A stretch of DNA of 64,000 bases from Porodaedalea pini (lineage: Eukaryota > Basidiomycota > Agaricomycetes > Hymenochaetales > Hymenochaetaceae): assembly GCA_002794775.1 (NCBI GenBank), contig NBAY01000077.1:124001-188000 (forward strand). The letters run 5' to 3'. Positions 1-64,000 of the stretch are shown one piece after another (the first letter of the stretch is position 1; each line of letters starts with the position of its first letter). Position numbers and translations under genes: made by a program. The notes under the pieces were generated by a model. It worked only from the letters and a program-made list of their open reading frames with translations. It ran no database searches and was not told the origin of the DNA.

Positions 1-771
1 CTCGAAGTTGGAGTTAGAACTCAAGCGCATTCAGCAAGACGCGAATCGATTTGGCCACGACCTCATTCAGCTCCGAGCTGAGCGGGATGAGATGATCATT
101 CATCATCGGGAAGAGCTGGAACGGCACGAACGCGAGAGCAAGCAAATCCGAGCACAATTGCGAGTTCTCGAAGCGCAGGTTGCAAGTCGCAAGGAGAGTA
201 AAGAAATCGTATCAGAGATGTACGTTCAGTGCTGCTTTCTCAAATAACTTCTAAACGGGTCCCTCAGAGATGCGGCTACGGAGTCACTTCGGCTCGGGCA
301 TAACAAAGAATGCAAGGGGCTTTTCGTCCAAATTCGCTATCTGAAAGCCAAGTTTACGCGAGAAGCTGCTCTTCGCGACAATCTTGGCTACCAAAAAGGC
401 TATCTGCTCGTACTTTTGTCTCGTTTTGAAAAGAGGTATTGAGGGCTTATCTGACTTGAATCCGCTTTGACTGACCTTCGGCGTCAGCGAGAAGAGAATT
501 CTGGCCACCATTGCTCGGATTGGACCCATAGCTTCTCCAATGCCATGTCCACGGTTCAAATCATTGAGAACGGTGGCTTTGGCCGTTACGTTCATCTCAC
601 GAGCGCGGTTGGTCCTGAATGCATAACTGCTGCGAAAAATATCTATACTAACAGAAGTTTCTGAACAGGCAAGCAAGTGATGCCTGGCGCGAACAAAGAT
701 CGGCTTGTTCCTCTATCGCAGCAGCATTGGACAATGTTAGAAAGAACCGAGCATTGAAGGCGTGCAGTTAG
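1..771 (+). CDS. PACT-domain spindle-pole/centrosome protein, 3' end
   Basis: Partial gene entering from the left edge. Exons read as 1-219, 268-435, 488-611 and 655-771, frame starting at base 2, ending at TAG 769-771. The first exon is charged coiled coil rich in E/R/Q. The second and third encode the conserved end of the PACT (pericentrin-AKAP450 centrosomal targeting) domain: a basic, aromatic stretch (LGHNKECKGLFVQIRYLKAK, LGYQKGYLL) and then the hydrophobic segment TVALAVTFISRAR. This C-terminal domain anchors Pcp1/Spc110-type and Mto1-type proteins to the spindle pole body or microtubule-organising centres. The final intron is assigned to 612-654 because this acceptor keeps the frame; the alternative AG at 668 gives a quick stop. 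Which PACT protein it is (Pcp1-like or Mto1-like) cannot be decided without the N-terminus. Confidence 0.8.
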
Positions 772-982
772 GTCGTGTCCAGGCTTCTTTGATTTCAGAT
801 TGATAAGTTATACACTTCCTTCTTGTAGCCCATATTTCACTCTCGTATACCGTATTTTACTGTATAATTGCGCGGTTCTCCAAACCCTTCCTGGATTATA
901 GGGCGTTTGTGATGGCAATGGAGTAAAGAGTGCATGACGCCGAATAACAAGACGATAATTCACAAGAGTACGTCTATGATAT
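772..982. other. Intergenic, between convergent 3' ends
   Basis: A 211-bp gap separates the stop of the PACT gene (+) from the stop of cardiolipin synthase (-). It must hold both 3' UTRs and polyadenylation signals. No reading frame or repeat is recognised in it. Confidence 0.6.
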
Positions 983-2125
983 CTACGGTTTTCTCTTCGA
1001 CGAATTTGAAGTTATGACCCGCACAGCAGAAGTAGAAAAGACGTAAGAAAGTCCACTCCAGATGGTTGTGCCTGCGACTGCCCATCTTGAAGCTTATTGA
1101 GAAGACCGGAATGCGTTGGCGTGATCAACACTCACTGCAAACTCTGAAGAACCAATCCCAAATCAACTGTCATAAGAGGAGATATGGTCGTGACACCCAT
1201 GAGAAAGAGTTGGAGTGCAGTGTTGATCTGTATCCTCATCTGCATTAGCATGCAACTACGATCTTCAATCCTCGCGTCCATTCACCTTACTAATACCTGT
1301 CGGGTGGACTTCAGCTGAAGGTATAGAGAAATCCCAATAGCGATGTAGCGTTTTCTGGGCATTAGTGTTAGAAGGTGCGTAGAGGGGAACGTGAATTCTT
1401 TGATCATACAGGAGAAGGAAGGGTCTTGTACCGAATGTAGAAAGCAGCGAGACTCAGGAGCACGTCTCGGCTAAGGATAATGCAAGCTAGCGGGACTGAT
1501 AAAGCTAGTCACATTTAAGCTCGACAAATACATACTTTTCGCGTACCTGGAATCAAATCTTTTATGGCTAGGGTCACCGTCAACGTGGTCATCAACGTTT
1601 TATCTGCGGCAGGATCCAACACGGTTCCCAAAACAGAACGCATTTGGTACCTTCGAGCTAGGAAGCCGTCGACCTTTTTTTTAATCCTAGAAGTTAGCTA
1701 GTAAACAGGTCATGTGCATGGCTATTCACCCAGTCCGAAATGCCGGCATATGCTAAGATACCAGCTGCAAGGGAGAAATCACCATCTAAAATAGACCACG
1801 CGAGAAACGGACACGACAGGATACGGGACATGGTAAGGGCGTTGGGAACCGTGTAAATGTTTTCGCGAACCAACTCCCGTATGTCGCCACCTCTTTTCTC
1901 CTTCTGCTTGTCGGGTAGCGAGGAGAAGTGACGGGGGGATGCTTGCGACAAAGATCTATGCCGACAGATACCTTTAGCATGAGGATCTGAGCTATTACGC
2001 CTTCCTCCGGGTAGATGTAAGGTATTTCGGTTGTGGCATTGGGAAGAAAGCGAAGGGGAAAAGTGTTTAATCAAACTCGGGCGCAGAAGAGTGTAATACG
2101 AAGGTTTAGAAACGAGTCGGAGCAT
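983..2125 (-). CDS. CRD1: Cardiolipin synthase (CDP-alcohol phosphatidyltransferase)
   Basis: Complete gene in six exons: 2125-1730, 1673-1547, 1486-1410, 1354-1286, 1227-1136 and 1085-983, total 864 nt, 287 aa. It condenses CDP-diacylglycerol with phosphatidylglycerol to make cardiolipin in the mitochondrial inner membrane. The N-terminus (MLRLVSKPSYYTLLRPSLIK) is basic and hydroxylated, as in a mitochondrial presequence. ENIYTVPNALTMSRI precedes the first membrane segment. The catalytic motif D-G-x2-A-R-x8-G-x3-D-x3-D is complete (DGFLARRYQMRSVLGTVLDP, then AADK) and begins across the first exon junction. The conserved SRDVLLSLAAFYIRY and KINTALQL blocks follow. The fourth donor is placed at 1285 rather than 1296 because only that joins the KINTALQL frame. 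It is head-to-head with the transporter gene (193-bp gap). Confidence 0.92.
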
Positions 2126-2318
2126 GGTTGAAGGTTGCTGAGAACGGATCCAGATTCAAGTAGTCTAAGTACATGTATGGTAGGTGGGAATATTGGTAAC
2201 AAGCTCTCAAGTTGCAAGCCTCGCAGAGTCCATTTTCTTCTTGCTCGTTCTAATTTCGCCAAAGCCGTCTCTAGCACTCTTTAAGTGTCGTTCGCCTAAA
2301 GAGCTGTATTCCCTCCCC
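2126..2318. promoter_or_regulatory. Shared divergent promoter region
   Basis: Only 193 bp separate the start codons of cardiolipin synthase (-) and the UAA-family transporter (+), so both promoters must lie here or overlap the 5' UTRs. No TATA box or named operator is evident. The reading frame of the transporter extends upstream into this stretch (from 2184), but that extension is not family-like. Confidence 0.5.
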
Positions 2319-3684
2319 ATGCAGTCCCAGTCCGGATTGCGTCAGCGTCTGAGGAGGAAAGCAAGCCCCACCAACGTGTATGATGGCTCTGTCTTTTCTG
2401 CGAACCATCTCGTACAGGTCAAGTCGTATTTGACAGTCTCAGACCTTATCATCATCCTGTCGCTGGTATTCGGAGGGTGCTGCGTGTACGTGTTTCTCTA
2501 TGTGGCTGACTTCAGTCGATCTCACGCTCTCGATCGACAGTAACGTGTGGTCCTTTGAGTCACTGTTGAGAAAGAGCTCTTCACTTGGTCAGTTCTACTT
2601 CATCGCCTTGCGTTGTGTGGCCTTAATAAAAGCAATAGGATCTGCCATTACATTTGGGCAAATGCTTTTCATCACTTGTCAGTCTGTGCCCCATTTCCTT
2701 ATACGAGATAAGTTGGCGTTTGTACCCCGCCTGTCGCCCCGTCAGGTTCCACTGCACACCTGGTCTCTCCAGGTTCTTGTGCTTCTCAGTAGTACTTTGT
2801 TGAACAACTGGTCTTTTGCGTTCACGCCTCTCACGCTTCAGATCGTCTTCCGTTCCTCTGGTGAGGCGCCCATGGTCAATCTCATGAGATTGATCTTCAC
2901 TGATGTCTGGTACAGGTCTCCCGGTTTCCATGCTTCTCGGGCGTATATTCATGAAGAGGCGCTATTCTGCTATGCAAACTGTGCGTAACGCTCGTTCTGT
3001 AGGATGTCAGCTTTGTTAACGAATTCATTAGACATCCGTACTTTTAGTAACGATAGGCGTAATAATATCGACTGTTTCTCGACCATCATCTACCGCGATG
3101 ACTACCGGCACTGATGGCCGGAAGAACTACATAACTGGGATCTGCATGTTGAGCTTATCGTTACTTTTGACTGGCATCCTCGGCATTCTCCAGGAACAGA
3201 CATACCAAAAATATGGACCTTGTTGGAGGGAAGGTGTCTTCTATACGGTGAGGCGGCAGACGCAGATTACCTCACCTTATGGCTGAATTGTGTCTCCAGC
3301 ATCTATTGTCGCTGCCTATGTTTGTATTTCTTGCGAAAGACGTCCGCGAAGGATTTAGGGTTCTCAAACACGCTCATGACGACCCACCAAAAGCATATAT
3401 AGTTTTCGCTGCCAATCTTATAACGCAACTTCTTTGCGTGTCTGGCGTAAACCAACTTGCTTCAGTGAGTACTGATGCAGCAGCACTGATGAACGCGTTC
3501 TTACATAATATGAAAGAGAGTCAGCTCTGTCTCGACAAACCTGGTGCTGACCGCGCGCAAGGCCTTAAGTCTTTGCCTTAGCGTATGGTTGTTTAGAAGT
3601 GGTTGGAATCATGAGCTGTTTGCTGGAGCATCACTGGTTTTTCTGGGTACCGTTTCTTATGCGATCGTAACGTCAAGACGTTGA
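2319..3684 (+). CDS. UAA-family nucleotide-sugar transporter (UDP-GlcNAc, YEA4-like)
   Basis: Complete multi-exon gene, ATG 2319, TGA 3682-3684. Multi-pass Golgi/ER membrane antiporter of the UAA family (UDP-N-acetylglucosamine/UMP exchange in YEA4 and SLC35B4). Family blocks appear in order: SDLIIILSLVFGGCC followed by NVWSFE after the first intron (2486 on), GSAITFGQMLFITCQS, LLNNWSFAF, LTLQIVFRSSG, then GICMLSLSLLLTGILGILQE, YGPCWREGVFYT, HLLSLPMFVFLAKDVREGF, and the last exon VSSVSTNLVLTARKALSLC ending in a basic tail (TSRR). The ATG at 2319 is preferred over the in-frame one at 2184, because MQSQSGLRQRL reads as a short cytosolic N-terminus and the longer form would consume the divergent promoter. 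Substrate is inferred from family only. Confidence 0.85.
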
Positions 3685-3922
3685 GACTCGCAAATAAATG
3701 CGCCTGTGGTAGACGATAATAATTAATATTGTTATTATTAGTATTAATATTACGCGTACCGATGCCATATATCCCAATTAAGAGCTAGCTAGTGATGGCT
3801 GTCATTTGTGCATTCTCCTCTTTATAACCTCAACTCTGCTTGCGCCTTCCGACACGCTCATTCTTTGTTCTTTCATTTCTATCATCCTGGCGGCTGGTAC
3901 TTCATAGCATTTGGTTTGTGAG
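3685..3922. other. Intergenic region, AT-rich palindrome
   Basis: A 238-bp gap between the transporter and the downstream kinase gene in the same orientation. Around 3718-3752 there is an AT-only, imperfectly palindromic run (AATATTAATACTAATAATAA on one strand). Terminator and promoter elements are expected here, but none is identified with certainty. Confidence 0.5.
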
Positions 3923-5903
<1,981 letters not shown>

Positions 5904-6596
5904 TATTGCTCTTTTACTCGGGTTCAGTTTGGACGGTATTTAGTCGTACTTCTCCCTTTTTCTCGTTACATACCATAATTATTTGTAATTAGGGCAAGCC
6001 TGTTTTATCTCTCTCGGTCAGTGTTTTCGTGCTCCCCGGCCTTGATAGGCCTATGACTACAGATCGAGGGAGAAAAGATAGATCTAGAACTAACCAGCAA
6101 AAACTGTAATTCAGGAGTCTCAGATGACGACGCCTCATGTGTGAAAATGAATATACTAATAAGAAGTTCGAAGAGGGCGTTCCCTTGAAGGAAGCCTCAC
6201 AAAGTAGTACTGTATTTTACAAGGTTGTTCTAGTAGAATAATATTTTACTTCGGAATCGCTCAAGTTTCTGATGATTTCCATTAGATTTAAATGTCTTGC
6301 GGCTAGCAATTGAAGGACATTACTATTTACTGGCATTGGCACGAAAAAAATCCACTAAACAAGGAGGACAGACAGTATTAACGGCCTAAGCAGATAAGTG
6401 TTGAAGGTTGACGCCACGGCCAAGCAGCTCTGGAGTTCTAGTTGCACAAGCTGGTCTGGACAAGCTCGAACGGTAGGGAGGATATATTAGAATGTCCATA
6501 CAGGAATGATGTGATGGTATCATACAGAATGCGTATGGTTTATCTGAAACTGATAATGGCCAAGGTTTCGGAAGTAATTAGAGAGAAGGCCCAGCT
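5904..6596. other. Intergenic, no gene seen
   Basis: About 690 bp between the kinase stop and the stop of the She3-like gene on the other strand. It holds two 3' UTRs and unassigned sequence. No conserved reading frame, RNA gene or repeat shared with the rest of the window was recognised. Confidence 0.5.
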
Positions 6597-8338
6597 TTAA
6601 CCTGCATTCTCTTCGTTCGTTTCTACCGCTCGAATAAGGCTCCTCAGGCGAAGCAACTCGTTGGAGACTTGCCTAATTGCAGAGCGGGTCAGAGTATGCC
6701 AGTGGATGCGCTCTCATATACATGGACTTACTGAGCCATCTTCCCTGCCATTGAAGAATCCGTCTCCGAGCGCTGAAGACTTTTGCGTAAATCGTCCATC
6801 TGCGTTCTAAAAGCTCCCTCCCATTCCTGCTGTACACTTCGCCCCTCCGCACGAATTTTATTCACTGAACCATGGGACTCGCGCTCTTTCTCAACCTGTT
6901 CCAGAAGCTTTCTGTACTTCTCCCCGATGCCTTCCGATTCTTTCCGCAGCCTCGCCTCCCTTTCCCGCATTTCCTTCTTGAGCCTTTCTACGTCATGCTT
7001 CCATCCCTCGGAGAGATGCTCAATGGCGTCTCGAAGAGTGATGTATTCACGCTCGCATTTCTGGGAGACTGTCGTTGACTGTAATACTTGAGCCTCCATT
7101 TCTCGAAGCGCTCGTTTGGAACCAGCTGACTCGTTTTTGAGCTGAGCCTTTAGAGAGGCCGACTCTGACTCTGCCTTACGGGCACGATCCAAAACCTGTC
7201 GCGTAAAAAGATAAGTATCGCGATGACTAAAAAGGGGAGAAACAAGTCGAATTTACTTCTTGTAGCAAACGTTCTTTCCTTGCCACGACATTATTCAGAC
7301 CCTCGTTTTCTAAACGTAGTCGTTCTCTGCCATCTTTCAAATCCTCCGTTTGCCGAGTTAGCTGTGCGACGGCCCGTTGACTAAGTCTCAACTGTGCCTT
7401 GGTATTCTCTAATGCGTTCTTCGCGTTGACAACTCCAGCTTGTAGGTCCGCCAGAACCTTAGTGGTATTGCCTCCGCTCATTCCAGAAGACATACGCTTC
7501 CCGGGTGACGGAGGTAGATGAAGCGAGGAGGTAGACGTCGTAAACGCATCAGGGATTTGAGAAGAGCCATTTGAAACATCAATGGCCATAAATTTTTGGG
7601 ATCGGAAAGACTGCCCATCTTCAGCTAGGGTCCGGGCATGGCCTTTGACTCGGTTGAGTGACGGACTCATAAATATAAACAAACAAGACGAATGCTCTCA
7701 CCGACAGAAGCCACTGGAATACCTGCAATCGGACGGTCAATGGCGTTCTCGACGAACGATGGGCCAATATAGGGCGTAAGACTTGTACATACGGCTTAGT
7801 GAACGTGTTGGACTAGCGGGACGTTTATCATGATCCGGATTCAACAAGTTCGACGTAAAATCTGACGGCACACCCTCCTGGATAGAAGCTCGATCTTTCT
7901 TGGGCAGCGGCAGCAGAGACTCAGGGCCTGCCATACCCTGAAGGATTTCGAGGCTTGACGACCGACGTTGCAGCTTCAAAGGAGACGACGAATTGTTGCT
8001 TGTGGACGGAAGAGGCGACGAAGAAAGGTCCGTGAGTGACGTTGGAGAAGAGTTCTGCTTAGTTTGAGTGGTAGACGCAGGACGAGATGACCGGTGCAGA
8101 ACACTCTCAAGATTTTGCAGCTGTGCTTGTTGGTGTCTAATCGTATGCTTCAAAGAGGATATATGATTGCGAACAGAAACTGCGAACAGACCTCGTTCAG
8201 TTCAGAAGCGATGCATACTCTTTCGAAAAGGCACCCACCGGGATCGTCTAGACACAGAGACGGGCTTGGTGCGCGAACAGAGCCTCTCGACGACGCTCTA
8301 GATTGTGAGCGAGAAGCAGGACCATTCAGGTCAGACAT
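6597..8338 (-). CDS. Coiled-coil protein, She3-like (SWI5-dependent HO expression protein 3 family)
   Basis: Complete gene with several short introns, ATG at 8338-8336, TAA 6599-6597. The N-terminal third is Ser/Arg-rich and disordered (RSQSRASSRGS, QRRSSSLEILQGM). The C-terminal half is a long coiled coil (QLRLSQRAVAQLTRQTEDLK, LRLENEGLNNVVARKERLLQ, ERLKKEMREREARLRKESE). The ELNE/HTIRHQQ junction uses a clean GT-AG intron. Basidiomycete proteins with this arrangement are often annotated as She3-like, the adaptor that couples mRNA cargo to type V myosin in yeast. That functional link rests on resemblance of the coiled coil only. It is transcribed in the same direction as Nup53, 213 bp downstream of it. 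Confidence 0.65.
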
Positions 8339-8551
8339 AAGATAAAGAGGGTGAGTAAAGCTGTCCTGCTAGCTGAGTGACGAATACTAGAGGTCGTCTT
8401 CACAGTGACACGGGTATAACAAGTATCGAATGGTTCGAGTTGGCGCTCGCCAAAATGAGCTTACGTACAGTCATTTTTGTCAGAGTCAGACTAATGTCGA
8501 AGGCGCATCAAATAGATCTAGAAGCTCTAACAAACTACAGACATATATAAA
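8339..8551. promoter_or_regulatory. Spacer between Nup53 and She3-like genes
   Basis: A 213-bp gap between two minus-strand genes. It must contain the Nup53 3' end signal and the promoter of the coiled-coil gene. No recognisable motif can be assigned. Confidence 0.4.
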
Positions 8552-9942
8552 CTACCACCCAAAGACGAGGTCAGAAACTTGTCCGAACATTCCCTTCGAC
8601 TTCCCCGATGAATCCCTCGATGTTGAATGCATCTGCACAGGTGTGCCTTTTCTAACGAGATCAGGTGTCGCTTTGCGGAAGGCCGATGCAGATGGGGCGA
8701 GTTTTATCGGTGTTCCCACAGAGGGTGCAGATTCGTGCTGCGGAGCGCTTACATGCTGAAGCTGGGAGACTGCCGTATCTGGTGAGACGTCCATACATTC
8801 CTGCGACGAGGAATGTGGTATTTCAGGTCCTGTAATCGGCGGCGAGTTTGGGGAAATCCGAGCCCCTGAGCCCAAGACCTGTTCAGCGGCTACTGGGTCC
8901 TATATTGTAGCGGAACAAGGGTGAGCTTCCTCCCGAAAACACGAATAACGACATACCGTCCATTTGACGCCTACCATCCACCGTCCACCTTCTCCGCTTA
9001 TAACCTCACCGTTCCTTCGCCAAGCCCTCGCGGCCTCCCAAGGTTGCCTGTAGCCTATCTTGAACGCATTCTCAACATCGAGACTGTGTTCAGGCTCAGT
9101 AGTTCCGCCATCGGCAATAGATTGGAAATGAGCTATGGTAGACGAGTATCTCGATGGAGGATAACCGAAGACAACAACATAAAGAGTCTGGTGAGGTGTT
9201 GCAGATGGCGAAGTCGGCTCGTTATTGTTTTTATGCGTTGAGACGGATCTTCTTGGATTGTTAAGTAACTGAAAGATAAAGACATGTATATACAACTCGA
9301 AGACAGGCTCGAAATGTCGTACCTGTCGGTGAGAGTCGACATGGACTTCATTAACAATATCGACAACCGATGATGTCGGAGGGCCATCCTCATCATCAGC
9401 GGCCTCGCGGTGTCGATGTCTATTGAAGTGAAGCAATTTATTAAAATCAACGTGTGGCAAAAGCGAAGATGGTTGGCACTTGGAAGTGGTTTCAAACATG
9501 GAATCCGAACCGAAGTCGGACAGATCATTTCGGGGGTATGTGGAACTCATTTTCGCTCGAGTCGGTATGAGAAGGGGTTCCTCATGACGCTGACCCGTCA
9601 TTGGCATGGCCTGTATAGACATTTCACTTAAGATATCATTGACAAAAAAAGTACCTATACTCACTTGGCTTTGAGCAAGTGACTAACAGCGGAATAAAAT
9701 GAGCCGCTCCAGATAGTACAAGCCTGACACTAGCGAGGTGTATTACTACGCACCAGAAGATACCCAGGCTGATACTGAGGCCTCGATTGTGCGAGAGAAT
9801 CATTGAGTGCTTGTCCAGGTCCTACACTAAACCCACTAGGCATGCTGCTTGCAGCGTTTTGACCATACGAGTATGCGGAAGCAGAAGGGTGGCCAGTAGC
9901 ATGGGGCGAGCCCAAAGAAGCCCTTGCCCGATCTTGGGACAT
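8552..9942 (-). CDS. NUP53: Nucleoporin Nup53/Nup35 (MPPN RRM domain)
   Basis: Complete gene, ATG 9942-9940, TAG 8554-8552. Part of the inner ring of the nuclear pore; binds Nic96/Nup155-type partners and membrane. The N-terminus is Ser/Pro/Gln-rich and disordered. The central RRM_Nup35 (MPPN) domain is clear: TLYVVVFGYPPSRYSSTI, HFQSIADGGTTEPE, AFKIGYRQPWEAARAWRRNG, MVGVKWTD. The C-terminus ends GMFGQVSDLVFGW, the amphipathic membrane-binding helix typical of Nup53/Nup35, directly before the stop. The first exon most likely ends at 9747 and the second begins at 9654, because this pair keeps the frame. It is the last conventional gene before the repeat-rich region. Confidence 0.88.
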
Positions 9943-11778
9943 GACTGAGCTCACAAAAGAAAAAATAAGGGAGAGACCAAAGTTGAATTCCAGCAAAGGA
10001 CCGTGGCACGCGCTAGGGACTGGTATGGATGGCCTGATTCGCAGTCCGCACCGCGGATAGGCTTTCCCACGGATACCGCAGACCACGGATGAGATTCCCA
10101 CGGGTACCGCGGTTGTCGCGGATCTTAATATACAAACGCAACCCCCTACTTTTGACACAGCCACATGCTGACTAAATTCGGACTTTCAATTTTTTGATGC
10201 TTCCTTTTTCCTTCTTTAGTTGTCACACACATGCTCCTGCTCCGGCCAGCTCCGAAACATTTGATGGCTCAAAGCGGCAACATTGCAGATCATCACATGA
10301 TGTCTGCACATGGGCACACATCCGTGAGCAGACCGCTCTGTAGGCTCAATCAACTCATTTCCTCTATGAAAAAAATTGTAAAAAATATGAAAGAAATTCG
10401 AAAAAATCAGGGGAAAAATAATTTAATTAAATCATGCTCTTCTCTCAAAATTTTGATGGCTAAAAGTGGTAACTCCAAAGCAGCAGCTTGCAAATCATCT
10501 ATAATCAATTTTATACTCCTCACATGAAAAAGTTAGGAAAAATGCTGAAAAAAATAAGTCAATTAATAAATACTCTGCTATCTTCTCCATGTGTATTATA
10601 AAATAAATTTCAGTAGAAAATCAACCCATAGGAGTCCATTGAGAATTACTCTCAGAATATGTAAATCATTGACCTGGCTCATGCCAGAGTATACATAGCA
10701 CAACTCAGTATAAGTGCATATAAGCTTTGGATGAGTTGAGCAGTAAAGAGAATGTGAAAAGGGCATGAACTGAACATAATGTGCCAGATTCCATAGGTCT
10801 GGAGACTGCCACTGAGTCTCAGACTTAGACTCCTCATAATTGTAGTACAGCTACATGGTTGTGTTTCAGAGTTTGTATCTTGGAATGTCAGACACTCAAT
10901 ACATCAGAGTCAAGTCATGATGTATAGGAAGTCAGCAACATGTTAGAAGTAGTGAGAATACTCTAGCAGGCCTACACCTATAACCTTTTATGAATATAAT
11001 ATAAGGTCCTAACATAGTATCTATATTGTATAAAGAATATCCTTTCTATTTTAAATAAAGACATGAGAAGCAGGTATTATGCACTATGTTTCTCCATTGA
11101 AAGAGACTTACTCTGTCTTCAGGTTCTCAACAACCAATATTGTACTTAGTGAGGTTTTGTTGTAAACAGAATGTCATACAATAAAAATTTAGATTGCTTT
11201 CAAGCATGTGTATGTGAGATATATAAGTTTGCAATTGAAGAATCATGTGAACTAAGATAAAGCATTGTTCTAAGAGCTTAGACTGATGGCCAGCAAGGAA
11301 CTTTGAATAGGTATAGCTTTTAGAGTGAGAAATTGCATTAATTATATCTGAAGAAACAAAAAAACTCAGATTAAGCAATGCCTAAAAAACTCAGATTGAT
11401 GGCCAGCGGAGTTCCCGGCGAAGCTAGGAACTCCAGGGCTGGTGGGTACGAGCAGTGATTCCCTGCCTAAATGGGCATGAGTAGTTCTTATGTCATAAAT
11501 ATCATTGCCAAATGGGTTATGGCTTTCTCACGACTACAGAGGCGAAAATCATTTTCACCTTTCCGCCATCCGTGGGAATCTGTATCCACGGTACGGATAC
11601 CGCACCATGCACACAACGGTGTGTCACATACAGACACGTGAGGATCACAAAATTTGAGCATTTGAGCATCTCAAAAACTTGTAAAATCCATATCTCACTC
11701 AATTCTTCACTCAATTCTTCACAGAATCTCTTCAAAAAAGTTGCTAAATTTATCTTTCAACTTCTTCTAAATTTTTGT
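9943..11778. other. AT-rich noncoding stretch with short repeats
   Basis: No gene is supported. Near 9,995-10,130 there is a GC-rich run with repeated CCCACGGAT/GGTACCGCGG-type words, and related words recur in opposite orientation near 11,555-11,610. The word TTTGATGGCTMAAAG recurs at about 10,261 and 10,452 next to A-rich tracts, suggesting a diverged tandem duplication of about 190 bp. Apparent reading frames are short and low in complexity. Confidence 0.5.
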
Positions 11779-12216
11779 GAGCTTAGAGAACAGAAGATGT
11801 GATATTGGGGCTGCAGTAGTGAGAATAGGTATTTTTCTAGCAAAACTCCTTCTCTGATTTTTCCTGAGCTCAAGTTTGAAGCTAATGACATGAAGCTTGT
11901 TGGGGAATGGTCTATATATTGTCTATTAACTTTCAGATGCCTTTGAACAATGCATAAAAACTTTTGTAGACTATCTGAGTCAAGCAAATTTGAGTAAGTT
12001 TGAGACTTTTAGCACAACAGTCAAGCAGGACAAGATGAGACATTCACTCTGCTTCAGCCACATAAACCTAACAATACATTATACAGACCATTCTCCAACA
12101 AGTTTCATGTCATTAACTTCAAAATTGAGCTCAGGAAAAATCAGGGAAGGAGCTTTGCTAGAAAAACACCTATTCTCACTACTATAGCTTCAATATCACA
12201 CCTTCTGTTCTCTAGG
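11779..12216. repeat. Foldback (inverted-repeat) element, about 440 bp
   Basis: Two arms are imperfect reverse complements. The left arm starts near AGAGAACAGAAGATG (11,785), the right arm ends near CTTCTGTTCTCT (about 12,212). Each arm is about 140-150 nt with mismatches and small indels, and shared words include GAGAATAGGTRTTTTTCTAGC and CCTGAGCTCAA. No convincing target-site duplication is seen. It is probably a MITE/foldback relic; no coding capacity. Confidence 0.7.
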
Positions 12217-13703
12217 AGCCTGTCTAGCTGCACTTTCATACACAATCACAATCTCACTCTGTCACAATTTGCACAAGTCTCAAATCATAGTAGAGGGTGT
12301 GGGAAATGACTACAGATTTTGGTCATGAGTTGTGGTTAGGGTGCTCACATTTGATGAGCAACAGAAATATCATATCGCAGCATACTTAAAAATATTCTAA
12401 GCTAGCAGAATTACAGGCCTTGATCTTGACATTTTTTTTCTCATTTTTCTTTCTTTATTTTCAGTCATGTTATTTGTGCTTGATAGAAGAGATACTACAA
12501 TATGAGTGATGTGAAGCAATAATGTAATCTGAAAAACAGGTCTGAGCTGTATTTATTTTTGACTGGTATATCTCAATCTGAGATAGAAATACAAGACTGT
12601 GATCGAGGTCACTGAACACATCCCAAAAATCTCTTTTCAAGATAGAGATAGAGGGAAATCATGATCTCAATTTTAGTAGAGAATATCACACATGATACTA
12701 TAGCCAAATGCACTTGTAAGCCTGCCAGAGTGTTCTTACCATATCTGACATAATATTAACTGTCTGAATACTATGTCATGACTCTGAGATACTAAGCTGC
12801 TGATATTCTAAGATACACAAACTCTAGAAGGCTACCATATAGCTGTACTGAGCCATTCTGCAATTGCACCAAGTCTGAGCCTGAGACTTGGTGGCAGCAT
12901 AGCTTCTAAACCTTTAAAGCATAACATGTTATATTCTATTCATATCCTTTTCAAATTCCCTTCACTCTCCAAACTCATCCAAAGCTTATACACACTTACA
13001 CTGAGCCAAGTGATCCTTCAGCATGTGTATACTGAAGATTTATGTATTTCAAGAGTAATTCTTAATGGATTCCTTTTAGACTGGTACTATATAGTTCCTA
13101 TTATATAATCTTTTCTATATGAAAATTTTCTAACACCTTTGTTGCCTTAGTCTCTCTGACAGCAAAAAAGATTGTTTTGTCCTATCTGTCTTGTGGGCTT
13201 AAGTGTTGGCACTACCTAGGTGCCTTTTACTTTTTTTTTTTTGATGTTTGCAAAGCATCTTTTTGTCTCTATGCATTCCTGCACCTCTATGTCATGATCT
13301 GATGAGTTTCTAGCCTTGTGCACACTCACAGGCCTTGCTAGATACTCCCAACTGCCATCCAGACATTCTAATCAAGTCTGATCAACTTTGATCTCAAAAT
13401 AGCACCAGTCACCCAACTTTGACTTTCTATATAACATGCCTTCTCAACAATCCTGAGCAAGGTTCTTTCAGTGCCAGATTAGTTTATTTTTGGTACCTCA
13501 TCACTTCTACTAGACTCCAGATCTGAAGATTCTGTGTCCAACCTTGAAACAACTCTAAATGCATTAGAGCCCAAACCTGACAACCCACAACCTCTAAAGA
13601 TGGCATCTCCTATAAGAAGTATAATTCTGACACAGATTTCTTTTACATTATTTTGTCTTGAGGGTAACTTGAACTCACAGCCTGTATACTTATTTTGTTC
13701 TGC
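12217..13703. other. AT-rich noncoding stretch
   Basis: About 1.5 kb with no supportable gene. A short segment near 13,611-13,660 (TATAAGAAGTATAATTCTGA and following) resembles sequence at about 45,100-45,150 inside the second Ty3/gypsy relic, so the right end of this stretch is probably also retrotransposon-derived. Confidence 0.45.
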
Positions 13704-14655
13704 TGTTAGGACTCAAACTTTTCACCTTTTCTTTTCTTTTCCCCTTTTCCATTTCCTTTCTTTTAATTGTCCCTTTTCATTATAATTAACCATCTTTTCA
13801 ATCATTTCCCACACTCCCTCACACCTGACCTTCATTCGTTCTATTCTGATCATTTATGTAATCTTAGATAATATAGTCTCACAGTCGTTGCTATAAGAGG
13901 GACCAGGAATTGCATGAACTCCTTGTTCTGCTTTTTCTCTTATCTCCATGATGACCTAGGTGAGACTTGTCCCTCCTGTATTAGTGTATATTGTATTAAT
14001 TCTCTTATCTCCACGATGACCTAGCCTGAGTACAGCATGTCCTGAGTCCCCGCTCGAGTATAGCACATCCCAGATGACAGTCAGCTAAGACCTGCCCTGT
14101 TTGAGCATCTCCTGAACTCCTGCCTAACATAAAAGCAGAACCCTACCTAGGCTCATCCCCAGTGTACATTGTCACTGTTGACTCGCCTTCACTCAGTCTA
14201 GAGGAGCTCTCCCCTCGACAGACTTGACATGTAAACCCTCTGAATGACAACCCTCAACCCTGCCTGGACATTTTTGGATGTTTGTGTATTACATAAATCT
14301 TCCAACTGACTTTCCCTGACCCTTACCACATTTGGACATCAACTTGCTCCTAGACGAGTTGCTGTCCCAATTAGGAAATCCTGGCTCTCTACATTAGTCT
14401 TTGGTGGAGATTGCATTTGATGTGGACGTGGGTAACTAGTTGAGTACAGTTGTCATCAATGTTATCATTTGTTATCTCGGCTACATCTTTCCATCTGATT
14501 GTCAACTTTGCCGATGAACCCGCTTATTGTTGGTGTAACCCTGGATCAAACACACAACCAATCCCTGTTCCCCCATTGTCTTAGTCAAGATAGATCTCAC
14601 AGAGGAACAGTGTCAGGCCCTACCTTCATCTTCCTGATTTGACGAGGAGTGACAT
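13704..14655 (+). mobile_element. Ty3/gypsy LTR retrotransposon, truncated 5' end (copy 1)
   Basis: Begins with TGTTAGGACTC and is homologous along most of its length to 44,683-45,900. Shared words include TTCATTATAATTAA, TGATGACCTAG, ACTCAGTCTAGAGGAG and CTCGACAGACTTGA. It contains the LTR-like region and leader, but the Gag frame is cut off after AGATAGATCTCACAGAGGAA, where repeat R1 begins. In copy 2 the same leader continues into a readable Gag. No pol genes are present here. Confidence 0.65.
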
Positions 14656-14795
14656 TACGATTACTGAGTTTACGAAGTATTGTCTTTTGTTGTGAGCAAA
14701 GATAAAGTCCCCAATTTGGGTTTTTGTCAGCTTTTATAAGCTGATGGCATACCATATATGTTAATTTTGGACCCTTTTCTGCTAAATTGAGCAGT
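14656..14795 (+). repeat. Repeat R1, 5' part only (copy 1)
   Basis: Starts TACGATTACTGAGTTTACGA and matches the first 140 bp of the R1 copies at 23,887 and 46,683, including the palindrome CAGCTTTTATAAGCTG and the word AATTTTGGACCC. Homology stops after AAATTGAGCAGT. It directly abuts the truncated retrotransposon, the same arrangement as at 46,608. Confidence 0.75.
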
Positions 14796-15191
14796 CACTG
14801 CGTTCCCAGTAGATCTAAAGGCCTCAGTAGTAGATATAGATAGCATATATAGTAAGACCTATAACTGCCTAATACAGAGAATCTAGATATTAGGTTGTGC
14901 CAGCTTGAAAGAACAGACTAACATACCCTACCAAATGCTATAAATTCAAGACCTAATGTAAAATAAGGACAGATATAACCAGAATTTCTAGCTCAATCTG
15001 TAGATACATTATGCTACTTAATCTATTTTCTCCTGAGCCATAGGTATTAGATGTTCTGAGCTCGTCTAACACAAGCTTAAGTAGAAAGGTATTTATTTTA
15101 TTAAATTACTGTATATGGGGTGTACAAAAATAGAGACAAATAACATGTCAAAAATAATTAGGTATGCATACTACGTGCGCGTCGCGTCGCA
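14796..15191. other. Unassigned spacer
   Basis: About 400 bp of AT-rich sequence without recognised features between the R1 fragment and the hairpin at 15,192. Confidence 0.4.
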
Positions 15192-15222
15192 TTGGGGTGC
15201 AGCATGTTTTGCTGCACCCCAA
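15192..15222. repeat. Perfect 13-bp stem hairpin, 5-nt loop
   Basis: TTGGGGTGCAGCA, loop TGTTT, TGCTGCACCCCAA: a perfect GC-rich inverted repeat in AT-rich surroundings, preceded by a GTGCGCGTCGCGTCGC run. It lies just upstream of the decayed coding region. Such hairpins occur at rolling-circle transposon ends, but no CTRR end was found next to it. Confidence 0.6.
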
Positions 15223-15249
15223 CACCCCCAGAAACACCCAGACAACATC

Positions 15250-16950
15250 AATATGATGAATGTTGACCTTACATACCTTGTGTCACTTCTGCAGGATCAG
15301 CAGGAGCAGTTGCTGGCGAGAGCGTGTACGAAGAGCGCGGCCCCTTCGTACACGCATGTGTCATCCTCGGCCACATTCATTTGGTCATCCTCACCGTCCA
15401 TAGAACCTGGCCAAAGCACAGAGGAGGTCCTCTTATCTGTGCTTTAATGTATTTCTGAGCTCGAGGGTGACAGCCAGCGGAAGACGGCTCAACTGGAGCA
15501 CCAGTCTGAGCATATCAGACAGCTCACGGCGCAGCTCGTCCAGGTGGAGACTCAGCTCGCAGATGGAGACGGAGATGTGGATGATGAGGGAGAAGATGCA
15601 GCATGGCCCAGGAAGAGGAAGAGGGGTGGGAAAAAATCCAGAATCTGAAAGATTCTGAGCAAGGAGAGTGGCACACTCGATCCTGACCAGAAAGAGGCCC
15701 GGCAGGCCTTGCAGGTGCATTATTGATTCATTATATTCATCTAAATTATTGTTTAGAAAACTCACCTTATATTTAATACAGGCCACTATTGAACATGAAG
15801 TCTTCGTGCAGGCGGGCCTCAAGCCTGGAGCAAAGCTGCCTCTTCCTGAAGCCTCTGGCGAGCGACTCAATGAGGCCAGCATGAAATGCTTCATGCCGGA
15901 CTTTGAAGAAGATGTTACCTTCCCAATAAATGCACAGCTCATCAAACAGGCTGCGAAGATCATTGATTTGAAACAAAAGGTAAGAAAATCAGTACTAGAG
16001 CTTGGATGAAATATCAATGAGCTAAAAAAATACGTACCAATAGGACACAGAACAGAGAGTCCTAAAGAACCCTGATATCAAGTACACCAGAGACGATCTC
16101 TGTGAGTTTGTGAAGAACGTGTTCCACAAGTTGAAGGGCGCATACAGGTACAATACCGACATGACGGCAAAGCAGAAGCAAGAGCAGTAGAAGCACACGA
16201 CAGTGTGTGCTCAGCGTCGTCGCCAGGTGAGCTGTGCTGTCCAGGCTGTAGCTGTAGCTGCTCCTGTTGATGGAATTGTTTGTTTGTTTTTGTAGAAAAA
16301 ATGTGAACGACTCGCCGAAGTTGAATGTTACATTGCGCTCTATGGCGCTGACCTGACCCCCATTGCTAGAGACGGACTGGATGTCCGACCTCGTAAGTGA
16401 ACTCGATATGGATGACGAGCTTGAGAAAGTTTGCCACCAGGCGACTCTTCAGGCGAAAGCTGGGCTCTCCCAGGTGCAAATTGAGGTGAAGATGAAGGTC
16501 TAGGAGAAAGTCACTAAGCTGTTCTGCTCAGATAAGGTAAGTGTTTTTTTTTAAAATATTCTATAAGAGATTCCACTCACTTGTTATACAGGTTAATGAC
16601 ATCTATAAAGCTCTCGACGAGCTTCATAGGAAATGCAAGGCCTTGTCTAAAAGGCTGGTTCTGTCAGTCCAACGAATCGATCTCGGCTGCACCGACATCA
16701 ACCTGCCATTCCTTGCGATCTTCCCCTTCATGAAGAGCGAGGGCTGGTTCCTCGACCATGTCTATGGAAGCTTGCTTAAGAAGGAGCTCAAGATCCTACA
16801 GCAGGACCTGGCAGGCTTTGGCGCAAGGAAGGGAGAGGCAAGCAGCATGTCTGATGACTAGAGCTCAGACATGCAGCGGCTTCTCGGACTTGTGGAATGC
16901 AAGCGGCATCTCAGGCTCGTATAACAGTGTCACAAGCCGTATGTATTCTC
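15250..16950 (+). pseudogene. Decayed multi-exon protein gene of unknown function
   Basis: A hydrophilic, charged reading frame can be followed across several putative exons: QRKTAQLEHQSEHIRQL with an acidic/basic run (DGDVDDEGED, RKRKRGGKK), DPDQKEARQALQ, an exon at about 15,780-15,980 (TIEHEVFVQAGLKPGAKLPL, CFMPDFEEDVTFPINAQLIK), about 16,045-16,190 (CEFVKNVFHKLKGAYRYN), and about 16,590-16,860. In-frame stops interrupt it (after KKSRI, after KQKQEQ, after EVKMKV). GT-AG introns lie between the parts. The style resembles multicopy hypothetical proteins carried by agaricomycete transposons, but no family is recognised. Not functional as written. Confidence 0.55.
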
Positions 16951-17199
16951 TTGACGGACTAATGTATTATCTCCTGTAGCAACTTTGTCAGGACTGCGCT
17001 GTAGAAATAGAAAGAAACTCACCTGTATTAAGTCGCATAGAGTAGCAATAATTAAAATTAAGTTAATGTCACTGCAAACAGAACAAGAGCAACCACTCTC
17101 AAATTACCAGATCATCCTGAATAATTATTCAGTTAGGACTATCACATTTAACAAGCTGAGAACGTACTCTTGAAAGCCCTATCGTGGCCCAGACAAGCT

Positions 17200-17400
17200 C
17201 TCGATTGTCATCATTGCCCTCCTCCTCATCGTCCTCTTCTTCATCTTCATCCTCCTCCTCCTCTTCATCCTCCTCATCCTCCTCTTCATCTTCAGCTTCC
17301 TCCCCCTCTTCCCCTCTCCTTCATCCTCCTCTTTGTCTTCAGCTTCATTGCTCTCCTCTTCATCCTCCCCCTCTTCGTCTTCCTCCTCATCCGGTAGCGG
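17200..17400. repeat. CTC/TCC-type trinucleotide microsatellite
   Basis: Pyrimidine-rich tract of CTC, CAT, CTT triplets with few interruptions. It opens long artificial frames on both strands (poly-Ser or Pro/Leu on +, poly-Glu/Lys/Met on -) that should not be called genes. It lies just outside the left TIR of the DDE transposon. Confidence 0.8.
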
Positions 17401-17680
17401 GCGGGATAATATTCGGATGCAAGGGTGATGGACCGAGGCGCGGCAGGCCTGAGATTTGATGAGAGAGGGAGGGACCAATGCAGGGGGACCCTCTTCACTG
17501 GCGTGAAGATAGTCGTGTATAAGATACAGGAAGTATAAACTCAATGAGCTGTGTCACATCAATGTCACAAACCCTAAACTTTAATTACTTCCCCATTAGG
17601 AAGGACCCTAGCGGCAAAAATCGCGAGTTCAGAAAAAAAAAATTCTGAAGGACTGTTTGAACACCGAAGTACAATGTAGT

Positions 17681-20600
17681 TTAGACTCCCGCAGTATCTA
17701 ACTCCGCCATGATCCTTTCATTTAAGATTCGGTGGCCATGGTACCGTTTATTAACCCACTGGGCTTGAATGCCATTTAATCCTCGGCGGTATGCATCCAT
17801 AAACTGAGCTGACCGGTCTGCAAATCTTAGTTGACAAAATCAGCTCAAATTATTAAAAATAAAAAAATGCAGAACATACTTTCTGAAAAGCTCCAAGGGA
17901 ATAGAGTCTAGACTCAGCTTAACATTCTCCTCCATCTCCCTTTCATTAGATGTCCGAGGTAGCATGCGATAATAATACTTAGCCTTTCCCCAGCATTGCT
18001 CAATAAAATTGAGCTCGCAATGAAATTTAGGATAAAAAATAACCTTGTGTCCACGCTTTGCAATGTACTCTTCAAGCGCAGACCTCTGGTCACGAAAATC
18101 TGGCTGATTGAAAAGAATGCGTCTGCAGCAGCATGACACACTCCCACTGGTGTCCTTGCATTTGAAGTCCTTACATTGTGCATGTTTTCCTCGCACATCG
18201 ATACCACGTTCTGTCAAAATTTGGGCCATACCCTTGAACGCTCCTGGGTGGTGCAGATCATCTTGTGAAAAATAAAGTGGCTGAGGAGTACCATCTGGGA
18301 GTTGACCAGGACGCATACCACCTTGTGGAGCACGTTCCCCTTTCCAGCCAGGTCCCTTAGGCATGTAGCGGGCAGAAAGAGCATCATCTGCACGCTTTTG
18401 ATGAGTGGTTGCATTATCAAAAGCGAAGAGTCCAACGCAGCCTGGAAACCGCTCCTCAAAAATATCAACAGCAGTCTTGATTTGCGCCATGATATTTTCG
18501 TGCCCAAAATATCCTTCCCGGTTCTTGCCAGCTTTGAATATGACACGAGCTTTATGAGAACTAAGAAAGAAATGTGAGAAGTATAGACAGAACTGATCCC
18601 ACAAGCACATACCCGTCAAGAGATTTGAGCCAACCAGTTTCGGGAGTGCAGAAGTCTGAAATCATGATAGACGTCCCTTCTCCCTTGGGATGTGGCTTTG
18701 CTGTCTGGTCATTATGTGTCCATTGGAGTTCGCATTGGTCATTTGCATAAAAAGTAGACTCATCGTGAGTTACGAGAATGATTTGACCCTCATTTGAACT
18801 GGTTGTGCTCCCAAGTGCCATTTTCTTTTCGAGCTCTGCCCAGAGTGGCAGAAATACATGCTGGCGGTAATGCACAACATCCTCCCTTTCGTGGCCGTCA
18901 ACATACATTCCCGAGGGTGTTTTCCCATAACGATATCCCATGGCATTCAGCCATGTCGTGGCTGTACGCAAGCACACAGGCTTTGACCGACCAAGACGAG
19001 CAAGCAATTCTGGCCTATTCAAATACTCTTGAACATCTTCGGGCCCTAGGTACTGTTTTTGAAGGCTTTGAAGGTGCGCATGAATCTCTGATGCAAAGTC
19101 TTCATCATGTATGATTGATTTCTTCCAGGTTCCATACAGATTCACAGGTAGGAAGCGGTGGTCTTGAAGATGTTTTCGCGCCCATGAACGAATGTTTCGT
19201 GCCAAATGCACACCACGTCCTGCCACTGTAGCTGCTGCAAATACTGAAGCCTCGGTCCAATCAAAGCCCTCATGGATCACATACACCCGAAGAAAGACAA
19301 GCATGGCCATAACGTGACCACGAAACAATAGGTCAAGGGTCTTGTCTCTTGAGATGCAGTCGAGCCGCCATATTGCTTCGAGGAGTTCAGGATCATTGCG
19401 GTCAGGAGCATGGAACTTGGTGAGTTTATGAATCCCAGTGCCTTGCACCTCTGCCGTGACTCGCAGTACATGTGCGCTAGGTGGAATAGCACTCTCGCCG
19501 TCTTCAGTGTCTCTCATGCTCGTGACACGTTGTGCTTCGCAGTCCCGCGCTTCTATACCCACGAGTAAACGCCCGTCGTCTTCCTCCTCCTCCTCCGGCC
19601 CATCACAAGAGATCGGACGGGCATGCTCGATGTCCCTAGCAGCATTGACAATACGTGCAGGTACACCAGCATTCTGGATATGTTCGGGAATGGGTGTACC
19701 CCACTGGACTGGTTGGAAGGTGAGCGGACCGGGTTTGGGAAAGGAGAGCCTAGGGGGCGGATTCGGCGGTGTGTTTCCGTCGACCCAGGTGAGCAAACTA
19801 GCTACTCCCTGCTCAGTGGCATCGACAATACGCGCAGGCGCATCGGGTGCGTGACGCGATGTTCCCTTCACCGTTCGTATCGTAGGCTCGATCGCGACGT
19901 CGGCGGCTCGAATCTGTGGAAGAAAAGCATTCTGGATATGTTCGGGAATGGGTGTACCTTGCTGGCCTGAGCTGAGTAAACCATCTTTTTCAGAGAGAGA
20001 CTGCGATTCTGATGACCTTCCGGTACTGGGCTGTGGAAGCAAAGCATTCTGGATATGTTCGGGAATGGGAACACCTCGCTGGATTGATCGAAAGGCGTGA
20101 ATCTGCGCACGCAGGGCGGAAACTTGGTCTTCAGTGAATGAAACTGGAGACTGAGGTGGCAAAAAATTATCAGAGGACGACCGAGAGGTCCTTGCGGGCG
20201 ACGCAGCAGGTCGCTCTACCAGAACCGCCGCTGCGATATGCTGTCCGGTCGTCATTCTATCCTGTTCGCGTCTGGCCATCTCGTGAACATCATATTCGCC
20301 CAAAAGTTTCTCGCTGGCCTCAGATCCGTCACCAACTAGAGCGCGATGGGTCACCCGTCGTTCGTCGTGTCCTGCTCGTTCGCGTCTGACCGTCTCGTGA
20401 ACGTCATATTCGCCCAAAAGTTTCTCGCTGGCCTCAGATCCGTCACCAACTAGAGCGCGATGGGTCACCCGTCGTTCGTCGTGTCCTGCTGCTGCGATAT
20501 GTACACGATCCAGACCCTCATATTCGCCCAAAAGTTTCTCGCTGGCCTCAGATCCGTCACCAACTAGAGCGCGATGGGCCACTCGTCGTTCTTCGTGTCC

Positions 20601-21825
20601 TGCTCGTTCGCGTCTGACCGTCTCGTGAACATCGCCTAGATGATGGGCTGCATTACGAAGATTACGCGCTTCCGTCATGATATTGTCATCTGTATGAAGG
20701 TGAGTGAGCATGACTATAATAAACCAGAAGAGAGAGCTATTCCTACGTCGAGGTGCTGTGCGCGGTGTACGAGACATTCGTGCACGATCCGGATCCCCAC
20801 ATTCGCCCTTCTCGCAGTCCTCAGATCCGTCACCAACTAGAGCGCGAGCGCTCTGTCCCGCCTGACCTATTTTGACAATCTCCTCGAGTTCCGCGACATC
20901 GAGTTCGTGCTGCTCATGGAGATCGGTTCGGGCCACCCGTCGTTCGTCATGTCCTGCTCGTTCTTGCCCCAGGTCATGCAGTGCGTCGAGATCAAACCGT
21001 AAGTAGACCGCCGCACGATCCCTTACACTACCCTGCTCACATCTGGCCGTCTCGTGAATCTTGGCTGCGTGACGAGCCACCAATTGTTCGTCATGTCCTG
21101 CTCGTTCACGAACCTGGTACTTGCGCTGACTGTGCTCCAAACGACGTACTTCCTGCTCGGCATGAGCATCCTGTACAAGGAGCTCAAGGAGGTCATGTGT
21201 ACGCATTGTGCGTAGCTCGGGGTGAAGCTTTCCGCTCTTGTGCCAATTCTGCTCTGGAATCTCAATGATCTCGTCGCCGCTCATTTCCTCCACCTCATCT
21301 GCACAGTCTGGAGGCATGTTTGTGGTTCTCGAAGTCTGGCCGACTGGTTTGAAAAAGCCGCGAATATCTGCAAACCCCTGTGTACGCAGCTTTGCTTCAT
21401 CTTTTCTTGCCTTTGCTTTCTGGTGTCTCAGGGTACGCTCTGATCTTTGGGATGGAAGGCTGAGTTTCTTGTATTTCACCGGGCGAATGCGGTCCTTTAG
21501 TTGAGAAGTCCATTCTACAAGCCCTTCGGAAAGCTTGTGAAAGAGCTCGTTGGTGCCTTCGGTGTCAACAAGGTCTGTGCCTGCTCTATCTAGGTCTGCC
21601 TCGATGTCGCTGTCTGTCGACTCGATGCTTTCAACTGAAACAGAATCATCAGAACTGTGTGCATCGCTGCTTGAGACAACAACATCTGAGTCAGGATTCT
21701 GGTCAATGAGCTGTTTGAAATGGTAGTCAGATTTGCCCTCTAGACAGTTTATATTCACTCACACGCCGCTTTATGAAAGGTAGATTTTGTATTCTAGCTT
21801 TGCTTCCCTTAGAGCGACGAGTCAT
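17681..21825 (-). CDS. DDE-superfamily transposase (agaricomycete type)
   Basis: Four exons give one open frame: 21825-21763, 21698-18613, 18560-17880 and 17825-17681, total 3,975 nt, 1,324 aa, stop TAA 17683-17681. The ATG at 21825 ([17 protein letters not shown]) is preferred; the frame without it has no ATG at its start. The DDE triad is seen as Asp in [14 protein letters not shown], Asp in [16 protein letters not shown] and Glu in [19 protein letters not shown]. The tail after the last intron reads [18 protein letters not shown], as in relatives. The N-terminal half is disordered and carries two kinds of internal repeat: a roughly 38-aa Arg/Glu/His unit ([20 protein letters not shown]) and the short motif PIPEHIQNA. 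No in-frame stop was found. It should cut and paste the surrounding element. Confidence 0.85.
19660..20640 (-). repeat. Coding minisatellites within the transposase gene
   Basis: Between about 20,270 and 20,640 a unit of roughly 114 bp (words CATATTCGCCCAAAAGTTTC, GATCCGTCACCAACTAGAGC) is tandemly repeated. At about 19,670, 19,930 and 20,048 a shorter word, CATTCTGGATATGTTCGGGA, recurs and encodes PEHIQNA. Units keep the frame, so copy-number changes alter only the disordered N-terminal half of the protein. Confidence 0.75.
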
Positions 21826-22318
21826 TGCTTTTTGTGTATGACCTAGACATGAAAAAATGTTGAAGATATGCGCATTAGTAACACAATAAATTACTATATT
21901 TGGAAATTATTTGTCAAACGGAGTTAGCCGAGAGCGGCAAAAATCTCAAGGTCAAAATTTTCAAAGTTCGTCAGAATGCTGCTCATTTGATTCTATGACA
22001 TTTGGAACAAAAAAGTCTTTTTCCTAAAATAACTTGACCAAAAGTGCATATTTTTGAAAAATAAAAACATACATCTGTAGCTATCAGGAAGGCCAAGAGA
22101 ACTATGAGGCCCAAAAGTGAGTTTGTGTCTAGTTGGAAAGCTTATTCTGTCATCATTGTGTGTTGCTCGAAAAGGAAAGTAAGGTTAGTGCCACGTGCGT
22201 CACAGCTCGTTGAGTTTATACTTCCTGTATCTTACCTAGAACTTGACTTTAAGTTCCGCGCTTAGATTAAAGTCGTATTAGAATATTAATTGATACTATA
22301 AAATTATAAAAATACTTA

Positions 22319-23880
22319 CTAAGGGTCCCATGTGCTCGTATCAATGTCTTGATGGGCATGGAACCAGTGGACGTGCAAGAAAGTGATGGGCCCAGAGATA
22401 CGGCTTTGTAAGTGAGAGATTATTGCCACCACCTGGCCGGCGAAGAGGCTGCCATCAAGCTCCATCTGAATGATGGCGTTTGGAGTGTGTGTAGCATTCA
22501 TGGATGGGGTGATACACCAGCCGTCAAGGATAAGATATGAATGAAACTTAGCTTTAGAGTACAAGAGATTTAAGGTATCATTTAGTTGTGAGGATCGTGA
22601 GACCACGCCAGCCTCGGGATGCATCTTGCGGTAATATTCAAGAAGGGGTCTTTGAATCTCATCTGGAAGTCTCTTAATGATTGCTGGACCAAGAGAGAAC
22701 GGCTTAGCACCTGTAAAAAAATACAAAATAAGTAGATTATCTGGCTCCGATGATAAGACAATGGAGCCACTTACGGTCTTGTGTGAGAGCATCGACTTTG
22801 TCGACTAACAATGCCATAGAGGCAACAGTTTCTCAAGACTCATCATCCAAGCGACTCATGAGTTTCGCGGCCTCACGAATGACTTCAGAGTCATTGTATA
22901 GCACATTCCCGAGGGAGCGTAACTATTAGAGAAGCAAAGAAAACAAGTGAAATAGATAAATTAAATTCAAATGAAAGGCTTACCTGTTCGTGAAGCCACA
23001 CGTCTTTGAAGAAAGCTTGTAAGAAGGATGATTCAATCTCACTGCCATTGTGATTATTTGTAGAATAACTCTTGAGGACTTTATTAAGCCGTTCGGTCGT
23101 GTACGTCCAGAAGCCATATACGGGTCCGAAGTTGAGAATTTGGTCAAATATATGTGTTACCCAATGATGATTGGGCTTGACATTGTCTTCATGCATCTAA
23201 TAATAAAATTAGGAAAGAATCTAGTGAAAGTAGAAAAAAAAAACATCAAATACCTCGAGATAACCTTGCAGATATGCATATAAAAGCCTGCATGCACACA
23301 GTAAGTCTTCAACCTTGACAGAGCACCTGAGAATTATCTTGAGCATCATTGTGAGCTTCAAGAAGTTGTCCGCATTGCCAGGTTGCATGCGGACAGGTTT
23401 TAGTTTCTTCACCGGTTTCTTGTCACCTTTCTTTGCCTTGCCTTTCACAATATGCTTCAGGCACTGCCTCTCCTTCGTCTCCCAATTGTGAGTTCGCCAC
23501 TCAAACTCCAGCTGTGCAAGCGGCTGCCATTTGTTCCAGATGAGGGGAATCTATTAGATGAATTTAAAATATGATTAATTGAGAGTAAAGTATAGAAAAC
23601 TTACGATTACCAGGCAATACACTAGAATGAGTACCTTATACTCATCAGCGGAGAGAGAGCCTCCTGCTGGATATCCAACTTCACTGGGGAGGCGACCGAC
23701 CCACAAAGGCATCTCAAACTATAGAGTTTGAGCAGTGTGATTCCAAAAAAAAAAAAAAGACCACAAGTAAAAAAAAAAATCTACCTTTCAAAGATACAGA
23801 TGTATCTGATCGAGTTCACGTGCCTTTTTGGCCATCCGTTGACAGAGAACCTTTCAGTGAACCCACGAGTCGAGCCATTG
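22319..23880 (-). pseudogene. Tnp2/DUF4218-type transposon protein, C-terminal remnant
   Basis: A minus-strand gene missing its 5' part. In transcription order: LPSEVGYPAGGSLSADEYK and PLIWN (about 23,700-23,540), an exon with LEFEWRTHNWETKERQCL, basic linker and ADNFLKLTMMLKIILR (about 23,500-23,250), then MHEDNVKPNHHWVTHIFDQI, FGPVYGFWTYTTERLNKVLK (23,196-22,985), and a last part with FHSYLILDGWCITPSMNATH. These blocks are typical of the protein found with Tnp2-like (CACTA/En-Spm) transposons of mushrooms. The 5' end is replaced by repeat R1 at about 23,887. No transposase domain is present, so this is a remnant. Confidence 0.7.
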
Positions 23881-23886
23881 GCTTTT

Positions 23887-24310
23887 TATGATTACTGAGT
23901 TTACGAAGTATCATCTTTTGTTATGGGCAAAGTTAGGGAGCCCGATTTGGGTTTTTGTCAGCTTTTATAAGCTGATGGCATACCATATATGTTAATTTTG
24001 GACCCCATTTCTGCTAAATTGAGCAGTGGCGATGAAGTCGTTCACAGCTTTTGTGGCTGTACAGTGCTCACTTTCTTCATTGACATATTTAATTTTATTC
24101 AACCATCCAAATCTCAAGCTTGAGCCACGTAAAAAAACTTCAGAAAAATCTCTATCTGTCTATGTATTTTTTGTAAAATAAAGTGGCCTGGTTGAATTAA
24201 AAATGGATCGAAAGCAAAGTTGACGACAGTGCCAACATGATCTCCAACCTCAGTGGGAGGCACCGTCGACGAGTCTGTCTCCTTCACCTTTCTCTTGGGA
24301 TTTCTCTGCT
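23887..24310 (+). repeat. Repeat R1 (copy 2), head of mosaic unit I
   Basis: Full-length example of a dispersed repeat: 5' TGATTACTGAGTTTACGAAG, palindrome CAGCTTTTATAAGCTG, AATTTTGGACCCC, a central AT-rich part with TTTAATTTTATTCAACCATC, then GACGACAGTGCCAACATG and GATCTCCAACCTCAG followed by GTCGACGAGTCTG. Host-gene fragments start directly after it. Other copies: 34,637, 46,608, 54,058, plus partial ones at 14,656 and about 60,868. No protein is encoded that can be recognised. Confidence 0.8.
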
Positions 24311-25650
24311 TTTTTCTTTATCACACTACATCACTGCTTGTCTTGGTAGCCGTCCCGTCACAGCTGCCTGCCTGCCCAACTGCACTGCTCGAGGCAACGA
24401 AGAGGTCGACAACAGCATGGCAAGAGGACCTCCAATCGCTCTTTCATCGCGCGAAGGATTGCTTCCCAGACGACGTCTGGGATCTAATGGATGAGGACGC
24501 GATGGACAAAGGCCGCAACGCGGACTCGGAGGTTCGGGGACATAAACGTGAGCACAAGCGCAGAACCTACCACCTGTCCTTGAGACTAACAAATGCTAGC
24601 TATCATTTATGCTCGTGCACTACTCAGTTCCCAGGCGCACTATTTCTCGTTCCGCCCGACACCTATCGTGTCCCCACTTCCTTTCGCTGCCTCTCCGACA
24701 TTGTCACTTCCAATGCCGACAACATCTGCACACTCTCTCAACCTTGGCGTTGAGTTCCCCTACCGCCTCAATGTGCTCCACTTCACCTTCCCAATTCTGG
24801 CCTATCTCCCCTGCGCCCTCTGTAATCGGCTCCCTCACGCGCATATCTCTCAACCATAATCCCGTGTTATTCACCAACGAGCTCGAGTATCTCTATACAG
24901 GAAAGGGATTTGGGGATGTGTTTGAGTTTTTGTTCGATGCGAATGAGGAGGGCCGGGAAGGCGACGCCAATGTGGAAGAGGCACGCGTCGACAAGCTTCG
25001 GGAGGACCTTGTGTTCGTGTGGAGGTCTCGTCTGTATTCTGACGTTCGCATTGAACTACACAGCGATATGCCAACAATAGGTGCTCCTTCCAATGAAGAA
25101 GAGACGACCGCCGTCTTCTGCTCACATCGATTTTTTGTTCTTGTAACGCGTGCACCGTATTTCTACGATCAACTCATCACCTATGGTCTCAAGAATACCC
25201 CTGGCCCCGGCGAGCTCACGACCCTTTGCCTTCCCTCACCTCCCTTTGCTCCTCCAGCGCTGCACTTTTCCTTAGGATACTCATACACCGAAACCCTCAG
25301 CTTCAGCGACCATTCATATGACTTGGACACCGCTTTCGCTATCCTGTGCTCCGCGGACTATCTTCAATTGCAGACGCTCCATGACAAGGTGCAGGCACGC
25401 ATCGTGCAGGAGATGCTCCATGGGCTCTTCCACGCTTTCCTCGAATTTGCTGAGTATGAACGTATCACTGGAGGTCGCTGGGGCACAGGTGGGTCTCGCT
25501 GCCGCCAGTGTGCACGTCGCGCACCGCATACGCTCGCGTTTTCCGTGCGTCCAGACGTGCAGAACACATACCTTGAGCGTGGCGTGCGGCGCGCCCTTGT
25601 TGGTCTTTTCGAAGAGGGCTGGTGCATGAAGTGGTTACCACTCTTTCGCG
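24311..25650 (+). pseudogene. BTB/CAP-Gly protein gene, 5' fragment (unit I)
   Basis: Encodes the N-terminal half of a basidiomycete protein with a BTB/POZ-type domain followed by a Ser-rich middle and a CAP-Gly domain. Blocks: TKRSTTAWQEDLQSLFHRAK, an intron with GTGAGCACAAGC-like donor, FTNELEYLYTGKGFGD, LYSDVRIEL, FCSHRFFVLVTRAPYF, LDTAFAILCSADYLQLQTLH, HGLFHAFLEFAEYERITGG, DVQNTYLERG. It stops after GLFEEGWC, where P4-ATPase sequence begins. Frame is open from 24,609. The CAP-Gly end of the same protein lies at 31,191, after about 5.5 kb of foreign gene pieces. Confidence 0.75.
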
Positions 25651-26428
25651 TAAGTCCATTGGCGTCGTCGATTGGAATGGGCGGGCACCTGGTACGGCAC
25701 GTTGGGAACGCACACTCTCGAATCGGAGACATTGTTCTGTTGCGCAATAACGATCAAGTGCCGGCCGACATCATTGTCCTTTCTACTTCGGAAGAGGATG
25801 GCTTATGCTATTTGGAGACGAAGAACCTGGATGGCGAAACGAATCTGAAGCCTCATCGGTCATTGAAGGCGACATCATCTCTGCAGAGCGAGGAAGACAT
25901 TGAGCATGCAAGTTTCGTCCTGGACTCCGAACCGCCGCACGCTAATCTGTACCTTTACAATGGCGTGCTGAGATACCGCGAGCACGAGGCGGGGGCAGAG
26001 AAAGTCAAGCCGGCGACCATCAACGAGATGCTATTCCGTGGATGTTCAATGCGAAACACAACGTGGATTATTGGCTTAGTTGCATTCACTGGCGCGGACA
26101 TGAAGATTATGTTGAACAGTGGGAGCACGCCTAGTAAACGGAGCAAAATCGAACGGGAGACGAACTTTTCTGATTCTTATGTGTCTTGCGACGGGCATTG
26201 CTAATGGCGTTATGGACAGTAAGTCGGATACTAGTGCACATTTCTTTGAACAGGGTAGCGATCCGTCGAGCTCTTCGACCGTTAATGCAATCGTTACTTT
26301 CGTGTGAGTGTCTTTATGGTTCCCTCTGCGATCGCTTACTGATCTTTGACTGTAGGTCTTGCTTGATTGCATTTCAGAACATCGTTCCGAGCTCTCTTTA
26401 CATCTCCATCGAAATCGTGAAGACTATC
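25651..26428 (+). pseudogene. P4-ATPase (Dnf-type phospholipid flippase) fragment
   Basis: Encodes part of the actuator region and the next membrane segments: GDIVLLRNNDQVPADIIVLS, LETKNLDGETNLKPHRSLKA with the conserved DGET at 25,830-25,841, FVLDSEPPHANLYLYNG, INEMLFRGCSMRNTTWIIGL, TPSKRSKIERETNF, then CLATGIANGVMD and SCLIAFQNIVPSSLYISIEI after introns. The frame is continuous with the upstream BTB fragment, giving a 531-codon open frame (24,609-26,204). The phosphorylation site, nucleotide-binding domain and C-terminal half are missing, so it cannot be a flippase. Confidence 0.85.
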
Positions 26429-26691
26429 CTGGCGCCGGAAACTCGGAGCCTACATTCACTGTCATCAGCTATTCCTCTGACATTGAAGCAGAGGTCGACG
26501 GCATTTTAAAGCAGATGTATGGCGAACAGATCACGATCGACCAAGTCATCATCGTGCTACAATGCAGTAAGAAATCTACTAACCGCGCGACCACGAAATC
26601 TTCCCTTGCATGCACCACTTCCTCTTCGACGAATCCAAATTCTTCCAGACGTTCTACCTGCCGTGCGAACTCGCGATGACGGGCCATCTAC
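26429..26691 (+). pseudogene. CNOT1: CNOT1 (NOT1) fragment, left part
   Basis: Resembles the N-terminal region of the CCR4-NOT scaffold: GILKQMYGEQITIDQVIIVL, SKKSTNR, then in a shifted frame CMHHFLFDESKFF and CELAMTGHL. It continues at 27,375 after a MITE; removing the MITE and one TA restores GHLFGSIIQQQLVDYIPFGI. Joined on the left to P4-ATPase sequence after SIEIVKTI. Confidence 0.65.
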
Positions 26692-27374
26692 AGTCGAACC
26701 TGTGTATAAGCATACCGGTGCATAAGCATTACCTGTACATAAGCATTGAATTTTTGATCCACCGAACTCGGTAGGTGGAGAATTCAGGGTCCTATAAGCA
26801 TTATCCCCATAAGCATTTGACATTAAGATTTGAACAAAAATTTAAACCAAAAATGCTTATCTAGAGGTCATCAGGTGACCATATATACCCCCATATGGAT
26901 GCTCTTGTGATGGTATGCGGCTTGGCAAGTAATGATTTTTGTGGCCTGCAGAAAGTAGATAGATAAGCAAAAAAAAAAAAAAACACCTGTCAGATACCCT
27001 TACTTGCCATGCACTCTTGCAGCTAATGTGCTTTTTCAAAAGCCGGACCAGTGCAGAGTTCAGTCAGACACACAAGCTGTTACCAAAGGTCCAAAGCTGT
27101 GACAGGAGCTCCAGAAGGAAATTAACAAAGGTCTAAATGCTAATATTCATAGTTATTTCTCTTAAAGTGTCCTTTGCAACTATTTAACAGCTGAAAGTAA
27201 TGTAAATGTCTTCACCTGCATGTGTGGGTCTTGACATTGGATTGCGTGAGACAGCATTCCATAAATGGAAATAACTTTATTTGTTTATTATGCAATAACG
27301 CGGACAAGCATTCCTGTGTATAAGCATTGGCCGACATGTCCACCGAGGCCAATGCTTATACACAGGTTCGACTG
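26692..27374. mobile_element. pogo/Tigger-like MITE, 683 bp
   Basis: Ends CAGTCGAACCTGTGTATAAG and, inverted, CTTATACACAGGTTCGACTG, flanked by TA at 26,690-26,691 and 27,375-27,376. TIRs of this type (CAGTCGAACC) are typical of the pogo/Tigger branch of Tc1/mariner. There is no transposase, only scattered TATAAGCATT words. Inserted in the CNOT1 fragment. Confidence 0.85.
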
Positions 27375-27424
27375 TATTCGGATCTATCATACAACAACAG
27401 CTAGTTGACTATATCCCCTTCGGT
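27375..27424 (+). pseudogene. CNOT1: CNOT1 fragment, right part
   Basis: Short continuation of the CNOT1 piece interrupted by the MITE: GSIIQQQLVDYIPFGI, the counterpart of the conserved LFGSLIQHQLV segment. It then changes into an unrelated proline-rich sequence near 27,425. Confidence 0.6.
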
Positions 27425-28844
27425 ATTGATCTGTTCTGCTCATCGCCGCCGCCAGTGTGCTCGACTGACTGCTCATCGTACACAGCGCTCGATACTACGT
27501 CTCCCTTGCCATTGCTGAACTCGCTCACGCACCTCACATATCTCATTTCGACTTCACCACGCATCCGAGAGATCCTCACGTGCGACGGTGGCCTCGAGTG
27601 CTTGTCCTCCTCCTTCGCGATTTCTGCCTCTCCCCTCCGCCGCCTGAGAATCCATCGGCGATCTTTGATCTGTCGCCCTCGGGCCTTCCACGTCCAGCAC
27701 TTGTGCCAGCCCTGAACCCAAAGTCGTTCGACCGGCACGCCGCCTACCGATTCTCCCTTGCATTCCAATGTGTGGCCAACATCGGTGTGCGTGGCTCAGA
27801 GCTCATACGGAGCCGCGTCGTCCAGGCGGGTACTCTCGAGGTCGTTGGGTGCGTGTTGGAGGCATGGCTGGAGTCAAAAAGGATTTGTTGTCGGGCCGAG
27901 CACGAGTGCGAGCGGCATACCACGCGAGACCCGTGAACAGCGTCAGCAACGACGGCAGCAGCAATTAGAACAGCGTCAGCGCGAGCAGGCCCAAGAACTC
28001 GTCAGACTGCTCGCTATCGAACGATCCCTTGCGAACACCGAGGTGAGTCATCCATCATCTTTGTTATTGGCTGACTGATCTGAGGGCCTTTCAGGAAGAA
28101 CAAAGCATTGCCACATTGGATGCTGAGACGTTCGTCTCGACTGACACGTCTGCGAGTGCGACGCGGTCTGGCTCAGGTACCCCAACAAGTACGGTCATTG
28201 TACCAGGGCGTGACAGATCTGGCAAGTCGTGGCGCGCCGAGTCTGGGACACACAGCCGAATGCATGCGAGCAGGCAACTGCGGGTGCGTCGATGGCGCGC
28301 TCTCTAACAATTCGCGCCGGATGGTGGCAGAAGCGGCAACGCCCTCGACATCAACTTCGAGGCCTGACACAGAGACGGAGGATGATGGCGAGCCGGATGC
28401 GGATGGTGATGTCGAGATGGAGACGACGACATCACACGACCAGGACATGGACGAAGACTTGCTCCCGCCTCCTTCACTTCCCCACGGACGTCGGACCGTC
28501 GGAATCGTTGCAGACTCTCCCTGACCGGCGGCGACCGGTGCAGCCGATGTAGGTGTCGCGGGTACATCTGATGCGCTCGATGTCGATTTGGATGCACATA
28601 TCATTATCGAGACGAATGCAGCGGACGATGACGTCGTAGATGGGATTGTTGCACTCGATCAAAACGTAAACAATTACCTCGCTATGGGTGCCCCGCCAGG
28701 TGCTCCCGGTGCTATCGATGCGACGCCGCGCACACGCACAAATACTCTCACGTTGAACACACGGAACATCAACCTACCGCGCGAACACCATCATCACCAC
28801 GATCCGCACGTACATGGCCGTGAGGAGCTTACGCCGCGCGCGGT
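27425..28844 (+). pseudogene. ARM-like helical-repeat protein gene fragment
   Basis: Reads PLPLLNSLTHLTYLISTSPR, IREILTCDGGLE, then after a frame change FDRHAAYRFSLAFQCVANIG, VRGSELIRSRVVQAGTLEVV and GCVLEAWLESK, a Gln/Arg-rich coiled segment (ETREQRQQRRQQQLEQRQRE) and an acidic, Ser/Pro-rich C-terminal part (DGEPDADGDVEMETTTSH). The first part looks like armadillo-type helices of a conserved fungal protein I cannot name. Several frameshifts and a stop near 28,520 show decay. It joins PRP8 at about 28,845 (APIQFP, then a PRP8 intron). Confidence 0.55.
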
Positions 28845-29872
28845 GCTCCCATCCAATTCCCGTAAGATCCAAATAACTACGCCTTTCAATAGCTCTCACT
28901 GATGTTTCCATACAGTCCCCTTTCGTACAAGCATGACGCGCACAGCGTCAAAGGTCGTCTTAACGAATCTCAGCGTGGGGAGCTTGCTCTCATTGAGCAG
29001 GCGTATGACAATCCACGCGAATGTATGTTTTTTTTCTAATTGGTCGTAGGGTGTAGCTAATCGATTCGCGTGCAGGTCTGTCTAGGATCAAGCGCCTCTT
29101 GCTCGCTCGGCGAGCCTTCAGAGAGGCAGGCATTGAGTTCTTCGACACATATGGCAAGCTCATCCCCTGCTACGACATCGAACCCGTTGAGAAGATTACA
29201 GACACATATCTTGACCAGTTCTTATTCTTTGAGGCTGACAGGCGCGGGTTATTCCCGGCATGGATCAAGCCTGCGGACATTGAACCTCCTCCCCTTCTGG
29301 TGTACAAGTGTTGTCAGGGTATCAATAACTTGACGGGTATCAATAACTTGACGGACATCTGGGAGACAAGCGAGGGCGAATGCGTAGTGATGATGGAGAC
29401 CGTACTGTCGAAGGTCTACGAAAAGATTGACTTGACCCTTCTCAACCGTTTGCTTCGTCTTATTCTCGACCATAATCTTGCGGACTATATCACAGCGAAT
29501 AATAACTGTGTTTTCACCTACAAAGATATGGCACATACGAACACATACGGGATGATCCGCGGTCTGCAGTTCTCTGCCTTTGTCTTCCAATATTATGGTC
29601 TTGTCCTCGATCTTCTCATCCTCGGCTTGCAACGCGCAAGTGAAATGGCGGGTCCCCCACAACTGCCCAACAATTTCCTGCAGTACCGTGATTCTGCGAC
29701 CGAGACACGCCATCCAGTCCGTCTCTATTTTCGTTATGTTGAACGTTTGCATATTTTATTCCGCTTCACCGCCGAGGAATCACGCGACCTTATACAACGT
29801 TACCTCAACGCGAATCCGGATCCAACAAACAACAACATTATTGGGTATAACAACGAGAGATGTTGGCCGTTG
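28845..29872 (+). pseudogene. PRP8: PRP8 fragment (copy A)
   Basis: Part of the central region of the U5 snRNP protein Prp8. Includes the intron after PIQFP, the exon [20 protein letters not shown], and a long exon with [106 protein letters not shown]. It carries an 18-bp tandem duplication ([12 protein letters not shown]) and lacks about 42 bp in the first exon, a loss shared with copy C. It ends at CWP and changes into RPB1. Confidence 0.88.
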
Positions 29873-31190
29873 AAGGGAAGTGAATCCCGTTTGGCTTCGG
29901 GCATCGCACTCTACCTCACTTTACGGAGGATGACTTCGGCCCAGAGGCGCGCGGTTTCGTTGAGAACTCGTATCTTCGTGGATTAACTCCACAAGAGTTT
30001 TTCTTCCACGCTATGGCTGGTCGCGAAGGTTTGATCGATACCGCTGTCAAGATGGCCGAGACTGGTTACATTCAGCGTCGACTTGTAAAGGCACTCGAAG
30101 ACGTGGCTGTCTGCTACGACGGGACTGTACGAAACTCACTGGACGGTGCTTTTATTGAACGGCAAACGATCAAAACGTTCGGTATCAGTGATCGTGAGTT
30201 CGAACATCGCTATCGGGTCGACGTCACTGACCCAAAGGGTGGATTCCTTCCTGGTGTTTTGCAAATCGGTATCGACGACTCATCCCTCGAGCTCCGGCAA
30301 AAACTCGATGAGGAATACGACCGTCTTCATGAGGATCGTAACTTGCTACATGAATTCATTTTCCCGGGCCGTGACAATTCCGCTGCCCACTATCTTCCTG
30401 TCAACCTGAACCGCATCGTGCAGAACGCAACGCAGATTTTCTATATCGACCACAGAAAACCGAGCGATCTGGAGCCGGTTTACATCATTGAGCAGGTGCA
30501 GCAGCTCGCAGACCGCCTCATCGTTGTGCGCGGCGACGATCTTTTAATAAAGGAAGCTGCCGAGAACGCTTCTGTTGCATTCCGCATGCTCCTTCGGGCG
30601 ACTTTTGCCGCGTGTCCAGTCCTAGAGGAGTTCCATCTCAACAGAGAAGCGTTTGACTGGGTCTTGGGCGAGGTGGAGACAAAGTTCAACCAGTCGGTCG
30701 CTCATCCGGGCGAGATGTGCGGCACACTTGCTGCCCAGTCGATTGGTGAGCCGGCGACGCAGATGACACTAAATACCTTCCATGACGCTGGTGTTTCGAG
30801 TAAAAACGTCACGCTCGGTGTGCCGCGTCTTAAAGAAATCATCAACATCGCCGTGAATATCAAGACTCCGTGTACCTGGACCCAGAAATTGCTGCTGTCG
30901 ACACGAGGGCCAAGTCGGTGCAAACAGAACTTGTGCACACATCGCTGCGTACCGTTACAGCGACGGTCGAGATCTACTACGATCCTGATTCAAGTACGAC
31001 GATCATTGAGGATGATAAGGAGTTTGTTGATGCATTCTTCTCCATCTCCGACGAGGAAATTGAGTCGGGTCCTCATCTTCAGTCGCCATGGCTACTTCAT
31101 CTTGAGCTCGATCGCTTGAAGATGCTTGACAGGAAACTTACGATGAACTACGTTGCTGGCCGTATCGCGGAAAGCTTGGCCATTGCCGAA
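29873..31190 (+). pseudogene. RPB1: RPB1 fragment (copy A)
   Basis: RNA polymerase II largest-subunit sequence from the pore/funnel to the trigger-loop region. Begins VEGK/IPFGF-like in a shifted frame, then [125 protein letters not shown], then [13 protein letters not shown] in another frame. The conserved trigger-loop His is kept (TFH) but the next Tyr is Asp. The active-site Asp motif, clamp and CTD are absent. It ends at about 31,190 where the CAP-Gly fragment starts. Confidence 0.88.
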
Positions 31191-31894
31191 AATGCCATCT
31201 AAGGAAAATATTGACCCTGAAGATCCTCCCAATACAGGCAGTACATTGACGATTAAAGGGGAGGGGAAGGGGAAAGGGCGGATGGATGCCATCATCGCAG
31301 ACGACAGATCTCTGCGATCGAGCGACAACGGATCAAATACAACTCTCGCTACATTGCGGCACAAGGAATCGAATGACACCATTACCCTCAATCGAGTGCC
31401 TGCGGGGGAGACGGACATGCTGCAACCCCGTGGCGCTACATTGGACATCGGCATTCCATGTATCATTACTTCTTCAAGGCAGAAGCGGTTCCGTGCGTTT
31501 GCCCATTATATCGGCGAGGTTGAGGGTGAGAGCGGGCCATGGGTCGGTGTCGAGATGCCCGTGGGTGATGCTTGGGCAGACGATCAGCTTGAGGGCCGCC
31601 AGTGGAATGACGGCTCATGGGGTGGCGTGCGCTACTTTGGCATCGGAATGGGGTGACGACGAATGCATGACCAGCCGGCAATGCGTTGATTTGACGAATA
31701 ACTGTGGAACTAGTGTTATTAGTGGCTGGAAGGGCACGAAGCGCGAGGGGGAGCAGCTCAGCGTTGACCGCAAGAAGTGTTTCCGTAGCAGTTCGCCGTC
31801 AGTGTCGGACATGTCGAACGCAGAGTATCGAGGTCTCTTTGTGAGGCCACAGCAGGTGCTGTATGTTGTAGATGCTGTCGGTTCGGGCTTGTGA
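31191..31894 (+). pseudogene. BTB/CAP-Gly protein gene, 3' fragment with CAP-Gly domain
   Basis: Encodes Ser/Lys-rich linker (SKENIDPEDPPNTGS, MDAIIADDRSLRSS) and then a CAP-Gly domain: RGATLDIGIPCIITSSRQKR, FAHYIGEVEGESGPWVGVEM, RQWNDGSWGGVRYF. After a frameshift near 31,655 it continues GTKREGEQLSVDRKK, SVSDMSNAEYRGLFVRPQQV and LYVVDAVGSGL with a stop at 31,892-31,894, the expected natural C-terminus. CAP-Gly domains bind tubulin or EB1 tails. This is the end of the protein whose start lies at 24.3 kb. Confidence 0.75.
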
Positions 31895-32029
31895 ATCTTG
31901 GAACATATTTAAGTTCGGATTCCTGCCCTTTTTCTTTTTCTTTCTTTCTTTCTTTTACCCTACTCCCATTTTTTGTCACTCCTTGCTCTGGACAGATGCC
32001 CTTATCACTGAAATCACTTGTTGGCATGT

Positions 32030-33786
32030 TCATATTCCTCTCTTGTCTACTCAATCATATCACTCTGGATTCTCGAATTGCACCTTTTGGAGAAATTTTT
32101 AATCAGTTTTTGAATGCTGCTGGTTTTTTAGTTAGTACTTGAGGTAGTGGGCCATTAGGATGGCAAGCTATGATTACTGTTTACTGAATACTAAATAATT
32201 CACTAATGAGAATAATATTTTAGTATAATTTGCAAGCTTTAGTCCTCTCATATAAAATGAAAGACACAGAAAACAGTAATCATAGCTTGCCATCCCAATG
32301 GCCCACTACCTCAAGTAACTTCTGGAGAGTGTCCATTTATTGTACATGAAATCACTAGTGAAGATATTACAGGCAAAAAATCAAAGGAACTAGCAGCTCT
32401 TTCTTTACAAGCACTTATTCAAGGAAACACTAAGAGTGTAATGGCTGTTGGAAGGTCTGAGAATCCACAGAGTATATACAACAACCCACAACTCTATCCT
32501 AAGATGTTTCCATGGTTATTTCCTTATGGCCTAGGTAGTGTTTGCAATACTAGAGGCAAGATAAAGATGGTTTCTGCAGCTCAGTGGAAGAAATGGCTTC
32601 TTATGTATCATGATAAAAGGTTTCAGCTTGATCAACACTTTGTCCTAGCTGCATTTAATCAAGAACAAATTAAGCAAGCTACCACTGGAGGTTTCTTAAT
32701 GACTAAGAGAAAAAACTTTCAGAATATTGTTGACAAAGTTTTGAAAATTGATATACATACTCTACAGCAGCTTTCTGCAAGATTAAGTGCAGGAGAACAT
32801 GTCACACCTGAGTCAGAAGAGGAAAAAGAGTGTTTTGAGTTACTTAACAATCTTGATCATGCTGCATATAAAGTAGATGGGTCTTTGACATCCAAAAGAC
32901 ATATGAGGAATGAAACTTGGTCTCTAATGTATCAAGAAGGTGCACCAAACTGGTTCATTACATTGTCACCTGCAGATATAAAGCATCCTATCTGTTTATA
33001 TTTTGCTGATACAACTGAAGAGTTCAAGCCTGAGATAAAGACAGATGATGAGAGAATGAGACTTATAGCTAATAATCCTGTTGCTGGCAGTCGCTTCTTT
33101 CATATGGTAGTTAGTCTATTTATAAAACATATACTGGGTTTAGATACTGATCATGATGGTTTATATGGAAAGACAGCAGCATACTATGGCACTGTTGAAC
33201 AGCAAGGATGTTTGCCACTTCATTTACATCTTCTACTCTGGATTAAAGGCTCACCAAGTCTTAGAGAAATTAGAGACAGAATGACAGAACAGTCTGAGTT
33301 TCAGAAAGAACTTATTGCATATCTTGAGTCATGTCATACAGGTGATTTCTTAACAGGCACAAAAGATGAAATAATAGAGACTGTTCAGCAAGCTTCTCAA
33401 GATACTTTCTATTGTGATCCTACTCAAGTTTTACCTGAACCTGTACCTCAAAACTACAATAAGAATTGTCAAGTCTGTTCTGCTTGTACTCAGAATTCAA
33501 ATTGGTGGGATAAATTTAAGTATATGGTTGATGATATTTTATTAAAATCAAATACTCATAGATGCAGGAGAGGAAAGTGTATTGATAATGATAAACACAA
33601 GACATGTAAAGCTCGTTTTCCAAGAGAGCTCAGTGAAGATCAGTGAAGAAACTAAAGCTGATTTAAATACTGGTGCAGTAAAATTCAAGAAGACTGAGCC
33701 ATGGATTAATACTTTTACACCTATATTGTCATATCTTCTGTGCTGTAATCATGATGTCACCTGTCTTCAATCAAGCACAGCAGTTA
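32030..33786 (+). pseudogene. Helitron Rep/helicase gene, 5' remnant (HUH domain)
   Basis: Reads IAPFGEIFNQFLNAAGFLV before the MITE at 32,138, then GECPFIVHEITSED, SENPQSIYNNPQLYPKMFPW, LFPYGLG and, in an open 401-codon frame (32,441-33,646), the Helitron_like_N domain: WSLMYQEGAPNWFITLSPAD, FFHMVVSLFIKHILGLD, EQQGCLPLHLHLLLWIKG, which contains the HUH metal-binding motif (HLH). The catalytic Tyr region is only partly covered (TFYCD, YNKNCQVC), and the helicase half is missing because the foldback at 33,787 cuts it off. Orientation is the same as the gene fragments. Base composition is clearly more AT-rich than its neighbours. Confidence 0.8.
32138..32315. mobile_element. 178-bp MITE (copy 1), TA target duplication
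   Basis: TIRs CTTGAGGTAGTGGGCCATTA and, inverted, ATGGCCCACTACCTCAAG; similarity extends about 40 bp inward to GCTATGATTACTG. TA on both sides (32,136-32,137, 32,316-32,317). It is inserted in the Helitron remnant. A second copy of identical length lies at 53,880. Confidence 0.88.
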
Positions 33787-34636
33787 CAGCCTTTTTCATA
33801 AGTCCTGCGACACATGCATGTCACGTGAAGTGAGCTGTGTCAGAGCCAAAGTGTTGAAAAATTAGAATGAATGCCTATTTTCTCTGTGAATTCTGCACAG
33901 TACCTGCTCATTAAGTACTCAAAAAAAAAGGCACGGTTCTCAGGAGAAGAAATATGTAAAATAGGGAGCAATAAATTGACTGTGTAGGTGGGTGGAGATC
34001 AAACAAGTGCAGCTGGTCTGTTCTCTCACCCATTTCCACCGAGATTCAAAACTTATAGCTCCCCTAAATCTACCTGTAAAATTCTTTCCTATGTCTGTAA
34101 ATTAAGTATATGACTATACCAACATCTCCTGCAAGTTTGAAGCCAATCCATTCAGTATTCATGGTGCAGCAGCAAGATTTGTGTTCTGTTCTGCAAGACC
34201 TGTTGTGAGAAAAGGAGGGTGGAAAGAGCTTGAAGTGGAACACAAATCTTGCTGCTGCACCATGAATACTGAATGGATTGGCTTCAAACTTTCAGGAGAT
34301 GTTGGTATAGTCATATACTTAATTTACAGACACAGGAAAGAATTTTATAGGTAGATTTAGGGGAGCTATAAGTTTTGAATCTCGGTGGAAATGGGTGAGA
34401 GAACAGACCAGCTGCACTTGTTTGATCTCCACCCACCTACACAGTCAATTTATTGCTCCCTATTTTACATATTTCTTCTCCTGAGAACCGTGCCTTTTGT
34501 TTGAGTACTTAATGAGCAGGTACTGTGCAGAATTCACAGAGAAAATAGGCATTCATTCTAATTTTTCGACACTTTGGCTCTGACGCGGCTCATTTCACGT
34601 GACATGCACGTGTCGCAGGACTTATGAAAAAGGCTG
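33787..34636. mobile_element. 850-bp foldback element with about 400-bp arms
   Basis: Nearly the whole element is two inverted arms (left about 33,787-34,190, right about 34,232-34,636), outer ends CAGCCTTTTTCATAAGTCCT, with a roughly 40-bp spacer. Arms differ by few substitutions. TA lies on both sides (33,785-33,786 and 34,637-34,638), as for Tc1/mariner MITEs. The left flank is Helitron sequence, the right flank is the interior of repeat R1, so the element sits on a rearrangement junction. No coding capacity. Confidence 0.88.
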
Positions 34637-34925
34637 TAATTTTGGACCCCTTTTCTGCTAATTGAGCGGTGGCGATGAAGTCGTTCACTGCTTTTGTGGC
34701 TGTACAGTGCTCACTTTCTTTATCAACATATTTAATTTTATTCAACCATCCAAATCGCAAGTTTGAACCATGTAAAAAAACTTCAGACAATTCTCTGTCT
34801 GTCTATGTATTTTTTGTAAAATAAAATGGCCTGGTTGAATTAAAAATCGGTCGAAAGCAGAGTTGACGACAGTGCCAACATGTGATCTCCACCCTTGCGG
34901 TCGTCGACGAGTCTGTTTTGCTGCA
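34637..34925 (+). repeat. Repeat R1 (copy 3), 5' truncated, head of unit II
   Basis: Enters R1 at TAATTTTGGACCCC, then follows the other copies through ATTTAATTTTATTCAACC, GACGACAGTGCCAACATG and GATCTCC to GTCGTCGACGAGTCTG. The first about 120 bp of R1 are absent, replaced by the foldback. BTB gene sequence follows. Confidence 0.8.
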
Positions 34926-35175
34926 GCAAAGACACTTGCTCGAGGCAACAAAGAGGTCGACGACAGCATGGCAAGAGGACCTCCAATCGCTCTTTCATCG
35001 CATGAAAGATCGCTTCCCAGATGTCGTCTGGGATCTACTGGATGAGGACGCGATGGACGAAGGCAGCAACGCGGACTCGGAGGTTTGGGGACATAAAGGT
35101 GAGCACGAGCACAGAACCTACCACCTGTCCTTGAGACTAACAAATGCTAGCTATCGTTTATGCTCGCGCTATTTC
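34926..35175 (+). pseudogene. BTB/CAP-Gly protein gene, first exons (unit II)
   Basis: LLEATKRSTTAWQEDL, FHRMKDRFPDVVWDLLDEDA, SEVWGHK followed by the same intron as in unit I (donor GTGAGCACGAGC, acceptor before TATCGTTTATG). It stops shortly after the intron and changes into eIF4G sequence near 35,176. Confidence 0.7.
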
Positions 35176-35351
35176 TCGTTCTCCTCCTCGCCGGCGCCTT
35201 CCCCACCTCTTGCTAAATCGGAGTCGCGGCCTGTACAGTTGTTCGGCTCCATCGAAGCAACGCAAAGCAGCATGCCGATGACAGCAAAGCCGTCTCTGGC
35301 ATCTGCATCTTCCATCTTATCTGCTGCATTGTCGTCTTCTGCGGCATCAGG
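35176..35351 (+). pseudogene. eIF4G: eIF4G fragment (copy 1, short)
   Basis: About 175 bp from the disordered N-terminal part: SSSPAPSPPLAKSESRPVQL, FGSIEATQSSMPMTAKPSLA, SASSILSAALSSSA. Same segment as 47,395-47,560. Flanked on both sides by pieces of the BTB/CAP-Gly gene. Confidence 0.7.
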
Positions 35352-36440
35352 GTTGAAGACACTACTGAGCGCGATAGCATGAGCACGTCGCATTCGCTTC
35401 GTACGAGCGTGCTGAACAAGAACCTTGCTCGCATGAATGCGGCTGTCACCTCGTCTAGCGCATCTGTCCGGAGCGTAGCGCGCAGCGTTGCGTCGACGAC
35501 TAGCCGAACGTCATCGCGCCTTACGACTGCAACGGAGCGTGAGCGTAAGAAGAGCCGGCCAGACTCGAAGTTTGCGCCGTCCACCCCGCGTAGCACGAGT
35601 CCAAGCGTCCATAGGGCACCGAGTGCGCTCTCGTGTACTTCAGGTATGGACGTGGATGGGGAGGGTCACGAACAAGAAAGCCCGCGACTAAAGGGCTCGA
35701 CCTCGTCCCTTGCGCGCTCTACCGCATCATCTTCCGTGGTTTCTCGACGGCCCGGTGTAGCTTCTCGTTCTCCGCGCACAACTGGGAAAGACGCAGGTGT
35801 CACGAGTGTAAAACTACCGAACATCGTCTCCTTGCAAAGACCCAAGTCTGTCGCCGCCTCTGTTTCATCTACTCGTTCACATGCATCGACTATCCACAGA
35901 AATGCCGCCACTGCAGGCCAGCAAGGTACTCTTTGTCCACCTCATCCGCCCTCGCGACCGACATCCTCGCTCTCGAATGTGTCAATGTCCAGCAGCAGGA
36001 GCGGGGCTTCAACACGCGAGTCTACATTCAAGACGCGTCGCGAGAACATGACCCACGCGACTCTGTTACTCGGTCGAGGAAAGTCTCGACCACGTCAATG
36101 ACCTCGATGCGCAGCACCGGAACCTCAAGATCGCCTAAAATGTCGGCGCCTGCGCTACTGAAAGGACGGCCGCATCGCGTCTCTGAAACGAGTGCGGCAC
36201 CAATTAGTACGGTAAGCGCGGCATCGCGCACACGGAAGGTGTCGCCCATTACTACAGTATCTACGAAAACAACGGCGAACAAGACGCCCGTCATTCGAAA
36301 GTCACCGTCGGCGAATTCAATTCGATCAGCTGCATCTGTGGCAACAGCTGAAGGGAACAAGACAGCGACGAAGAAGTCCCCTGCAGTTGATGAGAAGAAG
36401 CCTTCTCCGGCGAGGCATCGCGTGCGACTTATGCTTTACT
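35352..36440 (+). pseudogene. BTB/CAP-Gly protein gene, Ser-rich middle fragment
   Basis: Begins VEDTTERDSMSTSHSLRTSV, then [55 protein letters not shown] and a long Ser/Thr/Arg/Lys-rich stretch in two overlapping frames (SKASPLQ-like repeats of SRSPK, RKVSPITTVSTK, KTPVIRKSPSANS). This is the disordered linker between the BTB and CAP-Gly domains. A frame change near 36,060-36,100 shows decay. Followed by RPB1 after a short gap. Confidence 0.65.
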
Positions 36441-36494
36441 CTAGTACGTGTTTATCCACCTTTAACTCAATGTATGGTCGTTGATTAGTGTATT

Positions 36495-38060
36495 CTAGCC
36501 TTTCGTCTAAATCTTTCCGTCACTCCACCGTATGATGCCGATTTCGATGGCGATGAGATGAACAAGCAGTATGTCACTTTTAAGATTAGCTTTACATCTC
36601 TTTCTCAGCTCCGTCTAGCATTCCTCAGAGCGAAGAGACGAGAGCCGAATTCAGTCAAATTGCATAGGTTGCAAAGCAGATCATCTCGCCGCAGGTGAAC
36701 AAACCTGTTATGGGCATCGTACAGGACACGTTGTGCGGTGTCCGGAAATTCACTCTGCGGGATAGCTTCCTCGACTGGGTGCAGGTGCAAAATACCCTGC
36801 TCTGGGTGCCGGACTGGGACGGCACGATTCCAACGCCGGCGATCTTGAAGCCGAAGCCATTATGGACGGGCAAACAGATTCTTAGCATGACGATTCCTCG
36901 CGGAATAAACGCATATCGCTCGCCTGATCCGAAATTTTCGAGCCCCGTTTTCGACGATGGCATGATCATTGAAAATGGCGAGATCGTCTTTGGTATCGTG
37001 GAGAAAAAGACGGTTGGAGCGTCGCAAGGCGGTCTTATCCACGTCGTCTTCCACGAAAAAGGTCCCGAAGCGACTCATACGCTGTTCAGTGGTCTCCAGC
37101 AGATTGTTAATTACTGGCTGTTCCACAATGGATTCAGTATAGGCATTGGTGATACGGTCGCGGATAAGAAGACAATGGCGTACATCATGGAGCAGATCAA
37201 GATGCGAAAGCAGAATGTCGTGCAGGCCATTGAAGATGCATCTAACGACCGTCTGAACGCTGCACCGAGAATGACTATTCGCGAGTCGTTCGAGAGTTGA
37301 GTCGAAGGCGAGCTCAACTTGGCGCGTGACCACTCCGGTGTCAAAGAGATGGTTGTCGTGGGTTCGAAGGGTTCGTTCATTAACATCTCGCAGATGTCCG
37401 TCTGTGTTGGTCAGCAGTCCGTTGAAGGGAAGCGACTCCCGTTCGGCTTCAGACATCGCACACTACCTCACTTTACGAAGGATGATTTCAGCCCAGAGGC
37501 GCGCTGTCAAGACGGACGAGACTGGTTACATTCAGCGTCGACTTGTAAAGGCACTCGAAGACGTGGCTGTCTGCTACGATGGGACTGTACGAAACTCACT
37601 GGGTGACCTGATCCATTTCGTGTATGGCGAGGATGGTATGGACGGTGCTCTTATCGAACGGCAAACGATCAAAAACGTTCGGTAGCAATGATCGCGAGTT
37701 CGAACATTGCTATCGGGTCGACGTCACTTTTTCTCACTGGTGCTTTGCAAGTCAGTATCGATGACTCATCCCTCGAGCTCCAGCAAAAACTTGACGAGGA
37801 ATATGACCGTCTTCATGAGGATCGTAAATTGCTCCGTGAAATCATTTTCCCGGGCCGCGACAATTCCACTGCCCACTATCTTCTTGTCAACCTGAACCGT
37901 ATCGTGCAGAACGCAACGCAGACTTTCCATATCGACCGCAGAAAACCGAGCGATCTGGAGCCGGTTTACATCATTGAGCAGGTGCAGCAACTGGCAGACC
38001 GCCTCGTCGTTGTGCGCGGCGATGATCTTTTAATAAGGGAGGCTGCCGAGAACGCTCCTC
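36495..38060 (+). pseudogene. RPB1: RPB1 fragment (copy B) with active-site motif
   Basis: The longest RPB1 piece. Starts [16 protein letters not shown] and [11 protein letters not shown] at about 36,531-36,560, the Mg-binding active-site loop (NADFDGD in the family). Continues [76 protein letters not shown], ending frames at a TGA near 37,298-37,300, then [67 protein letters not shown]-like and [16 protein letters not shown]. About 80 bp around [11 protein letters not shown] are missing. Multiple stops and indels: non-functional. Confidence 0.88.
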
Positions 38061-38064
38061 TTGC

Positions 38065-40484
38065 ATGCCGCTCATCCATCGCAAGGTATGATCCTTGGGA
38101 AAGCTGCGTTACATCATTCTGACTTCCAATCCTTCTAGAACTTGAATTACCCTCATCTTGATTACAACATGAATCTGAAGCCGGTGAAGACGCTTACGAC
38201 GAAGGAACGCAAAAAGTCTCGCTTTGGAAATGCATTCTATATGTGCCGTGAAATTCTTCGCCTCACAAAGCTCGTTGTCGATGCGCACGTCCAATTCCGG
38301 CTTGGCAATGTCGATGCCTTCCAACTGGCGGATGCATTGCAGTATATCTTCGCACACATCGGCGCGCTCACCGACATGTACCATTACAAGTACAAGCTTA
38401 TGCGTCAGGTCCGGATGCGGATGTGCAAAGATCACAAGCATCTGATCTATTATTGCTTCAATGCGGGACCTGTTGGTAAGGGCCCAGGCTGTGGGTTTGG
38501 GGCTCCAGGTTGGCGAGGGTGGCTCTTCTTCATGCGTGGAATTGTACTACTGCTTGAGAACTGGCTCGGAAACTTGCTTGTGTGTCAGTTCGAGGGTCGC
38601 AACAGCAAGGGCATCGCAAAGACGGTCACGAAGCAGCGTGTCGAATCGCACTATGACTTGGAATTACGCACTGCCGTGATGCACTGTATTCTTGATATGA
38701 TGCCGGAGTCGATCAAGCAGAACAAGGCGGAGACTATCTTGCAGGACTTGTCGGAAGCGTGGCACTGCTGGAAAAGCAAACAGTACGTCGTTTGGTTGAA
38801 TCTGGACTTTGCGTACTAAGCCTTATTCTACAGTTCCATGGAAGGTCCCGGAATGCCAACTGCAATCGAGAACACCACCTTGCGGTACATCAAGAGCAAG
38901 GCGGACTGGCGGTGCTCGGTTGCGCACTACATTCGCGAGCGTGTCAGGCGCGGTGCGACTGTCGACAAGGCTGTGGTCAAGAAGAACTTGGGGCGTCTTA
39001 CTCGACTGTACTTGAAAGCTGAGCAGGAGCGTCGGCATGCTTACCTCAAAGATGGTCCTTACATTAGTGCTGAGGAGGCTGTTGCGATCTACACATCGAT
39101 GGTCCACTGGCTTGAGAGTCGGAAATTTGCTCCCATCCCATTCCCGTAAGATTCAATTAAATACGTCTTTCAGTAGCTCTCACTGATGTTTCCATACAGT
39201 TCCCCTTCGTACAAGCATGACACGAAGTTGCTCGTGTTGGCTCTCGAGAAGTTGAAAGAGGCATACAGCGTCAAAGGTCGTCTTAACCAATCTCAGCGTG
39301 AGGAGCTTGCTCTCATTGAGCAGGCGTATGACAATCCACACGAACGTATGTTCCTTTTCTAATTGATCGTAGGGTGTAGCTAATTGATTCGCATGCAGGT
39401 TTGTCTAGGATCAAGCGTCTCTTGCTCACTCAGCGAGCCTTCAAAGAGGCAAGCATTGAGTTCTTCGACACATATGACAAGCTCATCCCTTGCTACGACA
39501 TCGAACCCGTTGAGAAGATTACAGACACATATTTTGACCAGTTCTTATTCTTTGAGGCTGACAAGTGCGGACACCGAACCTCCTCCCCTTCTGGTGTACA
39601 AGTGGTGCCAGGGTATCAATAACTTGACGGACATCTGGGAGTCGAGCGAGGGCGAATGCGTAGTGATGATGGAGACCGTACTTTTGAAGGTCTACGAAAA
39701 GATTAAACTGCAACGTGCAAGTGAAATGGCGGGTCCCCCACGACTGCCCGACAATTTCCTGCAGTACGGTGATTCTGACACCGAGACACGCCATCCAGTC
39801 CGTCTCTATTCTCGTTGTGTTGATCGTTTGCATATTTTATTTCGCTTCGCCGCCGAGGAATCACGCGACCTTATACAACGTTACCTCAGCGAGAATCCAG
39901 ATCCGACAAACAACAACGTTATTGGGTATAACAACGAAAGATGTTGGCCGCGGGATTGCCGTATGCGCTTGATCAAGCACGACGTCAATCTAGGTCGAGC
40001 TGTGTTCTGGAACGTGAAGCAGAGCCTGCGTCGTTCTTTGACGACGATTGAATGGGAAGATACGTTTGTTAGTGTCTACTCTAAAACAACCCTCAGCTAC
40101 TCTTCTCGATGAGCGGCTTCGAGGTGTGCATTCTGCCGAAGATCCGGACGATGAGTGGAGAGGAGTTGTCACTCAAGGACGGGGTGTGAAACTTGACCAA
40201 CGAGCAGTCGAAGGAGTGTACTACGCAAGCCTTCCTCCGCGTCTCCGATGAAGGTGAGAATATTAAAGCTTCCATGGAATATGTAACGCTGAAGAATTTC
40301 ATAGGTGTTCAACAGTTTAACAACCGTATCCGCCAGGTCCTCATGAGCTCAGGCTCTACCGCCTTTTCCAAGATTGTCAACAAATGGAACACTGCGATCA
40401 TCGATCTGATGACTTACTATCGAGAGGCCGTCATCCACATGGACGAGCTGCTTGATGCTTTGGTGAAGGCTGAGAACAAAATTC
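38065..40484 (+). pseudogene. PRP8: PRP8 fragment (copy B)
   Basis: Begins at the end of an exon (SIARYD frame; natural frame LIHRK) and a PRP8 intron, then [38 protein letters not shown], [91 protein letters not shown], intron, [20 protein letters not shown] (the complete version of this exon), then [16 protein letters not shown]. About 195 bp are missing between KVYEKI and QRASEM. Ends in LVKAENKIQ and joins eIF4G. Introns are kept, so this is a DNA-level copy. Confidence 0.88.
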
Positions 40485-40880
40485 AGATTCTGCAGCATCA
40501 ACGGCGAACATGACGCCCGCTACAGTGCCGCTCAAGCCTAAGGTCGATGTCTCTGCATTCTTCCGTGGTGGCAGAAGCAGCGCAAAACCCTCTTCACCTG
40601 TAAATACTTCCTTTCCCGAGAGCATGGCCTCACTGCAAATGTGCTCGAACACCTTATCTCCCGCTGTGCCGCTCGCACAATCCCAAAACACGCCCAGACC
40701 AGCTGGTCCCGGTCCTCATCCTCACGCCCACCCACATCAACAACCTCCGCAGCCGTACCTGCAACCCTTTGTACTCACAACTTTGCGAAATCAAGGCGTT
40801 GGGAATAGCCCTCGCTCACCGTCTTTTCAACGCGCCATGCCCAATGGCGCGGCGAATAGACCGTCCGTTGCTGACGGACG
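40485..40880 (+). pseudogene. eIF4G: eIF4G fragment (copy 2)
   Basis: [12 protein letters not shown] start, then VPLKPKVDVSAFFRGG, SSAKPSSPVNTSFPESMAS, HPHQQPPQPYLQPFV, LRNQGVGN, PRSPSFQRAM. Counterpart of 47,560-47,900. Runs into PRP8 near 40,880 (GRTRMNSS in eIF4G frame, [13 protein letters not shown] in PRP8 frame). Confidence 0.75.
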
Positions 40881-41163
40881 GACGAGGATGAATTCGAGCT
40901 ACCAGATGAGGTCGAACCATTCCTCTCGGATAAGGCTTTGGAGAACGAGAGCACTGCGTACAGTATTGCCTTATGGGCGCCGGCGCCTTGCGGTCGCCGC
41001 TCGGGACACTTGCGCCGCACGCAAGATGTACCACTGGTGAAGAACCGGTACTTGGAGTACTGTCCACCGAACCAGCCTGTAAAGGTCCATGTGTCGTACC
41101 AGAAGCTACTCAAGTGCTTTGTTTTCAACGAGCTGAAGACAAGGCCAGAGAAGCCGATGACGA
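40881..41163 (+). pseudogene. PRP8: PRP8 fragment (copy B2)
   Basis: [75 protein letters not shown]. The counterpart is 49,910-50,190. After KPMT the sequence changes in frame to RPB1 ([12 protein letters not shown]). The duplicated 3,709-bp block begins inside this piece at 40,974. Confidence 0.85.
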
Positions 41164-42526
41164 GTCAATACGCACAGAAGAACCTGATGGAAGACAACAA
41201 TGTCAAACAGATGGTTGTCGCGGGTTTGAAGGGTTCGTTCATTAACATCTCGCTGATGTCTGTCTGTGTTGGTCAGCAGTCCATGGAAGGGATGCGAATC
41301 CCGTTTGGCTTCAGACATCGCACACTACCTCGCTTTACGAAAGACGACTTCAGCCCAGAGGCGTGCGGTTTTGTTGAGAACTCGTATCTTCGTGGATTAA
41401 CTCCTCAAGAGTTTTTCTTCCACGCTATGGCTGGTCGCGAAGGTTTGATCGATACCGCTGTCAAGACGGCCGAGACTGGTTACATTCAGCGTCGACTTCA
41501 AGTTGTAAGGGCACTCGAAGACGTGGCTGTCTGCTATGACGGGACTGTACGAAACTCGCTGGGTGACCTGATTCAATTCGTGTATGGCGAGGATGGTATG
41601 GACGGTGCTTTTATTGAACGGCAAACGAACGGCAAACGATCAAATCATTCGGTATCAACGATCGCGAGTTTCTTCCTGGTGTTTTGCAAGTCGGTATCGA
41701 TGACTCATCCCTCGAGCTCCAGCGAAATCTTGATGAGGAATATGACCGTCTTCATGAGAATCATAAATTGCTCCGTGAATTCATTTCCCGGGCCGTGACA
41801 ATTCCGCTGCCCACTATCTTCCTGTCAACCTGAACGGCATCGTGCAGAACGCAACGTAGATTTTCCATATCGACCGCAGAAAACCGAGCGATCTGGAGCC
41901 GGTTTACATCATTGAGCAGGTGCAGCAACTGGCAGACCGCCCCATCGTTGTGCGCGACGATGATCTTTTAATAAAGGAGGCTGCTGAGAACGCTTCTGTT
42001 GCATTCCGCATGCACCTTCGGGCGACTTTTACCGCGCGTCCAGTCCTAGAGGAGTTCCATCTCAACAGAGAAGCGTTTGACTGGGTCTTGGGCGAGGTGG
42101 AGACAAAGTTCAACCAGTCGGTCGCTCATCCGGGCGAGATGTGCGGCACACTTGCTGCCCAGTCGATCGGTGAGCCGGCGACGCAGATGACGCTAAATGC
42201 CTTCTATTACGCTGGTGTTTCGAGTAAAAGCATCACGCTCGGTGTGCCGCGTCTTAAAGAAATCATAACGTCGCTGCGAATATCAAGACTCCGTCGCTCA
42301 CAGTTTACCTGGACCCAGAAATTGCTGCCGTCAACACAAGGGCCAAGTCAGTGCAAACAGAACTTGCGTACACATCGCTGCGTACCGTTACAGCGGCGGT
42401 CGAGATCTACTACGATCCTGATCCAAGTACGACGATCATTGAGGAGGATAAGGAGTTTGCTGATGCATTCTTCGCCATCTCCAACGAGGAAATTGTGTCG
42501 GGTCTTCATCTTCAGTCGCCTGGCAC
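41164..42526 (+). pseudogene. RPB1: RPB1 fragment (copy C)
   Basis: [80 protein letters not shown] (with a small QV insertion also in copy D), [20 protein letters not shown], then a 10-bp-scale duplication (QTNGKRSN) that shifts the frame. Later [20 protein letters not shown] and [20 protein letters not shown]. The trigger-loop His is replaced (FYY instead of FHY). Ends near the Argonaute piece at about 42,527. Confidence 0.87.
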
Positions 42527-42825
42527 TTGAGCGATGCGATGCTTGAGTTCCTCCATCAGTCACAAGGAGCGGTGCATCTTCAGAAGTTCTTCGGAAAAAT
42601 GAGGGTGACGACGAACTATCTTGGGTACCAAAAGCGCAGCAGCATCAAGAGCTTTGGTTCTGCGACTGCAAAGAAGATGACGTCCCACAGCGAGGAGTTG
42701 GGGAAGGTAACCATTGAGAAATACTTCCAAAAGAGTAAGTCATTCGGAATCGTTCATATCAACCTCACTCAACTGCATCGATGGAGTTCAGATTGCTCTG
42801 AAGCATGCGGATGACCTGCCTGTCA
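42527..42825 (+). pseudogene. Argonaute PAZ-domain fragment (copy 1)
   Basis: [60 protein letters not shown] and YFQK, an intron, then IALKHADDLPV. This matches the PAZ domain of fungal Argonaute (QDE-2 type): strand KMRV.VNYLGYRK, then VTVEEYF and the YNI.LK...LPVV segment. PAZ holds the 3' end of a small RNA. No MID or PIWI sequence is present. The next bases continue in frame into the Ser-rich BTB gene piece. Confidence 0.72.
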
Positions 42826-43095
42826 TGAGCATCAGGACGAAGGATAAAAATATGATGAGCAAGAACCTTGCTCGCAGAAACGTGGTTGTCCCCTCATCTA
42901 GTTCATCTGGTGCATCTGTTCAGAGCATAGAGCGCAGCGTTGCATCAACGACTAGCCATGAATCATCGTGCCTTACAACTGTGGCAGAGTGTGAGCGCAA
43001 GGAGAGCTGATCAAATCCGAAGATTGCGCCGTCCACCCCACGTAGCACGAGCCCAAGCATCCATAGGGCACCGAGTGCGCTCTCATATACTTCAG
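42826..43095 (+). pseudogene. BTB/CAP-Gly gene, Ser-rich fragment (copy 2)
   Basis: SIRTKDKNMMSKNLARRNVV, SSSSSGASVQSIERSVASTT, CLTTVAECERKE, a TGA, then SNPKIAPSTPRSTSPSIHRA and LSYTSGMDV. Diverged version of 35,390-35,650. Confidence 0.65.
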
Positions 43096-43249
43096 GTATG
43101 GACGTCGTCACCGTCAATCGCCGCTGCGGGAGTGGGCATGGGAAACACTTATGGCGTTCAGGGGCAGCAGGGATGAACATCGGGCATGGGCATACAAAGG
43201 CCGTTAGTAGTGTCGCATCCCCTACGGCAGTAATGAGAAGGTCATCAAT
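43096..43249 (+). other. Unidentified piece between BTB and Ca2+-ATPase fragments
   Basis: About 150 bp, coding-like (frames SPSIAAAGVGMGNTYGVQGQ or GMNIGHGHTKAVSSVASPTA) but not recognised. It recurs at 58,254-58,407, so it belongs to the duplicated block. Confidence 0.4.
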
Positions 43250-43573
43250 ACTAAGGTGCGATCTCCATCAAATTTACTCAAAGGCGGAGTCTCAGTTTAT
43301 ACACAGGACTTGGTTGTCTGTGATTTTGCACTGCTCAAACCAGGTAAGGTTGTCTCATGTGATGGTATCTTCCTCTCAGGACACAGTGTTAAATGCGACA
43401 AGTCTGGCATTACAGGTGAAAGCAATGTAATAAAGATGGCATCCTATGCAGAGTGCTCCAAAGCCGATGCTGGTGGCTGTCTTGGTGCACATACGGCCCG
43501 TTTTGTTATAAGTGTCGGTAGCTACGTTGTCATTGCTGTTGGTGCGATGAACTTCGATGGATGGATCATGGTG
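43250..43573 (+). pseudogene. PMC1-type Ca2+-ATPase fragment (copy 1)
   Basis: VYTQDLVVCDFALLKPGKVV, SCDGIFLSGHSVKCDKSGIT, GESNVIKMASYAEC, then VSVGSYVVIAVGAMNFDGWI. This corresponds to the actuator domain of plasma-membrane/vacuolar-type Ca2+-ATPases, whose conserved (S/A)-G-x-TGES loop appears as SGITGES. Phosphorylation and nucleotide-binding domains are missing. An antisense, decayed relative is at 61,954-63,660. Confidence 0.78.
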
Positions 43574-43875
43574 GTATGTTTGTCTTTCCCGCCACCATTG
43601 CTTAATGATAACTTAATTGAAGTATTCAGCACACTGTTATCACTTCACATGTTCCTTACTTCACCAAAATTATATAAACAGATAGAGTATTTTCTGAACT
43701 TTTTTTACATGCTTCATTCAAGCACGAGGTTTTATTGGAGTGTCGATATCAAAGCCCTTAAAAATATGTTAGTCACATGTACGACAATTGAGTCGGAGTT
43801 GCAACCCACTTCGAGTCTTATTAATATTGTAATCTCGATGCAGTGTAGTTTTCAGACATCAATCTTGGCTTGAAG
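43574..43875. other. Unassigned spacer in the duplicated block
   Basis: About 300 bp between the Ca2+-ATPase and F-box pieces. The frame stays open downstream of the ATPase (to 43,873), but the sequence is Leu/Phe-rich and resembles intron/intergenic DNA. The same is found at 58,732-59,033. Confidence 0.4.
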
Positions 43876-44682
43876 ATGCATCGTGTCTTTTCTGTCTTTT
43901 CTGTCTTTGGTCTTATCATTTGCTCGCTACACAGCAAGAACGCACTATATCAATGCTTGTTTGTGTGCAAAGAATGGTGTCGTGTCGTTTTAGACACCCT
44001 TTGGGAAGAGTTGGATGATGCATTGCCTTTAGTGGCCCTCCTAGGATGCTTGGTCCAGTCGAAAGAGGTATGATCATACACTAAGAGCATCATATATAAT
44101 GACTTCCCTTTAATTTTAGTATCCAGAATGGTTGATATTCGAGAGAGTGATCACGAATGATGATGCAAACCTCTTTTGTAAATATATCTGCCGAGTGAGG
44201 AGTCTGAAAATCGATTTCAGGAAATCAAGGCTGTCGTCAGATGTCATCTCAAAAATGGGATCGAAGCTGTCTTACGACGTTATGAACAAACTCCACCATT
44301 TTGAAGTCATACTTCTAACCCGAGAGGATTTGGATCCTTGCATAGCCTTCATCAAGGCAAGGAATCTGGAGGAGGTTTCCTTTGACTTCCGTCCCTTGTG
44401 GAAATTCCATACCGAATCTGGTCCAGAGTACAAAACAGACGATGAACCAGAGTTTATCCACCTAGACTTTGACGGTTGCATGACGAAGTTTGCTGGCTTA
44501 GTTCCAAATCTTAAGCGATTTAGGATTTATCACGTTGATACCACCCAAAACTATGCATGGGATTTTCTATCTTCCTTGAAGAAACTGGAACAATTCACAT
44601 GCACGCTATATATGCTCACTCCAAATGTGATGAAGCCATTGTCACAGTTACCTGATCTTCAGATCATCGACTTTGAGGAAGT
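43876..44682 (+). pseudogene. F-box/LRR-like protein, 5' part (copy 1), cut by LTR element
   Basis: N-terminal F-box-like segment (CSLHSKNALYQCLFVCKEWC, LDTLWEELDD), an intron at about 44,069-44,120, then YPEWLIFERVITNDDANLFC, SLKIDFRKSRLSSDVISKMG, FAGLVPNLKRFRIYHVDTTQ, QLPDLQIIDFEE. F-box proteins recruit substrates to SCF ubiquitin ligases; the rest resembles the variable helical/leucine-rich part of basidiomycete F-box proteins. It is interrupted after GAGGAAGT, where TGTCAGGACTC of the retrotransposon begins. Copy 2 at 59,034 continues beyond this point. Confidence 0.7.
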
Positions 44683-46607
44683 TGTCAGGACTCGAACTTT
44701 TCCTTTCTTTTATTTTCCTTCTATCATTTCTTTTCTTTTAATCGCTCCTTTTCATTATAATTAAGCATCTTTTCAATCATTTCCTACACTCCTTTCACAT
44801 GACCTTCATTTGTTCCATTCCACTCCCTTTATGTAATCTTAGACAATGGGGCAACCGGTTCTCATGAGGTGATCACTGTATATAAGGAAGAGGAATCACA
44901 TCTGAACACCTGTTCTGCTTTTCCTCTTACCTCCGTGACAACCTAGGTGAGACTGCATCCCCCTCCTGTAGTAGAGTACATTGTATTAATCCTCTTACCT
45001 CCGTGATGACCTAGCCTGAGTACAGCATGTCCAAGCCCCCACTCAAGTATAGCACGTCCCAGACGACAGTCAACCGAGGCCTGCCCAGTCTGAGCCTATT
45101 AGAAGTATGATCCTGACACTTATTCTGTATTTTGTTTACTTTAATTATTTTGTTCCCACACTCTTGCTCGTGGATGGGTGCCCATCTGCGAGCATCATGT
45201 GATTTTTGTGTTCCCACGCTCTTGCTCACAGATGGGTGCCCATCCGTGAGCATCACATGACTTCTTGTATTATATAATATTACCTTCAAAGTGGCTGAGT
45301 CCATGTACGAGTGTCCCTATCTGTTGCACTCATCCATTGGACTCAGGTGTGTACTTGTATATTATATATCTATCTGTTGCACTCATCCATTGGACTCAGG
45401 TGTGAAGTGTGACCCTTTTGGTTCACTGCTGCTAACAGAGCTATCTCCCGGACTCCTGCCTAACATAAAAGTAGAACCCCACCCAGGCTCATCCCCAGCG
45501 TATGTCGTCACTGTCAACTCACCTTCACTCAGTCTAGAGGAGCGCTCCCCTCGACAGACTTGAAGTGTAAACCCCCTAAACGACAACCCTCAACCCTGCC
45601 TGGACATTTTCAGATGTTCGTGTATTACATAAACTTTGCAACCGACTTTCCCCAACCCTGGCTCTCCGCATCTCCCTTTGGTGGAGGAGCCACTTGACCT
45701 GGACGTGGGTGACATTACATGTTCAGTCGTCAACGTCATTGTTGATTGTTATTTTTGCCATGTCTTTCCGCCTCATCATCAACCTTGCTGACAAACCCAT
45801 TCAACGTTGGTGTAACCCCAGATCAAATGCACAACTGATCCCTGTTCCTCTGCCGTCGTCAAGATAGATCTCACTGACGAACAGCAATGGGCCCTCCCTG
45901 CATCAGCCCATTGGGATCCAGACCGACCAAGCTATGTCATGACCAACAATAGTGGTGTTACATACGACATCTGGTGGAGTGAGATCCGGCATAGCTGGTA
46001 TTCGACGAACGAAGAAGGAAGGAGAGCTAGGTGGCCCCCAGCCGTCCCATCGTCATCTGCACCGTTGACGTCTACCGTCAACCTACCACCGACTCCAGGA
46101 CCCTACCATGAGACCAATAGAGACCTGTTGCCCCCAACTCCCCCTGAACCCTCTACACTGACGCCCAAACCAGAAATGTCTACAGGAGGTTTCAGTCAGC
46201 AGCAGATGGAGCAGATTGCAGTGATCATCACAGGCGCTTTCACCCATCAGGCGAACAACACCCAGCACCGGTCGCTGCAGCCAATCCCCCAACCCGAAAC
46301 ATCGATGTCACCCAACCATGCAAATTTGCAGGTGGCAACGACTACCTAGACTTTAGGCGTGAAGTCCTCCTTTTCATCTCTGCAAACCCAAGTAGATACC
46401 CCACGTCAGAAAGTAAAATCTATGTGGCTCTCTCCTACCTAAAAGGTGGCAATGCGGCGACGTGGGCGCAAAACTACGTGGAGGAATCGACAACAGCTGG
46501 CATCGTGACCTTCACCGACAGTTGGACAAGGTTCCAAGAGCGCCTAGACGCCTCATTCGATGACCCGAACAGGAAGGAAAAGGCATTAGTGGAATTCCGA
46601 ACCAAGT
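44683..46607 (+). mobile_element. Ty3/gypsy LTR retrotransposon, truncated (copy 2)
   Basis: Starts TGTCAGGACTC inside the F-box gene. An LTR-like region and leader follow, then a Gag frame. Relative to copy 1 it contains about 340 extra bp (about 45,098-45,441), which include two internal direct duplications: GGATGGGTGCCCATC-type words at about 45,150-45,255 and TCTGTTGCACTCATCCATTG at 45,321 and 45,373. The 3' end of the element (pol, 3' LTR) is missing; R1 begins at 46,608. Confidence 0.75.
45900..46607 (+). pseudogene. Ty3/gypsy Gag, N-terminal part
   Basis: A Pro/Ser/Thr-rich leader (TVNLPPTPGPYHETNRDLLP) is followed, after a frame change near 46,330, by the capsid-like core: DYLDFRREVLLFISANPSRY, ESKIYVALSYLKGGNAATWA, QNYVEE, WTRFQERLDASFDDPNRKEK, ALVEFRTKL. 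This is the retrotrans_gag pattern of fungal gypsy elements. The frame ends where the R1 tandem repeats begin. No zinc knuckle, protease or polymerase is left. Confidence 0.8.
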
Positions 46608-46707
46608 TACGATTACTGAGTTTACAAAGTATTACGATTACTGAGTTTACAAAGTATTACGATTACTGAGTTTACAAAGTATTACGATTACTGAGTTTAC
46701 GAAGTAT
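46608..46707 (+). repeat. 25-bp tandem repeat, four copies, at the R1 5' end
   Basis: Unit TACGATTACTGAGTTTACAA plus AGTAT at 46,608, 46,633, 46,658 and 46,683; the last unit has TTTACGAAGTAT as in single-copy R1 ends. Elsewhere R1 has one unit only. TACGATTACTG is also shared with the inner TIR of the 178-bp MITE. Confidence 0.88.
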
Positions 46708-47110
46708 CGTCTTTTGTTGTGGGCCGAGATAAAGTCCCCAATTTGGGTTTTTGTCAGCTTTTATAAGCTGATGGTATACCATATATGTTAATTTTGGACC
46801 CCATTTCTGCTAAATTGAGCTGTGGCAGCTTTTGTGGCTGTGCAGTACTCACTTTCTTCATTGGCATATTTAATTTTATTCAACCATCCAAATCGCAACC
46901 TTGAACCATGTAAAAAAACTTCAGACAATTATCTATCTGTATATGTATTTTTTGTAAAATAAAGTGGCCTGGTTGAATTAAAAATCGGTCGAAAGCAAAG
47001 TTGACGACAGTGCCAACATGTGATCTCCAACCTCAGTGCGGTCGTTGACGAGTCTGTTTCGCTGCAAAGACACTCGTTTCGCTCCCTCATAAGTCTACTT
47101 AGGCCAAGGG
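46683..47110 (+). repeat. Repeat R1 (copy 4), head of unit III
   Basis: Full-length: ATCGTCTTTTGTTGTGGGCC, CAGCTTTTATAAGCTG, AATTTTGGACCCC, TTTAATTTTATTCAACCATC, GACGACAGTGCCAACATGTG, ATCTCCAACCTCAG, GTTGACGAGTCTGTTTCGCT, AAAGACACTCGTTTCGCTCC. It follows the truncated Gag and precedes eIF4G sequence. Confidence 0.82.
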
Positions 47111-49835
47111 CCCTCCTGAAGCCACATCCGTAGTGTCTTCACCTCGCTCTCAGTTGCCAGCTTCTGCCACTCCTCAGGCTCAGACGCAGATGCACTCGAG
47201 AAGGTCTTCGCAACTGGGAGGTTTAAGGATGCAGTCGGTGTCGGGATTGCGAGCGGGCCAAGGTTCCGCCTTCCAAGATGGGTACGTCATGCACGCCCCA
47301 TCTTTCCTTGTTCATCCTGTCTAACGCGAATTTGCAGCAAATCCAATTAGTTTTGGTACGGTAAATGGCTCCGTGAACGATAAAACGACTGCCCCGTCCT
47401 CCTCACCGGCGCCTGCCCCACCTCTTGCTAAATCAGAGTCGCAGCCTGTACAGTTGTTCGGCTCAATCGAAGCAACGCAAAGCAGCATGCCGACGACAGC
47501 AAAGCCGTCTCTGGCATCCGCATCTTCCATCTCATCTGCTGCACCGTCATCTTCTGCAGTATCAACGGCGAACACGATGCCTGCCGCAGTGCCGCTCAAG
47601 CCTAAGGTCGATGTCTCTGCGTTCTTCCGTGGCGGCGGAAGCAGCGCAAAAACCTCTTCACCTGTAAATACTTCCTCTCCCGAGAGCATGGCTTCGCCGC
47701 CAATGCGTTCGAACACCTCATCTCCTGCTGTGCTGCCCGCACAATCCCAAAATGCTCCTGGACCAGCTGGCCCCGGTATTCATCCTCACACCCACCCACA
47801 TCAACAACCTCCGCAGCCATACCCGCAACCTTTTGTACCCGCAGCTTTGCGAAATCAAGGCGTTGGGAATGGCCTTCGCTCACCGTCTTTCCAGCGCGGC
47901 AAATAGACCATCCGTCAACAACGAACCGCCTGGTGCAAACGGAAACAGCATGCCTTTGCCTCGCCTTGCACCCCCGCAGAATCAACCGCACATCCAGCAC
48001 CAGCACCAGCACCAGCACCAGCACCAACAGCAGCCTGCACCCGTCCAAGGCATGCCGCCGCAGATGCAGCCAGTTCCTGGCTGGCCTGGTTACTATGTAA
48101 GTTAAATTTAATTTTCTCATATTTTGTTTAGCTCTAACTATATCGCAGTTCCCCTACATGCCCGGCATGCCGATGCAAGGTGTCCCCAGTGCAGAGCACT
48201 ATATGCGGTATTCACCGCAAGGCTGGCACATGCAGAGGGCGCCCGGTACGAACGGGCCGCCGCAGACGCCGCTCGCACATTCCCATGTTCTCCCTGTTTC
48301 CTCACCCCGCCAACCGCCACCTCCGCTGCAGGCACCAGGGACAAGCACGGGTGCGCTTTGAACACCAATGCGAACGCCTTCATCCCTGGCCAGGGCGCGC
48401 CGACGCAGTCGCAGTGTCAAAACAGGATCAAAATCAGGGACGCTTCAGGCCATGAGCTTGATCCGAATGGGCTTCGAAAGCAAGGTGGTATGCCGTCGAC
48501 GCCTTCTACTCCTGCATCTGACATGAATGGATGACGTGCAGCAGTTTGGCTAGAGACGGAAGAAGCAAGGTTGAAGCGAATTATGGGGAGCAGGTACAAA
48601 AGGTGGAAGAAGAGGAAGAGCGTCAGCGCAAGGAAGCGGAGGAAAAGCAACGGTTCCACAAGGCAGAGGAAGAGGCCAAAGCTAAAGCAGAGGCGGAGGC
48701 TGAGAAGTCAAAGCCTGTTGCACTCGTGATCAAGTCGAAGAAAGAGAGTGAAGCGTCCTCAACTATATCCGACGTCCCACTTTCTACGTCGCCTGAAACA
48801 TCCAAGAGACGGCCTATCCCTAGACCGCTCGACCTCTCCTCAACTCACAAACCCATCCCTCAACCTCTCCCATCCGCCCTTGCTACCGCCCGCCACATCC
48901 AAGATGTTTACCAGGTCCAGTATCCGGAAGGTATCAAGAGTCCCAAGCCAGAGCTTAACACGAACGCGAAGGATGGCAAGTTCCGGTTCGTATTTATTGT
49001 TTCGCATTCTTTCCATGACTAACAAGCTAACACTATATTTCTGCGATTAGCTACGATCGAGACTTCCTTCTCCAATTCATGTCCGTGTGCAACGAAAAGC
49101 CGGACAATCTCCCTCCTCTTGAGGCTATCGGTCTCGGATCATCCGACCAATCGCATTCTATGGGACGGGGTGGCTCTTGACGCCGAGGTGTATCTGGTAG
49201 TATGGGCCGGCCATCTTCCACTGCTTCAAGGCAAGCATCGATTGCGCTTGGCCTCGGTGCTTTGAACGACTTCGGTGGCAAACCTGGTTCAGGCTTTGCG
49301 ATGGGCAACTTCTCTGCACCGAACAAACTGTCAAGTGAAGAGCGCTTCATGCGATCGACGTCGATGAGCGATGGGCCCGGTGGCCTTCCATTTGCAGGCG
49401 GGCACCCATCGCCTATTGTTCGCTCTTCCAGTCAGGGCGGTGCGGGCGCTTTGGGCAACAAGCGTACGCGTAACAAACGTGGCGACTCAACACGCAACGA
49501 GTCGAACCGTATCAGCGCCTCTGCCAATCAGTTCAACACGAATGCTGCTTCCTCCGTCGAACCTGGCGCACCGCTCGAGCAGTCTGCGAATCGCTGGGTC
49601 GCGGGGAGCGCGTCCAGGCGTGGGGCCTCGAATGACGCAGACTCACCTGAGATCGTGGACAAGAAGGTCCGTTCGCTGCTCAACAAGCTCACTATGGAGA
49701 AGTTTGAGTCTATCTTAAACCTGATCATTGCGTGGGCAAACAAGAGAGAGAGCAAGAAGGATGGGCGGACGCTTATTCAGGTCATCCGGCCTGTGTTCGA
49801 GAAGGCGACGGATGAGGCGGCTGGAGTAACCCTGT
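47111..49835 (+). pseudogene. eIF4G: eIF4G fragment (copy 3), N-terminus to MIF4G start
   Basis: The most complete eIF4G piece. Order: KGPPEATSVVSSPRSQ, an intron after 47,280, NPISFGTVNGS, FGSIEATQSSMPTTAKPSLA, VPLKPKVDVSAFFRGGGSSA, HPHQQPPQPYPQPFVPAALR, a CAGCAC microsatellite (about 47,995-48,030), FPYMPGMPMQGVPSAEHYMR, a Lys/Glu-rich coiled coil (VEEEEERQRKEAEEKQRF), PIPRPLDLSSTHKPIPQPLP, FLLQFMSVCNEKPDNLPPLE, then [20 protein letters not shown] and [20 protein letters not shown], the first helices of the MIF4G domain that binds eIF4A. TGA at 48,359-48,361 and 49,178-49,180 break it. It continues in frame into PRP8. Confidence 0.82.
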
Positions 49836-52800
49836 CTCCTCTCATGGTTTTCAACCAAAGAATGTGCCTCATTTCTCACGAAGACGAAATCTTCGGACCC
49901 AACGGCGCGGACGAGGATGAATTCGAGCTACCAGATGAAGTTGAGCCATTCCTCTCGGATAAGGATTTGGAGAACGAGAGCACTGCGGACGGTATTGCAT
50001 TATGGCGGGCGCCGGCGCCTTACAGTCGCCGCTCGGGACACATGCACCGCGCGCAAGATGTACCATTGGTGAAGAATTGGTATTTGGAGCACTGCTCACC
50101 GAACCAGCCTGTAAAGGTTCGCATGTCGTACCAGAAGCTACCCAAGTGCTTTGTTCTCAACGAGCTGAAGACGAGGCCGGAGAAGCCGATGACGAAAAAG
50201 AACCTGTTCCGTCAGTTGAAGGCGGTGAAGTTTTTCCGGACCACAAAGCTGGACTGGGTGGAGGCTGGTTTGCAAGTGTGCAGGCAAGGATACAACATGC
50301 TGAACTTGCTCGTCCGTCGCAAGGTATGATCGTTGGGAAAGCTGCGTTACATCATTCTGACTTTCAATCCTTCTAGAACTTGAATTACCTTCATCTCGAT
50401 TACAACATGAATCTGAAGCCAGTAAAGACGCTCACGACGAAGGAACGCAAAAAGTCTCGGCTTGGAAATGCATTCCATTTGTGCCGTGAAATTCTTCGCC
50501 TCACGAAGCTCGTTGTCGATGTGCACGTCCAATTCCGGCTTGGCAATGTCGATGCCTTCCAACTGGCGGATGCATTGCAGTATATCTTCGCACATATCGG
50601 TGCGTTCAGCGGCATGTATCGTTACCAGTAAAAACTTATGCGTCAGGTCCGGATGTGCAAAGGTCTCAAGCATCTGATCTACTATCGGGACCTGTTGGTA
50701 AGGGCCCAGGCTGTGGGTTTGGGGCTCCAGGTTGGCGGGTGCGGCTCTTCTTCATGCGTGGAATTGTACCGCTGCCTGAGCACTGGCTCGGAAACTTGCT
50801 TGCGCGTCAGTTCGAGGGTCTCAACAGCGAGGGTCGCAAAGACGGTCACGAAACAGCGTGTCGAATTGCACTATGACTTGTAATTACGCGCTGCCGTGAT
50901 GCACGATATTCTTGATATGATACCGGAGTTGATCAAGCAGAACAAGGTGAAGACTATCTTGCAGCACTTGACGGAAGCGTGGCGCTGCCGCAAGGCAAAC
51001 AGTATGTCGTTTGGTTGAATCTGGACTTTGCGTACTAAGCCTTATTCTACAGCTCCATGGAAGGTCCCGGGCATGCCGACTGCAATCGAGAACACCACCT
51101 TGCGGTACATCAAGAGCAAGGCGGATTGGTGGTGCTCGGTTGCACACTACAATCGTGAGTGTATCAGGCGCGGTGCGACTGTCGACAAGGCTGTGGTCAA
51201 GAAGAACTTGGGGCGTCTTACTTGACTGTACTTGAAAGCTAAGCAGGAACATCAGCATGGTTACCTCAAAGATGTCCTTACATTAGCGCTGAGGAGGCCG
51301 TTGCGATCTACACATCGACGGACCAGTGGCTTGAGAGTCGGAAATTTGCTCCCATCCCATTCCCGTAAGATTCAATTAACTACGTCTTTCAGTAACTCTC
51401 ACTGATGTTTCCATACAGTCCCCTTTCGTACAAGCATGACGCGTACAGCGTCAAAGGTCGTCTTAACGAATCTCAGCGTGAGGAGCTTGCTCTCATTGAG
51501 CAAGTGTATGACAATCCACACGAATGTATGTTCTTTTTCTAATTGGTCGTAGGGTGTAGCTAATTGATTCGCGTGCTGGTCTGTCTAGGATCAAGCATCT
51601 CTTGCTCGTTTAACGAGCCTTCAAAGAGGCAGGCATCGAGTTCTTCGACACATATGACAAGCTCGCATATCTTGACCAATTCTTATCCTTCGAGGCTGAC
51701 AAGTGCGGACACCGAACCTCCTCCCATTCTAGTGTACAAGTGGTGTCAGGGTATGAATAACTTGATGGATATCTGGGAGACGAGCGAGGGCGAATGCGTA
51801 GTGATGATGGAGACCGTACTTTCGAAGGTCTACGAAAAGATTGACCTGACCCTTCTCAACCGTCTGCTTCGTCTTATTCTCGATCATAGTCTTGCGGACT
51901 ATATCACAGCGAATAATAACTGTGTTCTCACCTACAAAGATATGGCACATACGAACACATACGGGATGATCCGTGGTCTGCAGTTCTCTGCCTTTGTCTT
52001 GCAATACTATGATCTTGTCCTCGAACTTCTCATCCTGGGCTTGCAATGCGCAAGTGAAATGGCAGGTCCCCCACAACTGCCCAACAATTCCCTGCAGTAC
52101 CGTGATTCTGCGACCGAGACATGCCATTCAGTCCGTCTCTATTCTCGTTATGTTGATCGTTTGTATATTTTATTCCGCTTCACCGCCGAGGAATCACGCG
52201 ACCTTATACAATGTTACCTCAACGCGAATCCTATTGTGTATAACAACAAGAGATGTTGGCCGCGGGATTGCCGTATGCGCCTGATCAAGCACGACGTCAA
52301 TCTAGGTCGAGCTGTGTTCTGGAACGTGAAGCAGAGCCTGCCTCGTTCTTTGACAACGATTGAATGGGAAGATACATTTGTTAGTGTCTACTCCAAAAAC
52401 GACCCTCAGTTACTCTTCTCAATGGGCGGCTTCGAGGTGTGCATTCTGCCGAAGATTCGGACGATGAGTGGAGAGCAGTTGTCGCTCAAGGACGGGGCGT
52501 GGAACTTGACCAACGAGCAGTTGAAGGAGCGTAGTGCACAAGCCTTCCTCCGCGTCTCCGACGAAGGTAAGAATATTAAAGTTTCCATGGAATATGTAAC
52601 GCTGAAGAATTTCATAGGTGTTCAACAGTTAAACAACCGTATCCGCCAGGTCCTCATGAGCTCAGGCTCTACCAACTTTTCCAAGATTGTCAACAAATGG
52701 AACACTGCGATCATCGGTCTAATGACTTACTATCGAGAGGCCGTCATCCACACGAACGAGCTGCTTGATGCTTTGGTGAAGGCTGAGAACAAAATTCAGA

Positions 52801-53879
52801 CCCGTGTCGAGATCGGCTTGAACAGTAAGATGCCTTCGCGTTTCCCTTCGGTCATCTTCTACACCCCCAAAGTAAACATCGCACCTCTTATGTATATCCG
52901 CAACGGCATGCCGGGTAAGCATGTCCATTTCGCTGTAGAGAAATGCGCTCAGCTGTTCATCCTTATCCAGATCCGCTCAAGGTCCATCTTCTCGAATTCC
53001 CAAACATTGTCATTAAATGAAGTGAGCTGCGATTGTCGTTCCAAGCATGTATGAAGATGGGGAAGTTTGGCGACCTCATTCTTGTAAGTATATCCGTCGT
53101 TAGAGGCTGGCCTGCTGCTCAACTTGTTCCGTAGTGCGCAATGCAACCCCAGATGGTGCTCTTCAACCTTTACGGTGTGAGTTATCTTTTTTTCGTACGA
53201 GGACGACCTTTTAATATTTCGCTATAGATGATTGGCTGAAGTCAATCTCAAGTTACATGGCATTTTCGCGTCTCATCCTCCTCCTGTGTGGTTTGCATGT
53301 AAACAATGAGAGGGCTAAGATCATCTTACGCCCTGAGAAGTCGACAATCACAGAGCCGCGCTTTGTCTGGCCAACGCTGTCTGAGGATGACTGGATTAAG
53401 GTTGAAGTGGCTTTGAAGGATCCCATGCTTGCTGTATGTTGTAGTACCTTGCTCTATTGCTTTGTATCCATCTGATCCATTCTTTAAAGGATTTTGGCAA
53501 GCGGAACAGCGTGAACATCGCTTCTCTGACAGCCAGCGAAATTCGCGACATTATTCTTGGCCAGGAGATTGCTGCACCGTCTGTGCAGCGTCAGAAAATG
53601 GCTGAGCTCGAGAAAAGCACGGAAGCTCGGGCACAAGTCACTACTGTTCAAACGTGAAGTTTCTTGACTGTCAGTATGTTGATCAAGCCCTTACGACATA
53701 CATTTTTCACAACAAAACCACGAACATTCATGGTGATGCAATTCAGACTGTCACCAGTAAGTTTAATTGGAATGTCACTTGTTTGTCAATCTTCTGATGT
53801 TTGTCTCTTTCAGCGACCAACTATGAACAGCAGGTCTTTTCAAGCAAGTCTGACTGGCGCGTTCGTGCTATCTCGGCTA
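49836..53879 (+). pseudogene. PRP8: PRP8 fragment (copy C) with 3' segment
   Basis: Runs from [20 protein letters not shown] through [80 protein letters not shown], the shortened exon [77 protein letters not shown] and [11 protein letters not shown]. It then skips the RT-like, endonuclease-like and RNase H-like core and resumes with [14 protein letters not shown], [60 protein letters not shown], up to the start of the Jab1/MPN part (FSSKSDWRVRAISA). Stops, frameshifts and the deletion preclude function. It is cut by the MITE at 53,880. Confidence 0.9.
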
Positions 53880-54057
53880 CTTGAGGTAGTGGGCCATTGG
53901 GATGGCAAGCTACGATTACTGTTTACTGAATAGTAAATAATTCACTAATGAGAATAATGTTTTAGTATAACTTTCAAGCTTTAGTCTTCTCATATAAAAT
54001 GAAAGATACAGAAAACAGTAATCGTAGCTTGCCATCCCAATGGCCCACTACCTCAAG
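53880..54057. mobile_element. 178-bp MITE (copy 2) at a chimeric junction
   Basis: Same family and length as 32,138-32,315; TIRs CTTGAGGTAGTGGGCCATTG and inverted ATGGCCCACTACCTCAAG. The left flank is PRP8 ending in TA, the right flank starts TCGTCTTTTGTTG, which is R1 from the base after its GAAGTA. The right TA expected from simple insertion is missing. Confidence 0.85.
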
Positions 54058-54430
54058 TCGTCTTTTGTTGTGGGCCGAGATAAAGTCCCCAATTTGGGTT
54101 TTTGTCAGCTTTTATAAGCTGATGGCATACCATATGTTAATTTTGGACCCCTTTTCTACTAAATTGAGCTGTGGCTATGGACCGACTCACAGCTTTTGTG
54201 GCTGTACAGTGCTCACTTTCTTCATTGGCATATTTAATTTTATTCAACCATCCAAATCGCAAGCTTGAACCATGTAAAAAAACTTCAGACAATTTGATAT
54301 CTGTCTATGTATTTTTGGTAAAATAAAGTGACCTGGTTGAATTAAAAATCGGTCGAAAGCAGAGTTGACGACAGTGCCAACATGTGATCTCCAGCTCAGC
54401 GGGAGGCAGCAAAGACACTCGCTTCGCTCC
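54058..54430 (+). repeat. Repeat R1 (copy 5), head of unit IV
   Basis: Begins at TCGTCTTTTGTTGTGGGCCG, lacking the first 24 bp of R1, and continues as in other copies to GACGACAGTGCCAACATGTG, GATCTCCAGCTCAGCGGGAG and AAAGACACTCGCTTCGCTCC. eIF4G sequence follows. Confidence 0.82.
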
Positions 54431-54597
54431 CTCATAAGTCTGCTTAGGCCAAGGGCCCTCCTCAAGCCACATCCGCAGTGTCTTCACCTCGTTCTCAGTC
54501 GCCAGCTCCTGCCGCTCCAAAAGCTCAGACGCAGTCACAATTGAGAAGGCCATCGCAACTAGGAGGTTTCAAGGATGCAGTCGGTGTTGGAATTGCG
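54431..54597 (+). pseudogene. eIF4G: eIF4G fragment (copy 4, short)
   Basis: KGPPQATSAVSSPRSQSPAP, then RRPSQLGGFKDAVGVGIAN. Counterpart of 47,112-47,250. Changes to BTB gene sequence at about 54,598 (MDKGSNADSKVW). Confidence 0.7.
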
Positions 54598-56128
54598 AAC
54601 GATGGACAAAGGCAGCAACGCGGACTCGAAGGTTTGGGAATATAAAGGTGAGCACGAGCGCAGAACCTACCATCTGTCCTTGAGACTAATAGTTGCTAGC
54701 TATCGTTTATGTTCATGCACTACCCAGTTTCCAAGCGCGCTATTTCTCGTTCCGCCCAGCACCTATTGTGCCCCCAGCGAGCTCACGACCCTTCGCCTTC
54801 CCTCGCCTCCCTTCACTCCTCCAGCACTGCACTTTACCTTAGGATACTTATACACCGGCACGCTCAGCTTCAGCAACCATTCATATGACTTGGACACCGC
54901 TGTCGCTACCCTGTGCTCCGCGAACTATCTTCAATTGCAAACGCTCCATGGCAAGGTGCAGGCACACCTCGTGCAGGAGATGCTCCATGGGCTCTTCCAC
55001 GCTTTCCTCGAATTTGCTGAGTATGAACGTATCACTGGAGGTCGCTGGGGCACAGGTGGGTTTCGCTGCCGCCGGTGTGCACATCGCGCACCGCGTACAC
55101 TCGTGTCTTCCGTGTGTCCAGACGTGCAGAACACATACCTTGAGCGCGGCGAGTGGCGTGCCCTTGTTGGTCTTTTCGGATAGGGCTGGTGCACGCCGGA
55201 CTTCGCTGCACTCCCGCAGCAGACGAAAGACGGGTTGATGACCGGCCTGAAGAAGCGTGCGCTCCTGCAGAATGTGTTTCCTTTGCTCTTCGCTGCGCAT
55301 GCGGCCTTAGTGAAGCTCAACTCTGTGCGCGAAGCTGGGTAGAGGGTGTGAGAGAAATGGTTTATGACAGCAAGGGGGTTTTGTGGATGCGCTGCTTTGC
55401 AACGAGGCGGAGAAGTGTTTGAATGAGCGCGAGTGGGTTGAGATTATGGAGAATGATGGGCTAGGACGGTTTGAGGACGGGGAGCGCATTGAGTGGGTTA
55501 TGGAGGCTGTGCGGAGGGGCATGGCGGAGTCGAATGCTGGCATGCTCTATCAGGTGAGTATTAAAATATAATCGGGTTTATTGTTGTGCTCATTCCTTCG
55601 CAGACTCTCGTTTCCGCAATTCTTCTCCGTCAGTACCCTGCGGAACCAAGTGAGACCCTCTTATCAAGCATTTCCCACATCTGTGTGCAAGTTGAACAGA
55701 CTCGTATGGATCTGCTTCACTGGATGCGAAGGCGCTGGGTCAGTATCCGGAACGAGGGTGGCTTCGATGCGTTGGAAAGTTGGGGGATCAAGGAGATCAG
55801 CGATGGTATTGCTAATAACAATCTACAGAGATCAACGTCCCGGTCGAAGATCTTCTAACGCCGACGACGAGCAACTCCAACACGGTGCGTGGGCCGCTTA
55901 TGCAAGCAGGCCTCCGCCCCACACTCGGCGAGGTCGAAGACACCACTGAGCGCGATAGCATGAGCACGTCGCATTCGCTTCGTACGAACGTGCTGAACAA
56001 GAACCTTGCTTGCGGGAATGCAGCTGTCACCTCGTCTAGCGCATCTGTCCGGAGCGTAGCGCGCAGCGTTGCGTCGATGACTAGCCGAACGTCATCGCGC
56101 CTTACGACTGCGACGGAGCATGAGCGTA
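54598..56128 (+). pseudogene. BTB/CAP-Gly protein gene fragment (unit IV)
   Basis: NADSKVWEYK and the usual intron, then ELTTLRLPSPPFTPPALHFT, LGYLYTGTLSFSNHSYDLDT, HGLFHAFLEFAEYERITGGR, a TAG at about 55,181, then in the same gene GLKKRALLQNVFPLLFAAHA, EREWVEIMENDGLGRFEDGE, an intron near 55,553-55,603, LVSAILLRQYPAEPSETLLS, HICVQVEQTRMDLLHWMRRR, EDLLTPTTSNSNT and the Ser-rich start SMSTSHSLRTNVLNKNLACG to ATEHERK. About 300 codons upstream of ELTTL are missing compared with unit I. It changes to PRP8 at 56,131. Confidence 0.75.
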
Positions 56129-56320
56129 AGGTGGGCACCGGCGCCTTGCAGTCGCCGCTCGGGACACTTGCGCCGCACGCAAGATGTACCACTGGTGAAG
56201 AACTGGTACTTGGAGTACTGTCCACCGAACCAGCCTGTAAAGGTCCATGTGTCGTACCAGAAGCTACTCAAGTGCTTTGTTTTCAACGAGCTGAAGACGA
56301 GGCCGGGGAAGCTGATGACG
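56129..56320 (+). pseudogene. PRP8: PRP8 fragment (copy D, short)
   Basis: [20 protein letters not shown] frame, [40 protein letters not shown] and MT. Start of the second copy of the 3,709-bp block (56,132 corresponds to 40,974). Confidence 0.83.
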
Positions 56321-57684
56321 AGTCAATACGCACAGAAGAACCTGATGGAAGACAACAATGTCAAACAGATGGTTGTCGCGGGTTCGAAGGGTTCGTTCAT
56401 TAACATCTCGCTGATGTCTGTCTGTGTTGGTCAGCAGTCCATGGAAGGGAAGCGAATCCCGTTTGGCTTCAGGCATCGCACACTACCTCGCTTTACAAAA
56501 GACGACTTCAGCCCAGAGGCGTGCGGTTTTGTTGAGAACTCATATCTTTGTGGATTAACTCCTCAAGAGTTTTTCTTCCACGCTATGGCTGGTCGCGAAG
56601 GTTTGATCGATACCGCTGTCAAGACGGCCGAGACTGGTTACATTCAGCGTCGACTTCAAGTTGTAAGGGCACTCGAAGACGTGGCTGTCTGCTATGACGG
56701 GACTGTACGAAACTCACTGGGTGACCTGATTCAATTCGTGTATGGCGAGGATGGTATGGACGGTGCTTTTATTGAACGGCAAACGAACGGCAAACGATCA
56801 AATCATTCGGTATCAACGATCGCGAGTTTCTTCCTGGTGTTTTGCAAGTCGGGATCGATGACTCATCCCTCGAGCTCCAGCGAAATCTTGATGAGGAATA
56901 TGACCGTCTTCATGAGAATCATAAATTGCTCCGTGAATTCATTTCCCGGGCCGTGACAATTCCGCTGCCCACTATCTTCCTGTCAACCTGAACCGCATCG
57001 TGCAGAACGCAACGTAGATTTTCCTTATCGACCGCAGAAAACCGAGCGATCTGGAGCCGGTTTACATCATTGAGCAGGTGCAGCAACTGGCAGACCGCCT
57101 CATCGTTGTGCGCGGCGATGATCTTTTAATAAAGGAGGCTGCCGAGAACGCTTCTGTTGCATTCCGCATGCACCTTCGGGCGACTTTTACCGCGCGTCCA
57201 GTCCTAGAGGAGTTCCATCTCAACAGAGAAGCGTTTGACTGGGTCTTGGGCGAGGTGGAGACAAAGTTCAACCAGTCGGTCGCTCATCCGGGCGAGATGT
57301 GCGGCACACTTGCTGCCCAGTCGATCGGTGAGCCGGCGACGCAGATGACGCTAAATGCCTTCTATTACGCTGGTGTTTTGAGTAAAAGCGTCACGCTCGG
57401 TGTGCCGCGTCTTAAAGAAATCATAACGTCGCTGCGAATATCAAGACTCCGTCGCTCACAGTTTACCTGGACCCAGAAATTGCTGCCGTCAACACAAGGG
57501 CCAAGTCGGTGCAAACAGAACTTGCATACACATCGCTGCATACCATTACAGCGGCGGTCGAGATCTACTACGATCCTGATCCAAGTACGACGATCATTGA
57601 GGAGGATAAGGAGTTTGCTGATGCATTCTTCGCCATCTCCAACGAGGAAATTGTGTCGGGTCTTCATCTTCAGTCGCCTGGCAC
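56321..57684 (+). pseudogene. RPB1: RPB1 fragment (copy D)
   Basis: Same as copy [53 protein letters not shown] insertion, QTNGKRSN duplication with frameshift, [60 protein letters not shown]. The trigger-loop His is again Tyr. Confidence 0.87.
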
Positions 57685-57983
57685 TTGAGCGATGCGATGC
57701 TCGAGTTCCTCCGTCAGTCACAAGGAGTGGTGCATCTTCAGAAGTTCTTCAGAAAAATGAGGGTGACGATGAACTATCTTGGGTACCGAAAGCGCAGCAG
57801 CATCAAGAGCTTTGGTTCTGCGACTGCAAAGAAGATGACGTCCCACAGCGAGGAGTTGGGGAAGGTAACTGTTGAGAAATACTTCCAAAAGAGTAAGTCA
57901 TTCGGAATCGTTCATATCAACCTCACTAAACTGCATCGATGGAGTTTGGATTGCTCTGAAGCATGCGGATGACCTGCCTGTCA
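57685..57983 (+). pseudogene. Argonaute PAZ-domain fragment (copy 2)
   Basis: [55 protein letters not shown], intron, IALKHADDLPV. Residues here are slightly closer to the PAZ consensus than in copy 1 (NYLGYRK). Confidence 0.72.
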
Positions 57984-58253
57984 TGAGCATCAGGACGAAG
58001 GATAAAAATATGATGAACAAGAACCTTGCTCGCAGAAACGTGGTTGTCCCCTCATCTAGTTCATCTGGTGCATCTGTTCAGAGCATAGAGCGCAGCGTTG
58101 CATCAACGACTAGCCATGAATCATCGTGCCTTATAACTGTGGCAGAGTGTGAGCGCAAGGAGAGCCGATCAAATCCGAAGTTTGCGCCGTCCACCCCACG
58201 TAGCACGAGCCCAAGCATCCATAGGGCACCGAGTGCGCTCTTGTATACTTCAG
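57984..58253 (+). pseudogene. BTB/CAP-Gly gene, Ser-rich fragment (copy 3)
   Basis: SIRTKDKNMMNKNLARRNVV, GASVQSIERSVASTTSHESS, ECERKESRSNPKFAPSTPRS. Unlike copy 2 it has no stop here (RSNPKF where copy 2 has a TGA). Confidence 0.65.
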
Positions 58254-58407
58254 GTATGGACGTCGTCACCGTCAATCGCCGCTGCGGGAGTGGGCATGGG
58301 AAACACTTATGGCATTCAGGGGCAGCAGGGATGAACATCGGGCATGGGCATACAAAGGCCGTTAGTAGTGTCGCATCCCCTACGGCAGTAATGAGAAGGT
58401 CATTGAT
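58254..58407 (+). other. Unidentified piece (second copy)
   Basis: Counterpart of 43,096-43,249 (frame SIAAAGVGMGNTYGIQGQQG). Not recognised. Confidence 0.4.
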
Positions 58408-58731
58408 ACTAAGGTGCGATCTCCATCAAATTTACTCAAAGGCGGAGTCTCAGTTTATACACAGGACTTGGTTGTCTGTGATTTTGCACTGCTCGAACCA
58501 GGTAAGGTTGTCTCATGTGATGGTATCTTCCTCTCAGGACACAGTGTTAAATGTGACAAGTCTGGCATTACAGGTGAAAGCAATGTAATAAAGATGGCAT
58601 CCTATGCAGAGTGCTCCAAAGCCGATGCTGGTGGCTGTCTTGGTGCACATACGGCCCGGTTTGTTATTAGTGTCGGTAGCTACGTTGTCATTGCTGTTGG
58701 TGCGATGAGCTTCGATGGATGGATCATGGTG
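58408..58731 (+). pseudogene. PMC1-type Ca2+-ATPase fragment (copy 2)
   Basis: VYTQDLVVCDFALLEPGKVV, SCDGIFLSGHSVKCDKSGIT, GESNVIKMASYAEC, GSYVVIAVGAMSFDGWI. LLEPG matches the family better than LLKPG of copy 1. Confidence 0.78.
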
Positions 58732-59033
58732 GTATGTTTGTCTTTCCCGCCACCATTGCTTAATGATAACTTAATTGAAGTATTCAGCACACTGTTATCA
58801 CTTCACATGTTCCTTACTTCACCAAAATTATACAAACAGATAGAGTATTTTCTGAACTTTTTTTACATGCTTCATTCAAGCACAAGGTTTTATTGGAGTG
58901 TCGATATCAAAGCCCTTAAAAATATGTTAGTAACGTGTACGACAATTGTGTCGGAGTTGCAACCCACTTCGAGTCATAATAATATTGTAATCTCGATGTG
59001 GCGTAGTTTTCAGACATCAATCTTGGCTTGAAG
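58732..59033. other. Unassigned spacer in the duplicated block (second copy)
   Basis: Counterpart of 43,574-43,875; nothing recognised. Confidence 0.4.
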
Positions 59034-60786
59034 ATGCATCGTGTCTTTTCTGTCTTAGAGGTCTTTGGTCTTATCATTTGTTCGCTACACAGCAAGAACG
59101 CACTATATCAATGCTTGTTTGTGTGCAAAGAATGGTGTTGTGTCATTTTAGACGCCCTTTGGGAAGAGTTGGACGATGTGTTGCCTTTAGCGGCCCTCCT
59201 AGGACACTTGGTCCAGTCGAAAGAGGTATGATCATACACTAAGAGCATCATATATAATGACTTCCCTTTAATTTTAGTATCCAGAACGGTTGATATTCGA
59301 GAGAGCAATCACGAATGATGATGCAAACCTCTTTTGTAAATATATCTGCCGAGTGAGGAGTCTGAAAATCGATTTCAGGAAATCAAGGCTGTTGTCAGAT
59401 GTCATCTCAAAAATGGGATCGAAGCTGTCTTACGACGTTATGAACAAACTCCACCATTTTGAAGTCATACTTCTAACCCGAGAGGATTTGGATCCTTGCG
59501 TAGCCTTCATCAAGGCAAGGAATCTGGAGGAGGTTTCCTTTGACTTCCGTCCCTTGTGGAAATTCCATACCGAATCTGGTCCAGAGTACAAAACAGATGA
59601 TGAACCGGAGTTTATCCACCTAGACTTTGACGGTTGCATGACGAAGTTTGCTGGCTTAGTTCCAAATCTTAAGCGATTTAGGATTTATCACGTTGATACC
59701 ACCCAAAACTATGCATGGGATTTTCTATCTTCCTTGAAGAAACTGGAACAATTCACATGCACGCTATACATGCTCACTCCAAATGTGATGAAGCCGTTGT
59801 CACAGTTACCTGATCTTCAGATCATCAACTTTGAGGAAGTCATGGATGAACCGATGCCTTTTCCTCGGTTAGGGACCTACGGATCATTCTCCAGGCTTGT
59901 CGCAGTCTCCATTGGAGCACGATACGATGATATTACAAGTCTTCTAGGGATAGACTTTGCTCCCAACATGAGCAAGCTCTACGTTCACTCCCCTGAACTG
60001 GAATCGACATTTTCATTGGGTCAACTCATCAAGCGAGTCTCGCAGAGGGGTCATCGACTGGGAAAACTATTACTTAGTTCTGTCCCAAAGTCCGAGCAAT
60101 TGTCAAATCAGGACAATGCAGAGACTGACGATGTGACCTTATCGATTTTGGCGCCTCTTGCGAAGTGTAATCAACTTACAGAGTTGGTGCTTTCTCATCA
60201 CCGTGGATTGCAAATCACTGACTCCGATATTGAAGCCCTCATGGAGCACTGGAGTTCGATCAAGGTCTTGTGTTTGTGTGAGGACCCTGCCTACTTGGAG
60301 ACACCTTCTTTGACTCTTGACAGTCTGAGCATTATCGCCGTGCATTGCAAAAAAATCCGATTTCTTGCGTTGTTCATCGATCCAGGTACAACTCAAACAC
60401 TTTCGTTAGACAAACATCGATTTAAGGCCTTGAAAGAAATTTGATTTGGATTGTCTCCGATCAAGAAGGATGACCTTAAGCCGGTTGCATTATACCTCAG
60501 CCATGTCCTTTCACCTTATTGCGATGTCTCCTCTTTGTATTCATCAGATTTCTTCAGACTGAAGTTCCCAGGACTCTATGTGGATGATCGGGATGAGGAG
60601 GATATGAAGTGGGAGGGGTGGAACTATCTCCATGAAGAAAGATGGGAATTGATAGGATCTGCGTTAAGGGAACTCTGGGACAAAGGTACCGATATCGACC
60701 GTTGTGTGGATGACAGATTGGAAAATGGATGGGTCCAAGATGTATCCTCACCCTCATCCTCTGAAGCGGAAGAATTGACAGAATGA
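59034..60786 (+). pseudogene. F-box/LRR-like protein gene, nearly full length, one internal stop (copy 2)
   Basis: ATG 59,034, an intron of about 52 nt from 59,227, then one long exon. N-terminal F-box-like helices (ALYQCLFVCKEWCCVILDAL) are followed by a long region with leucine-rich character: LKIDFRKSRLLSDVISKMGS, FAGLVPNLKRFRIYHVDTTQ, LAPLAKCNQLTELVLSHHRG, IEALMEHWSSIKVLCLCEDP, LDSLSIIAVHCKKIRFLALF, FKALKEI. A TGA at 60,442-60,444 interrupts what reads on as FGLSPIKKDDLKPVALYLSH to a natural stop at 60,784-60,786 after an acidic tail. Either a single nonsense mutation has inactivated the gene, or a protein truncated by about 114 residues is made. Basidiomycete F-box proteins of this kind are numerous and fast evolving; substrate unknown. 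Confidence 0.7.
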
Positions 60787-60960
60787 ACAAATATGGAGTC
60801 AATAACATTCACGTGGCCCATGGCCTCCTTCCTCGTCAGCTGTCCCTCCGTTCATGACAAGGAACCAAAGCCAGCACGTTAACATATGATCTCCAACCTC
60901 AGCAGGAGGCACCCATGACTTTGCCTGCGTCCTTGCAGTCGTCGGCGAGGTTTGATTTGC
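60787..60960 (+). repeat. R1 tail fragment (copy 6)
   Basis: After a short 3' UTR-like stretch, about 60,868-60,960 matches the right end of R1: GTTAACATATGATCTCCAAC, CTCAGCAGGAGGCACC, GTCGTCGGCGAG. The AT-rich head of R1 is absent. Confidence 0.55.
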
Positions 60961-61953
60961 CACTGTCTGTGTCGCACCGTCTCAATAATAATAATGCATA
61001 TCTTTTCAAATATGCATGAAGATGAATCGATCCAAATACCGCAGCGAGGCGACTCACTAGGGCATGTTGAAATTCCTGATGTACTGGTGAGACGACCTAC
61101 GCAACACACAATCTTAATCACAAAGGTAAGCTCAGTCGTTTGCGCAGGACGCGAACGTCTGAGGTGAATTGGAATAACAGATAAATATTTATATTTTTGT
61201 TTCAGACTCTCAAAGAGCTGCTGTGGTGATAAGAATCATATGAGAGTAAGACAGGATAAAGAGGATCAATATGAAATTGGTATTGTTGGTATATCGCTCG
61301 AAAGAAGCAAGAAAGAACTAAGAGATCGAATAAAAGTCCTTATCTTGCAAGCTAATCATAGTTTGGTATGCCTCATGCCTCAGAAGGAAAACGTTGCGCT
61401 CGTGGACTCAACTACAGTGGTTGGACACTATCATGACTCCCGGCCACTTGAGACAAGGTTCTGACGGCTTGCATTCTTCAAGGTGTCTTTTGGTATGTTG
61501 ATAGCATGGCTTCACCATATTTGGCGCCCCTCTGGGTACTCAATCGGTAGAACAGATGAGTCGCACACCAGTCAGTTCTCATAGAATAAGGTTTCGATGG
61601 GTGTGTTGGGGATGCAGCCAGGGAGGGAACCAGTGGATATTGACATGTCAGACGTGAAGCCTAGCGCAAGTGATATTTCGTATCAAAATTGATCAACAAG
61701 AAGGTGTGACCACTGTCAAAGACAACGGGAAATATGATTGCTAATTTCTGCATGGATAAAATATCATGTTAGACACATCATATTATCATAACCTGACAAA
61801 ACATACCAAGGGGGGTGATGATAATAAAGTACCAGAGCTACTGGACATCCTTGAATATGTTCTTAACATTATCAATCTGGTGGGAATTGATTAAGTTCAA
61901 AGCGAAGAAGTTGCACTGAATATGAGTGTACTCATTTTGGTGTTATTGCTGAT
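60961..61953. other. Unassigned region
   Basis: About 1 kb. Short plus-strand frames exist (for example MHIFSNMHEDESIQIPQRGD near 61,000 and a frame at 61,240-61,464), but they show no family resemblance and are interrupted. No repeat shared with the rest of the window was noticed. Confidence 0.4.
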
Positions 61954-63660
61954 TTAAACCAACTTGTTGTTTGAGCCCAATACGAGTTTGGTGATGTTGA
62001 TACCTGCAAGATGAAAAACAAGGACAAAGATCGCCTGGTAGAGTGGCTGTCTGTAAATTTGTTTATATATATCAACGTTTAACAGTGGTGCGGTCTTCTT
62101 ATCAGGTTTGTAATCGAGCGATGCGGTGTTTGCGGGGTCCATCGTGAGAGCCAGTGCAGTGAGTACGTCCTTGATGGCATTAATATCAAGGATGTTGATC
62201 CACAGTAGCGGCGTGGCAGTCAAAGTGTTTCATCGACCTGCTTGCCACCGCAGTCATAAAGATAGCGATCACAGCTGTGACATACACATTGATCTGTAAG
62301 AGCGAGAAATCGCACACCACATTGTCTACTGACTGACCCCATATGATCACCTTAGCAATGCTTGCAAATTTGTCTTCCGTGAGGATGATATCAGAAGCAG
62401 CCTTTGCGATATCTCCAGCACCACATTATTCGCCCCATTGCTTGTTACAGTAACAGTTTCATCATGCTCCCTGAGCTTCTTAACGAGTTTTGAAGATGAG
62501 CATGCAAGGTCTTGGAGCCACAGAACAACTTCGAGTGCTTCGTGGTTATCAAGGTCGTGAAACACTGGACCTTCTATATGTAATAATGCCACAGTTGCAG
62601 AGCGGTGGAGCATATCATCAGAACTTCGTCACCAGTGCGCGTCTTGACTTGTTCGCCGACTTTGAGGCAATGAGAATTGGTATCTGTCGCGGGTCTTTAA
62701 TGCCAGTGATATCGATGACAGTTAGCTTAGTAGCCAGGTTGTCATGAGAAACTGAAAAGTAAGAACAGAACGTCAGTTTTAAATCGTCATGTGTGATATT
62801 TTGCGTACCACGTCGGCATCCAGGGCATCCAGGCCCTTTTGCAGATCAAAAATCAAGGTCGCGATAGCATAGCGCAACAATACAAAACATCTGGTTCATT
62901 CAGAAAATGATTGTTCTCGAGATATCATCATTTGCAGCAGCGTCAATCTACTTCGTCTCGATCTCACCACTTTCTGGCCATTGATTTCAACCGTTGTCAA
63001 TTCTGGCATGATAGTCTCTACAACCGAGCTCCTTCTCAAACCAAAAAAGCATCACCTTCTTACTCCCACCAGACACGCATATGCTAGTGTTCCGATCTTC
63101 ACTTTTGAACGCAGAGGTGTTGCCACAAATTGCCTCATTGAAGCAAAAAAATTTGGCGTGGCCGAGTGCCTTCTCGAGCTCGACCTGGTCGAGCTCGAAG
63201 TCTTCTGTTTTTATAATTTTCGTTGAAGTTCCTTCTCTGTGCTGACGTAAAATCCAGGCTCCTCCCAAACTTTGTACGCGTACTGTTTTTCGTGAGGCGC
63301 AGCGTAGAATTTGTTCGTGTCCCGGTAGAGCGTGTAAAAGATGAAGTCGATTTCTACGTGAGGGCAAGCGCCCTGTCCTTGCGTACGACGTTTGCATTTG
63401 CCTTTGTCATGCATGTATAGTCAAGGTTTCCGTCGTCATCCCTCTCATCGTGAGCGATAAAGCAAGGACTATGGCGAGGAGTGGACCTTCCAACACCGTG
63501 ACGACACCAAATATGGAGGAAATGATCAAAATATGCACTGTCCGGTCCAGTTTGTCTGTACCGAGTCCTACGAAGAATCGAATGAACAACATTATGAAGA
63601 GGAGAAAACCCGTTGCACTTCTGTTGAGGCGTATTACCCTTGTCCGTTGTTGCTGCCAAA
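61954..63660 (-). pseudogene. PMC1-type Ca2+-ATPase pseudogene, antisense
   Basis: Read from right to left it follows the order of a vacuolar/plasma-membrane Ca2+-ATPase: DKGNTPQQK, NIMLFIRFFVGLGTDKLDRT, VHILIISSIFGVVTVLEGPL, LAIVLALSLTMRGMTTETL, CMTKANANVVRKDRALALT (the phosphorylation loop; the DKTGT motif is destroyed, Asp followed by RALAL), then NEAICGNTSAFKSEDRN, FWFEKELG, LQDLACSSSKLVKKLREHDE, VTVTSNGANNV (GDGTND motif lost), FSLLQINVYVTAVIAIFMTA, LLWINILD and DPANTASLDYKPDKKTAPLL. Large internal deletions and frameshifts. It covers a region of the enzyme different from the + strand fragments at 43.25 and 58.4 kb. Confidence 0.8.
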
Positions 63661-64000
63661 TCCCAGTACTGTGGGATGTCCTTCGCTGTACAATTTTACG
63701 TGGATGAGTAGTTCGGTCGGCATCGCCCCCTTAAGTGTGATTTGTGGTGGGCTTTCGAGATTCCAAGTGTCCGATCCAAAACAAAACATCTTCCACCATA
63801 GCCGGTGGCAGGGGTTCCTCCTTCATTAGAGTATTTTTGGGCTCAATCCACTTCTTTGTATAGTTTGTTTCACTTGCTCGATATAACGTGCGATGCCCAC
63901 AAGAATTGTACACCATTGCAAAGGCATAATAGTTCATAGAGGTTGTAAGGGAGGCCCACATGGCTCAGCAATAACCGGACTAAGTGTCCAGTAGCTGCAA
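63661..64000. other. Unassigned right edge
   Basis: Minus-strand frames here (YNSCGHRTLYRASETNYTKK and similar) could be further upstream remnants of the Ca2+-ATPase pseudogene, but no conserved block is recognisable. Confidence 0.35.

Follow-up and report, generated by a model that had tools for sequence, protein, structure and literature searches.

The 36-kb stretch considered here, part of a window of 64,000 nucleotides of Porodaedalea pini DNA, poses the question of how pieces of many host genes came to be crowded together in differing orders. With a probability of roughly 0.86, the stretch is made up of non-autonomous elements that belong to a single Helitron2-like rolling-circle family and lie nested in one another. 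Fragments of essential host genes, RPB1 and PRP8 among them, make up the element bodies, and the density of the stretch is due to the nesting of at least four elements together with a probable retroelement, a foldback element and a MITE-like insert (Table 1).

Donor genes and layout of the stretch

Donor identities were assigned by Pfam and PDB sequence searches in the + strand frames of positions 23801-63400. An earlier note had proposed a mosaic of at least ten donor genes, of which six donors and a CAP-Gly domain are borne out; an Argonaute PAZ domain and an ARM-like protein were recovered in neither Pfam nor PDB sequence searches, the BTB part of the proposed BTB/CAP-Gly protein is a weak match (E 0.017), and the F-box protein is represented by a weak F-box-like match only (Pfam E 0.0015, in unit C). 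The P4-ATPase was recovered as a DNF1-type match and the PMC1-type ATPase as PMCA-type matches in C and E. The CNOT1 piece falls below the cut-off in the window, but the matching stretch of L024, a related element, is unmistakably CNOT1 (best E 3e-85). RPB1 domains are present in four units (A, B, C and E), as had been proposed, and PRP8 is likewise divided into several pieces, with PROCN, RRM_4, U5_2 and domain IV distributed across A, B, C/E and D; two of the four claimed eIF4G pieces were confirmed, both in D, and the remaining ones were not. The donor order does differ between units, being PRP8-RPB1 in A and C/E and RPB1-PRP8 in B. The confirmed donor domains lie in + frames, the strand claimed for almost all pieces, and no Pfam families were found in the minus frames of the two of four 9.9-kb blocks that were scanned.

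Table 1. Features of the nested elements and their neighbours (window positions)
Feature	Position	Strand	Remark
Unit A, complete non-autonomous element (P4-ATPase, CNOT1, PRP8, RPB1, CAP-Gly pieces)	23886..32316	+
5' end of A with 5' asymmetric inverted repeat (TTAYRATTACTG)	23886..23912	+
P4-ATPase (DNF1-type) piece of A	25719..26171	+	E 9e-52
CNOT1 piece of A, split by 684-bp insert	26467..26690	+	below Pfam cut-off, E 7e-4 and 2e-4
684-bp MITE-like insert in A, inverted ends, TA either side	26691..27374	+	missing from nine other A copies
PRP8 piece of A (RRM_4), intron kept	28844..29869	+
RPB1 piece of A (parental 4614-5973)	29867..31177	+	3-bp microhomology at PRP8 join
CAP-Gly piece of A	31483..31641	+
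180-bp palindromic putative 3' terminator of A	32137..32316	.
RepHel fragment (Helitron_like_N) of a different element	32317..33790	+	abuts 3' end of A
856-bp foldback (palindromic) element	33784..34639	.
Unit B, 5'-truncated: RPB1 36416-38071 fused to PRP8 38070-40487	34637..40973	+
Unit C: PRP8 end, RPB1 41164-42528, PMCA 43271-43441, weak F-box-like 43918-44016	40974..44682	+
Repeat holding inserted D cluster	44683..46606	+	weak gag match 46445-46600
Three 25-bp copies of 5' end	46607..46681	+
Unit D, complete non-autonomous element (eIF4G, PRP8 PROCN to domain IV)	46682..54058	+
eIF4G pieces of D	48843-49105, 49580-49819	+
180-bp palindromic putative 3' terminator of D	53879..54058	.
Unit E: PRP8, RPB1 56322-57686, PMCA 58447-58596, weak F-box/LRR pieces	54059..60786	+

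The pieces keep introns, as the earlier note held: two introns recognised by eye, one of 50 bp in PRP8 (bases 1-50 of L048's minus strand) and one in RPB1 (at about 3602-3657 in the parental stretch), are present in copies without large gaps, so the copies are not retrocopies. Retrocopying through antisense transcripts was considered as introns are kept; the precise Helitron-like ends speak against it. The parental loci expected elsewhere in the genome were located on contig C5 for RPB1, whose 3' exon there is intact and open over 1207 aa, and on contig C12 for PRP8, where PROCN and PROCT both match and 1.2 kb was read. The PRP8 and RPB1 pieces of A meet with 3-bp microhomology. The RPB1 donor allele, marked by 32 shared differences, departed from the resident gene almost exclusively by synonymous changes. 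The copies evolve without codon constraint, 235 RPB1 changes (each seen in no more than half the copies) being distributed 76/76/83 over the codon positions.

Unit A is flanked by RepHel on the right and not on the left (up to 23885), and its insertion site is therefore not a clean empty/filled pair. Copies of the foldback element also interrupt the RepHel gene on contig C54. Unit C is 97.7% identical to positions 56132-59840 in E, and the repeat that holds the D cluster is probably a retroelement. Unit E is the rest of an older element whose 5' end was entered by D: its sequence opens at base 27 of the 5' end, whose missing part stands before D as 25-bp copies, which are read as remnants of older elements after nested insertions. 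Nested insertion explains both the 25-bp blocks and the missing bases of E, and a similar junction of terminator and 5' end is found at C23:461793. A head-to-tail concatemer of D and E was rejected, the contents of the two being different and their 5' ends only 86.9% identical. No 3' terminator of E was found as far as the window end.

An assembly artefact of collapsed repeats is an extremely improbable source of this arrangement. The assembly has 201 contigs and many repeats, and the long-range order of near-identical copies may be wrong in places, but the donor junctions recur: the PRP8/RPB1 junction of A at 29869 was seen again in 16 of 20 fetched loci, and the RPB1/PRP8 junction of B is present at 21 places genome-wide, window included. 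Because junctions recur on other contigs, the region is not a local misassembly.

Element ends and insertion sites

The 5' end is present in 123 copies genome-wide and the 3' palindrome as 204 arms, with 0 in the control for each. Among the matches listed, which run to contig C75 and comprise 72 5' ends and 99 arms, 54 of the 72 5' ends have a palindrome at most 16 kb downstream, versus 24 of 72 on the wrong side. Nine copies of A were fetched, about 99% identical to it, and three of these extend over both ends; across A copies the 5' and 3' ends agree exactly and the flanks differ.

Most of the tested end features agree with Helitron2. The element starts with TTACG and ends with CTCAAG before T, and the base preceding the 5' end varies. 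The repeat TACGATTACTG begins 1 bp from the 5' end, within the Helitron2 criterion (0-2 bp from the end, 8-15 bp long), and its complement, CAGTAATCGTA, sits in the 3' end about 32 bp from the terminus, slightly past the stated Helitron2 range. A hairpin with a 5-bp stem is predicted between CAGTAATCGTA and the 3' terminus (z -3.05 and -1.77 for the two ends folded); a 5' hairpin, predicted in two of three folded copies, does not fold more stably than shuffled sequences (z -0.94, -0.75 and +1.16). Empty sites have T at the 3' junction in four of four outer cases (one with only a 70% match) and in the single inner case, and one of two 5' empty sites (46607) is without T. Canonical Helitron1 ends (5' TC, 3' CTRR, A/T insertion) do not match.

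The 3' palindrome has inverted arms of about 47 bp, contains part of the 5' end repeated in inverted orientation, and over its 180 bp carries the full terminus at either end. The arms and the inverted 5'-end segment would suit a Pack-type TIR transposon, in which palindrome and 5' end would be the ends of a cut-and-paste element that picked up gene pieces. This reading, also raised in the earlier note, is very unlikely: judged by eye, none of the seven elements whose two flanks were available has a flush target duplication, the inverted repeat is placed asymmetrically (at the 5' terminus versus about 32 bp inside the 3' terminus), and RepHel is linked to the element ends. Nor is an independent TIR MITE the favoured reading of the palindrome, its outer flanks having no target duplication. 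The note's other suggestion, Helitron capture, is upheld by precise ends common to the elements, a hairpin at the 3' end, 3' insertion sites with T, the lack of target duplication and the linked RepHel.

It is highly improbable that the host genes were shuffled by segmental duplication and by ectopic recombination between repeats, with Helitrons as bystanders. Two of those seven elements, on C171 and C143, have a common left flank and different right flanks and may be recombinant; exchange between copies, or assembly switching, therefore does occur. Against recombination as the sole cause stand the exact common 5' and 3' ends amid different flanks, the 123 5' ends and their near-fixed spacing to RepHel, and precise ends contradict it; recombination has probably contributed to the reshuffling.

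RepHel linkage and descent of the cargo

RepHel is tied to the element ends by position. At 16 of 18 RepHel C-termini, a 5' end lies antisense 6.1-7.7 kb beyond, compared with 1, 1 and 0 in three control configurations; two of the 18 places are without a 5' end at that distance, and same-sense linkage, run as a control, gave nothing beyond single cases. RPB1 and PRP8 pieces lie antisense to RepHel within 8 kb, also at 16 of the 18 C-termini, and in most RepHel-bearing copies this cargo has similar spacing and sense orientation. Pfam recognizes Helitron_like_N and PIF1 in one RepHel copy. The RepHel-bearing elements, with their similar spacing and fixed orientation to the 5' end, are the probable autonomous partner. 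Relative to one copy, RepHel is under mild purifying selection in comparison with the two most distant copies (L038 and L041) and under none that is clear in comparison with the others, and several copies are broken. RepHel is cut at residue 501 on C54 and at residue 691 on C14, and a terminator arm follows 39 and 112 bp further on, respectively; on C75, where the cut is at residue 523, there is one terminator arm at fitting distance among the matches listed.

The donor order of unit B is that of the RepHel-bearing elements, and 15 of the 21 places with its RPB1/PRP8 junction adjoin the 18 RepHel places by coordinates, so repeated donors are mostly due to inheritance and reshuffling. A 10-bp deletion (parental 5656-5665) is common to the A-type RPB1 pieces and to the B-type relatives that extend to this site (L020, L022 and L024, with L027 nearly so). 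Because A-type and B-type pieces have this deletion in common, fresh capture of every RPB1 piece is not favoured; C/E, without it, may either have branched off early or derive from a capture of its own. With the nearest 5' end within 10 kb as reference, RPB1 is sense at 66, antisense at 5 and unassigned at 39 of 110 places, and PRP8 at 45, 2 and 20 of 67. Of the density and the repeated donors that the earlier note found unusual, the first comes from nesting and the second mainly from early captures that were inherited and reshuffled, rather than from many new ones.

A RepHel-bearing ancestor probably took up host RPB1 and PRP8 pieces as DNA, introns included, and its copies keep them beside the antisense RepHel gene. 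CNOT1, eIF4G, ATPase and CAP-Gly pieces, perhaps with F-box and BTB, were probably later additions, reshuffled between copies. The 180-bp palindromic terminator, presumably inserted as a unit, would yield a non-autonomous copy when placed within an element: rolling-circle replication would halt at the new terminator, and all beyond it, RepHel included, would be lost. Afterwards elements inserted into one another, including at the T of their own 5' end.

Comparison with known Helitrons and significance

Helitron2/Helentron elements and the non-autonomous HINE/DINE elements related to them likewise have asymmetric terminal inverted repeats, with a 3' hairpin after the 3' repeat, T at the insertion site and no target duplication at intact ends, and some Helitron2 elements are known to have RepHel in antisense (PMC3627910, PMC4067079). 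The family described here differs from these in its 180-bp palindromic 3' end and a body largely of host gene pieces; besides earlier examples, the Helentron account gives gene fragments only in Culex and Phytophthora, below the maize and bat frequency (PMC3627910, PMC4067079). Gene-capturing Helitrons of maize are likewise non-autonomous and hold pieces of many host genes, but their termini differ, and here the RepHel-bearing copies themselves hold the common RPB1-PRP8 cargo (PMC2575219).

Among fungi, FoHeli of Fusarium oxysporum similarly has asymmetric repeats, some inverted RepHel and nesting, one element being inserted 2 bp from the 5' end of another; 27 putative capture events are described there, and its authors see no evidence of an important role for capture (PMC5148889). 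HELPO of Pleurotus ostreatus also has additional gene-like cargo, with A/T insertion, 3' CT[A/T]G ends and, according to its authors, intact elements without evidence of host gene fragments (PMC4289320). The scale of capture here goes beyond what these surveys of two fungal species relate (PMC5148889, PMC4289320). The palindromic terminator is unusual. In Helraiser/Helibat, the hairpin is a terminator whose bypass captures flanks, and new 3' ends arise; that behaviour is experimental there, whereas terminator action is only inferred here (PMC4778049).

The RPB1-PRP8 cargo could conceivably serve as a hostage, in that small-RNA silencing of the element would also strike the host's RNA polymerase II and splicing genes. 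This is distinctly unlikely; it requires no reading frame and therefore agrees with decay without codon constraint. If true, the host would be unable to silence the element fully, and the pieces of CNOT1 and eIF4G would make this protection broader.

The genome shows heavy host-gene capture in a Helitron2-like lineage; the FoHeli and HELPO studies report little or none (PMC5148889, PMC4289320). Because a probable autonomous partner has the same fused cargo, captures, reshufflings and truncations can be ordered in time. The palindromic terminator suggests an origin of non-autonomous Helitrons in which a new stop signal removes the RepHel gene, and, with pieces of essential gene-expression genes as common cargo, the idea that captured genes bring epigenetic conflict can be put to the test in a genome of small size.

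Identity and layout of the gene pieces

The assembly that holds the window (contig NBAY01000077.1, C77, positions 124,001-188,000) comprises 53.27 Mb in 201 contigs. Pfam searches of the three plus-strand frames of 23801-63400, supplemented by PDB sequence searches, identify pieces of RPB1, PRP8, eIF4G, a DNF1-type P4-ATPase, a PMCA-type ATPase and a CAP-Gly protein, all six of which the earlier note had named. The CNOT1 piece that it also listed falls below the Pfam cut-off in the window and is certain in a related element; its F-box and BTB pieces correspond to weak F-box-like and BTB matches, and neither its Argonaute PAZ piece nor its ARM-like piece was recovered by either search. No Pfam family was found on the minus strand of the two blocks scanned, out of four.

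The layout was worked out from self-comparison, 20 fetched loci and the element ends, and consists of units A to E, nested non-autonomous members of one Helitron2-like rolling-circle family, with intervening sequences.

Nested units and associated sequences in the window
Feature	Coordinates	Remarks
Unit A	23886-32316	
684-bp insert in unit A	26691-27374	inverted ends, TA on either side
RepHel (Helitron protein gene) fragment	32317-33790	directly after unit A
Foldback element, 856 bp	33784-34639	after the RepHel fragment
Unit B	34637-40973	5'-truncated
Unit C	40974-44682	
Repeat with weak gag match	44683-46606	host of unit D
Unit D	46682-54058	
Unit E	starts 54059	

Unit A is about 99% identical to nine fetched copies, three of them with both ends in hand; all nine lack the MITE-like 684-bp insert that interrupts CNOT1 in the window's copy. 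Unit C is 97.7% identical to 56132-59840 of unit E. In unit E, precisely bases 1-26 of the family 5' end are missing, and unit D's own 5' end is directly preceded by three 25-bp copies of it; because of these two features, older 5' ends appear to have been entered at the T after GAAGTA. A similar junction, with a terminator running into a 5' end, is found at C23:461793.

Other copies of the 856-bp foldback element break up a RepHel gene on C54. To the left of the mosaic, the gag-bearing repeat has another copy (13704-14630), which adjoins a further family 5' end (14655-14795). The minus strand has a weak DDE_3 match (17843-18661) and a 1065-residue open frame with a QLQ domain (18561-21758); a 114-bp tandem repeat occupies 20264-20633. 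On C171 and C143 (L012-L015), two copies of unit A share a left flank and have different right flanks, each also present on another contig, which reflects either ectopic exchange or local assembly switching. RNA polymerase large-subunit matches at C8:1149568-1150559 and C153:20010-21001 have an identical score pattern, which suggests that some contigs of the assembly are duplicated haplotypes.

Element ends and the probable palindromic terminator

The 5' end, TTACGATTACTGAGTTTACGAAGTA, has 123 genome-wide matches at up to two mismatches (control pattern, 0). The 3' end is a near-perfect palindrome of 180 bp, the 32-bp terminal arm of which has 204 genomic matches (control, 0). Among the 72 5' ends listed up to C75, a palindrome lies within 16 kb downstream in 54, versus 24 on the wrong side. 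Folding gives -64.2 kcal/mol for the palindrome (z -17.6) and z values of -3.05 and -1.77 for the terminal 3' hairpin; the 5' hairpin is no more stable than shuffled sequences. A T is present at the junction in all four outer 3' empty sites, one of them from a 70% match only, and also at the palindrome's inner junction; only one of the two 5' empty sites agrees with this. No flush target duplication was seen by eye in seven elements with both flanks, two of which share a left flank. PMC3627910 describes Helitron2 by features of this kind, and the family agrees with it in the 3' hairpin, the T at 3' junctions and the lack of a flush target duplication.

In the compared loci the palindrome has a precise inner edge, yet the body breakpoint before it differs from locus to locus. 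The body of unit A stops at TTAGTTAGTA ahead of the palindrome; relative to it, the body is approximately 80-280 bp longer in L020, L012/L025/L026 and L028, and shorter in L021. L026 and L028 each contain two nested palindromes. Palindrome arms also lie 39 bp past a RepHel cut at residue 501 (C54) and 112 bp past one cut at residue 691 (C14), and for a third cut at residue 523 (C75) one arm among those listed is at a fitting distance. It may be inferred that the palindrome, which offers a full 3' terminus whichever way round it lies, can insert as a unit and that, upon entering an element, it would become that element's new stop. The 3' hairpin works as a terminator in experiments with Helraiser (PMC4778049), and Helitron2 elements of Chlamydomonas include one-ended insertions that retain an intact 3' end (PMC3627910).

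The probable autonomous partner

The Helitron_like_N domain has 10 genomic matches, and a query of 829 residues from the C-terminal part of a single RepHel (30 matches listed) places the RepHel C-terminus at 18 locations. In 16 of the 18, a family 5' end lies 6.1-7.7 kb beyond the C-terminus in the opposite orientation; the three other configurations account for 1, 1 and 0 cases in the 5.5-8 kb range. In 16/18, RPB1 domain 6 and PRP8 PROCN are present, antisense to RepHel, no more than 8 kb away from the C-terminus on the 5'-end side. Their distances are clustered with a few outliers: where the place is on one strand, RPB1 is 2.65-2.8 kb and PROCN 1.7 kb away, and where it is on the opposite strand, 3.0 kb and 2.6 kb, the strand dependence being due to the start coordinates used. 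The exact RPB1-PRP8 junction of unit B (38071) occurs 21 times in the genome, 15 times beside the 18 RepHel places by coordinates; the junction that units C and E have in common (41163) occurs only four times. Because the cargo is at 16 of 18 places and the unit B junction is mostly beside RepHel, the fusion has been inherited within the RepHel-bearing family, and unit B carries it too. The RepHel-bearing elements are the probable autonomous partner; some Helitron2 elements are known to have an antisense RepHel (PMC3627910, PMC5148889). There is good support for gene capture by a Helitron2-like family, in line with the Helitron alternative of the earlier note, from the ends, the T at 3' junctions and the RepHel linkage.

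Donors of the RPB1 and PRP8 pieces

The long 3' exon of the resident RPB1 (C5) is intact. Over a 990-column stretch (330 codons), 32 differences from it are common to at least 90% of the copies; since 29 are at third positions and 30 are synonymous, these trace back to a donor allele that was under selection. When each lineage is represented by a single copy, RPB1 4800-5371 has 18 common differences, 15 at third positions. The 235 changes found in no more than half of the copies are close to the expectation without constraint (76/76/83 by codon position; 75 synonymous, 160 not). Compared with the resident gene, twelve lineage representatives have diverged by 2.9-4.3% at positions 1 and 2, with a third-position excess of 6.0-9.3%, which should barely exceed the neutral 3.5% if the donor were the resident lineage itself; the 29 third-position differences compare with about 11.6 expected (Poisson probability about 1e-5). 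PRP8 has only 10 common differences in 851 bp, counted by hand across a frame slip in the resident gene, and third-position counts of 29/330 for RPB1 versus 4/267 for PRP8 differ with Fisher P 9e-5, although mutation rates may differ between the genes. That slip (L048, C12), at a C-run on the minus strand near base 561-565 of the plus strand, is most likely a homopolymer sequencing error. As RPB1 has a third-position excess over the neutral level and PRP8 does not show it, RPB1 was probably captured from a diverged allele, and horizontal origin or introgression is possible.

The copies form a near-star tree in which support for the deep nodes is modest and A has expanded in a recent burst. A 10-bp deletion common to A-type and B-type relatives and missing in C/E points to one main RPB1 capture that was later reshuffled, C/E being separate or early. 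Microhomology of 2-3 bp at the three junctions examined with parental sequence on both sides is little above chance.

In a mostly open-access literature, covered by titles and abstract openings, no Helitron with RPB1 or PRP8 pieces was found described. PMC5148889 reports 27 putative captures by FoHeli of Fusarium and no evidence that capture is important, and PMC4067079 adds only Culex and Phytophthora to earlier examples of gene fragments in Helentrons. What is new here is the scale of capture in this genome, the inherited RPB1-PRP8 cargo with RepHel, the palindromic terminator and the self-nesting.
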